Both the position numbers and the translations under genes were made by a program. Positions 1-64,000 of a stretch of DNA of 64,000 nucleotides are shown one piece after another. The notes below the pieces were generated by a model that was not told the origin of the DNA, made no database searches, and worked only from the letters and a program-made list of their open reading frames with translations. Where the stretch lies: NCBI GenBank assembly GCA_963920575.1, contig OY986964.1:18169987-18233986 (forward strand), written 5' to 3'. Source of the stretch: Narthecium ossifragum (taxonomy: Eukaryota > Streptophyta > Magnoliopsida > Dioscoreales > Nartheciaceae). Position 1 is the first letter of the stretch, and each line of letters starts with the position of its first letter.

Positions 1-1865
1 CAAACAATGCATGAACCTACACAAGCAACTAACCTAGATATCACTATATGCCATAACAACATTAGAATTCAACAGTTAAGCTACAGTATAAAGAATCCAA
101 CCATATTCTTAAACAATAATCGACAACGCCATAATACAATAGCATTGAGTACACTCCGGCACTTGACAGGTTAAGGTTCCACAGTTACTCCGTAGATAAC
201 TGATCCATAAGCAATCAACGAGCAATAGAGCAAATTTCGGCATTACAACGGCGTCCACAGCCGTCAATCGAAATTGCTACAACGGGGATACAACCCCGGC
301 CAACCACACACAACAAAAAATACATCATTCATTTTACACTATTGCCCCCAGCGCTCGTCGACAATCAGTTGGGCTATATTAAAGCAGTAAAGCTATTCTA
401 AGCACGCAGGGCACACCTTCGGCCCACTTATTTTTCACATTCCCGAGGGGCATGATTCCTAGGGGCATGACTCCCTCGATTAACAACAAGGAAGTAAAGG
501 ACACACCATCAACCCATTTATACTAAACAAGCAAGGGAAGCTTATAAAGCAACCACAAACTATACATACATATATATGTATGTATGGCATGCTTATCGGG
601 AAACCGCTTTAATCCACTAAACGTTGGAAAATCGATCCAAAGCCCAAACCACGGTATAATCCAAAGATAAATCCATCAAAATCCCGATTAAAATATCATA
701 TTACTCACTAACTATCATCGGGAAAGCCACGCAAGATTATCAGGTTGAAAGAGAATCAAGAATGACGAAATCAGATCAAAATATGTTAGCAGCAAACAAG
801 AGATCGATCGATCTTCTCTTTGAAGCCAACCATCATCAAACAAGTTATCAATCTTCATGTCCACGAGGGGTCTTCTGTCTGAAACAAAAGAGATCGATCT
901 TCTTATCCATGAAGATTGATCTTCCCAAAGTGGGTGTTCTGTCTGGAACGAGAGAGATCGATCTTCTCAACCAAGAAGATCGATCTTCCCAAAACGGGAT
1001 TCTGTCTAGAATAAATGAGATCGATCTCCTTCAGAAGAGACAGAATGTTGACTCACGAATAATTGATCTTCTTTTCAAGAAGATCGTGAAGGTCTAAGAG
1101 GGGGTTGGTCTTAGGCCTTATAAAAGAAAAATAATTATAGAAACTTAGAGAGGAGGAGTCCAATAACCTCTATGCTTGTAAATGAAATGAATAATAAATA
1201 AATCAAGTAAATAGAAGGATGAGATGATAGTTGAGAGAGATTGCACCAGATTTTTATAGTGGTTCGGCAAACCTTGCCTACGTCCCCTTCACTCAATGGC
1301 CTCCTTCAGGTTCCACTACATGCATGACCTCTTACAAGTTGTCCACCAAGCCTTCGGGTGCTTGGCAACCTATCCATCAAGCTTACGGGTGCTTGACAAC
1401 CTTACAATCTCTCCAAGCTCTCTTTTGGATATCTCTCACGAAGTCTACTTCACAACTTGAAGTAGTTTTACTAAGATTAACGCTCTGAAAAGTAGACTAA
1501 AGCTTGTTACAATGTGTACTAATATCTCCCTTAGCCTTAGGCCATTCACATCAGCTTCCCTATCCATCTTCCCTAAAATACTCCAATATATATTACTTCC
1601 CTACTTTACAGCTTCCCTATTTACAACATCCCACATCAGCTTCCCTAAACCATTCCCTATATCATTAAAATACTCATTCCCTCATCTTTCTTTTCATATT
1701 CTCTTCTTTATTTATTATTTGACAGACATATAATTTTAGAATTTGTATTATATTACAAATTAAAACTTTGATAATATTATATATTAAAATATAATATAGA
1801 ATAAATAATATATAATTTAATCTCAATAGTTCTATTAATTAAATACTTGAAATCCATTCATCAAA

Positions 1866-2012
1866 TTCTATCGGCCATATTTTGAACAGCTATATCGTCA
1901 ACGGTCATATTTTAACGGATATATTCTAATAGTTGTATTTCCAACGGCTATATTTCAATCAATTCTCCAACGGTCGTATTCGAACAACTATATCTCCAAC
2001 GATTATATTTCT
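1866..2012. repeat. Degenerate AACGG-TATATTT tandem repeat
   Basis: Five or six irregular copies of a unit like caacggctatattt occur in an AT-rich stretch of the Harbinger-like element. No coding potential is seen. The AT-rich stretch 1740-1850 just before it shows nothing else. Confidence 0.6.
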
Positions 2013-2133
2013 AACTGTCATTTTTTTTAAATAGCTGTCCATCCATAATAGTGGGTAATTAAATTCATATGTTAGCAACTCCAATTAATTAATTTATATC
2101 ATAAGAAGCTAGGCTAACATATGGGTAATTAAA

Positions 2134-2541
2134 TTATAAGACGTACCAACTCTTCTTGAAAATTTTATCCTGGTTCATGAGACTCAAGGAAGCCATGGAG
2201 ACCCCGTCCTCGTTCTTAGTGAGGTACTTCACCACGGGCGCGGCCCCATACCGCCTGAAGGTCTTGCCATCGGCGTCGGCCGAGACGTCGCAGCTGAGCA
2301 CGTTGTTGCTGGCGAGCAGCCGGAGGATGCGGTCCACCATGGACACAGCCAAGGGGTTCTCGGTGGGCAATTGAGCCACGACCTCCTGTGGGGTCAATTG
2401 CTTCCCGGGGCCGGTGGAGGCTATGATCTCCAAGAGGTCGAGCTCGATGGCCGCCATCAGAGTCATGGGCAGGACTGACATGCTCGTCAGCTGCATGGCG
2501 TACATGCACGCCTCCTCGTCTCTGTCCGCCGCCGGCGTCAC
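2134..2541 (-). pseudogene. COMT: Caffeic acid O-methyltransferase exon 1 fragment
   Basis: The minus-strand translation contains [53 protein letters not shown] and LMNQDK..SWY. These are hallmarks of the N-terminal dimerisation domain of plant COMT, which methylates caffeic acid and 5-hydroxyconiferaldehyde in monolignol synthesis. Only about 135 of roughly 360 residues are present. The SAM-binding and catalytic C-terminal domain is absent. The frame opens at a GTG and has no ATG; upstream in frame it meets a TAG. It ends just after SWY at tggtacgtcttat, where plant COMT genes have their first intron, so the GT may be the original splice donor. Being GC-rich in an AT-rich element, it looks like captured genomic DNA. 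Not expected to be functional. Confidence 0.85.
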
Positions 2542-2575
2542 CGTCTCGTCCTTAAATGACCGTTGAGACTATTAT

Positions 2576-2646
2576 GGAGGAGGACGGTCGCCGGTGGTAG
2601 AGGAGGACGGCCGCCGGTGAAGAGGAGGACGGTCGCCGGTGAAGAG
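2576..2646. repeat. GC-rich tandem repeat upstream of the COMT fragment
   Basis: Three copies of a roughly 22-30 bp unit built on gaggaggacggtcgccggtg lie directly upstream of the captured exon on its coding strand. It may derive from the donor 5' region or be a local expansion. Confidence 0.65.
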
Positions 2647-3044
2647 CAGCAGATCGGCTTCGTCGGTGCTCTCGATGGTCAGCTGCGAGATAGAGAGAGA
2701 GAGAGGCAAAAGAGAGGGTGAAATAAATATATAAGTTAGAGTTTTTAAATGTAAAATAATGGATAGGGAGTGCTACAGTGCTCCCCCACATGTAGGGGAG
2801 CACTGTTCATCTCCTCTGTTATAGGGTGGCCATAGGGTATCTGATGCAGCCATGTTTTCATCAGCCACCCTAAATTTGCCACCCTAAAATAGGGTAGGGA
2901 GCCATATAGGGTGGCTGATGTGGGTGCTCTTACACCAAGTTTGATGCATCTTCCCATATATATTTGAGTTTTAGGGCTCAAAAAGTAGTTTCCAACGGCT
3001 ATTTTGCATTTCTGCCACGGCTCTTTAACGGCTAGTTTCCTGAC

Positions 3045-3355
3045 TAGCGGTCGATCGTCGTATCGTCCGCCACATCGTCCATCGGGTTCTTCTTGAGCTG
3101 CGATCGATCCACCTATCGACCTTCAAGCTTCACGGTCGACCGTCACATCGACCGTGAGCCTCTGTTGTGAAAATTGCTTCTCAAGGTTGATGCCTCGTTC
3201 GACCGTCGCTTCAACACAACAAGTTACATATGCCACGACCAACCGTTCCATCGACCGCCACATCGACCGTCGCAACTTTATCCTCTGCGGTCGATCCGTC
3301 CATCGACCGCCAGACTCCATGGTCGATCCGTGCATCAACCGCCGCATCGACCGCG
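3045..3355. repeat. GGTCGACC palindrome array in C-solo
   Basis: About a dozen ggtcgaccg or atcgaccgt half and full palindromes occur in the U3 part of the copia LTR. Included is cacggtcgaccgtcacatcg followed by accgtgagcctctgttgtga (3131-3170), a block that recurs in Ty3 element E1 near 11225 and in G near 42490. Confidence 0.85.
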
Positions 3356-4680
3356 AGTACAAAATCATATTAATATTAAACTTAATGATTTCCAAATTAA
3401 GGGATATAAATATTTAACCAATGTTTTATCATCAAACATATATTGACATCATCAAAACAATATTAGGACTAACAGATCGATCCTTCATAGTTGGCAGCCT
3501 ACTTGGCAACAAGAAGATCGATCTTTATACCTATGAAGATCAATCCTTCTTCCTGCCGACAACACTTATGAATAGTGCTGGGAATCCAATTTCTTGGATT
3601 CGAACTATCAGAACTCAATGGATTAAAATGAAACTTGGAGGGGATGTTCAATTGGGTGTGGGAAATCTAACGAAACCAAGAAATCAAACTTTAGATGATC
3701 AAATCCTTAGATTTTAGACAAATTGCATAAAAGTCGACAAACCGATGAAAACTCAATTACATGGATTTGATCTATCAAACGACAATGAAATCCATTCAAT
3801 TAGGGAAGGCAGATTTTATGGTGGAAAATCCATTCATGCAATAAAATCCAAATTCTAATAACTAAATATCAGATCTGAACCGATCTAATTCAGAAACAGA
3901 TAAAACGACGGAAAACGTTCGAAGACATACGAAAGCTGTTCAATAGCAATATGCAACACATGCATATGTCCAAATGAAACATTCATAACACCAGTTCGAC
4001 AGTTTATGCATGCATTTGTTGTGGCCAAAAAGGGGCGTCCTAAGATAATAGGGACAATCTTTTTGCAGTGAACAACATGCTCCATATCCAAAACAACAAA
4101 GTGAACAAGAAAGAAGATATTGTCCACCTTAACTAAAACATCCTCTAAGATACCTCTAGGAGTCTTAATAGATCTATCAGCTAATTATAGAATTACTGGT
4201 ATCTCTTTCAGCTCTCCCATACCAAATTCCTTATAAAGCTAATAGGGCATAAGGTTTACACTAGCACCTAAATCAAGAAGGGCACCATCTATACGATTGT
4301 CTCATATACAACAAGGTATGGCGGGGGTACCAGGATCTTTTAGTTTGGGCGGTGTATCATGTTTCAGAATTTAACTAACATGCTCAATGAGAAAAATCTT
4401 TTTGGATACTTTGGATTTGGCTTGGCGTTTATGAGTACACAGATCCTTAAGAAATTTAGCATAAGATGGGATATGGTGGATAACATCAAGCAAAGGTATG
4501 TTTATATTGACTTGGTTAAAGGTCTCAAGGATTTCTTCGACGGTCTTTCGAGATTTCAAGGTTGAAGAAGGGTCCTATAGGACTGTTAGAAAAGGCACTT
4601 TTGGAACATATTTAGCTAGGCCAGGCTATCTTGAATCAGTTAGATCATAATCAGGTGGAAGAAGAGGGTCATCTTGGGAT

Positions 4681-4742
4681 GGCCGATCGATCGTCAGATC
4701 GGGCGATCGATCATCGGATTGGGCGATCGATCGTCCGAACTT
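4681..4742. repeat. GATCGATC palindrome array inside the D coding linker
   Basis: Three gatcgatc palindromes (ccgatcgatcgtc, gcgatcgatcatc, gcgatcgatcgtcc) at about 20-bp spacing sit in the linker between gag and protease of D, not in an LTR. The minus-strand frame stays open through them, giving R/S/I/D-rich residues absent from the same linker in E1 and E2. Confidence 0.85.
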
Positions 4743-6282
4743 ATAGGTTCACCAATTTTATTATCTACGGTTTTGCCACTTCTAAGAGTCACAACAGCTT
4801 TTGCACTTTCAAAGTTTTGACTTTCTACATAGTGCTGACCTCTAAGGTTGATCACAGGTTGACTTGGTAGGTGACCTTCCTCTCTCTTGGCTACCGTGTT
4901 AACTAGTTGCCCAACTTGAGTCTCAAGTTTACCAATGGATTGTGTATTAGAATTACACTGGTTCTCTATCCGAGAAACATTATTCTGAATTTAAAAAATA
5001 TCACTTTTTTGGTCACTTCTCATTCCACTCAAATTTTCATTTATGGCTGAAATGATGGAACTCAAAGTGGGTTCAGAGGTGGTTTGGGACGGAGGGGCTG
5101 AAGTTGGTTGTGGAAGGTACCCAGGATTTGGATTTGCAGAAGTTTTAGGTGGGTACATGTAAACAGAAAAATTAACTGTATCATTTTGTCCTTGAAAGTT
5201 ATTTGACTGTTATGGCTTTCAACTAAAATTAGGATGATTTCTCCAAACTGGATTATAGGTATTAGAATAAGGGTTATTCTGAGGTTTGGAAAAACCATAA
5301 GTTGCATTAGCTTGTTCCTGAACAAAGTCAGGGAAATTGGAAGCCAAGTGACAATTAGTGATATGATGATCAGAGATAAGACAAAGGGCACAGGTCTCAG
5401 AAGAAGTGTGAGAGAATTGTTGAGTAAGAATTTGACTTGTTTTCAACTGATTTAAATCTTTAGTTAGGAGAGCTACTTGTGCGGAGAGGCTTTGGACTTC
5501 AGAAATTTCATGAATTCCCCGAGAATTACGAACAATGGTAGACTGACTCCTAGAAACCGAGGTATTGTGTTGTGAATTTTCAGCAATGTTGTCATACATT
5601 TCCCAAAGAACAGTCCATGGCTTAATAAGAACAACACCCCCGCAGCAGGCTTCAACCATTGTCCTATAACGATCATTAAGATCATTATAAAATGAATAGG
5701 CTAACTGCCACTCAGGTACCTCATGATGGGGACACTCTCTAAGAAGATTCTTAAATCTTTCCCAACCTTCATGAAACATCGCATCTTCATTTTGCTTAAA
5801 CGAGATAATAATTGAACGATAGTTTTGACCTTTAATGATAGGGAAATATTTTTTAAGGAAGGCATCCTGAAGTTGATCTCATGTTGAAATCGAATTTGGA
5901 GCTAAGGTTTGAAGCCAATGTTTACCCTTGTCTTTTAAAGAAAAAGGGAAAAGTTGAGTCTAAAGGCATCATCATTAAAATACTGAAGTTTGAACATGGA
6001 AAGGATTTCAAGGAAGCTAGCAATGTGTCCATATCGATAGGGGTGAGTATTCGGTAAATACCGAAAGTTTTTCGGTACATCAAATTAAAAACCGAACCGA
6101 ACCAAATTTGTGCATAAAATTGAACCGAACCGAACTGAATTAATTCGGTACACTAATTTTAAAACCGAACTGAACCGAATTCATGCAAAAACCGAACCGA
6201 ACCGAAAAAACCGAAATAATTTGTAGTTTTAATTGTTCGGTTCGGTTCGGTTCTAAAAGTTTGGTTAGGTTTTTCTCACCCC

Positions 6283-7299
6283 TGTTAGCCCTAATATTGT
6301 TTCGATGATGTCAATATATAATTGATGATAAAATAATGGTTTAATATTAATATCCCTTAAATTGGAAAGTATTAAAATCATATTTAATGTGTTTTTGTAC
6401 TGACGGTCGATGCTACGGACGATGGATGGATCGACCGTGGGGAATGGCAGTTGATGGAAGGATGGACCGCGGAAACTATACATGGGAAAATAGGCGACAT
6501 TCGATGTGACGGTCGATGGACCGATCGACCGTGGGATATGTGACCAAGTCTTGAAGGTGTGACGGTCGATCGAGGTATTGACCCTGAGAAGCAATTTCCA
6601 CAACAGAGCCTGACGGACGATGTCACGGACGATGGGACGGTCGACCGTGAGGCTTGACGGACGATGTGTGGATCGATCATGGCTCAAGAAGAACCTGACG
6701 GACGATGTCATGGACGATGCGACGGTCAACCGCCAGCCCAGAAAAGAGCCGTTGCAGGAGAAAGAAATAGCCGTTGGGAGGCTATTTGGAGGGGTTTGAA
6801 GCTCAGCTATAAAAGAGAAAGGGCAGCAAACTTGCCAAGGACTTAGGGGGGGCTAAGGGATTATTGTAATCATATTCTAGCAAGTTTCTATCTCTTATTA
6901 ATGAGCTTAACCTTTGTAAAATTACTTCAAGTGTGAAGTAGACTTTGAGAGAAATATCCTAGAGAGATATTAGAGAGATTATAAGGTTGCCAAACACCCG
7001 TAAGCTTGGTGGATAGGTTGCCAAGCAGCCGGAAGCTTGGTGGACAGCTTGTAAAAGGTCTTGCAAGTAGTGGAATCTCAAGGAGATCCTTGAGTGAAGT
7101 GGACGTAGGCAAGGTTGGCTGAACCACTATAAAAATTCTGGTGCAATCTCTCTATCTCTCATCTCATGTCTGTTGTTTAAATATAATATATGCTCTTATC
7201 ATTTGCAAGCATATGATTTAATTAGACTCCTCCTATTTCGATTTCGTTAATTGATTTTATCGTATAAAGTCTAAGATAAACCCCCCTCTTAGAGCTTCA
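6283..7299 (+). repeat. 5' LTR of the gag-only copia element
   Basis: Begins TGTTAGCCCTAATATTG and ends TTAGAGCTTCA. U3 holds a palindrome array at about 6400-6735 (acggtcgat, acggacgatg, ggtcgaccg units). A TATA box, TATAAAAG, lies at 6808-6815, about 70 bp downstream of the array, so transcription probably starts near 6840. Confidence 0.92.
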
Positions 7300-7301
7300 A
7301 T

Positions 7302-7312
7302 TGGTATCAGAG
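7302..7312 (+). other. Primer-binding site, tRNA-iMet
   Basis: TGGTATCAGAG, two bases after the LTR end, is complementary to the 3' end of plant initiator tRNA-Met, the usual primer for copia elements. Confidence 0.9.
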
Positions 7313-7363
7313 TTAGGTCTATAATTTTGTGGTGTAACAACCCTTAGGGGATCCTAAATCAAC

Positions 7364-8313
7364 ATGAAAATCATAGAGGGACAATCTACCAATATGCCAC
7401 CCTACTTTAATGGAATAAATTACACCTATTGGAAAACCAAAATGGAAATTTTCATTCAATCCATGGACGATAATAGAAGGTGGAGATTCTATCCCTTTAA
7501 AAATCATTGAGGGAAAAGAAGTTCTAAAAGCTAAGAATGAATATACTCATGCTGATTTTAGGAAACTTCAAGTAAATGCCAAGGCTAAAAACTTTCTATT
7601 TTGTGCCCTTAGCCCTGATGAATTCAATAGAATTTCTGCATGTAAAACGGCTAAAGAGATATGGAAAAAACTTGAAGTCACCTATGAGGGAACAAGCAGA
7701 GTTAAGGAGTCTAAGATTAGCATGCTTGTTAATGATTATGAGCTATTCTCTATTAAGGATGATGAGAATATAAATGAAATGTTTACTCGCTTTACCGATA
7801 TTATAAATATTCTTGATTTTCTTGGTAAAATCTATTCTAATGATGAGATGGTAAGAAAGATCCTTAGGTGTCTACCTAAGACATGGGATCCAAAGGTGAC
7901 AGCAATTGAAGAAGCTAAAGATTTAACTAAGCTGTCCTTTGATGAGCTAATGGGTTCTCTCATGACATATGAGATGAACATGGAGAGGAGCAATGATGGA
8001 GAAAGAAAGAAAAAGAAAACCATTGCTTTCAAGTCAACATACAAGGATTCATCTGACTCAAGCGATGAAGATGATGATGAGGAGATGCAAAAGATCATAA
8101 GAAGAATCCAACGAATCATCAAGAATCAAGGAAAGAAAAACCCCAAAGGTGAAAAAGGAAACTCCTCTTCTTACTTAAATAAAATTACTTGTTATGAGTG
8201 TAGGAAGCCCGGACATTACATGTCGGATTTTCCAAAGCTCAAGAAATATTCAAAGAAGAAGAAGAAGGCCAAGGAAGAAAGTGATTCGAGCTCCACCTCT
8301 GAAGAAGAAGAAG

Positions 8314-8345
<32 letters not shown>

Positions 8346-8435
8346 GAAGAAACTGCAAATCTTTGTTTAACTGTATTCGGAGTAAAAGAAAATAAAATTG
8401 ACAAGTGGAGGCGCAAGGTATTTAAAGGAGGATAA
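7364..8435 (+). pseudogene. gag: Copia Gag with broken zinc knuckle
   Basis: ATG 7364 opens MKIIEGQSTNMPPYFNGINY, the usual start of copia Gag. One frameshift near 7470-7480 (MDD, then IIEGGDSIPLKIIEG in the next frame) breaks it. The frame then stays open to 8435 through KTAKEIWKKLEVTYEGT and the UBN2-type core (LTKLSFDELMGSLMTYEMNM). The zinc knuckle is CYECRKPGHYMSDF, where the last cysteine of CX2CX4HX4C is replaced by phenylalanine. A (GAA)n microsatellite at 8300-8345 encodes a long glutamate run. The protein ends at WRRKVFKGG with no fusion to protease. The mutated knuckle suggests impaired RNA packaging. Confidence 0.85.
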
Positions 8436-9089
8436 CAATTTGGGTTAAAAGGTAATGGAGGTATGTCTTAATTTTCGATATATGTCTCCTCCATTACATC
8501 TTCTTATTCCATTTCATGTTTAAAAATGGTTTATGAAAGTTTTTTGTTTTTTAGTGAAGAATTGATTACTTTTTACAAATGACAGTTTTTATTATAAATC
8601 TTCATTTGGTATCCTATTTTGAGATGATTTTAAACATTCAATGTTGATTTTAAAACTTTCTATTGGTTCTCTTAAGAATTTTTTTTTTAACTTGATTCTT
8701 CCTCTACCAGTTCTATTTGACGATGTCAAAGAGGAAAAAATATTGTGATATCAGTTTTTGAAAGCTATTAAAACCTTATATTCTACATACTTGAAATCTT
8801 TTGATGTTTAAAGGATTTACTGGAGATTCCATGAGAATATAATTCATGCTCAAATATCATGTCTCATCTTTCTATACAAAGAGGTACATAGGTCATATTT
8901 TGCACTTTCATATCTTTTGACCTATAATCAAGCATGATATATATATTTAGTGACATTTGACTTGCATGCCTCAGTAAAATTCACTTTAGAATATTTTTTT
9001 TTGAGGTAAATGGATGCACAAATTAAGAGGGAGCCTTCAAGGTTTTATCATCACAATTTAAAGGCTGCCATCATCAAAAAGACGGAGAT
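8436..9089 (+). other. Non-coding 3' part of the copia element
   Basis: AT-rich, with no open frame and no recognisable pol remnant. A purine-rich attaagagggagcc near 9025 and aaaaagacggagat directly before the 3' LTR (9076-9089) are candidate polypurine tracts. Confidence 0.7.
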
Positions 9090-10107
9090 TGTTAGCCCTA
9101 ATATTGTTTTGATGATGTCAATATATAATTGATGATAAAACAATTGTTTAATATTAATATCCCTTAAATTGGAAAGCATTAAAATCATATTTAATGTGTT
9201 TTTGTACTGACGGTCGATGCTACGGACGATGCATGGATCGAACCATAGGGAATGGCGATTGATGGAAGGATCGACCGCGGAAGCTATACATGGGAAAATA
9301 GGTGACGGTCAATGGACCGATCGACCGTGGAATATGTGACCAAGTCTTGAAGGTGCGACGGTCGATCGAGGTATCGACCTTGAGAAGCAGTTTTCACAAC
9401 AGAGCCAGACGGACGATGTCACGGTCGATGGGACGGTCGACCGTGAGGCTTGACAGACGATGTGTGGATCGACCGTGGCTCAAGAAGAACCTGGAGGACG
9501 ATGTTACGGACAATGTGACGGTTGGCCGCCAGCCCAGAAAAGAGCCGTTAAAGAGCCGTTGCAGGAGAAAGAAATAGCCATTGGGAGGCTATTTGGAGGG
9601 GTTTGAAGCTCAGCTATAAAAGGGAAAGGGCAGCAAACTTGCCAAGGACTTAGGGGGAGCTAAGGGATTATTGTAATCATATTCTAGCAAGTTTCTATCT
9701 CTTATTAGTGAGCTAAACCTTTGTAAAACTACTTCAAGTGTGAAGTAGACTTTGAGAGAAATATACTAGAGAGATATTATAGAGATTGTAAGGTTGCCAA
9801 GCACCCGTAAGCTTGGTGGATATGTTGCCAAGCACCCGAAAGCTTTGTAGACAGCATGTAAGAGGTCTTGCAAGTAGTGGAACCTCAAGGAGATCCTTGA
9901 GTGAAGTGAACGTAGGCATGGTTGGCCGAACCACTATAAAAATTCTGGTGCAATCTCTCTATCTCTCATCTCATATCCGTTGTTTAAATATAATATCTGC
10001 TCTTATCATTTGCAAGCATATGATTTAATTAGACTACTCCTATTTCGATTTCCTTAATTGATTTTATCGTATAAAGCCTAAGATAAACCCCTGCTCTTAG
10101 AGCTTCA
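9090..10107 (+). repeat. 3' LTR of the gag-only copia element
   Basis: A near-identical copy of the 5' LTR, with its palindrome array at about 9205-9530 and TATAAAAG at 9615-9622. It is followed by the target duplication acccc. Confidence 0.92.
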
Positions 10108-10395
10108 ACCCCTACATATGGATCCTCGTTCTCACGCCCATAGAAAGAAGATAGACCTTTAATCCAGTTAGGCTTAATCTCATAATGTGTAGCATTAATA
10201 GCAGGTGGGTTGATACAAGAAGCATATGTGTAAGGCCCAGTCAGGAAGTGATTCATAATTGGGACTACTCTATCATTGTTATTATTACCACCCCTATCCA
10301 TATTAGCATTAAGGTCAATGACAGGTCCCTTGTTTTCAGCCATTAAAGATTGCAAGTTACTTAAGACTTCCTGGTAATTGATAGCCCTTGAAAAG

Positions 10396-10725
10396 TGTCG
10401 CGACTTAACAAGTCTACTCAAAATTACAAATTTATAATCAAACTACTAACTAACTACTTTAGGGGTAGCAGTGAGTCCGAGTCGATCCATAGGGAAATAG
10501 GCTTGACTTGAGATGCTATGTATAGTCTCTTGCTAATGAGTTAAGGAAAAGTTTGGAAATGAACTAAACTAGCTTGAAACTAAAGGATTTATAGATGCAA
10601 GAAAAGGGACCAGGAATTCTTAATCCGTAACACGGGTTCTACCAGGTCTTTCTAAGATTAGGGCACACTAATTACATTGAATGACTTTCCTAATGATTGA
10701 TAGGTGAATGACTAGTTCTTCCTAT
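10396..10725 (-). repeat. D 5' LTR, part next to gag
   Basis: Inverted 3' third of the D LTR (starts tgtcgcgac on the plus strand). It contains the complement of ggatcgactcggactcactg, a U5-like signature similar to gggatcgactcgtactcgc in I. It is cut by E1 at cctat (10721-10725) and continues at 38423. Confidence 0.7.
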
Positions 10726-12304
10726 TGATGAGTGCATAAAAGTGCACTCTGAACAACCGTATAACTATCTAAATTGCTATATCTTTACCCTTAATCAACT
10801 TCTGTAGCACTATTTTTATAGTATATGTTACTTCACATAGTTGCTTGGAAAATACAGGAAATTGGAGCTGAAAGAAGCTGAAAAGATTATATGGGTCAAC
10901 TTCAAGGATTAAACTGTATCTTTCCAAGAAGAACCAGATGATGTGCCATATACTATTGGAAAGCTCTTGAAGTCTACTTTCTGGAGAATTTTACGGTTCA
11001 TGATTCCGAGTTACGTAGAGGAAGTTACAATATTTTTCGTACCAGTGCGCAGTGCTGAATGAATAGTGACGGTCGACCGTCAGATCTCACGGTCGACCGT
11101 CGCGCTCAAAAATCCTCACGGTCGACCGCCAAATCCTCACGGTCGACCATCAAATCCTCACGGTCGACCGTGGTGCTCAAAAATCCTCACGATCGACCGT
11201 AAGATGTCACGGTCGACCGTAGCATCGACCGTGGCATCGACCGTCAGCCTCTGTCAAGAAAAACACTTCCGATGGTCGATGTGAAGATTGACCGCAGCTT
11301 GTCAAAATAAATTATGCACCTCACGGTCAACCGTCAAGGTCTCACGGTCGACCGCCAGATCAGCCTTGAGCGTATAACGGGTTTAAACTTAACCCGAGTT
11401 TGCTAATTCTTAGACCTTATAAATAGGAAAGTTAGGGTAAGTCAAGGGGGACTTCTTGGACGTTTTTAGAGGCTCTTTCTGGACGTTTTCTAAGGGAAGA
11501 AGATGAAGACATCTCCATCCATGGCGGAGTAAGCCGCGGGCATAGCGGACGGATGATCTAGCGAGGACTAGGGTTTCTTGTCCAACAATGGTTCATAGTT
11601 TTAATCCTTATTGTTAAACTCTTTTCTATGTATTGGACCTTCAAAGATTATTTTCAGATTATAGATTCCTATGTGGATGATTAATATTATGAATCCAGTC
11701 ATGCTTCTTTCATGATCTTATAATCCCATAGTTTTGTCTATTGTTTACCGACTTTATCTCGTGAAATCTTTGCTATGCATTGCCGATTGTGAGAGTTGGT
11801 ATTGTGTATTCTTAGAGATCTGGTTAGATAGAGTTAGGGCTTTGTCCCGATGAACTTTTGCTATATGTTGCCTGTAGTGACAGCCGGTATCATATATTCT
11901 TAGGTTTCGGTTGGATGAAGTTGGAACTATAATACGGAAGAATCAATCTTAGGAAGAGACATTTATATATTTTGTTAAGTTTATAGTTCCATATCTTCCG
12001 GTTAAGGTGATTGGGATGTGAATCCCTTAACTGAGTATCTTATGAACCATTGAGAAGAGAAGAACCTAAATCGGAGTGAAGTGATTCCTGAAGCCTAGCC
12101 TTATCAAAATCCTGATTTCTTTCGTTTAGTCTATCTCATCATTACATCTTCGATCTATTTTCTTAACTTTTATCGCTCTTGATTGTTTTCGATATATTGT
12201 TATCTGTGTTTCTGGATCTTTCCTGCTTGTTTCTCTGTGGGTTCGACCTCTCTTATGCTGTACTGCACCGCGACCGCTGTGCGTGACACATTTGAGCGAC
12301 ATCA
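10726..12304 (+). repeat. E1 5' LTR
   Basis: Starts TGATGAGTGCATAAAAGTGC and ends TTTGAGCGACATCA. U3 holds a conserved core shared with E2 and I (ttggaaagctcttgaagtct, then ggagaattttacggttcatg), then the palindrome array, then TATAAATAG at 11418-11426. The R/U5 part is nearly identical to E2. Confidence 0.92.
11068..11370. repeat. GGTCGACC palindrome array in the E1 U3
   Basis: About ten copies of acggtcgaccgt-like palindromes, partly as tandem units (tcctcacggtcgaccgtcaa type, about 21 bp), end about 50 bp upstream of the TATA box. The same array recurs in the 3' LTR at 37158-37475. The sister element E2 has GATCGATC-type palindromes at this place instead. Confidence 0.92.
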
Positions 12305-12309
12305 AAAAT

Positions 12310-12326
12310 TGGCGCCGTTGCCGGGG
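12310..12326 (+). other. Primer-binding site, tRNA-Asp
   Basis: TGGCGCCGTTGCCGGGG, complementary to the 3' end of plant tRNA-Asp (GTC), five bases after the LTR. Confidence 0.9.
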
Positions 12327-13231
12327 AGACGGTTCAGAAAAGCGCCAGAATCAGATTACAGTGATTGTAGACACCGAAAGCGGTAACTTCGTTCATTTTC
12401 TTTAGTCTTTATTTCTTTATTTTGGTTTTGATTTTTCTTCTCTATTAGGATTGTTTTCTTTTATTCGGTAAGCTTAGTTTCAATTATTGCTTTTGCCTAT
12501 TTTCTTTAGTTGGTTTGTATCTTTTGGATTGCGTGTTTGTTGGTGTATGTCTCGGTATAGAGACGAACTAGGCAGATTTGCTAGACGCCCCGAGGGTGAT
12601 TCTGAAACTTCTGATAGTGAGACATATATCGCTGGTCTCTTTGACGCACAATCACAAACTTCGCATCATACTTTCATTATGGCTGAGCACGAGGAAGAAC
12701 AACCTCCTATGAGTTTGCAAGAATACTCGCATCCTACTCGCACTGCTACACCTTCATGCATCATGTTTCCACCTAATGCAGCACATGTTGACTTTAAACC
12801 TGGTATGATTCAGTTGCTTCCTACCTTTCATGGGTTGGAAAATGAAAATCTATATGTGCATATTAGGGAGTTTGAGGAAGTAGTTGCAACCTTTCATTGC
12901 CAACCAGGTGCACTAGATATGATCCGACTTAAGTTTTTTCCCTTCTCACTGAAGGATAGAGCAAAGAGTTGGTTATATTCCTTGAGGCCACGATCTATAG
13001 GATCTTGGGCTGAAATGACACAGATATTTTTCAACAAGTATTTCCCACAGCACAAAACCAATGCACTTAAGAGACAGATTTCGATCTTCACACAGAAGGA
13101 TTGTGAAACTTTGTATCAGGCGTGGGAACGATTTAAAGACATGTTGAATTTATGTCCTCATCATGGATATGAAAGTTGGGGTCTTGTTAGTTATTTCTAT
13201 GATGGTTTAACTATTAGAGAACGTCAATTTA

Positions 13232-16200
13232 TGTCCTCATCTTCCCCTCTTTTCCTGTGGCTTGTGGTTGACCACAAGGGCAATTTGGGAAATTGCGCCT
13301 TGTCGGTCGTTTCGCATCGCGTGTGCATGCGTAGACCTTGTTTGGTGCTTGTGTTTGTTTAGAAAGGTTAGGTCAACCCGAGATCGGAAGATCTGGGCTT
13401 GGACTTGTGTTTCAGCCCAAGTTTGCCTTTCTGGGCGAAGGAGATCGATCCCATTTTCAAGGGAGATCGATCTGGCCTTGCTAGCCGGATCGATCTGGCC
13501 TTGCTAGCCGGATCAATCCGACATGTCATGCAGATCGATCTCACTTGCCCTGAAAGTCCTTGTCGGTGAAGTCCGAGAGGACGGCCACGGCAATGGCCGT
13601 CGCGTCCCTTGTCAGGGGAGGGGAGACTTTGCTCCCCTCCTTTCGCCCGGGTTTCCCAGTTTTCCCACGACCTTCCCCTTCTTCCCCTCTCCTTCCCTTC
13701 CTTCTCCCTTCTTCCTCGCGTGAGCTCTGCTTCTTCCCCTATTTCGGCTGGAACCTTCCTCGTCGCCGTTCTCCTTCCTCCGGCCACCTTTTCTGGAGCT
13801 TGAAGGCTCGTTGGGACCGTGGCGGCGTGAGGAAGATCCTAGGCTTAGCTTCGTGGGTTGAAGCTGTGTTGTGGAGGTAGGGTTTCTACTTTTAACACTC
13901 CGGCTGGTTTTGGAGGTTTTGATATCTGGTTTTGATTTGAGATTATCTTCATGCTTAGTTGATGTTTTCCGGTTTTGAAGCCTTGGGTAGCTTCGTGATC
14001 TTTGGATCTACCTACTCATCAGGTTTGGTGAGGTTTGGTTGCGGTTTCCGGCGGTATTCCTCGCCGTCCGGCCGCCGATGATCCCATCCGGATCGATCTC
14101 ATTGTCACATGAGATCGATCTCTTTGGGGGTGGTACGCCCCGCCCAAGCGGGAGCGATCTCCCTGGGAGGGAGATCGATCCCTTGGCGGTTGGGTGTGGT
14201 GCTTCTTGGGTCACAAACCATATCGATCTCCATATGGGTGGAGATCGATCCCGTTGGAGGACCGAGTTGAGTGCTCCCAGTCTCAAGGCAGATCGATCTC
14301 ATTGTTATATGAGATCGATCCTCCTTGAGGCAGGGAAGACTCTTACTTGATTTAAAGGTGGTTTTGCCCGCGGGGTTGCGTATGTAAGTGGTTTTGACGG
14401 TTTTGCCCTCGGGGCTTACCATGATACTTATCCTGCTGGATTGTTCATCACTTTGTGGATGAACCGGGATAGTGATGACTCCCGGGATTTTGTGTAGAAT
14501 AAATGGGCTGACGGTATGCCCCTTACTGCTTTGTGGTGAACCGAGGGAGTCATGATCCTCGGGAGTGCTTAGAATAAATGGGCTGAAGGTGTGCCTTTGC
14601 TGCGTTGCCTGTTACTGCTTTATATTTATCCTGCCCTGCTCTCCTGTGCATTAGACATGCTAGGCTAGGCTGGGTGGGGTTGACCCGTGGACTCCGATAA
14701 TCAAAGGCTAAGTGGTGGATGCCGTTACCCCGACTTGCGTCCCCATGCTGGTGTCCAACATGGGTAAGGGTGTCCTACAGGTATCGTCTTGCCCACCCTG
14801 TGTCAGGGACCGTCGAAGGTAGTTCAGTCCTCGAGCATTGGCTGTCGGAAGGACGTATGTTGGACAGGAACTGTGAGGACCTGTCCCTCCATTCCTGGGT
14901 CGACCGCCTGGGTCAGGCCCGTGGCTCGTTGTGGACCACAAGGGCAATTTGGTAAATTGCGCCTTGTCGGCTTGTTTCACACCCGCGAATGCACACACTG
15001 ACCTTGTTTGTGTTAGTGTTTGATTAGAATGGTTAGGTGGACCCAGGATCAGAAGATCCGAGCTTGGGCTTACGTTTTAGCCCAAGCTTTGCCTTATTGG
15101 CAAAGAGGATCGATCTCCTTTGAGAAGAAGATCGATCTTTCTTGCTAAGAAGATCGATCCTCTTTGAGAAAAGGATCGATCCTCCCCTTCCAGCAAGTCA
15201 GGGCAGTTGGGTTTGCGAGGACGGCCGTCGTGGCCGTTGCTCTCCGTTGTCAGAGGAAAGGTCTTCTCCTTCACCTTCCCCGACCTTCCCCCTCCTTCCC
15301 CGGCCTTCCCCTACCTTCTCCTTCTCTTCTCTTCCTCTTCTTCCTTCTCTTCTTCTCCCTTCTTTCTCTCTTCTTCCCGGTTCTGGTATGCTCTGTTTTT
15401 CTTCCGGCAGCCCACCTTCAACTCCTCCATTCTCCCTCCTCCGGCCACCGTTTTGGGCGTTCTAAAGCTCATTGGATCCGTGGCGACGAGAGGAAGACCC
15501 CTGATGTGGTTTGGAACCTTGTTGGTGATCAACTCGCGGGGAATCAGCCGAGGAAAGCGCTGCTAGATAGGTGTTCTACCTACATGAGTTAATTAATGGG
15601 TTTAGTTAGATCTAGCTGTTAGATCTTGATGAAATTATGCTGTGGGATGTATCTTATCCATTAGAATAACTGATTTAAGTTTCATGTTAATCAGTTGAGA
15701 TTTGAGTAGGTTTTATGCATGATTAATCTCGGAATTTCCGGTTTTCTGCTGTTCTTGAAGAACAGCCGGCTTGAGGCGGATTTTCCGGCTTGTATGTGTA
15801 TGATCTTGGCTTTTGATAAACATAATAGTTGTAGATCTCTTCGTTATCTTTCTATGCTATCTTAGTTTGTATTTTTACGATTTTCCTACGAGTTTTGGTG
15901 ATTTTTCTCGTGGCATGCGACGAGGCTGGGCTGAAACCGATATGAGCATAGGATCGATCCTAATACCCCAGGATCGATCCTATGGCTGGCTGATGGAGTT
16001 TTATGGAGTTTTAATTAGCCGTTTTGAGTAATGATTTCCCATGAATCCAGCCGTTGGATGATCCTGGATTTTGGATATGTTGATCCATGCATATAGATCT
16101 ACTGGTTGCTAATTTGGATCTTGAATCCGACGTCGTTTGGACGTCGGATCGACGGGGTCAACTAGCAGCTTGTAGAGAGTTGTTTGGGGTTTTGAATAAG

Positions 16201-18122
16201 ATATTATAAGCTCGGATTATAATAATATATTTTTACTGGTTATCGAAGTTTTCGGGGTTGCTTCCCGTTGGAGGAGTTCGCGGTTGACGGTCGTGGTACC
16301 GTCGTAATGCCGGGACCCGCTACGGATCGGCTGGCAGCGGTTGGTAGTACCGCTGCAGTGATCCTGTTAGACTTGTATGTTGCCTGATCATACTATTGCA
16401 TGCCTTATTTCTCTTATCTGTGTATGTTCATTGCATGCATTCTCTGTTGTGCATTAGTTGCATGGTTAGGGCGTGGGTGATTTGTGGATCGCCGTCCCGA
16501 GGCTGGAAGCTCGGATTTAGCCCTAGGACTGGGGTTGGGTAGCTTGGTCCAGGTTCGAATTGTGATGTCCAGTCAAACTTGATGATAGGCTTAGATGACT
16601 GGTACACATGTTGCTTGGTGATTATAGAGGTCGTGTCGGCCTTAAGTCGGATGCTGAGGTGTAGCCGGTGTTCCACTGTGTTGACCCTTGAGTAGAGGGG
16701 TTGCCTACTTAGCGGTGCAGTTTCCCGCCTGCAGTGCCGGTACCTGCTTGTGGGCCAGCAGTGTTGTTTCCTGCTACTGAGTGCGACCAGACATGTGACC
16801 AGCTCGGCTGGAAGGCCATGATCGTGGGCCTTAGGGACACTCGGTGGGGTTATGGGACCCCTGTGTACACCCAGGTCTTACTTGAGGGCGACACTTTTGT
16901 GTCCCCCTTCCTTCTGTGTGACGTAGTGTAGAACCCTACTGAGCTTTATGCTCACTCCTACCCGGGCTGCGTTTGCAGGTGCAGGCGCCAGCTCTTCTTC
17001 AGTAGCCCCTACCAGGCAGGTGTTTGGTGGCGCGGCGGCGTCTGGCGGGGTCTGAGGTTCGGTGATTATCTTTCTACATCTTTTTGTTATAGTTAGCCTC
17101 CTACGGGAATATGATGTATAAACTGTTGTAACCCCTTGAGGTTTTGGATTATTATATTATATCTGTTGGGGTTTAAATTTGTTGTAATATTCAGGGTGCT
17201 TATGAATTGAATTGTGAAATCAGTAAATTGGGGGAACCCCTCGCCTTTATTTCCGCATTTAGTTAGTTTTCGGTTCGCGTCGCCCGGCCCGGTTGGGCTT
17301 CCGCGGGTCGGGGCGCGACAGGAACCCTGGGGGGGAAGTATCGATGGGATCGATGGACTCCCTTGCTAGACTTAGTTTTTTGGTCAGGAGTTAGGGGTTG
17401 TGTTGGCTTTGCTGCTCGGAGTACTGAGAGATGGTAGTCTTAACCACGGTCGTTCCGCCAAGTGTGGAGATCTCGCTTGGAGAAGGGTGTCCTACTAGTC
17501 GCGCCATGTCTACTCTGTGACAGGGATTGTCGGAGTTGCCCACCCCTGAGCAGTGGCTGTCGGAGGGGCGTACTTGGGACAGGAGCCCTTCGGGTTATTG
17601 ACGGGATTTATGGGATCCTTGGCAAGCCTCAGTTCTTGGCACAGAGTTTGTGTGGTTGGTGTTGCCTTCTTTGCGAGAGTCGTAGAGTAGGACCATGCTG
17701 AACTGTTGCTCATTCCTACCTGGATTGTGTTGTTTGTAGGTGCAGGTCCCAGCTCCTCTCTGGTGCTTCCCCGTCGGTCGTCCCGTGGTAGCGCGCCGGC
17801 TCCTGGCCATGTCTGAGGGTCAGGAGGGTTTTGTTTGTGCCTTTGCGGAGACCCCGGTGGGTGTTTATCTCTCTTTTTTTGGAGACTGTTGTTGATCCCT
17901 TGTAAACCTGTTGTACTAGAACCCTTGTTTAACTCTATTATATCTGTTTTGTAATGGATGTTAATAGACGTTGTTCGTTTGCTTCCGCCTTGTTCTTGTT
18001 GTCAGCTGTTTCCGCCAGCTGTCTGTTAGTTTCAACTGTTTCCGCCAGTTGAAGCTAGTACATGTAGGTCTTTCCCCCTCGTGTCCCGGCCCGGTTTGGC
18101 GTCTGCGGGTCGGGGCGCGACA
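13232..18122 (+). mobile_element. A1: solo LTR of family A, itself split by A2
   Basis: Starts TGTCCTCATCTTCCCC (a diverged form of TGTGAGGACC) and ends GGTCGGGGCGCGACA. Without A2 it is 2437 bp. It has no coding region; apparent proline/serine frames come from a pyrimidine tract (13665-13720). GATCGATC motifs lie at 13440-13535 and 14085-14330. The flanks (attta and tgatg) do not form a target duplication. Compared with the unsplit E2 gag a few bases are lost at the site. Orientation is inferred from the palindrome array, which would then lie in U3. Confidence 0.8.
14872..17320 (+). mobile_element. A2: solo LTR of family A nested in A1
   Basis: TGTGAGGACCTGTCCC to GGGGCGCGACA, 2449 bp, with perfect ggaac target duplications (14867-14871, 17321-17325). 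Its start and end are not repeats of each other, so it is one LTR, not a short two-LTR element. Palindromes (gaggatcgatctcc, aaaggatcgatcctcc) lie at 15106-15190 and 15950-15985, a pyrimidine tract at 15285-15375. No gene is seen. Confidence 0.9.
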
Positions 18123-18336
18123 TGATGTGCAATGGTGAATTTTTGCAAAAAGATCCTGATGCAGCAATTGAATACTTGACTGAGTTTGCTGAGAAAGCTC
18201 ATACATGGACTGGACCGAATGCAACAGAAAGTACAAATAGGGCCAGACCACCACCGCAGCAACCAGGTGGAGGAATTTATCAGCTGCGGGAGGAGGATGA
18301 ACTCAACGCTAAAGTGGAGAGTCTAACAAGGGAGCT

Positions 18337-20548
18337 TGTCGCGCCCCGACCCGCGTAGGCCCAACCGGGCCGGGCGACGCGAACCGGAACCTAACCTACT
18401 GCGGAAATTTTGGCGAGGTTTCCCTCTAATCGTAGTGGTTACCCTAACAAGTCATAATCATCCTGTATTAACAACAAGTACAAACCTCAAACACTGGAAC
18501 TGAAAATAGATACATATCCTCAAAACAGGGAAATTATACATTTATCACTCCCGTAGGAGACTATCTATAACAAAAGGGTAAAACGGTATGATCCCCACCT
18601 CTCAAGCACCGCCAGACGCCGCCACGTCACCGAACACCTGCTCGGTAGGGGCGACCGAAGAAGAGCTCGCGCCAGCACATGCAAAACGCAGCCCGGGTAG
18701 GAGTGAGCACTAAGCTCAGCAGGGATACTACACTACGACACTCACAAGGGAGGGAACACAACAGTGTCGCCTCCAAGAAAAGCCTAGGTGTATCACAGGG
18801 GTCCCATAACCCCACCGGATGCCCCTGAGAGCTCTAGTCGTGGTCTCCTAGCGAACTGGTCACACACTGGGTCACACTCAGTAAGGCAGGAAGCGGCACT
18901 GCCAACTCACAACAGGATCCTGGGCACTGTTGGCGGATGACACCGCTGGGTAGTCACACCTGCCACCCATGGGTCCCAAGAGGACAGGGCACCAGCTACA
19001 CCTCGACTTGGCTCGAGGCCGACACGACCTCTAAACATCAAGCAACATCAGTATTCAAGTCATCTAACCCTATCATCGAGAACGACTGAATACTACAAAT
19101 CGAGTCATGGACCAAGCTACCCGCAACGGTCCTAAGAGATAGATCCGGGCTACCCGGAAGCCCCGGATCGGCAACGCCCTAAACAGATGCAACTAGTGCA
19201 CAACACAATGCATGCTATGAACATGCGCAGAATAATACATGTAAGCATGCAATAGGATGTGATGATATAAATACAAAGTCTGGGCACGGCACCCTGCCGG
19301 CCCGGGGTGGTGTACAAGTATTTAAGGTCTACGGACTGCTGCAGTGGTACCACCACCAACTGTCAGCAGTCCACCACAACACCTGCACCGGGAAACAACC
19401 CCGCAAACAACAGCTCACAAACATAGCAGATAAAGCCCTCGGCGCACGCCGGCATGCAAGGCTATGAAAAACTGTAGGGCTACCCGCCCGTTTATTCTAA
19501 ACATCCCAGGAGTCATCACTCCCCCGGTTCACCATTGCCCTACTATAAGGCTAACATGCTTAATCATATGTACCATGTATTAAGACAGTAAAGAAAACTG
19601 TCATACAAAGCCCCGCGGGCAAGACCCACTTAGAAACACCCTTCAGCCACTAAAGGATCGATCCCTCTTCTCAAGAGGATCGATCTCTTTAGGACTTAGG
19701 GAAAACTCGTCCCTGTCAACCCAAGAGATCGATCCCTTCATCAAGAAGGATCGATCTTCTTTGTAGCTAGGGACCGTCATCACTCAACCCAGAAAGGATC
19801 GATCCCACTCAGGCTGGGCATGACACGCCAAAAGGGATCGATCCCTCCTCAAACGGGATCGATCCTGATGGGTTCTCCGGCGTACTTCCAGCGAGGAATA
19901 CCGCCGGAAAACACATCCAAACTTCATGAAACTCTGGGATCTGATAGATCAGAACCCCACGAGTCTAAAACCGGTAAAATCACTGAAAACCAACAACTAC
20001 ATAATCAGATCTAAGCAATAAATCACAGATCAAACCGGAAAACTCAAAACCTCGAAGAGAGATGTCGGTAGGATCCCTACTGGAGCAATAGCGGCTTAAA
20101 TCCAAGCAGCAAGGCCTTGGATCGTCCTCAAACGCCTTCAAAAATCCCAAGATCTGAGCCCAAATCGCCGGATTTCAAAAGGGATTCAAGGAAGAAGCTT
20201 CGTCTGCTTTATAGGCAAACGAACCGACTTATGAAGGATCGATCCTTACCCAAGGAAGGATCGATCTCTCCATGACGATCGCACTTGACTTTCTGGCACA
20301 AGAGGATCGATCTCTTAGCTAGAGAGGATCGATCCTTTTTGTGCCGAAAGCTAAACTTAGGCAAGAACTCAAGCCTAAGTCCGGATCTTTCGATCCCGGG
20401 TCCCACTAACCATTCTAAGCAAGCATTACCACAAACATGGTCAGTGTGTGCACACGCGCGAGTGTGAAACTAGCCGACAAGGTGCAATTTACTAAATTGC
20501 CCTTGCAGCCCACATCAAGCCATAGGAGGAGAGGGACGGGTCCTCACA
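18337..20548 (-). mobile_element. A3: solo LTR of family A in E1 gag
   Basis: On the plus strand it runs from TGTCGCGCCCCGACCCGCG to GGGTCCTCACA, with perfect gagct target duplications (18332-18336, 20549-20553). At 2212 bp it is about 230 bp shorter than its relatives, so it has internal deletions. GGATCGATCC palindromes lie at 19655-19872 and 20235-20340. Confidence 0.9.
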
Positions 20549-23500
20549 GAGCTGGAGCTATTAAAGACCAAAGATATGATGGCAGCCCGGACCTCTCCAG
20601 ATAATGAATCTACAAGGCCGGCTGGGCCGTGTGCGATCTGTCAAGGCATGGACCACCAGATTGATGATTGCCCCACCTATGCTAAGATGAGAGGTGTGTA
20701 CGATGAGCATTGCAACGCTGTAGGCAGATTCAGGAGGCTGTACACTCCTTACTCGGAAATGTATAATCCAGGATTGCGAGAGCATCCAAACTTCAGCTGG
20801 AAGTCGAATGCTCCACAAAGCAACGAGCATCATCAACCGCCACCTAATAAGCCTTTTTCTAACCCTCCTTATAATACATCTGGTTTTCCTAGGCCTACAT
20901 TTAATGACAGTTTACAGGAACTGAAATCTATGATTGTGCAGGAATCCAAGGAAAGAAAGGAGGATGTTCAAGAGATTAAGAGCCAGATCACGAAGCTGAT
21001 CAATTCTTTGAGTGTGCATGAACGAGGGAAGTTCCCAGGTCAACCTCAACAAACGTAGGTATCTAGTGCTGAGCAAAATAATGTGAAGGAGATGAACGAC
21101 GTAACTATAAGAAGCGGGAAAACAACAAAAAGCCCTTCACAAGAGCCCACCGAACCTCCTATTGTTGTTGAAGAAGAGGACTAGATTAAGGAGAACCATG
21201 TAGAGGCCGATCATCCAGATGGGCCTACGCTAGGTGACTTTAAGGTACGTGTCCCTTTCCCTCAAGCATTGAAATCCACTAAATTTACAATGGAGCCCAA
21301 CAACGAGATTTTGGAGCATCTTCGGCAGGTTATGGTAAACCTTCCTATTTTGCATGTTATTAAGCAAATTCCTACATATGCTAAAGTGATTAAAGATTTA
21401 TGCACTATGAAGAGACGACATCATGTAAAGAAAACTGCATTTTTAACAGAGCAGGTTAGTGCATTGTTTCAGCATAGGATTCCTCCTAAATATAAGGATC
21501 CTGGCTGTCCTACTATGTCTTGTTTCATTGGAGAGCATGAAGTAGGACAAGCTTTACTAGATCTTGGTGCGAGTGTTAATTTGATGCCATATTCTGTTTA
21601 CTTGCAACTTGGTTTAGGACAGATTAAGTCGACATATGTGATTTTGCAATTGGCAGATAGATCCACGAAAACTCGATGTGCTTGTTCAAATAGATAAATT
21701 TTATTACCCTGTTGATTTCTTAGTTTTGGATACTCAGACTGTAGTAACTGCAGATTCTAGAATTCCTATTATTTTAGGTAGATCGTTTCTTGCTACTGCT
21801 AATGCTATAATTAATTGCAGGAATGGCTTAATGAAGTTAACTTTTGGGAATATGACTTTAGAAATTAATGTTTTTAATGTTGCTAAGCAGCCTGATGAGG
21901 ATGATGAATGCCAACAGACTTACCAGATTGATTTTCTCACTGAAGAGGAGTTTGCTACAACTGAAATTAATTCTCTTGAATTTAGATTTGGATGAAAATG
22001 TTGATGATGATGGTATGTGTACAAATTTGGAACATTGTTCTTTTGCAGGTCCATGGAATCCAAAATTTGAAGAATTGCCAGAAAAAGGACAGCCACCAAC
22101 ACCATCATCAGTAGAGCCGCCCAAGCTGGACCTAAAGCCGCTTCCTCAAGGATTGAAGCATGCCTATCTTGGTCCAAGTGATACATACCCAGTTATTATT
22201 TCTTCCGCATTAACTGCAGAGCAAAGTGAGCAATTACTTAGCATTTTAAATGAGCATAAATCAGCTATTGGATGGAGTATAGCAGATCTGAAAGGTATTA
22301 GTCCCTTGATATGTTCCCATATGATTAATCTTGAACAAGGGGCTGTACCTCGTAGGGATCCTCAACGTAGGTTGAACCCTACAATTATTAGATTAATCTG
22401 AAAGGTAGTAAAAACCGAAGTGTTGAAATTATTAGATGCATGGATCATCTACCCTATTGCTGATAGCAATTGGGTAAGTCCAACACAAGTTGTGCCTAAA
22501 AAATCTGGTGTCACTATTGTTAAAAATGAAAGTGGAGACTTTGTCCCCACTAAATTGGTGAAGGATGGCATATGTGTATAGATTATAGAAAATTAAATGC
22601 TGCCACCCGTAAGGATCATTTTCCATTGCCTTTTCTAGACCAGATTTTAGAGAGAGTAACTGGACATCCTTTTTATTGTTTTCTTGATGGTTATTCTGGA
22701 TATTATCAGTTTGAGATTGCTTTAGAGGATCAGGAAAAAACTACTTTTACATGTCCTTTTGGTACTTATGCTTTCCGTAGAATGCCATTTGGATTATGTA
22801 ATGCTCCTGCTACTTTTCAGCGTTGGATGATGAGTATGTTTGCTGATATGATTGAGGAATGTATGGAAGTATATATGGATGACTTGACTGTATTTGGTAA
22901 TACTTTTGATGCATGCTTGCAAAACTTAAAGAGAGTCTTGGTCAGGTGTGAAGAGAAGCACCTTGTGCTTAATTGGGAAAAGTGTTACTTCATGGTGCCC
23001 TCAGGCATTGTGTTGGGCCACATAGTCTCTTCCAGAAGCATTGAGGTAGATCGATCAAAAATAGATCTCATCTCAAAGCTTCCTGTGCCAAAGACTGTTA
23101 AAGATGTTAGATCCTTTCTAGAGCATGCTGGTTTTTACATGAGATTCATTCAAAATTTTTCTGCTATTGCTCGTCCTTTGTGTAATCTTTTGATAAAGGA
23201 TACTCCTTTTGAGTGGACTATTGCATGTCAAGAGGCTTTTCAAGCCTTGATTGATAAATTGACTTCCGCACCTATTGTGCAACCACCCGATTGGAGCCTT
23301 CCTTTTGAATTGATGTGTGATGCAAGTGACTATACTGTAGGAGCTGTTTTAGGGCAGCGAAAAGATGGTAAACCTCATGTATTCATTATGCTAGCCGAAC
23401 CTTGAATAATGCACAGATGAATTATTCTACCACTGCGAAAGAACTATTGGCTATAGTCTTTGCATTAGACAAGTTTCGTGCTTATTTGATTGGTTCTCCT

Positions 23501-24167
23501 ATCACTATTTTCACTGATCTTGCCACACTTAAGTACCTACTCACCAAGAAAGATGCTAAAGCGTGCCTAATTCATTGGATATTAATCTTACAGGAATTCG
23601 ATATCTCCATCAAAGATAAAAAGGGTATGGAGAACGTTGTCGCTGATCACCTATCACGGTTGATGGTGGAAGTAGCGGAAAATGAGCCACCAATTATGGA
23701 TGACTTCCCTGATGAGCAACTCTTTTCAGTTGCACGGCTGCCCTGGTATGCGCACATTGTTAATTACGTAGCGACAGGTGAGATCCCTTCCTTTTGGAGT
23801 GCGCAGGATAAGCGTAGATTTTTTTGTTGAGGTAAAGGAATTTTATTGAGATGATCCTTGTCTGTTTAAGTATTGTCCTGACCAGATTATGCGTCGTTGT
23901 GTCCCTGTTTTTGAAATAGAAACAATCATTACATTCTGTCACTCTCATGCATGTGGAGGCCATTTTTCGATGAAAAAGACTGCTGCTAAAATTCTTCAAT
24001 GTGGTTTTTACTGGCCTACCATGTTTCGTGATGTTAACATTTTCTGCAGATCCTGTGATAGATGCCTAACGTTAGGAGCTTTATTAAGAAGACATATGAT
24101 GCCTTTGAATCCCATTCAAGCTGTAGAGATTTTTGATTGTTGGGGTATAGATTTTATGGGACCCTTT

Positions 24168-25979
24168 TGATGTCGCTCAGATGTGTCACGCACAGCGGTC
24201 GCGGTGCAGTATAGCATAAGAGAGGTCGAATCCCACAGAGAGACAAGCAGGAAAGATCCAGAAATACAGATAACAATGTATTGAAAACAATCAAAAGCGT
24301 AAAAAGTTAAGAAAATAGATCGAAGATGTAATAGTAAGATAAAGTTAACGAAAGAAATCAAGATTTGAATACGGCTAGGCTTCAGGAATCACTTCACTCT
24401 GATTTAGGTTCTTCTCTTCTCAATGGTTCATATAATACTCAGTTAAGGGATTCACATCCCAATCACCTTAACCGGAAGATATGGAATTATGAATCTGATA
24501 AAATATAAATGTCTCTTCCTACGACTGGTTCTTCCCTTTATAGTTCTAACTTCATCCAACCAAACCTAAGAATACACGATATCGGCTGTCACTACAGGCA
24601 ACGCGAAGCAAAAGTTCATCGGGACAAAGCCCTAACTCTATATAACCGGATCTCTAAGAATACACAATACCAACTCTCACAATCGGCAATGCATAGCAAA
24701 GATTCCTCGGGATAGAGCCCCAACCTTGTCTAACCAGATCCCTAAGAATATACAATACCAGCTGTCACTACGGGCAATGCATAGCAAAGGTCTCGCAAGA
24801 CTCGGTAGGAGAATCAAAAGAGAAGACTATGGGATTATAAGATCATGAAAGAAGCATGACTGGATTCATAAAATTAATCAGCCACATAGAAATCTATAAT
24901 CTGAAAATAGTATTTGAAGATCCAATACATAGAAAAGAGTTTAACAATGAAGATTAAAAACTATGAACCATTGTTGGAGAAGAAACCCTAATCCTCGCTA
25001 GATCATCCATTCGCCATGCCCGCGGATTACTCGGCCATGGATGGAGATTCCTTCATCTTCTTCCTTTGGGAAACACCCAGAAAAGAGCCTCCAAAAACGT
25101 CCAAGAAGTCCCCTTTGATTAACCCTAAGTATCCAATTTATAGCCCCAAATCTCTCCATCCACGGATTAGATCTGAACCGTAGGTTTTCTTCACTAGAAA
25201 CGTCGGATCGATCCCTCCCAGGGTGTCGGATCGATCCCTCGCATTAAAACTTTAACTTCTGACTTCGCCCGGGTCCGATCGATCGGACTAAGAGTGTCAG
25301 ATTGATCGGTTTCGTAAAAATCCTCCGTCTCTGGCTATTCCCGAGTCCGATCGATGGATGGATCGATCGAACTGTGTTCCTCTAGAAAGCATACGTTCTA
25401 TCAACCTTTAATTCCCAAGTCCGATCGATCGGACTATGGGTGTTGGATCGATAGGCTGCATAAAAATCAGCTGTTTTTGGCTATTCTCGAGTTAGATCGA
25501 TCGGACTTTAGGTGTCCGATCGATCGGACCCCTTAGGAGGGATGGAGGGATCGATCGGATCCCTTGTGGTTGAAAAAAACATGTTCTGTCACGTTTCTGC
25601 ATAGTCCGATCGATCGGACTTCCAGCGTATTTTCTGTTCTGCCATTCAGACTGCGCCATAGGTACTAAAATTGCCGTAACTTCCTTTAGGAAACTCAGAA
25701 TCATGAACCGTAAAATTCTCCAGAATCTAGACATCAAGAGCTTTCGAATAATATATTGTACATCATCTGGTTTTCCATGAGCAGGTACAGATTAATTTTT
25801 GAAATTGATCCATATACTCTTTTCACCTTCTTTTAGCCCCAATTTCCTGCATTTTCCAAACAACCATGTGAATCAACATATAGATGTAAAAATAGTAATA
25901 AAGATGTTGATTAAGGATAATAATCTAGCAATTGAGATGGTTATAAGACTGTTCAGAGTGCACTTTCATGCACTCATCA
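24168..25979 (-). repeat. E2 3' LTR
   Basis: 1812 bp; plus-strand ends tgatgtcgctcag and cactcatca. U3 holds GATCGATC palindromes at about 25200-25620 (plus strand), where E1 has GGTCGACC. A TATA-like ctataaattgg lies on the minus strand near 25130-25145. Confidence 0.92.
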
Positions 25980-27269
25980 CACCCCCCAACCAGCTTATTG
26001 CTAGTCTCTAGCAATTCAAAGCGCATAGAATATAATTAAGCACACTAACGGTTTAAGGATGTAGACATGCATGATAAAAATTCTACCTTATCAAGTCAAT
26101 AGTGTTTTATGCACTACAGAGCATGGAAACTTTTTATACTCATACACATACTATCAACACATGAAATCAACTTCTACACATCAAAACATGCTAATCACCA
26201 TCCAGAAGAACACATGTGACGTGACAAATACATGTTACGTACAGAAGCAACTTCTACCCACCATTAGTCCAAACACACTGCTATTTTCATGACCAATCAT
26301 CCAACCCTCGCACTTTAAGTACAGCATGCTCTTTCTCTCTTTTTTTCTTTTCAACTATCAGACACTTTGCCTTTTTACGCGAGCACTCTCCGCTTCTTGA
26401 GGCGCAGAGACCCGGTTATTTAGCAAAACACTTAATAGTTTTTTTTTATAGCTATAAGTGGTTCTACCTTGTTACGCGAGCTCCCCGCTTCCTGAGGCAA
26501 GAACACCCGGTTACTCAGTAGATCACTTAATAGTTGTTTCGGCACAGCTTGATCAAGTTCCAGAACTTTTTCTCTCTTTTGTTTTTTTCTTCTGTATATA
26601 CTCATATATAGCTAATGTTTAGGCACAGCTTGATCAAGCTCCAGTACCTTTTCTCTTTTTTTTTTCTGCATGCAATACTCAACACTAGCTAATATTGAAA
26701 TCATGGTCTTGATTGACAATAGCATGCTCATTCCTCTAGTGAGTATAATTACCACTGCACATAAAGTGTTCGTGTGTGGATCACATGATGTTATACTTTC
26801 AGGTTATCACGCATGCAATCAATGTATTGATCAATCCATATGAAAGCAGCATGCATAATAAGCATAAAAATTTCAGCTCATGTACAATTTCTAGTAACAT
26901 AATCAATTCAACACTATTAAACTCAATAAGGTAGCATGCATAAGGTCATGCATGCCTACACCCCCCAACCTGAAATTCACATTGTCCTCAATGTGTGCTA
27001 ATCATGTAAATAAGCAGAAGGGTGGTGGCTGAAATTTCATATGTGACAGAAATAAAAATAGGAAATTGAAATAAGAGCGAGGCCACCTGACAGAATATCT
27101 GAAATCTTGCACAGGGCTCTCCATTGTAGCCGAATTTCACAAGCAAGGAAGACGGACATCCAAGCATCCTAAAAACATAAAATAGCAAACAAAATCAAAT
27201 GAGAAGGAAAGCAAACAAACTAAAACAACCTAACCTAATCAAAAAGGGAAATGATGGATAGGAGAAAGA
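25980..27269 (-). other. E2 non-coding 3' region
   Basis: No env-like frame. From the stop codon leftwards it contains the hairpin CACATTG-AGGA-CAATGTG with its G-run, a twofold repeated segment of about 75 bp (26465-26536 and 26362-26440; acccggtta, cgcttc, acgcgag in the plus-strand copy), a duplicated gcacagcttgatcaag (near 26540 and 26620), and the polypurine tract at 25991-25980. Confidence 0.75.
26978..26995 (-). other. Conserved 3'-region hairpin with downstream G-run (E2)
   Basis: Perfect 7-bp stem CACATTG/CAATGTG with loop AGGA on the element strand, followed by ttggggggtg 16 bases on. The same hairpin is at 35899-35916 (E1), and a 6-bp version is at 54995-55010 (I). Confidence 0.7.
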
Positions 27270-30200
27270 TCATCCCTCGTAGACAGGGTCTACGAGAGAA
27301 ACGGTGTGCTCCTCAGGGTTCGCTTTCTCTGGAATCTGTTTCAAGCGCTGTCCATTAACCGTAAACAGCCTCCCATCCTTTGGGTCTTCAACTTCCACAG
27401 CCCCATTCTCAAATATTCTACTAATGGTGAAGGGGCCTGTCCAACGTGATCTCAGCTTCCCAGGATGAAGATGCAGTCGTGCGTCATATAGATAAGCTTG
27501 TTGTCCGACTTTAAACGTCTTTCGCAGGATCTTCTTGTCATGGTAAGCCTTTGTCTTTGCCTTGAAGATCCTAGAACTCTCATAAGCATCATTCCTGAGT
27601 TCCTCCAACTCAGACAGTTGGAGTTTCCGATCCTGACCTGCACCATCCAAAATAAAATTTAGTGACTTAATAGCCCAATATGCCTTATGTTCTAACTCAA
27701 CCGGAAGATGACAGGGTTTTCCATAAACTAAGCGAAATGGCGACATCCGCAGGGTAGTCTTGTAGGCAGTGCGATAGGCCCACAACGCATCTGACAGCCT
27801 CAAGGACCAGTCCTTTCGGTTGGGGCTCACTGTCTTCTCCAGGATTTGCTTGATCTCTCTATTGGCTAATTCAGCTTGGCCATTCGTCTGGGGATGATAA
27901 GCAGTGGAAATCTTATGTGTAACTCCATACCTGCGCATCAAAGCCTCAAAAGAGCGGTTACAAAAATGGGATCCTTGGTCACTAATAATAACCCTAGGAG
28001 TACCAAATCTAGACAAAACATGCTCTTTAAGAAACTTGATGACAGTGGAATGATCATTATTCCTACATGCAATAGCCTCCACCCACTTAGACACGTATTC
28101 CACAGCCAACAATATATATAAATAGCCAAAAGAAGAAGGAAAGGGTCCCATAAAGTCTATACCCCAACAATCAAAAATCTCTACAGCTTGAATTGGGTTT
28201 AAAGGCATCATATGTCTCCTAGATAGAGCTCCTAATGTTAGGCATCTATCACAGGATTTGTAGAAAATATTAACATCACGAAACATAGTAGGCCAATAAA
28301 AACCACATTGAAGAATTTTAGCAGCAGTTTTTTTTCATCGAAAAATGGCCTCCACATGCATGAGAGTGACAGAATGTAATGATGCTTTCTATTTCATAAT
28401 CTGGGACACAACGACGCATAATCTGGTCAGGACAATACTTAAACAGACAAGGGTCATCCCAATAAAATTTCTTTACCTCAACAAAAAATCTACGTTTATC
28501 CTGCGCACTCCAAAAGTAAGGGATCTCACCTGTCGCTAAGTAATTAACAATGTGCGCATACCAGGGTAGCCGTGCAACTGAAAAGAGTTGCTCATCAGGA
28601 AAGTCATCCATAATTGGTGGCTCATTTTCCGCTACTTCCACCATTAACCTTGATAGGTGATCAGCGACAACGTTCTCCACACCCTTTTTATCTTTGATGG
28701 AGATATCGAATTCCTGTAAGATTAATATCCAATGAATTAGGCGCGCTTTAGCATCCTTCTTGGTGAGAAGGTACTTAGGCGCGGCATGATAAGTGAAAAT
28801 AGTAATGGGAGAACCAATCAAATAAGCACGAAACTTGTCTAATGCAAAGACTATAGCTAACAGTTCTTTCTCGGTGGTAGAATAATTCATCTGAGCAATA
28901 TTCAAGGTTCGGCTAGCATAATGAATAACATGAGGTTTACCATCTTTTCGCTGTCCTAAAACAGCTCCTACAGCAAAGTCACTTGCATCACACATCAATT
29001 CAAAAGGAAGGCTCCAATCGGGTGGTTGCACAATAGGTGCGGAAGTCAATTTATCAATCAAGGCTTGAAAAGCCTCTTGACAAGCAATAGTCCACTCAAA
29101 AGGGGTATCCTTTATCAAAAGAGTACATAAAGGACGAGCAATAGCAGAAAAATTTTGGATGAACCTCCTGTAAAAACCAGCATGCCCTAGAAATGATCTA
29201 ACATCTTTAACAGTTTTTGGCACAGGAAGCTTTGAGATGAGATCGATTTTTGATCGATCCACTTCAATGCCTCTAGAAGAAACTATGTGACCCAACACAA
29301 TGCCTGAGGGCACCATGAAGTGACACTTTTCCCAATTAAGCACAAGTTGCTTCTCTTCACACCTGACCAAGACTCTCTTTAAGTTATGCAAGCATGCATC
29401 AAAAGTATTACCAAATACAGTCAAGTCATCCATATATACTTCCATACATTCCTCAATCATATGAGCAAACATACTCATCATACAACGCTGAAAAGTAGCA
29501 GTAGCATTACATAATCCAAATGGCATTCTACGGAAAGCATAAGTACCAAAAGGACAAGTAAAAGTAGTTTTTTTCTGATCCTCTAAAGCAATCTCAATCT
29601 GATAATATCCAGAATAACCATCAAGAAAACAATAAAAAGGATGTCCAGCTACTCTTTCCAAAATCTGGTCTAGAAAAGGCAATGGAAAATGATCCTTACG
29701 GGTGGTAGCATTCAATTTTCTATAATCTATACACATACGCCATCCTGTCACCAATTTAGTGGGGACAAAGTCTCCACTTTCATTTTCAACAACAGTGACA
29801 CCAGATTTTTTAGGCACAACCTGTGTAGGACTAACCCATTTGCTATCAGCAATAGGGTAAATGATCCCTGCATCTAATAATTTCAACAATTCAGTTTTTA
29901 CTACCTCTTTCATTGTAGGGTTCAACCTACGCTGAGGATCTCTACGAGGTACAGCCCCTTGTTCAAGATTAATCATATGGAAACAAATCAACGGACTAAT
30001 ACCTTTCAGATCTGCTATACTCCATCCAATAGCTGATTTATGCTCATTTAAAACGCTAAGTAATTGCTCACCTTGATCTGCAGTTAATGCTGAAGAAATA
30101 ATAACTGGGTATGTATCACCTGGACCAAGATAGGCATGCTTCAAACCTTGAGGAAGCGGCTTCAGGTCCAGTTTAGGCGGCTCTACTGATGATGGTGTTG

Positions 30201-32661
30201 GTGGCTGTCCTCTTTCTGGCAGTTTTTCAAACTTTGGATTCCATGGACCTGCAAAAGAACAATGTTCAAAATTTTTACACATCCCATCATCATCAACATT
30301 TTCATCCAAATCCAATTCAGTAGAATTAATTTCAGTTGTAGCAAACTCCTCTTCAGTGAGCAAATCAATCTGGTAAGTCTGCTGGCATTCATCATCCTCA
30401 TCAAGTTTCTTAGCAACATTAAAAACATTAATTTCTAACGTCATATTCCCAAAAGTTAACTTCATTAAGCCATTCCTGCAATTAATTATAGCATTAGCAG
30501 TAGCAAGAAACGGTCTACCTAAAATAATAGGAATTCTAGAATCAGCAGTTACTACAGCCTGAGTATCCAAGACTAAGAAATCAACAGGATAATAAAATTT
30601 ATCTATTTGAACAAGCACATCCTCTACTACTCCTCGTGGAGTTTTCGTGGATCTATCTGCCAATTGCAAAATCACAGATGTCGATTTAATCTGTACTAAA
30701 CCAAGTTGCAAGTAAACAGAATATGGCATCAAATTAACACTCGCACCAAGATCTAGTAAAGCTTATCCTACTTCATGCTCTCCAATGAAACAAGACACAG
30801 TAGGGCAGCCAGGATCCTTATATTTAGGAGGAATCCTATGCTGAAGCAGTGCACTAACCTGCTCTGTTAAAAATGCAGTTTCCTTTACATGATGTCGTCT
30901 CTTCATAGCGCATAAATCTTTAATCACTTTAGCATATGTAGGAATTTGTTTAATAACATGCAAAAGAGGAAGGTTTACCTTAACCTGCCGAAGATGCTCC
31001 AAAATCTCGTTGTTGGGCTCCATAGTAAATTTAGTGGATTTCAATGCCTGAGGGAAAGGGACACGTACCTGAAAGTCACCTGGTGTAGGGCCATCTGAAT
31101 GATCGGTCTCTACATGGTTCTCATCAATCCGATGCTCTTCTTCAACAACAATAGGAGGTTCGGTGGGCTCTTGTGAAGGGCTTTTTGTTGTTTTCCCGCT
31201 TCTCGTAGTTACGGCATTCATCTCCTTCACATTATTTTGCTCAGCACTAGATACCTGCGTTTGTTGAGGTTGAGCAGGGAACTTCCCTCGTTCATGCACG
31301 CTCAAAGAGTTGATCAGCTTCGTGATCTGGCTCTTGATCTCTTGAATATCCTCCTTCCTTTCCTTAGATTCCTGCACAATCATAGATTTCAGTTCCTGTA
31401 AATTGTCATTAAATGTAGGCCTAGGAAAACCATATGTATTATAAGGAGGGTTAGAAAAAGGCTTATTAGGTGGCGGTTAATGATGCTCGTTGCTCTGTGG
31501 AGCGTTCGACTTCTAGCTGAAATTCGGATGCTCTCGCCATCCTGGATTATACGTCTCTGAATAGGGAGTGTACGGCCTCCTGAATCCGCCTACAGCGTTG
31601 CAATGCTCGTCGTACACACCTCTCATTTCAGCATAGGTGGGGCAATCATCAATCTGGTGGTCCACGCCTTGACAGATCGCACACGGCCCAGCCGGCCTTG
31701 TAGGTTCATTGTATGGAGAGGTTCGGGCAGCCATCATATCTTTGGTCTTTAATAGCTCCAGCTGCCTTGTTAGACTCTCCACTTTAGCCTTGAGTGTGTC
31801 TTCCTCGCGTAGATGATATACTCCTCCACCTTGTTGTTGCGATGGTAGTCTGGCTCTGCTGGTATTATCTGTTGCGCTCGGCCCAGTCCATGTATGAGCT
31901 TTCTCAGCAAGCTCTGTCAAATACTCAATAGCTGTGTCAGGATCTTTTTGCAAAAATTCACCATTGCACATCATCTCATCAAATTGTCGTTCTCTAACAG
32001 TTAAACCATCATAGAAATAACTAACAAGACGCCAACTTTCATATCCATGATGAGGACATAAATTCAACATGTCTTTAAATCGTTCCCACGCCTGATACAA
32101 AGTTTCACTATCCTTTTGTGTGAAGATCGAAATCTGTCTCTTAAGTGCATTGGTTTTGTGCTGTGAGAAATACTTGTTGAAAAATATCTGTGTCATTTCA
32201 GCCCAAGATCCTATAGACGGCCTCAAGGAATATAACCAACTCTTTGCTCTATCCTTCAATGAGATGGGAAAAAACTTAAGTCGGATCATATCTAGTGCAC
32301 CTGGTTGGCTATGGAAGGTCGCTACTACTTCCTCAAACTCCCTAATATGCACATATGGATTTTCATTTTCCAACCCATGAAAGGTAGGAAGCAACTGAAT
32401 CATGCCAGGTTTAAAGTCAACATGTGCTGCATTAGGTGGAAACATGATTCATGAAGGTGTAGCAGTGCGAGTAGGATGCAAATATTCTTGCAAACTCCTA
32501 GGAGCTTGTTCTTCCTCGTGCTCAGCCATAATGAAAGTACGATGTGAAGTTTGTGACTGTGCGTCAAAGAGATCAGCAATATATGTCTCATTATCAGAAG
32601 TTTCAGAATCACCCTCGGGACGTCTAGCAAATCTGCCTAGTTCGTCTCTATACCGAGGCAT
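27270..32661 (-). pseudogene. gag-pol: E2 Gag-Pol polyprotein, near-complete
   Basis: One long frame from ATG 32661 (MPRYRDELGRFARRPEGD). Capsid, zinc knuckle CAICQGVDHQIDDC, protease DLGASVNLMPYSV, reverse transcriptase VYMDDLTVFGN, RNase H MCDASDFAVGAVLG and integrase follow. The integrase has CHSHACGGHF...CDRC and the catalytic D, D, E in [16 protein letters not shown] and GQAELANRE. Stops lie at 32449-32451 (TGA), 31513-31515 (TAG), about 31478 (TAA) and 30763-30765 (TAA). By comparison with E1, three of the four are C-to-T or G-to-A transitions. A +1 shift in an A-run near 28330 separates the main frame (30732-28318) from integrase (28286-27270). No chromodomain is seen. Confidence 0.9.
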
Positions 32662-32893
32662 ACACCAACAAACACACAATCCAGAAGATACAAACCAACT
32701 AAAGAAAATAAGCAAAAACAATAATTGAAACTAAGCTTACTAACTAAAACTGAATAAAAGAAAACAATCCTAATAGAGAAGAAATAATCAAAACCAAAAA
32801 TAAAGAAATAAAGACTAAAGAAAATGAACGAAGTTACCGCTTTCGGTGTCTACAATCACTGTAATCTGATTCTGGTGGTTTTCTGAACCGTCT

Positions 32894-32910
32894 CCCCGGC
32901 AACGGCGCCA
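32894..32910 (-). other. E2 primer-binding site, tRNA-Asp
   Basis: Complement of TGGCGCCGTTGCCGGGG, five bases from the LTR. Confidence 0.9.
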
Positions 32911-32915
32911 ATTTT

Positions 32916-34739
32916 TGATGTCGCTCAAATGTGTCACGCACAGCGGTCGCGGTACAGTAAAGCATAATAGAGGTCGAATCCCACAGAGAGACAAGCAGGA
33001 AAGATCCAGAAACACAGATAACAATATATCGAAAACAATCAAGAGCGATAAAAGTTAAGAAAATAGATCGAAGATGTAATGATGAGATAGACTAAACGAA
33101 AGAAATTAGGATTTTGATAAGGCTAGGCTTCAGGAATCACTTCACTCCGATTTAGGTTCTTCTCTTCTCAATGGTTCATATAATACTCAGTTAAGGGATT
33201 CACATCCCAATCACCTTAACCGGAAGATATGGAATTATGAATCTGATAAAATATAAATGTTTCTTCCTACGATTGGTTCTTCCCTTTATAGTTCTAACTT
33301 CATCCAACCAAACCTAAGAATACACGATACCGGCTGTCACTACAGGCAACGCGCAGCAAAAGTTCATCGGGACAAAGCCCTAACTCTATCTAACCGGATC
33401 TCTAAGAATACACAATATCAACTCTCACAATCGGCAATGCATAGCAAAGATTCCTCGGGATAGAGCCCCAACCTTGTCTAACCAGATCCCTAAGAATATA
33501 CAATACCAGCTGTCACTACGGGCAATGCATAGCAAAGGTCTCGCAAGACTCGGTAGGAGAATCAAAAGAGAAGACTATGGGATTATAAGATCATGAAAGA
33601 AGCATGACTGGATTCATAATATTAATCATCCACATAGAAATCTATAATCTGAAAATAATATTTGAAGATCCAATACATAGAAAAGAGTTTAACAATGAAG
33701 ATTAAAAACTATGAACCATTGTTGGAGAAGAAACCCTAATCCTCGCTAGATCATCCATCCGCCATGCCCGCGGATTGCTCGGCCATGGATGGAGATTCCT
33801 TCATCTTCTTCCTTTGGGCAACACCCAGAAAAGAGCCTCCAAAAACGTCGAAGAAGTCCCCTTTGATTAACCCTACGTATCCAATTTATAGCCCCAAATC
33901 TCTCCATCCACGGATTAGATCTGAACCGTAGGTTTTCTTCACTGGAAACGTCGGATCGATCCCTCCCAGGGTGTCGGATCGATCCCTCACATTAAAACTT
34001 CAACTTCTGACTTCGCCCGGGTCCGATCGATCGGACTAAGGGTGTCAGATCGATCGGTTTCGTAAAAATCCTCCGGCTCTGTCTATTCCCAAGTCCGATC
34101 GATGGATTGATCGATCGAACTGTGTTCCTCTAGAAAGCATACGTTTTGTCAACCTTTAATTCCCAAGTCCGATCGAGCGGACTATGGGTGTTGGATCGAT
34201 CGGTTGCGTAAAAATCAGCGGTTTTTGGCTATTCCCGAGTCCGATCGATCGGACTTTAGGTGTCCGATCGATCGGACCCCTTAGGAGGGATGGAGGGATC
34301 GATCGGATCCCTTGTGGCTGAAAAAAACATGGTCTGTCATGTTTCTGCATAGTCCGATCGATCGGCGGATCGATCAGACTTCTAGCGTATTTTCTGTTCT
34401 GCCATTCAGACTGCGCCATCGGTACTAAAATTGTCGTAACTTCCTCTAGGAAACTTGGAATCACGAACCGTAAAATTCTCCAGAATCTAGACTTCAAGAT
34501 CTTTCCAACCATATATGGCACATCATCTAGTTTTCCATGACCAGGTATAAATTAATTTTTGAAGTTGATCTATATACTCTTTTCAGCTTCTTTTAGCCCC
34601 AATTTCCTGCATTTTCCAAACAACCATGTGAAGCAATATATAGATGTAAAAATAGTAATAAAGATGTTGATTAAGGATAATAATTTAGCAATTGAGATGG
34701 TTATAAGACTGTTCAGAGTGCACATTCATGCACTCATCA
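32916..34739 (-). repeat. E2 5' LTR
   Basis: 1824 bp, matching the 3' LTR apart from scattered substitutions. Its palindrome array at 33950-34380 includes gtccgatcgatcggac several times. It would drive minus-strand transcription. Confidence 0.92.
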
Positions 34740-35608
34740 CCTTTCCTTCTTCTTTTGGCTATTTATATATATTGTTGGCTGTGGAATATGTTTCTAAGTG
34801 GGTGGAGGCTATTGCATGTAGGAATAATGATACTGTCATCAAGTTTCTTTAACAGCATATTTTATCCCGGTTTGGTACTTTTAGAGTTATTATTAGTGAC
34901 CAGGGATCACACTTTTGTAATCGCTCTTTTGAGGCTTTGATGCGCAGGTATGGAGTCACACACAAGGTGTCCACTGCTTAACATCCACAGACGAATGGTC
35001 AAGTTGAATTAGCCAATAGGGAGATAAAGCAAATTCTGGAAAAGACAGTGCGCAATAACCGAAAGGATTAGTTGTTGAGGCTCTCAGATGCGTTGTGGGC
35101 ATATCGCACGGCCTACAAGACTACCATGGGGATGTCGCCGTTTCGCCTAGTCTATGGAACACCATGTCATCTTCCAGTAGAATTAGAACATAAGGCATAT
35201 TGGGCTATTAAGTCACTAAATTTTACTTTGTATACTGCAGGTCAGGAACGGAAACTCCAGCTGTCTGAGCTGGAGGAACTCAGGAATGATGCTTATGAGA
35301 GTTCTCGGATCTTCAAGGCAAAAACAAAGGCCTATCAAGACAAGCGGATCCTGAGGAAAACATTTCAAGAAGGACAGCAAGTCTACCTATATGATGCACG
35401 ACTGCACCTCCATCCTGGGAAGTTGCGATCACGATGGACCGGCCCTTTTATGGTTACTAGAGTATTTGAGAATGGGGCTATAGAGGTTCAAGACCCGAAG
35501 GATGGGAAGCTATTCATGGCCAATGGACAGCGGCTGAAGCCTATTCCAGCGAAGGTGGCCACTGATGAGCATCACCTCCCTCTCGTAGACCCTGTCTACG
35601 AGGGATGA

Positions 35609-36817
35609 CCTTTCTACTATCTATCATTTATCTTTTTGATTAGGTTAGTTTGTTTGCTTTTGTTTTCATTTGTTTTTGTTTTCTATCTTATTTCTTAGGA
35701 TGTTGGACCACCGTTTGCCTTGCTTGAGGAATTCAATCACTATTCTAGAGATGAAAACTTCGGCCACCATGAGAAACCTTGAGGAGATATTCGCTTATTC
35801 TATCAGGTGGTTTCGCTTCTATATCGATTTATAATTCTAATCTATTTTGTTTAAAATTGAAACCCACACCCTATTTTATTCTATGGCCATACCTAGCACA
35901 CATTGAGGACAATGTGAATTTCAGGTTGGGGGGTGTAGGCATCCATGATCTCATGCATGCTACCTTATTGAGTTTAATATGTTACTAGAAATTATACATG
36001 AGCTGAAATTTTTATGCTTATTATACATGTTGCTTTCATATGGATTGGCATATACATTGATTGCATGCGTGATAACCTGAAGGTAGAACATCATGTGATT
36101 CACACACGAACACTTTATGTGCAGTGGCGATTATACTCACCAGAGGAATGAGCATGCTATTGTTAATCTAGACCATGATTTCAGCATTAGCTAGTGTTGA
36201 GTATTGCATGGAAAAAAAAAGAAGAAAAAGTTCTCGAGCTTGATAAAGCTGTGCCTAAACAACTATTAGGTGATCTACTGAGTAACCGGGTGTTCTTGCC
36301 TCAGAAAGCGGGGAGCTCGAGTAAAAAGGTAGAACCACTAAAAAAAAAAAACTATTAAGTGTTTTGCTAAGTAACCGGGTCCCTGCGTCTCAAGAATCGG
36401 AGAGTGCTCGCGTAAAAAGGCAAAGTGTCTGATAGTTGAGAAACAAAAGAGGAAAAAAGAAAAGAAAGAGCATGCTGTACTTAAAGTGCGAGGGTTGGAT
36501 GATTGGTCATGAAGATAGTAGTGTGTTTGGACTAATGGTGGGTAGAAGTTGCTTCTGTATGTAACATTTATTTGTCACGTCACATGTGTTCTTCTGGATG
36601 GTGATTAGCATGTTTGATGTGTAGAAGTTGATTTCATGTGTTGGTAGTATGTGTATGAGTATAAGAAGTTTTCATGCTCTGTACTGTATAAAACACTATT
36701 GACTTGATAAGGTAGAATTTTTATCATGCATGTCTACATCCTTGAACCGTTGGTGTGTTTAATTATATTTTATGCGCTTTGAATTGCTAGAGACTAGCAA
36801 TAAGCTGGTTGGAGGTG
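35609..36817 (+). other. E1 non-coding 3' region
   Basis: Counterpart of the E2 3' region. The hairpin lies at 35899-35916, followed by ggttggggggtg at 35924-35935. The duplicated acccgg segment lies at about 36265-36340 and 36345-36435, and a decayed polypurine tract ggttggaggtg at 36807-36817. No protein is encoded. Confidence 0.75.
35899..35916 (+). other. Conserved 3'-region hairpin (E1)
   Basis: CACATTG-AGGA-CAATGTG, a perfect 7-bp stem with a 4-base loop, 290 bp after the pol stop codon. Confidence 0.7.
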
Positions 36818-38417
36818 GGATGAGTGTATGAAAGTGCACTCTGAATAACCGTATAACCATCTAAATTGCTATATCTTCACCCTTAATCAACTTCTTTAGC
36901 ACTATTTTTATAGTATATGTTACTTCACATAGTTGCTTGGAAAATGCAGGAAATTGGAGCTGAAAGAAGCTGAAAAGATTATATGGGTCAACTTCAAGGA
37001 TTAAACTGTATCTTTACAAGAAAAACTAGATAATGTACCATATACCATTGGAAAGCTCTTGAAGTCTACTTTCTGGAGAATTTTACGGTTCATGATTCCG
37101 AGTTACGTAGAGGAAGTTACAAAATATTTCGTACCAGTGCGCAGTGCTGAATGAATAGTGACGGTCGACCGTCAGATCTTATGGTCGACCGTCGCGCTCA
37201 AAAATCCTCACGGTCGACCGTCATATCCTCACGGTCGACCGTCAAATCCTCACGGTCGACCGTGGTGCTAAAAAATCATTACGATCGACTGTAAGATGCC
37301 ACGGTCCACAGTAGCATCGACCGTGGCATCGACCGTCAGCCTTTGTCAAGAAAAATACTTCCGTTGGTCGATGTGAAGATCGACCGCAGCTTGTCGAAAT
37401 AAATTGTGCACCTCACGGTCGACCGTCAAGGTCTCACGGTCGACCGTCAAGGTCTCACGGTCGACCACCAGATCAGCCAGGAGCGTATAACTTGTTTAAA
37501 CTTAACCCGAGTTTGCTAATTCTTAGACCCTATAGATAGGAAAGTTAGGGTAAGTCAAGGGGGACTTCTTGGACGTTTTTGGAGGCTCTTTCTGGACGTT
37601 TTCTAAGGGAAGAAGATGAAGACATCTCCATCCATGGCCGAGTAAGCCGCGGGCATGGCGGACGGATGATCTAGCGAGGACTAGAGTTTCTTCTCCAACA
37701 ATGGTTCATAGTTTTAATCCTTATTGTTAAACTCTTTTCTATGTATTGGACCTTCAAAGATTATTTTCAGATTATAGATTCCTATGTGGATGATTAATAT
37801 TATGAATCCAGTCATGCTTCTTTCATGATCTTATAATCCCATAGTTTTGTCTATTGTTTACCTACTTTATCTCGTGAAATCTTTGCTATGCATTGCCGAT
37901 TGTGAGAGTTGGTATTGTGTATTCTTAGAGATCTGGTTAGATAGAGTTAGGGCTTTGTCCCGATGAACTTTTGCTATATGTTGCCTATAGTGACAACCGG
38001 TATCATATATTCTTAGGTTTGGGTTGGATGAAGTTGGAACTATAATAAGGAAGAATCAATCGTAGGAAGAGACATTTATATATTTTGTTAGGTTTATAGT
38101 TCCATATCTTCCGATTAAGATGATTGGGATGTGAATCCCTTAACTGAGTATCTTATGAACCATTGAGAAGAGAAGAACCTAAATCCGAGTGAAGGGATTC
38201 CTGAAGCCTAGCCTTATCAAAATCCTGATTTCTTTAGTTTAGTCTATCTCATCATTACATCTTCGATCTATTTTCTTAACTTTTATCGCTCTTGATTGTT
38301 TTCGATATATTGTTATCTGTGTTTCTGGATCTTTGCTGCTTGTCTCTCTGTGGGTTCGACCTCTCTTATGTTGTACTACACCGCGACCGCTGTGCGTGAC
38401 ACATTTGAGCGACATCA
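36818..38417 (+). repeat. E1 3' LTR
   Basis: 1600 bp. The first base is mutated (GGATGAGTG for TGATGAGTG). The palindrome array is at 37158-37475. The TATA box has decayed to TATAGATAG (37531-37539). It ends GAGCGACATCA, followed by cctat. Confidence 0.92.
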
Positions 38418-38422
38418 CCTAT

Positions 38423-39344
38423 CACTCAACAAGTTCCGGTTAGAATTCCTTGTCGGCGAGAGTAATTATCTAAATTTTGGTGATCTAATGGTTAGTTAAG
38501 ATCACCACTAATAAATCCTCTGATTACGATGAATTCATCGTAAGAAAATAGTTATAATATGGATTTAGGTGTAAGATCATGATGATTCTCACACCTTGGT
38601 GGCCAAATCTAGAAAGATAGGATAAATGGAGGATTAGAAATAGAACGTAGTGGTTCTAGCACTTCTATAGTGGTTCTAGCACTATACAATCCCTAATCAT
38701 AGAGAAGAGTTCATCTGAGAAACCATGGTTCTACCATGATCCTCCTATTAGATGAGTTCAATCCAAGCCCTAACATGTAATAGCTCTAGATCTATCACAC
38801 ATTAGAACAATCCAACCATCCAACAGTAAATAAACACCAAGATTATAAAAGAATTAAGATCAATCCATATAAGCCATGCAAAAAGGTATACAAGCCCTAG
38901 ATCTTAGAAATCCCTAGTAGAAACCCTAGTTACATCATAAGAATCCCTTGGCGAGGGGTTTAGTTACTCATCTTTAGGGTTTGATCCATAGGTGAAGGTT
39001 GATGAAACTCTTCCGCCATGGATCTCCTCCAAAAGAATCTCCAAAGAAAAATCTAAAAGTGGAAAGGAAACTGTTCTTCCCGTACCAGAGAGAAGACCCC
39101 CTTGAACCCTAGAAAAGGCCTATTTATATCCAAGGAACATCATTTTCCCCGAATTAAATCCGGGCCGTTGATTTTCTTCCTGGCAATCAAAGGATCGATC
39201 CTTTCATGAAGGAAGATCGATCCTTTGTCTTCAATTGCTGGCCACACCCGTAAAGGATCGATCATCCACAAAGGAGATGATCGATCCTTTCCTTGTATGC
39301 TTATCACGCCCCGTGGATGATCGATCATCCCATGTAGGATAATC
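38423..39344 (-). repeat. D 5' LTR, middle part
   Basis: Continues from 10725 after the E1 insertion. Contains a TATA-like complement of cctatttatatcc (near 39118) and paired palindromes aaggatcgatcctttcatga and ggaagatcgatcc at 39190-39332. It is cut by solo LTR A4. Confidence 0.7.
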
Positions 39345-41783
39345 TGTCGCGCCCCGACCCGCGAAAGCCCAACCGGGCCGGGCGACACGAACCGGAACCT
39401 ACAAAACGCGAAAAACAAAGCTGGCGAGGGTTCCCTCTAACCTATTGGTCTCCTTAACAGTTCACCAAAAGCACCCCCAATTAAAGATACAACATTGATT
39501 AGCAAAACCTCGAACCACAGATTTAAAACTCAAAGTGTTAAATATACATATCCCCGGAGAGGGGAAGATTCAAATACAACATTACTCCCGTATGAGACTA
39601 ACTAACATAGGGTAAAAGCAGTAAACAATCACCACCTCTCAAAGTCCACCAGGCGCCGCCGCACCGCCGACCAACTGCCCGGTAGGGGCCACAGAAGAAG
39701 AACTGACGCCTGCACCTGCAAAACGCAGCCCGGGTAGTTGTGAACACTAAGCTCAGTAGGGATCTACACTACGCCACACAGAAGCAAGAGGGAAACGCAA
39801 TAGTGTCGCCCTCAAGTCAGACTCGAGTGAGCTACAAGGGTCCCATTACCCTTCACCGGTGATCTCTAGGCATATCCAACCATGGTCACCCCAACGGACT
39901 GGGCCCATCCTGGATACGCCTAGTGTCGCAGGGTGCCAGCTGTGGTCACCCATCATGGACTGGGCCCACACCGATCCCCTACTGGCAGGAACGGACACTG
40001 CCCAAAGAATAAGACCCGCCACCGGTGGCATCCTCAACACCTGACTTGAGGCCGACACGAACTCTACAATCATCAAGCATCAAGTGTACCAGTCCTCTAA
40101 GCCTATCATCGAAACGACTGGACACCGCAATTCAAACCGGGTCCAAACCACCCAACCCCGGTCCTAGGGCTAAGTCCGAGCTTCCAGCCTCGGGACGGCG
40201 ACCCAAAGATCACCAACGCCCTAACCAATGCAACTAATGCACAAAACAACAATGCATGCTATGACATACACAGATAAGAAGGAAATCATGCAACAGTATG
40301 ACAAACATCATATAAGTCAACCGGATCGCTGCAACGGTACTACCGACCGCTGCTAGCCGATCCGCGGCGGGTCCCGGCATTACGGCGGTACCGCGACCGT
40401 CGACCGCGGACTCCTGCAACGGGAAGCAACCCCGAAAACGATGATGAACAATAAACAATATCATATTATATTTCGAAATATAATATTATATTCAAAACTC
40501 TCAAAGCCTCTACTTAGGGGCTAATTGATCCCGTTGATCCGACGTCCAAACGACGTCAGATTCAAGATCCAACTTAGCCATCAGTAGGTGTATATACCAT
40601 AATTAACGTATCCAAAATCCATAATCATCCAACGGTTGGATTAACGGAAAAACATCAATCAAAACCGTTAATCAAACTAACTTACAAATTAATTGCTGCA
40701 ACGCAGCCCTCCAGCAAACAATTCATAACAAATTATAGAAAAATCAGAAAATTATGAAATCAGTAGTTATAGAGAGTAGACTCAAAGGTCTACAACTCTC
40801 ATGCTCATCATAACCCAAGATCTTGTACGTACCGGTCGGATAACATGCCGCAACCGGCTGTTTTTCAAGAACAGCAGAAAACAGAGAAACCGAGCTTAAT
40901 CATGCATAAAACCTACTCCAAACTTATCCAAAGATCATGAAACTTAAATCAGTAATTCTATTAGGCATAAGGAATCCAACAAGACAAAGATCAACAAGAT
41001 CCAACGGCTAGATCTAAAGAAAACCCAAGAACAACACAGTAGGTAGAATAACCTACCTAACAGCGCTATCTCGGCTGATTCCCCGTGAGTTGATCACCAA
41101 CAAGGTTCCAAACCACTTCAGGGATCTTTCTCTCGTTGTCACGGATCCAACAAGCCTTAGAACACCCAATTTTATGGTCGGAGGAGGGAGAACGGAGGAG
41201 AAGAAGCTCGCCGGCGGTAAAGGGAGAGAAAACAGAGCTTCGGGAGAGAAGAAAATAGAAGAAGAAGAAGAAGGAAGGAGGGGAAGGAGAAAAGGAGGAA
41301 AGGGGGGAGGGGACAGCCGGGAAAGAGGGGATAAAGGCGAAGGAGGGGAGGGAAAGTCCTCCCCTTTTGACAAGAGAGAGCGACGGCCAACGACGGCCGT
41401 CCTCGCGAAGCAGAAAAGCCACCGACGCGATTTCGATCGGTCGCTCCAGGGAGCGATCGATCGCTCACGCCCCGGATCGATCCCAACACCAAGTCGGATC
41501 GATCCGAGCGGGTCAAAACCCACCGACTCGCTCACGAGTCCGATCGATCGTTCCGAGGAGCGATCGATCGCTCAAGGGTCGTCAGCTGCCCAAAGGCAAG
41601 CTTCCGCGCGCCCGAGCTGGGATCTTCCGATCCCGGGTCCACCTAGCCATTCTAAACAAGCACTAACACAAACAAGGCCAGTGTGTGCACACGCGGGTGT
41701 GAAACAAACCAACAAGGCGCAATTTACCAAATTGCCCTTGCGGTCTACAGCGAGCCACAGGGGTAGAGGGGCAGGTCCTCACA
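39345..41783 (-). mobile_element. A4: solo LTR of family A in the D LTR
   Basis: TGTCGCGCCCCGACCCGCG to CAGGTCCTCACA on the plus strand, 2439 bp. Flanks taatc (39340-39344) and tgatc (41784-41788) match at 4 of 5. Its palindromes form a distinct type, gagcgatcgatcgctc (about 41430-41575). The long purine tract at 41225-41345 explains the spurious open frames there. Confidence 0.85.
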
Positions 41784-42165
41784 TGATCGATCATTTTAAA
41801 GCTTGCTCTTTGTTAGTGTTGTTGTGCATAGAGGATGGATCCTTTGATGAAGTGATGATCGATCCTTTCCATGTGTGCCTGATCACGCTCTATGGATGAT
41901 CGATAATCCCATGTAGGATGTTCGATCCTTCTATGAAGTGCTCTCTGTCTGATTAATGCACTTGAATGATCGATCCTTGCCTTGTGTGATGATCGATCTT
42001 TCATTCTGGAGTTGCTAAGTGAGCTCGTTTAGTCTCAAAACTTGATCTAATCTTCGCTGAATGTTCTAATACATGAAATGAGAGAAAGACAATCAAAATA
42101 GCATTGCTCGGAGACTAACAAGACCCAGTTGAGAGGGTGATTTGTGCACCTTTCACGTCTTATCA
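41784..42165 (-). repeat. D 5' LTR, 5' end
   Basis: Continues the D LTR after A4, with gatcgatcc motifs to about 42005. It ends at the complement of TGATAAGACGTGAAAGG, followed by gtaat (42166-42170). Confidence 0.7.
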
Positions 42166-42170
42166 GTAAT

Positions 42171-42774
42171 CACTTAAAGATGTCTGTCCTAAGGCTCTAG
42201 CTGTTCGAAGTGTAGCCTCTATTTCTAGATCCAAAGGTTCCAACAGGTTATTTAGGGATCGTCTGCCTTGCATACAAGATCACAGCAAAAAGAAAAAACG
42301 AAAACATAATATTCGAAGGAGAGAACAAAATCCAGAAAAGAATGATTGAAATGAAAAGTTTTGAAGCACGAAAGCTAACCTACCTGCGCTCACGGTCAAT
42401 CTAGCGGTCAATTCGAGGATCGACTATTGGACTCTGCAACCTTAGTTGGAGAAGTGATGGTCGATTGTCATATTGACCCTGAGAAATTTTTTTTGTGACA
42501 GAGGCTCACGGTCGATTTGGCAGACGATGTCACGGTCGACCGTGGATATCGTAGAGCATGACGGTCGATCCGACGGATGATGTCATGGTCGTCCGTCAGT
42601 TTGCTTCAAAGTAAAATCGTTCCACTGCTGCAAAATATCCAGAAAATTATCAAAAAAATCCTAAAAAGTGTAAAATAAAGTTATTAAAAATAGAGAAAGA
42701 TAAAAATCTAACTATGCCCAGAAAAAGAGTTAAGAGAAAATTAAATTGGTACTCCTTAAAAATCAGAAAATCCT
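42171..42774 (-). pseudogene. gag: G leader and Gag N-terminus
   Basis: ATG 42273 opens MQGRRSLNNLLEPLDLEIEA, then TLRTARALGQTS, resembling the I Gag start (PEIERTLRRLRREAR). After about 34 codons D interrupts it. The leader between primer site and ATG holds a GGTCGACC array (42385-42600) with the segment gtgacagaggctcacggtcg, an unusual place for it. Confidence 0.65.
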
Positions 42775-42791
42775 CCCCGGCAACGGCGGCA
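42775..42791 (-). other. G primer-binding site, tRNA-Asp (one mismatch)
   Basis: Complement of TGCCGCCGTTGCCGGGG; the canonical TGGCGCC has changed to TGCCGCC. Five bases from the LTR end. Confidence 0.8.
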
Positions 42792-43716
42792 AAAATTGAT
42801 CGCTTGCAAACGATGTCGTTAAGTCATACGAAAAACACAATTTAGAAATTTATAAAACTTTCTTTCAACACTAAATTAATAAGATAGAATAATGGTGAAA
42901 TATGGGGTCGGTCCTCGAGGAAAACTTTGACTAAAAAGGAAAAATGAGAATTAAATTTTGAAACTCTAATCCTGAAGCGAAGAAGGATTGCTTTGGGTTG
43001 TTTTAGAATTATTTAATGAAAACTAACTAAGAAAGCAACGTAAAAAAGATTGAAGATAGATCAATGAGAAAACCTAGGGATTACTCAATCCACTTTAGTT
43101 TCACTTCATGTATTCTCTAGTTATCCTCTTATTTTCTTTTCAAAACATTATAGATTCATAGCTTCTTAAACTTACATGAATCCCTGAAAGAAGGTAAGTG
43201 TTTTCCAAAGAAATATTTTATCTTCAATTAGCATAGATTGTCTTCGGGATAACCATAACACACAAAATCATCACTAAACATAAAATATCTCATCGGTTAT
43301 TCACAAACCATATCAAAATTATCTTATAGATCTCTACCATTAATCACCGAAATCAGGTAGGCCTAAAAATACATCAAGGAACTCTGTCCCCTCAACTCTA
43401 TTAACAATAAATCCATATCTTTAAGATTATGTCTAGCAAAAGATTACAAGTATCAAACTACAAAATACAAAGAAGCTACACTAAAGCTTCATGTGATCCC
43501 TAAGTAAAGGAACTAGCCACTCATCTTTGGGATGAAGGCCATAAATTCGATGAAAAATGATTGGGATCCACGCCGCAGCTCCGTCTTCTCCATGAGATCT
43601 TCAAAACCCTAATTCTCTCTTTTCTCTCTATGGGAGCCTCCAATTTTTGACCAGCAAAACCTTTTTATAGGTGAACTCCCGGAATTAGGGTTTTGACTAA
43701 GTTGGACTTCTACTAC

Positions 43717-46342
43717 TGTCACAACCCGACCCAGAAAACCCATCCAGGACGAGGCGTGAGGGGAAACCTACACTATTCATCTCCAAGTGGCGCGATTCAA
43801 AGCGGAATTATAGAAAAACTTAAACAATTATATTCCAGAGGTGAAACAGAAAATCAATTTACATAACATCAGTTGTACTATTCAATATTTGATACAAATC
43901 TTCCAAAGAAAGAATATTATACATTAATCTCAAAAGTCCTCGAAAAGTACATAATTTACAAAATCTGCCAAAAGTACAACAGTCGATCCTCCAGCAACCT
44001 CAAACACCTCTGGATGTAGTCGCACCACCAAAGCTGATCCGCCGGCTCTACTGAAGAAGAACTGGCGCCTGCACCTGCAAACGCAGCCCGGGTAGGATTG
44101 AGCGATAAGCTCAGTAGGGTTCTACTCTACGGCACACTGAAGGGAGGAAAACAACAACAGTGTTGTCTCCCCGCACAAGTCTAAGGAATGCCACGGGGTT
44201 CCACAACCCCTGCCGACTACCCCAAGGCTCCTACTCTTCTCAACCGACCACGCTGGGACACATTCTCCAAACACGCTGGGAGGAAACAGAGAACCAGAAC
44301 CAGTAGGATCACCCTTACCCAGCAGGAAGCCACTGCCTGGGGACCATGTCAGCGGCACCGGCAACCATCCTTAGCACTTGGCCTTGGGAGACCAACACGA
44401 CCTCTAAACCTCAAACATTAATCAGAGTTAACTAGCCTGCATCCTCAATAACACAAGATCTGATTAAACAATCACCCTAAACCTGACTACCCAGCCGTGG
44501 TCCTAATGGCTAGAACCGAGCTACCCGAGAGCCTCGGATCGGCGATCAACCCATCACCCGCCTAACCTCAGATGCCTCTAATGCAATCAAGATGCATGCG
44601 ATGCTCAGGCACAGATAACCAGATATAAGCACGCAACAAGATGTCATTAATCATACAGGTCTAGGCATAGCTTACGGCTAGCCAAAGGGTAAGCAAAGCA
44701 AAGGCCTCGAATACATGATAAACTATGCTAACCGACAAACATCTGAGCAAAGCATGAATACAGGTATACAGTAGTCTTCAGTGCCCTCCTGCACCTCACA
44801 GACTAAGGTTCCACAGTTACCCTGCAGGTAACTGGCCACATTTATACAATAGCCCTCGGCACTCGCCGGCAACAGGCTAAGGTTCCACAATTCCTCATTA
44901 GCTAGCACTCATGGCTAACTAATGGTTAGACAATCAAAGAAGCATTTAACTACAATCAAACGAGTATTAAATGCAAGCAAAACCAAAGATTTGCCCAAAA
45001 AGGACATTACTCGAATCGATCCTCAAACCCGGTGGAAATCCTTCGAAAACCCCATAAAATCCACATACATACATCCCAACACGTTTAGAGATCAAACCCC
45101 ATTGAAAACCATCCAAGAAAAGCCAGAAAACCATATTCAAGGGGCCACGGACGATGTCAAAGTCGATCCTCCGATCGACCGTGAGGCCACGGACGATGTC
45201 ACGGTCGATCCACCGATCGACCGTGAGGCCAAAACGGGGAAAACCACATAGGCGACGGTCGATCGGCCCATCGACCGTCGGGAGCCCAAAACGAGACAGA
45301 GCCTCACGGACGATGCGACGGTCGATCCGACGGTCGACCGTGAGGCAGGATGGAAACAAAGGTATAGCCACGGTCGATCGATCCATCGATCGTGGGAAGC
45401 CAAAATCCCGACAGAGCCCGACGGTCGATGCGACGGTCGATCCGACGGTCTACCGTCAGGCCCAGAAAACGCGAATCAACACTTGACGGTCGATCCACCG
45501 ATTGACCGTCGGGCCTTAGGCACAGTTCATCAGAACAGTGCCGGAAATCCAATTTCTTGGATTTCAAGGATCAAATCAAGTTGGAAATCATTGAAACTTT
45601 GCAAGCATGCATAAAAGATGATGGGGAAACCAACGGTGCAAAGAAATCATATTTTTGACGGATAAATCTCCTATCTAGGTCAAAATGGCGAAAACCGACG
45701 AAACGGCAATAATACGGGAAACCAGCCGTTAGAATACGGAAATCGCGAGGTAGGAATACTTCAAATCATCTATAACACATGCACAAAGAACTACACAGCA
45801 TTCTAATAAGTACTCCTACAGTGAAAATACAATAAACCTATCCTAGGAGAACCCGATCCAAAGATCGAGGTAGAAACACCTACCTGAAGAGATAGGGCAG
45901 CTCCTCCACGCATCCCTCAACTCCGGTCGCCGGAATCCGCTCCTCAAAGCCATGCCTCCGAATTCCCTAGCACAGCCAGCCGCAGGAGAGAGAGAGAAGA
46001 AAGAACGCATGAGAAGAAGAAAAGAAAGAGAGAGAGAAAGGAAAGGGGTTTAAATAGAAAGCTGGAATCCATCACAGCCGTCCGATTCGATCTCTCCCGA
46101 TCTCCGATCCTCCGATCGGACGCACCCTAAAGGTTCTAATCAAACACATACATCAATCAAAGGTCATGTGTGCAACGCGGGTGTGAAACTGACCACCAAG
46201 GAGCATATTTACCAAAATGCCACTGGGGTCAAAAACAGCGATGCGATCAACCGATCGCATCCCAAGGCCAACCGAGCCAAACCACAAACCCAGACCCTCG
46301 ACCTAACGTGGTCGGACCAGGTTGGAGGTACGTGTCCTCACA
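43717..46342 (-). mobile_element. B1: solo LTR related to family A
   Basis: TGTCACAACCCGACCC to CGTGTCCTCACA on the plus strand, 2626 bp, with perfect actac target duplications (43712-43716, 46343-46347). Ends and the segment gcagcccgggtag (44089-44101) relate it to family A, but most of the interior differs. No coding region. Confidence 0.9.
45150..45512. repeat. Paired-palindrome array in B1
   Basis: Six or seven units of acggtcgat...atcgaccgt form. The clearest (45253-45280) has arms CGACGGTCGAT and ATCGACCGTCG around a 6-base loop. Units are separated by gacagagcc and gcccaaaac segments shared with the copia LTR at 6603-6656. Confidence 0.9.
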
Positions 46343-46864
46343 ACTACAACTCGGATTTTCTGAATTAATCCTTGGCAGCCTATTCCGATCGCAACTGAGT
46401 CAAATCAAGCAAGAATTTGAAAACAACTCCAACAAGAAAGATGTAAGTTAGGAAGTTTTCTATCCGATAGCAAATATTTCATAATATTCAGACTTATATT
46501 GAATATTTTACGAATATTCTCCTGAATGTTGACGGACCAGTTTTCAGCATCTGTATATTTTCATATTCTTCAAAACGGGTATTAATTTGTTAGGAATCTC
46601 TCAAAGTGTCCAACAAGAACGTTGTACGTCTTGACATCTTAAAGAAGTCCTCCAAATTTCAAGAATTGTAGATTTATCTGGAGATTTTGGCGAATTCTTT
46701 TCAAATTGACAGCGGAGCGGTGCAACATATTAGTCTTTTTCTGCATTTTCTAACTTGAATCTTCATTAAACCTGAAATCAACTAATAAAGTATCAAATAC
46801 AAACATTCTCTGGCTAACAAAGGTAAATTAAGGGGTTTAGGTATGAATATTTAGTGACTCATCA

Positions 46865-47280
46865 TATTTTATCTGCTATTTCATGCCATGTCCAACATTA
46901 ATGCTAAAATTTGATTTATTTAGCAATTTTATTATTTGATGAGTTGTTTTAGCTTACAATATTTAATCCTGGAACTGACGGTCGATCCTGAAATTGTGAA
47001 AGTCGATCGTGAGTACAAGTTTTCATATATACACAATTCGTGCGGGACGGTCGACGACTAACTTCTAAGGGTCGACTGTCACGGATCGTGATACACTTAA
47101 GTGAGGGCTTTTTCATCTTTTGTCACATCTCTCCTTATATACACTTTCCCCCGATTAAACCCTATTTTCTCTCGTTTGACCATGCCCTAGCTCCCAGCTT
47201 CGCCTGTTTGTCCGCCCCTCCTCACCTCCCTCAACCTAAAACCCTAATCAAGCCTCATCATCATACCTCGCACCAAGAAT
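46865..47280 (+). promoter_or_regulatory. Upstream region of H
   Basis: Contains five ggtcgac or gtcgatc motifs (46975-47090), then a TATA-like cttatatacac (47132-47142) and a C/T-rich leader up to ATG 47281. It may be the promoter of H or the end of an unrecognised LTR. Confidence 0.4.
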
Positions 47281-47735
47281 ATGGCACCTGCTCTACCTGA
47301 GGTACCAAGTCAAGCCGGAAAAAGGAAGAAGCAAGTCACAACAAAGAGCGGAATGAAGAAAAACAAATGTTCACTTCAAGGATCAACATCTAGTTCAACG
47401 TTTGATGAATATCTTTTCATAAAGAAGGATAGGTACAACTCTTGGCCCAATTTCAAGGATAAACTAGTGGTTTCGGGTAGAGCTCTTAAGATGCACATAG
47501 GAAAGGAATATGCTATTGAAACATTTTTCACAAAAATGGGGTGAAGGAGTTCCTAGAGTTGCCAAAGTACATGTATCCTGAAATGGTCCTGTGAGGACCT
47601 ATCCCTCTACCCCTGTGGCTCGTTGTAGACCGCAAGGGCAATTTGATAAATTACACCTTGTTGGTTTGTTTCACACCCGCGTGTGCACACACTGGCCTTG
47701 TCTGTGTTCGTGTTTGTTGAGAATGGTTAGGTGAA

Positions 47736-49327
47736 TGATGAGAATGCATAATGTTATATTTTTATCCCTTAATACTTAGTGTCCTATGCTTATTTAGTTC
47801 CTAAATACACTCATTATTCTTATATTTTGATTTAGGATGCAATTGAAGTCCTTAAGTCGAAAAGAAGCTGAAAAGAGTGCATGGATCAACTTTAAAGATT
47901 AATCTGTACCTGCTCATGAAGAATCAGATGATGTGCCATATATGGTTGGAAAGCTCTTGAAGTCTAGATTCTGGAGAATTTTATGCTTCCTGATTCCGAG
48001 TTTTCTAGAGGAAGTTACGGCAATTTTAGTACCGATGGTGCAGTCTGGATGGCAGAACAGTAATACGCTGGAACGTCCGATCGATCCGACACCCAGGGTC
48101 CGATCGATCAGAATATGCAGAAACGTGACAGAACATGTATTTTTTTGCTGAACATGGTCCGATCGATCCCTACATCCATCCTATGGGGTCCGATCGATCG
48201 GACACCTAAAGTTCGATCGATCGGACTCAGGAATAGCCAGAGAAGGTGGATTTTTACGCAACCGATCGATCCGACACACATAGTTCGATTGATCGGACTC
48301 GGGCGTAAATAGAAGTTGAAGATTTTAATGAGACCAATCGATCCGATACTCAAGGTCCGATCGATCGGACTTTCCCGGTGAAGAAAGTCAACGATTGTGA
48401 TCTAATCCGAGGGTGGATACACTTGAGGCTATAAATAGGACTCTTTCTAGGGTTTGAGGGGGGATTCTTGGACACTTTTGGCTGCACTTCCTCCTCCTTT
48501 ATATTTTTTCTAGGTTTTATCTTGTTTATTGGAATCTTTTGAGGATTGTTCTCGATGGCCCTGCGTGGCTAAATCTTGATCCTTGGTCGAGGAGACTGAA
48601 ACCTCGGAATCAATGAAACTGTGAGATCTAATCTATTCTTATTGTTCAGTTTATAGATGAGTGTTGAATGTTCGTCTGTTATTAAATATTCATGATTGTC
48701 TTGTCTAATTGCTAGGAGCGTTACTAGTTTATTATTCATTGCGATCTACAGCTAGGTTTGATATCAAATTCGGAATTGGTTGATCCCTCTAATCTGCGAA
48801 GCAACTAGGGTTTAATAATCTTCTGCGTTTCAGAGATTGTTAGGTCTTAGGAAGAATATTTGACTAGATTAAATGCAATCGCTTGTGCTTGTGTTGTTTA
48901 GCTTCATCGATCTCTCTATTCTTAACGCTGCTACTAGATTAAATCTACAGCGCTTGTCTTAGGTTGTCTAGTAGTTAGGGTTGATTAGATCGCTTGTTTC
49001 TAATTAACTAAGATTGAGGAGAGATTCGAATTGAATTCGGACGATGAATATTCATGGTATGAATTGATTGATACTTGCATCTATGATCAGTTGTTGGATT
49101 CCGATGGTGGATTTTGACTCAGACCAAGGTTTGTTCTCTTGATTCAACTTGTTTCTTCGTTTTAGATTATTTCTTTACTGTTTTCCTCACGATTAAAACC
49201 CCCCATCTTAGTTCACTAAGCACAAAACTAGGCTAAACACTCTTCGTGGGATCGACTCGTACTCGCACTACTACATTTGTTTTAACGAGTATTGGTTTTA
49301 TTTTTGAGTGCCTGCGACAGCACATCA
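47736..49327 (+). repeat. I LTR1 (5' LTR)
   Basis: 1592 bp, TGATGAGAATGCATAATG to GCGACAGCACATCA. Nine GATCGATC-type palindromes lie at 48075-48375, followed by TATAAATAG at 48430-48438. Shares with E1/E2 the U3 core at about 47920-48050 although the LTR ends differ. Confidence 0.95.
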
Positions 49328-49332
49328 AATTT

Positions 49333-49349
49333 TGGCGCCGTTGCCGGGG
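49333..49349 (+). other. I primer-binding site, tRNA-Asp
   Basis: TGGCGCCGTTGCCGGGG, five bases after LTR1. Confidence 0.92.
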
Positions 49350-49464
49350 AGTGATTCGAGTTGATTTTTGTGTTTATTGTGATCCTTATTTTCATAAAAA
49401 AAAAGAGTTATTCGAATTTTCTTGATTTCTTTTTCTCGTTTTGCCGGAACTTTCTTGATTGTTT

Positions 49465-51225
49465 ATGAGTATAGCTCGATCTTTTAATCAAGGTGGTTTA
49501 CAGTACGATCCAGAGATAGAAAGAACTTTACGCAGGTTAAGGAGGGAAGCTCGGATAAATCCTGAGGAGGACGATTTGGCTCTTGACTACGTATTTATCA
49601 GTGATTCGGAATTAGCAGAGGAAGAAGTCATGGCCGGAAATCGGACTTTGAAAGAGCTTGCAGCCCCAGATTTGAATCAACAACCCTTATGCATTACATT
49701 CCCTACTTTGGATGTTGCTACTACTTTTAAATTAAAATCTGGACTAATACACCTCTTACCCACTTTTCATGGACATTCAGGTGAGGATCCTCACAAGCAT
49801 TTAAAGGAGCTTCATGTTGTGTGCACAAGTATGAAACCCATGGGGTGACTGAAGATCAAATCAAATTAAGAGCATTTCCTTTTTCTTTGAAGGATTCGGC
49901 TAAAGATTGGCTTTATTATTTACCATCTGGGAGTATTACCACATGGAATGAGATGAAGAGGTTGTTTTTGGAGAAATATTTTCCAGCCTCAAGAGCGGCC
50001 AATATTAGAAAAGAGATATGTGGTGTAAGGCAACATAACGGAGAATCTTTACATGAGTATTGGGAACGTTTCAAGAAACTCTGTGCAAGCTGTCCCCACC
50101 ATCAAATTAGTGAGCAATTACTTATTCAATATTTTTATGAGGGCTTACTAACCAATGACAGGAGTATGATTGATGCCGCTAGTGGAGGAGCTTTGGTGGA
50201 TAAAACTCCTGAAGCCGCGAGGAACTTGATTGCAAATATGGCGGCTAATTCTCAACAATTGAATACTAGACTTGATTCTTATACAAAACATGTTAATGAA
50301 GTAAATGTTTCATCTCTTGGACAACAGATTGCGAGTCTAACTTCTCTTGTTCGTCAAATGGCTGTAGGTAATATGTAGACAGCGAAGGTTTGTGGAATTT
50401 GTTCGGTGGCGGGACATCGAACCGACATGTGCCCAACTCTTCAAGAGGAGCCCATTGAACAAGTGAATGCAGCCGGGAGTTTTCCAGGACCACCGCAAAG
50501 GAAGTATGATCCCTATTCAGACACGTATAATCTGGGATGGAGGGATCACCCCAATCTCAACTATGGGAATCCACAAGTAAATCAGCCTACAACTCAATTT
50601 CACCCAACTGGACAGCAATATCAACAATGTAGACCGCCATACCCCCCGAGACCACAACCAAACCCAACTCCGAATTCTGGTATGTCTTTAGAAGATATTG
50701 TTAATTCCCTTGCTACTAATGCTTTGCAATTTCAACAGGGTACAAAACAATTTCAACAAGAGGCAAAGGCCAGTATCCAAGGTTTGGAACATCAAATGGG
50801 CCAGATGGCGTCAGCAATTAGCAAGCTAGAGGCGCAGAATTCGGGAAAATTACCCTCTCAAACGGTAATAAATCCAAGAGAAAATGCAAGTGCAATCATT
50901 TTGAGAAGTGGCAAAGGAAATTCCTGCATTGTCACCGCAAGGAAACGAGCAAGACATCGTCGCGGACAAAATCTTTCCCGATGACGACGACGTACCTAAA
51001 CGTAAGTTTCCACCTCTTTCTGATTATAAACCTGTACCTCCTTTTCCTCAGGCTTTGATAGAATCAAGAAAATATGAGAAGAATTCAGATCTATATGAGA
51101 CTTTTCGCCGATGCGAGGTAAATATTCCACTCTTAGATGCTATTAAACAAGTACCTCGTTATGCTAAATTCTTGAAAGAATTGTGCACAATTAAGAGGAA
51201 GTAGAAACTTAAAGGATGTGAGAAG
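49465..51225 (+). pseudogene. gag: I Gag, four lesions
   Basis: ATG 49465 opens MSIARSFNQGGLQYDPEIER. Capsid motifs are IHLLPTFHGHSGEDPHKHLK, LKDSAKDWLYYLPSGS and YWERFKKLCASCPHHQ; the zinc knuckle is CGICSVAGHRTDMC (near 50395). A missing C in a C-run near 49838 and an extra G near 50918 shift the frame. In-frame TAG codons lie at 50376-50378 and 51202-51204. Otherwise it runs directly into Pol, so gag and pol were one frame. NIPLLDAIKQVPRYAKFLK before the protease matches D and E. Confidence 0.88.
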
Positions 51226-54200
51226 GTGAAAGTAGGGGAAAATATTTTTACAATTCTTCAAAGAAAAATTCCTACAAAGTGTAGAGATCCAGGTATGTTT
51301 ACTATCCCATGTACAATTGGTAACACCAAATTTGAGAAAGCCATGTTAGATTTGGGAGCTTCTATCAATGTCATGCCATATTCTATATATTCTTCTTTAA
51401 AACTTGGGCCTCTGAATGAAACTGGTGTTGTGATTCAATTGGCTGACAGATCTAACGCCTATCCTAAAGGTGTAGTTGAAGATATTCTTGTGCAAGTTAA
51501 TGATTTAGTTTTCCCTGCTGATTTTTATGTGCTTGATATGGAGAATGGTGATCAAACTACTCCTATTTTGTTGGGAAGACCTTTCTTGAAGACATCCAAG
51601 ACTAAGATAGATGTCCATAGTGGCACACTTACCATGGAATTTGATGGTGAAACTGTTAAGTTTAATATTTATGATGCCATGAAATATCCTGCTGATGATT
51701 GTTCAGTGTATTCAATTGATGTGATTGATTATTTATCACAGGAAGTCTTTGAACTTAGTGAAAAAAATAAATTGGAAGTGGCTATTAGCAAATCTCTTGA
51801 GGAAGAAAATAAGGAGCTAGCTTTGAGTACTAATTTGCAGGAAACTGTTGCAACACTGAATGATTTTTCAACACTTCAACAATCAGGTAACGATTCTTAT
51901 AGTCCATTACCTGTTTCTCATGAGAAATCATTACCTTCTGTATTGCAAGCACCTATTCCAGATCTGAAACCTCTTCCTAATCATCTTAAATACGCTTTTC
52001 TTAAAGATGAAGGAGTATTACCAGTGATTATCTCCAATAACCTTAGTGCACCACAGGAAGAAAAACTTGTGCAGGTTCTTAAGAAGCATAAGAGAGCTAT
52101 TGGTTGGACAATTGCAGACATCAAGGGAATCAGCCCGAGTACGTGTATGCATCGTATCTTGCTTGAAGAGGGAGCGAAACCTTCCCGCCAACCACAAAGA
52201 AGGTTAAACCCGCCCATGATGGATGTTGTAAAGAAGGAGATCCTCAAACTTTTTGAAGTTGGAGTGATCTATCCTATTTCGGATAGCACTTGGGTTAGTC
52301 CAGTTCAAGTGGTTCCTAAAAAGACAGGAATAACCGTGGTGAGAAATCACAAAGATGAGTTAGTTCCTACCCGTGTGCAAAACGGGTGGAGGGTTTGTAT
52401 TGATTATAGAAAATTAAATGCTATAACCCGCAAGGACCACTTCCCTTTACCTTTTATTGATCAGATGCTTGAAAGATTAGCTGGTCATTCTTGTTATTGT
52501 TTTCTTGATGGTTATTCAGGGTACTTTCAGATTGCAATTGCCCCTGAAGATCAGGAAAAGACGACGTTCACATGCTCATTCGGGACTTTTGCATATCGTC
52601 GCATGCCCTTTGGTCTTTGCAACGCCCCAGCTACTTTCCAAAGGTGTATGGTTAGTATATTCTCAGATTATATTGAACAGATCATAGAGGTTTTTATGGA
52701 TGATTTCACAGTTTATGGAAACTCTTTTGATAATTGTTTACATAACCTTACACTTGTTCTCCAAAGATGCATAGAAACTAGCCTTGTGTTAAATTCTGAG
52801 AAATGTCATTTCATGGTTGAACAAGGTATAGTTTTGGGTCATGTTGTTTCGTCTAAAGGAATTGAGGTTGATAAAGCTAAAGTTGATGTTATTCAATCTT
52901 TACCTTATCCCACTTGTGTGCGGGAAGTTCGTTCTTTTCTTGGACATGCAGGTTTTTACCGAAGATTCATCAAGGACTTCTCCAAAATAGCATTACCGCT
53001 ATGCACGTTGTTACAAAAAGACAAGGTTTTTGAGTTCGATGATGCATGCAAAGAGGCATTTGATAAACTGAAAGAATTGTTGACTTCTACTCCAGTTATT
53101 CAGCCCCCTGACTGGAGCGTTCCTTTCGAAATAATGTGTGACGCAAGTGATTATGCAGTGGGCGCGGTTTTGGGTGAAAAGATTAGAAGAGCTTCTCATA
53201 CAATTTACTATGCTTCCAAGACTTTGGATGATGCCCAGAGAAATTATTCTACAACTAAAAAAGAACTTTTAGCCGTTGTGTTTGCTTTAGAAAAATTTCG
53301 TTCTTATTTACTTGGTACTAAAGTCATTGTTTACTCTGATCATGCAGCCCTTCGTTATTTAATGACGAAGAAGGAGGCAAAGCCGAGATTAATACGATGG
53401 ATACTTCTCTTGAGTGAATTTGATTTGGAGATAAAAGACAAAAGAGGAACAGAAAATCAGGTTGCAGATCATCTGAGTCGATTAGTTCATGTGGAGGATG
53501 AACTTCGTCTGCAGGAAACATTCCCTGATGAACAATTGTTCTCTGCAACTGTGACATTACCTTGGTATGCGAATATTTTGAATTATTTGGTTACTAATAT
53601 GTTACCTTCTGATTTGTCTAAGGCTCAAAGAGATAAGATCAAAAGTGATGCTAAATACTATGTGTGGGATGACCTATATTTATGGAAGCATTGTGCAGAT
53701 CAAGTAATAAGAAGGTGCGTTCCTGAAAATGAAATTATTTCTATACTCACTTTTTGCCATTCGTATGCTTGTGGTGGTCACTTTGGAGTTAAGAGAACGG
53801 CAATAAAGGTGTTAGAATGTGGTTTCTATTGGCCTTCTTTATTTCGAGATTCATATTCGCTTTGTAAATCATGCGAGAATTGTCAAAAGACAGGTAATAT
53901 ATCCCAAAGGAATGAGATGCCACAAACCCCCATATTATTTTGCGAAATTTTCGATGTTTGGGGCATCGATTTCATGGGTCCGTTCCCTATATCTTTTGGT
54001 TATGTTTATATTCTACTTGGTGTTGATTATGTTTCAAAATGGGTAGAGGCTAAAGCTACCAGGACTGATGATTCTAAAGTTGTTGCAGATTTTATCAAGT
54101 CTAACATATTATCCAGGTTTGGAATTCCAAGAGCTTTTATAAGTGATCGAGGCACGCACTTTTGCAATCGAACTGTGGAGGCGTTGCTAAGGAAGTACCA

Positions 54201-54855
54201 TGTGACCCATAAGGTATCAACCGCCTATCATCCGCAAACTAGTGGACAAGCGGAAGTGTCAAATCGAGAGATCAAGTCCATTGAAAAGACGGTAAATCCA
54301 AATAGAAAAGATTGGAGTTTGCGTTTGGATGATGCGTTGTGGGCTTATAGGACTGCATATAAGACACCCATCGGTATGTCACCTTATCGCTTGGTATTTG
54401 GGAAACCATGTCACCTTCCAGTTGAGATAGAACATAAAGCTTATTGGGCTATCAAGAGCTTTAATATGAACATGGTTGAGAGTGGAGAACACAGGAAGTT
54501 GCAACTGCAAGAATTAGAGGAAATTCGCAATGATGCCTATGAGAGCGCTAGGATTTACAAGGAAAAGACAAAAGCTTTTCATGATAAGATGATTTCTAGA
54601 AAGGAGTTTAAAGTTGGTCAAAAAGTCCTCCTTTACCAATCACGCTTAGGTTTGTTTCCAGGTAAGTTGCGTTCTCGTTGGATTGGACCTTTTATTGTTA
54701 CTAATGTTTTTTCTCATGGTGCAGTTGAAATTCAAAGTTTAGCCACTTCCAAAATGTTTACGGTGAATGGCTATCGACTTAAATCTTTCTATGAAGGCGT
54801 TCCAACAAAAAAGTTGGAAAAATTGGACCTTGAGGAGCCAACTTATACTGATTAA
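51226..54855 (+). CDS. pol: I Pol polyprotein, open over 1209 residues
   Basis: Protease with [14 protein letters not shown] (residues about 42-55) and ILLGRPFL. Reverse transcriptase with [31 protein letters not shown] and [10 protein letters not shown] (about 488-497). RNase H with [14 protein letters not shown] (about 636). Integrase with zinc finger [10 protein letters not shown]...CENC (from about 844) and catalytic D, D, E in [16 protein letters not shown] and GQAEVSNRE (about 912, 972, 1008). The C-terminus has LRSRWIGPF and ends EPTYTD. All catalytic residues expected for the family are visible. The true N-terminus lies upstream, after the TAG at 51202. Compared with E2 one codon is missing in [10 protein letters not shown]. 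No chromodomain or env-like frame follows. Confidence 0.93.
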
Positions 54856-54858
54856 AGA

Positions 54859-56282
54859 AGCAAGCATGAAGTCAAGCCAATGACAATAAACAAAGGCGCT
54901 ACTTGGGAGGCAACCCAAGGGGAGTTCGTTCCTTTCTCTTTTTATTTTCGCATTTCCATTTTAGTTATTTTTGCTTTTCTTTGCATTCCACCTTACATTG
55001 GGGACAATGTCAGTTTCAAGTGTGGGGGAGGAGATCTAGGTTGCATATGCCATGAGCAAGAATTAGTTAAGCTTGACATTTTCATAACATGATTGAATGA
55101 GTAATTTTGCGACTTGGAATTAATTCACATCCATATCAGTCTCACTAATTTCTTTCATGAGAGATATTCTTTCATGGATTTGTTTCTCTAGAACTTGCGT
55201 TGATTCTATTCGAAGTCACATTGACACATGCAGACATGAACATGATTAAGGCCATCTTTGTTATAAGCTACATAAGCCAAATAGCCTACCTTGCAATTAA
55301 TTTTCTCTTTTGCTAAACACCTTTGAGCTTTATTGACTTCATTGTTAACCCACATTACAAGCTTTAAACCTGAAAAAAATAAATATTTCCGTTACCCAAG
55401 CCATAAAACTAGTGGAGCATTGATCATCATTATGACATGTATGGGTGCAAAAGTTCAAGTGTGGGGGTGTTTGGATTTGTGGTATGGCTATGATTGGTGA
55501 AGTGGAGTTTATTTTCATACTCAATTTGTGAGCATGTTGTTTCTGAAAAAAAGAAAAAAAAAACAAAGAAAAGAAGAAAAGAAAGTGAAGGAGGAAATTG
55601 TTTCTCATGTTGCAAAATATGTTTATGAATCCTCTTAATACTACAAGAAAGAGGTATGTTTATGTATGATCTCTACAAAGGTGGAAGTTTTTGCAAAAGA
55701 TTGTTCACTATGTGAGTTAAAAAGTATTCCTTTGAAAAATCTCTTTGCCAATGTGGTAATGTTATACGGTTTGAGTATGTTGAAACCAAATTGAAGAAGT
55801 TGCTGAATGGAGTGATTGGTTGTACATGTCTTATTAATGTATTTTTACTCCATTAGTTCCATTGGCTTTTGAGCTACATTCCCAAATATTTCCCACCTTA
55901 ATCCTAGACCCCATTACAACCTTTTGAAGTCCTTATGATTTGTGTTATGCATGTGATTCTAGTGGTGGAGAATGAGAAGATATGCAAGCTTATGGTAGAT
56001 CAATTTCATTGGAATGAATTTGAGTGAAATACATACCCTTCAAACACATGAGAGTTGAGTGTTAATTTCCGTGAAGGTCTACTTATTTAGTATGCTTCAT
56101 CTTCAAGTGGAAATGCTTATTGATTGATTTTTAAGTTGTCTAAAAATGTTTGTTCATGATGTGTTATGAGTTTTGTGAAGAGCTTGATTGTTCTTTGTTG
56201 ATGGCGTTGCAACCTTGATATCTTGAGTAGAGTGAATTTTAGTTTTGCCTGAGGACGAGCAAAAGCTAAGTGTGGGGGATTT
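54859..56282 (+). other. I non-coding 3' region with repeated G-runs
   Basis: No protein. Contains the hairpin at 54995-55010 and three exact copies of AAGTGTGGGGG (55018-55028, 55457-55467, 56268-56278), the last being the polypurine tract before LTR2, preceded by gaggacgagcaaaagc. Confidence 0.8.
54995..55010 (+). other. Conserved 3'-region hairpin (I)
   Basis: ACATTG-GGGA-CAATGT, a 6-bp perfect stem, about 140 bp after pol, followed by AAGTGTGGGGG as in the E family. Confidence 0.7.
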
Positions 56283-57870
56283 TGATGATGATGCATAATG
56301 TTATATTTTTATCCCTTAATACTTAGTCTCCTATGCTTATTTAGTTCCTAAATATACTCATTATTCTTATATTTTGATTTAGGATGCAATTGAAGTCCTT
56401 AAGTCGAAAAGAAGCTGAAAAGAGTGCATGGATCAACTTTAAAGATTAATCTGTACCTGCTCATGAAGAATCAGATGATGTGCCATATATGGTTGGAAAG
56501 CTCCTGAAGTCTAGATTCTGGAGAATTTTTCGGTTCATGATTTCGAGTTTCATAGAGAAAGTTACGGCAATTTTAGTACCGATGGCGCAGTCTGGATGGC
56601 AGAACAGTAATACGCTGGAACGTCCGATCGATCCGACACCCAGGGTCCGATCGATCGGACTATGCAGAAACGTGACAGAACATGTATTTTTTTGCTAAAC
56701 ATGGTCCGATCGATCCCTACATCCATCCTATGGGGTCTGATCGATCGGACACCTAAAGTTCGATCGGTCGGACTCAGGAATAGCCAGAGAAGGTGGATTT
56801 TTACGCAACCGATCGATCCGACACACATAGTTCGATCGATCAGAATCGGGCGTAAATAGAAGTTGAAGATTTTAATGAGACCGATCGATCCGACACTCAA
56901 GGTCCGATCGATCGGACTTTCCCAGTAAAGAAAATCAACGATTGTGATCTAATCCGAGGGTGGATACACTTGAGGCTATAAATAGGACTCTTTCTAGGGT
57001 TTGAGGGGGGATTCTTGGACACTTTTGGCTGCTCTTCCTCCTCCTTTATATTTTTTCTAGGTTTTATCTTGTTTATTGGAATCTTTTGAGGATTGTTCTC
57101 GATGGCCCTGTGTGGCTAAATCTTGATCCTTGGTCGAGGAGACTGAAACCTCGGAATCAATGAAACTGTGAGATCTAATCTATTCTTATTGTTCAGTTTA
57201 TAGATGAGTATTGAATGTTCTGTTATGAAATATTCATGATTGTCTTGTCTAATTGCTATGAGCGCTACTAGTTTATTATTCATTGCGATCTACTGCTAGG
57301 TTTGATATCAAATTCGGAATTGTTTGATCCCTCTAATCTGCGAAGCAACTAGGGTTTAATAATGTTCTGCATTTTAGAGATTGTTAGGTCTTAGGAAGAA
57401 TATTTGACTAGATTAAATGCAACCACTTGTGCTTGTGTTGTTTAGCTTCATCGATCTCCGTATTCTTAACGCTGCTACTAGATTAAATCTACAGCGCTTG
57501 TCTTAGGTTGTCTAGTAGTTAGGGTTGATTAGATTCTTGTTTCTAATTAAGTAAGATTGAGGAGAGATTCGAATTGAATTCGGACGATGAATATTCATGG
57601 TATGAATTGATTGATACTTGCATCTATGATCAGTTGTTGGATTCCGATGGTGGATGTTGACTCAGACCAAGGTTTGTTCTCTTGATTCAACTTGTTTCTT
57701 CGTTTTAGATTATTTCTTTACTGTTTTCCTCACGTTTAAAACCCCCCATCTTAGTTCACTAAGCACAAAACTAGGCTAAACACTCTTCGTGGGATCGACT
57801 CGTACTCGCACTACTACATTTGTTTTAAAGAGTATTGATTTTATTTTTGAGTGCATGCGACAGCACATCA
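56283..57870 (+). repeat. I LTR2 (middle LTR)
   Basis: 1588 bp. TATAAATAG is at 56977-56985 and the array at 56620-56920. At the sites compared by eye it resembles LTR1 more than LTR3 (for example ctttatattttttctagg in LTR1 and LTR2, ctttatattttcctagg in LTR3). Confidence 0.93.
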
Positions 57871-58764
57871 AATTTTGGCGCCGTTGCCGGGGAGCATTGA
57901 TCATCATTATGACATGTATGGGTGCGAAAGTTCAAGTGTGGGGGTGTTTGGATTTGTGGTATGGCTATGATTGGTGAAGTGGAGTTTATTTTTCATACTT
58001 AATCTGTGAGTATGTTGGTTCTGGAAACAAAAAAAGAAAGAAAAAAAAAAAATAAAGAAAGAAGAAAGTGAAGGAGGAAATTGTTTCTCATGTTACAAAA
58101 TGTGTTTTTGAATCCTCCTAATACTCCAAAAAAGGGGTATGTTTATGTATGATTTCTACAAAGGTGGAAATTTTTGTAAAAGATTGTTCACTATTTCAGT
58201 AAAAAATATTCCTTTGAACAATCTCTTTGTCAAGGTCGTAATGCTATATGGTTCGAGTATGTTAAAGCCAAGTTGAGGAAGTTGTTGAATGGAGTGATTG
58301 GTTGTACATGTCTTATTGATGCATTTTTGCTCCATTAGTTCCATTGGCTTTTGAGCTACATTCCCAAATATTTCCCACCTTGATCCTAGACCCCATTACA
58401 ACCTTATGAAGTCCTTTTGATTTGTGTTATGCATGTGATTCTAGTGGTAGAGAAAGAGAAGATATGCAAGCTTATGGTAGATCATTTTCATTGGAATAAA
58501 TTTGAGTGAAATACATACCCTTAAAACACATGAGAGTTGAGTGTTAATTTCCGTGAGGGTCTACTTATTTAGTATGCTTCATCTTCAAGTGGAAATGCTT
58601 ACTGATTGATTTTTATGTTGTCTAAAAATGTTTGTTCATGACGTGTTATGAGTTTTGTGAAGAGCTTAATTGTTCTTTGTTGATGGCGTTGCAACCTTGA
58701 TATCTTGAGTAGAGTGAATTTTAGTTTTGCTCGAGGACGAGCAAAAGCTAAGTGTGGGGGAATT
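57871..58764 (+). other. Deletion-derivative interior of I
   Basis: Primer site TGGCGCCGTTGCCGGGG (57876-57892) is joined at GGAG (57891-57894) directly to the 3' region that begins at 55414 in the complete interior. About 6.07 kb of gag-pol is absent. AAGTGTGGGGG recurs at 57934-57944 and 58750-58760. The GGAG microhomology marks the deletion point. Confidence 0.92.
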
Positions 58765-60356
58765 TGATGAGAATGCATAATGTTATATTTTTTCCCTTAA
58801 TACTTAGTCTCCTATGCTTATTTAGTTCCTAAAATACACTCATTATTCTTATATTTTGATTTAGGATGCAATTGAAGTCCTTAAGTCGAAAAGAAGCTGA
58901 AAAGAGTGCATAGATCAACTTTAAAGATTAATCTGGACCTGCTCATGAAGAACCAGATGATATATCATATATGGTTGGAAAGCTCTTGAAGTCTAGATTC
59001 TGGGGAATTTTATGGTTCGTGATTCCGAGTTTCCTAGAGGATGTTACGGCAATTTTAGTACCGATGGCGCAGTCTGGATGGCAGAACAGTAATACGCTGA
59101 AACGTCCGATCGATCCTACACCCAGAGTCCGATCGATCGGACTATGCAGAAACGTGACAGAACATATATTTGTTGGCTGAACATGGTCAGATCGATCCCT
59201 ACATCCATCCTATGGGGTCCGATCGATCGGACACCTAAAGTTCGATCGATCGGACTCAGGAATAGCCAGAGAAGGTGGATTTTTACGCAACCGATCGATC
59301 CGACACACATAGTTCGATCGATCGGAATCGGGCGTAAATAGAAGTTGAAGATTTTAATGAGACCGATCGATCCGACACTCAAGGTCCGATCGATCGGACT
59401 TTCCCAGTGAAGAAAATCAACGATTGTGATCTAATCCGAGGGTGGATACACTTGAGGCTATAAATAGGACTCTTTCTAGAGTTTGAGGGGGGATTCTTGG
59501 ATACTTTTGGCTGCTATTTCTCCTCCTTTATATTTTCCTAGGTTTTCTCTTGCTTTATGAAATCTTTTGAAGGATTGTTCTCGATGGCCTTGCGTGGCTA
59601 AATCTTGATCCTTGGTCGAGCAAACTGAAACCTCGGAATCAATGAAACTGTGAGATCTAATTTATTTTTATTGTTCAGTTTATACATGAGTATTGAATCT
59701 TCTTCTGAGATTAAATCTTCATGATTACCTAGTCTAATTGCTAGGAGGCCTACTAGTTTATTATTCATTGTGATCTACTGCTAGGTTTGATATCAAATCC
59801 GGAATTGTTTGATTCCTCTAATCTGCGAAGCAACTAGGGTTTAATAATCTACTGCGTTTCAGAGATTGTTAGGTCTTAGGAAGAATATTCGGCTAGATTA
59901 AAGGCAACCGCTTGTGCTTGTGTTGTTTAGCTTCATCGATCTCCCTATTCTTAACGCTGCTACTAGATTAAATTTACAGCGCTTGTCTTAGGTTGTTTAG
60001 TAGTTAGGGTTGGTTAGATCGCTTGTTTCTAATTAACTAAGATTGAGGAGAGATTCGAATTTAATTTGGACGGTGAATATTCATGGTATGAATTGATTGA
60101 TACTTGCATTTATGATCAGTTGTTGGATTCCGATGGTGGATGTTGACTCAGACCAAGGTTTGTTCTCTTGATTCAACTTGTTTCTTCACTTTAGATTATT
60201 TCTTTACTGTTTTCCTCATGTTTAAAACCCCCCATCTTTGTTCACTGAGCACAAAACTAGCCTAAACACTCTTCGTGGGATCAACTCGTACTCGCACTAC
60301 TACATTTATTTTAACGAGTACTGGTTTTATTTTTGAGTGCATGCGACAGCACATCA
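58765..60356 (+). repeat. I LTR3 (3' LTR)
   Basis: 1592 bp, ending GACAGCACATCA followed by gtgaa. Array at 59100-59402, TATAAATAG at 59459-59467. The most diverged of the three LTRs. Confidence 0.93.
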
Positions 60357-63106
60357 GTGAACCCGAGATCGAAAGATCTGAGCTTGGGCTTGTGTTTTAG
60401 CCCAAATTTGCCTTTCTGGGCGAAGGAGATCGATCTGGATTGCCAATGAGATCGATCTGGCCTTGCTAGCCAGATCGATCTGACATGCTTTGGAGATCGA
60501 TCTCTTAGCGCAGAAGGTCTTTGGGCTGTTGGTGGCTCGGGAGCGACCGATCGCTCCTTAGAGCGATCGATCGGTTTCGAGTCGGTGGGTTTTCTGCTTC
60601 GCGAGGACGGCCGCCGTTGGACGTCGCTCTCCCCTGTCAGAGGGGGAGGAGCCCTCCCCTCTCTTTTTCCCCCTTCCCCCGGCTTTCCCTCCCCCTTTCC
60701 CCTCCTTTTCTTCCCCTCCTCTTCCTCCTTCTCCTCCTTTCTTCTTCCTTCTTTCTCTCCCGAAGCTCTGTTTCTCTTCCCCTGTTTCCGGCAGCAAGCT
60801 TCATCACCTCCGTTCTCCCTCCTCCGATCATCTTTTTCGGCGTTCTAAGGCTCGTTAGATCCGTGACAACGAGAGGAAGATCTCTGAAGTGGTTTGGAGG
60901 CTTGTTCGTGATCAAATCACGGGGAATCAGCCGAGGAAAGTGCAGCTAGGTAGGGTTATACCTATTGAAGTTGTTTTTGGGCTTTCTTTAGATCTAGCCG
61001 TTGGATCTTGTTGATCTTTGTCTTGTTGGATTCCTTATGCCCATTAGAATTACTGATATAAGTTTTATGATGGTTGGTTGAGATTTGAGTAGGTTTTATG
61101 CATGATTAAGCTCAGATTTCTGGTTTTCTACTGTTCTTGAAGGACAGCCGGCTTGCGGCGTGTTTTCCAGCCGGCACGTACTTGATCTTGAGTTGAGATG
61201 ATCAGAAGAGTTGTAGATCTCTTCGTTAGCTTTCCATTCCATCTTATTTCATAGTTTTCTGATTTGTCTACGATTTGTTATGAATTGTTTGCTGGAGGGC
61301 TGCGTTGCAGCAATGAATGGGTAAGTTGGTTTGATCAGCGACTTTTGATTGGTGTTTCCCGTTAATCCAACCATTGGATGATTATAATTTTTCGATATAT
61401 TGATCATGGTATATACACCTACTGATGGCTAAGTTGGATCTGGAATTCGACGTCGTTTGGGCATCGGATCGACGGGATCAATTAGCCCCTAAGTAGAGGC
61501 TTTGAGTGTTTTTTATTATAATATTATATTTCGGAATATAATATTATATTTTTTACTATTTATCATCGTTTTTGGGGTTGCTTCCCGTTGCGGGAGTTCG
61601 CGGTTGACGGTCGTGGTACTATCGTAATGTCAGGACCCGCTGCGGATCGGCTGGCAGCGGTTAGTAGTACTGCTGCAGCGATCCAGTAGACTTATATGAT
61701 GCTTGACATACTGTTGCATGCTCTGCTTCTTATTTGTGTATGTCATAGCATGCATCCTTGAACTGTGCATTAGTTGCATTGGTTAGGGCGTGGGTGATCT
61801 TTGGGTCGTCGTCCCGAGGCTTGAAGCTTGGACTTAGCCGTAGGACGGGGGTTGGGCTTTTTGGACCCGGTTTGAATGGTGGTGCCCAGTCGATTCGATG
61901 ATAGACTTAGATGGCTGGTGCACTTGTGGCTTGATGATTGTAGAGGTCGTGTCGGCCTCAAGTCGGATCTGAGGTGTAGCCGGTGTCCGGTGTTCCTAAA
62001 ACTCTTGAGTAGAGGAGTTACCTACTCAGTGATGTCTTTTCCCACCAAACAGTGTTCAGTGTCCTGTTGAGAATCAACAGTGTCGTTTTCTGCTACTGAG
62101 TGTGACTTGACATGTGACCAGCCCGGCTGGAATACCATGATCGTGGGCCTCAGGGACACGCGGTGGGGTTATGGGACCCCTGTATACACCCAGGTTCTAC
62201 TTGAGGGCGACACTGTTGCGTTTCCCTCTTCCTTCTGTGTGTCGTAGTGTAGATCCCTACTGAACTTAGTGCTCACTCCTACCCGGGCTGCGTTTTGCAG
62301 GTGCAGGCGTCAGCTCTTCCTCTGTGGCCCCTACCGGGCAGTTGGTCGGCGGTGCGGCGGCGCCTGGTGGCTTTTGAGAGGTGGCAATATTTATTGCTTT
62401 TACACCTTTTGCTAGTTAGTCTCCTACGGGAGTGATGTTGTATTTTGAATCTTCCCCTCTCCGAGGATTTGTATATTAACACTTTGAGTTTTAATCTGTG
62501 GTTCGAGGTTATGCTAATCATTGTTGTTTTAATTGAGGGTGCTTTTGATGAACTGTTAGGGAGACCAATAGGTTAGAGGGAACCCTCGCCAGCTTTGTTT
62601 TTCGCGTTTTGTAGGTTTCGGTTCGCGTCGCCCGGCCCGGTTGGGCTTTCTCGGGTCGGGGCGCGACATGTCTGATATTTTTATTGCTATATCTTTGAAA
62701 ACATTAATGATGAAGGAAATGTGGACAATAGTAGCTATATTTATCACAACAAAGTCAAAATTACAATTGAATGGTTAAATGAGATACTCAATACACCAAA
62801 TGAAAGAGAGTGCACCTATTTTACTTCATATGAGGATCTTCCAAAATTTGATAAAGATAGGCAAGGGAGAAGGGCTATCCTTAGACCTAGTCTAGTTGAA
62901 AAAATTCCCATTAAATTAAATGACCTAAATCAAAACTATCGCGAGCTTGCCCACTTACTAGGAACAAATTTATTTCCCAAGGTTGGCCACCATTATTACT
63001 TGAAGCCCATTCATGCCTATATCCTTTCATTCATGGTTAGGGAGAAGCCTCAAAACTTAGGCTATATCATCCTCAAAGATATGCTTAACCTTACGGGTAG
63101 GCAATC

Positions 63107-64000
63107 TGTCGCGCCCCAATCCGCGTAGGCCCAACCGGGTCGGGGACGTGAACTGAAACCGAACTAAATGCGGAATAATTTTGGCGAAGGTTCCCTCTAG
63201 CTTACTGCTTTCCCTAAACAATTCATAAGCACTCTTATTTAACAATAATTCTAAACCTCAACAATATAAAAAGATAAATTCAATTCCTCAAGAGGGTTAA
63301 CATTTGTACAACATACTCCCATAGGAGACTAACTATACAAAAAGGGTATAGACAACAATCACCGCTCCTCAAGCACCGCCAAACGCCGCCGCGCCACCAA
63401 ACACCTGCCCGGTAGGAGCCACCGAAGAAGAGCTAACGCCTGTACCTGCAAAACACAGCCCGGGTAAGAGTGAGCAACTAAGTTCAGTAGGGTTCTATAC
63501 TACGACACACAGGAAGAGGAGGGACACAAAACAGTGTCGCCCGCAAGCTAGGCCTAGGTGTGCTACGGGGTCCCATAACCCCACCAGTGTCTCTAGGTAT
63601 CCAACCATGGTCACCTTAACGAATTAGGCACATCCCGGAAACACCCAGTACAATAGAAAGAGAACACTGCTGGGCAGGAAAAGCCTCTGTCGGGCAGGCA
63701 CACCCTCTGCCCAAGGATGAGACGTCGACACCGGCTGCACCCTTAGCACCTGGCTCGAGGCCGACACGACCTCTATGCCTCAAGCAATAAGAGTATTGAA
63801 ATCATCTAAGCTTATCATCAAGATTGACAGAATACTACCATCCAAACCTGAACCACGCTACCAACCACGGCCATAGAGCTAAATCCGAGCTACCCGAAAG
63901 CCTCGGATCAACGATCGACCCATCGCCCACGCCATATCACTATGCATCTAATGCACACCGATATGCATGCCATGATCATGCGTAGGTAAAGAGGTAAGCA
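63107..64000 (-). mobile_element. A6: family A LTR, cut by the window edge
   Basis: Starts TGTCGCGCCCCAATCCGCG in H directly after LTGRQS and runs off the window. Segments gcccgggtaagagtgagcaa and tggctcgaggccgacacgac match A3 and A4. Solo or part of a whole element cannot be told. Confidence 0.85.

Follow-up and report, generated by a model that had tools for sequence, protein, structure and literature searches.

Palindrome arrays in copia, Ty3 and other LTR retrotransposons of a Narthecium ossifragum locus as candidate exchangeable promoter cassettes

Why should LTR retrotransposons of unrelated superfamilies carry dense arrays of the same short palindromes? The question is raised by a 64-kb stretch of the Narthecium ossifragum genome (contig OY986964.1; the whole stretch is called the window here), in which a first-pass annotation had named 18 intervals rich in the cores GATCGATC and GGTCGACC and had proposed a shared enhancer or binding platform, repeatedly acquired by different elements. 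The enrichment over dinucleotide-shuffled controls is borne out in the window: GATCGATC occurs 106 times, against a mean of 1.29 and a maximum of 4 in 100 shuffles of the 64 kb, and GGTCGACC 21 times, against a mean of 0.44 and a maximum of 3, with the next commonest palindromic 8-mer reaching 11 copies. All 18 intervals, 4,775 bp in total, bear exact cores (1 to 11 each, 100 of the 127 overall), and most of the 27 cores outside them form further clusters (Table 1). The density of nine palindromes in 300 bp, as first annotated, holds for 59100-59402. In the three copia intervals and in A7 the arrays are indeed present, but mostly as ACGGWCGAT boxes (2, 10, 7 and 12), with only one or two exact cores each. 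Symmetry continues for two bases past the core; each of these positions is symmetric in 34 of 59 sites, compared with 17.7. Recognised non-transposon DNA is nearly absent from the window.

Table 1 Arrays, module copies and related features in the window
Feature	Position	Strand	Context
copia 5' LTR array, 10 ACGGWCGAT boxes, 2 exact cores	6400..6735	+	element 6283-10107
copia 3' LTR array, 7 ACGGWCGAT boxes, 1 exact core	9205..9530	+	element 6283-10107
Further copia LTR (C0) array, 2 ACGGWCGAT boxes	3045..3400	-	C0 1087-3474, interrupted
E1 5' LTR array, 7 GGTCGACC	11068..11370	+	LTR 10726-12307; Ty3 element E1 10726-38417
E1 3' LTR array, 8 GGTCGACC	37158..37475	+	LTR 36818-38417
E2 3' LTR array, 9 GATCGATC	25200..25620	-	Ty3 element E2 24168-34739
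E2 5' LTR array, 11 GATCGATC	33950..34380	-	Ty3 element E2
I first LTR array, 7 GATCGATC	48075..48375	+	I complex 47736-60356
I second LTR array, 8 GATCGATC	56620..56920	+	I complex
I third LTR array, 9 GATCGATC	59100..59402	+	I complex
D leader array, 5 GATCGATC	39190..39332	-	minus-strand Ty3 element D
D leader array, 4 GATCGATC	41784..42005	-	separated from 39190..39332 array by A3
D PBS-like sequence	42774..42790	-	element D
A0 LTR first array, 4 GATCGATC	13440..13541	.	A0 13231-14871 + 17326-18122, interrupted by A1
A0 LTR second array, 6 GATCGATC	14091..14320	.	
A1 solo LTR first array, 4 GATCGATC	15106..15190	.	A1 14872-17320
A2 solo LTR, two arrays, 11 GATCGATC	19655..20335	.	A2 18337-20548
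A3 solo LTR array, 5 GATCGATC	41430..41575	.	A3 39345-41783
A7 solo LTR array, 12 ACGGWCGAT boxes, two 93-nt module copies	45150..45512	.	A7 43717-46342
A4 LTR array, 5 GATCGATC	60425..60575	.	A4 47590-47735 + 60357-62668
93-nt module, copia 5' LTR	6559..6653	+	second copy near 9355-9449
Module copy, E1 5' LTR	11207..11294	-	antisense
Module copy, D leader	42446..42544	+	antisense to D
Further core clusters	802-1019, 3475-3516, 4685-4725, 14091-14313, 15952-15972, 20237-20327		
Additional box cluster	about 42380-42640		

A technical origin has to be weighed, since fill-in during DpnII-type proximity ligation creates GATCGATC at the junction, and the available part of PMC5288721 gives this sequence for the Chicago junction. 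We rejected such an assembly artefact, which is hardly credible here: cores recur at matching positions of diverged copies and are kept while the spacers diverge, the symmetry extends past 8 bp, and GGTCGACC is no such junction. Trimming reads at GATCGATC as if it were a ligation junction would remove real sequence in genomes of this kind. Neutral tandem expansion, in which short repeats multiply by slippage or template switching without selection, would agree with the spacing, which peaks at 20-23 bp. It also finds some support in viral contigs, scans of which returned 13, 2 and at least 120 stretches: 13 of 136 loci, which had been chosen for having cores, hold at least six cores (6-9) in 400 bp, and the six of these that we viewed are dominated by GATC tracts or short tandem repeats; a search of those six for two PBS strings found neither. 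As the origin of the window arrays we nevertheless consider it very improbable, given that their spacers vary from unit to unit while the cores stay, unlike the identical units of loci L042 and L126.

In the Ty3 LTRs the arrays hold a nearly constant position. The gap from the end of the last core to the TATA string is 62 bp in E2 and I and 64 bp in E1a, a distance kept across the three despite their differing arrays and in line with the 45-70 bp first proposed; in copia, which had been included in that proposal, the array is likewise upstream of TATA, with CTATAAAAG downstream of it. RT-RNase H ahead of integrase is the Ty3 order, gene order being a criterion for Sirevirus and copia membership; E2 and I have RT-RNase H followed by integrase, and the copia order was not encountered in them. 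Identity between E1 and E2 is 84-100% over the stretch that starts at the TATA box and reaches into gag, and 81-86% in the outer U3, whereas their arrays, GGTCGACC in the one and GATCGATC in the other at the same position, are only 48-53% identical, the level of unrelated sequence; the array has been replaced within a family. E2 and I, in turn, share 58-90% identity in U3 against 33-57% in R/U5 and 66-67% in pol DNA, and in six comparisons 86-100% of their cores are intact, against 13-25% of the other 8-mers of the array. In both pairs the identity of the array is independent of the remainder of the element. On these alignments, E1 and E2 are a single Ty3 family, and the U3 is common to I and E2. 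Ty3 LTRs do carry arrays, as the first-pass annotation had claimed, but E1, E2 and I are not three independent carriers and can be traced to each other by their flanks; such tracing, named in advance as evidence against the proposal, does not extend to copia, the A group or D. A search of genome contigs with the E2 reverse transcriptase gave one relative, whose record bears the title of a bacterial MAG, and it was left out. The best full-length protein match was to Corylus avellana.

The LTRs once listed as families A and B are one diverse group (the A group), in which A1, A2, A3 and A7 are solo LTRs, judging from their target duplications. Of nine insertions with a target duplication (one mismatched), two fall within GATCGATC cores, for which simple arithmetic gives a P of about 0.018; the available part of PMC6911290 describes no more than a weak preference for integration into palindromes. 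The D arrays had been placed in an LTR, which turned out not to be so: judging from a PBS-like sequence at 42775 (minus strand), they are downstream of the PBS, in a leader. The element concerned is a Ty3 on the minus strand, its gag at 5878-5219. Together with the cluster at 4685-4725, which adjoins a gag-linker frame, these leader arrays indicate that some arrays are not promoter-proximal.

One could also speculate that the likeness reflects convergence only, a single host factor having selected the motif separately in each family with no exchange between superfamilies. This would suit the GATCGATC arrays, whose spacers are unrelated across families in the alignments viewed and whose cross-family scores are explicable by longer family arms, as well as the Sireviruses of distant plants, the motifs of which are near-identical without other homology according to the available part of PMC2829016. 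We regard it as improbable, however, considering that E2 and I are more alike in U3 than in pol and that the copia and E1 LTRs, the leader of D and the LTR of A7 have a 93-nt stretch in common, which aligns without gaps and has matching spacers. Among 12 chosen pairs of this module, 17-28 of the 45 non-box positions match, against 9.2-12.3 in shuffles with the alignment held fixed, a null that is optimistic; the C0 copy was omitted from the pairs and from the consensus because of an internal deletion. Under a stricter null with realignment, run on cross-family pairings scoring at least 38 (40 rows, 24 with 0/200), 13 of the 17 pairings in the module orientation gave 0/200, the other four (3, 6, 14 and 33 of 200) did not stand out, and one pairing in the opposite orientation, cop0-E1a, did. 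Many GATCGATC pairings also reached 0/200, as this null leaves the longer family arms free to vary, and the test is therefore not specific by itself. Two matches to the module in viral contigs are near-identical, GC-rich and, by eye, prokaryotic- or phage-looking. The module runs in the sense direction of the element in copia and against it in E1 and D, a mixed orientation that is compatible with an orientation-independent enhancer, and its matching spacers in copia, an A-group LTR and both Ty3 settings argue for exchange rather than independent invention.

CpG richness, which had been taken as a sign of function, does not serve as one. The arrays have a CpG observed/expected ratio of 1.40. 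Between paired LTRs, 26 core CpGs are kept and 3 changed, compared with 115 and 20 elsewhere in the LTRs (p=0.77), so that no protection of cores after insertion was seen between paired LTRs; in the absence of special retention, the richness reflects young copies and the motif itself. It is also feasible that the arrays work as RNA or single-strand hairpins, in small-RNA production, packaging or reverse transcription, the symmetry of the DNA being incidental. All ten folded arrays have z-scores between -2.7 and -8.7, while 25 control windows average -0.4 (sd 1.1), and in maize a small-RNA excess maps to Sirevirus palindrome clusters, as told in the available part of PMC10760457. However, the weakest fold, cop1 at -2.7, does not go beyond the controls, which reach down to -2.9, and since palindromes fold by necessity the z-scores carry no independent weight for hairpins. 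Covariation of the arms within families was not found (p 0.09 and 0.25) in a set of low power, the 66 of 127 sites (59 GATCGATC, and 7 GGTCGACC, the latter too few) left after same-core sites matching at 11 or more of 16 flanking bases were dropped, and one identical 8-bp core is retained although any paired sequence would suffice. We therefore hold the hairpin explanation to be unlikely, though not negligible.

The reading we prefer, with a probability of roughly 55%, is that the arrays are modular LTR cassettes, exchanged between families and bound by a dimeric host factor that drives transcription. Most likely, a dimeric host DNA-binding protein would recognise each core together with roughly 2 bp of flank to either side, and would drive transcription of the element in the manner of an enhancer. 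The cassettes would pass between families, copia and Ty3 included, most likely by template switching in reverse transcription or by gene conversion, where we infer both the mechanism and the direction. Through such exchange one lineage may bear either version, GATCGATC or CGGTCGACCG, in the same pre-TATA place. More tentatively, and at somewhat less than even odds, two interchangeable versions of a mobile promoter cassette may be passed around between the copia, Ty3 and other LTR families of one plant genome via cross-superfamily recombination, so that unrelated elements could share, or switch, host factors with the rest unchanged. The original proposal of a shared, repeatedly acquired platform thus retains the pre-TATA position, the conservation of the cores, the uncoupling of array from element and the shared spacers, while losing the CpG argument and the independence of E1, E2 and I. 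If true, a unit of regulatory evolution in plant retrotransposons would be smaller than the LTR and would cross superfamily borders, which would explain how unrelated retrotransposon families answer the same host signals.

The closest known counterparts are the repeated motifs (RM boxes) of Sireviruses (Bousios et al. 2010, PMC2829016, available part), described there as confined to Sireviruses within the Ty1/copia set under comparison, which are symmetric, CpG-rich and present in many copies in the upper LTR, shortly upstream of TATA. The E1 motif CGGTCGACCG is identical to the Vitis consensus given there and has the CGG-CCG core; the GATCGATC class, made of the core and family arms, lacks it, as does the published Tnd-1 motif, likewise an exception (PMC2829016). 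Against the at least eight copies per element of RM boxes, each E1, E2 or I LTR carries 7-11 exact cores, CpG-rich and upstream of TATA at the ratio and distances given above; the leader arrays of D depart from that position. The copia carrier at 6283-10107 fits the Sirevirus 5' LTR/PBS junction: its CA-ATTGG-TATCAGAGT matches the CA-ATTGG-TATCAGAGC of PMC2829016 at 15 of 16 positions. Two further features are less clear-cut: AGACGGAG stands at the place of the polypurine tract AGGGGGAG, which begins 10 bp before the 3' LTR, with 6 of 8 matching, and CCCCCC lies 13 nt before the LTR end, where the C-rich integrase signal of Sireviruses averages 21 bp. Its internal part is 1.8 kb, with a gag-type frame the only one found among ORFs of at least 200 aa. 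In maize, the Sirevirus palindrome tops the Helitron list too (PMC10760457), a precedent for sharing across TE classes, and the clusters are predicted to fold, as here; unlike here, Ty3 elements generally lack a structure peak there, and the available part describes no module with matching spacers. Tnt1/Retrolyc1/Retrosol (PMC1838419), one family with varied U3 and a conserved rest, and crapaud (PMC10787394), with U3 diversification for which template switching or recombination was proposed, are within-family changes in the parts available, whereas here the replaced segment is partly common to another superfamily. Titles and abstract openings of the literature searched contain no account of such copia-Ty3 array exchange, and the RM account in the available part of PMC2829016 is without array replacement or a stretch shared across superfamilies. 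E1 and E2, as a natural swap in a nearly identical element, would make the role of the Sirevirus palindromes testable. What would be new relative to these systems is the occurrence of arrays beyond copia, in the LTRs and a leader of Ty3 elements and in the LTRs of the A group, together with their replacement and the stretch shared across superfamilies.

The window consists of nested plant retrotransposon DNA, whose array carriers we delimited by target duplications and self-alignment and assigned to superfamilies by Pfam: RT-RNase H precedes integrase in E2 and I, and the copia element has a copia-type gag. The pol protein of I (51226-54852) is 89% identical over its full length to a Corylus avellana protein, the best match spanning the entire query. 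Since no coding sequence accompanies the A-group LTRs in the window, they are listed without superfamily or direction of transcription; A1, A2, A3 and A7 are solo LTRs, each with target duplications. The positions of the PBS-like site and gag of D place its arrays in the leader, D being read as continuous from the target duplications that flank E1, A3 (with a single mismatch) and copia. Rfam matched one plant snoRNA family three times, always antisense to the host element and in two cases within the gag frame.

Array carriers and neighbouring features in the window
Feature	Position	Strand	Description
E1	10726-38417	+	Ty3 element
E2	24168-34739	-	Ty3 element, nested within E1
I	47736-60356		Ty3 complex with 3 LTRs (LTR-internal-LTR-short internal-LTR) inside a single target-duplication pair, as after unequal recombination
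Copia element	6283-10107		
C0	1087-3474		Additional copia LTR
A group			LTRs of 2.2-2.6 kb: A0-A4, A7, part of A5
D	PBS-like site 42775; gag 5878-5219	-	Ty3 element (gag PF03732)
snoR71 (plant C/D snoRNA) matches	13063-13169	-	In E1
	32042-32148	+	In E2
	50001-50107	-	In I
PF08100 fragment	2137-2568	-	O-methyltransferase dimerisation domain (E 1.5e-18) in insertion splitting C0; possibly a captured gene piece
Three GATCGATC, 20-bp spacing	4685-4725		Adjoining or inside gag-linker frame of minus-strand Ty3 D/X; may be coding, given that frame
GTCGAC/CGGTCGA cluster, degenerate, with frame	46990-47110; 47248-47544	+	TATATA string and 98-codon plus-strand frame downstream; perhaps an additional array carrier

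We counted 106 GATCGATC and 21 GGTCGACC cores, against means of 1.29 and 0.44 (maxima 4 and 3) in 100 dinucleotide-preserving shuffles, a real enrichment that bears out the dense arrays reported in the first-pass annotation. Of the 127 cores, 100 fall within the 18 intervals listed there (4,775 bp altogether), and the remaining 27 lie mostly in unlisted clusters. Adjacent cores are most commonly 20-23 bp apart. Two of the nine insertions with target duplications, C0 (1086/3475; duplication GATCG) and A3 (39344/41784; TAATC/TGATC), landed inside GATCGATC cores of other arrays.

Judged from this one window and the literature, we give a probability of about 0.55 to the arrays being exchangeable LTR regulatory cassettes, putatively bound by a dimeric host factor. 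E1a and E2b, LTR copies of E1 and E2, are 84-100% identical from the TATA box through into gag and 81-86% identical over the first 300 bp of U3, whereas the intervening 400 bp, with CACGGTCGACCGTC-type palindromes in E1 and TCCGATCGATCGGA-type in E2, align with numerous gaps at 48-53% identity, as unrelated sequences would. Since LTR pairs are concordant within E1 and within E2, both array versions have transposed. The last core ends 64 bp upstream of the TATA box in E1a and 62 bp upstream in E2 and I. E2 and I are 58-90% identical over outer U3, array and TATA region (100-bp windows; 58% in the first only), do not share R/U5 (33-57%) and are 66-67% identical in pol DNA; because U3, spacers included, is closer than pol, a U3 swap between these two Ty3 families would best explain the pattern. 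The roughly 100 bp of U3 directly before the array are 87-90% alike in E1, E2 and I (10926-11025, the 33930-34530 region and 47936-48035), despite E1 and I being mostly unrelated elsewhere.

A gapless 93-nt module with identical spacing of its ACGGWCGAT boxes is common to the copia LTRs (sense), the E1 LTRs and D leader (both antisense) and the A7 LTR (orientation relative to transcription unassigned). At its 45 non-box positions, 17-28 matched in 12 chosen pairs, versus shuffled means of 9.2-12.3 (p 0.0002-0.0038) under an optimistic null that keeps the alignment fixed. When non-motif letters were instead shuffled and then realigned, 0 of 200 shuffles were as good in 13 of 17 module-orientation pairings of copia (cop0-2), E1, D and A7 arrays, the remaining four giving 3 (cop1-E1b), 6 (E1b-A7), 14 (cop2-A7) and 33 (cop0-E1a). 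Under this stricter null cop0-E1a in the opposite orientation also gave 0/200, as GATCGATC arrays from different families often did; longer family arms can account for the latter, and we therefore claim no common origin for GATCGATC arrays. That the arrays are mobile promoter cassettes circulating across copia, Ty3 and other LTR families is a tentative proposition, its odds somewhat below even and slightly reduced by the four failing pairings and the unassigned direction of A7.

Symmetry extends two bases past the core: after de-duplication, each of these positions is symmetric in 34 of 59 GATCGATC sites, where random dealing of the arms would give 17.7, a preference held at the level of families. 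Arm covariation within families was not found (p 0.09 and 0.25; low power), and at this low power a dimeric protein accounts for the symmetry pattern better than a hairpin does. The arrays might instead act through folding or small RNA: folding z was -2.7 to -8.7 in 10/10 arrays against a control mean of -0.4, but the copia array (-2.7) falls within the control range, and folding of palindromes is inevitable, for which reason the small-RNA alternative persists.

In six comparisons of E2 with I, the intact fraction is 0.86-1.0 for motif 8-mers (n 7-8 each) versus 0.13-0.25 for other array 8-mers (n 190-223, overlapping and hence not independent); the A group shows the same trend in 11 comparisons (0.38-1.0 for cores versus 0.01-0.30), where cores may steer the aligner. 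Paired LTRs, 94-97% identical, reveal no core protection after insertion, with 26 core CpGs kept and 3 changed, compared with 73/16 in the other array sequence and 115/20 in the rest of the LTR. As cores are kept between families but are unprotected after insertion, we take selection to have acted on source elements. CpG observed/expected is 1.40 within arrays (20 intervals, 5,153 bp) versus 0.67 outside, and drops to 0.99 once exact cores are removed. CpG richness, earlier taken to suggest function or recent spread, thus reflects the youth of the copies plus the motif itself.

Work on Sireviruses describes repeated symmetric LTR motifs, in at least 8 copies, forming CpG islands and shortly upstream of the TATA box, as Sirevirus-specific among the copia elements compared (PMC2829016), with the consensus CGGTCGACCG in Vitis (Table 3 therein). 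The copia array here is probably an ordinary Sirevirus-type array, because its element matches the Sirevirus junction and partly the Sirevirus PPT; here the motif occurs also in a Ty3 family. Other studies report the Sirevirus palindrome in maize Helitrons and maize Ty3 elements generally without a structured peak (PMC10760457), and within-family U3 change in Tnt1 relatives (PMC1838419) and crapaud (PMC10787394). As far as titles and abstract openings show, Ty3 array replacement with a stretch common to superfamilies is new.
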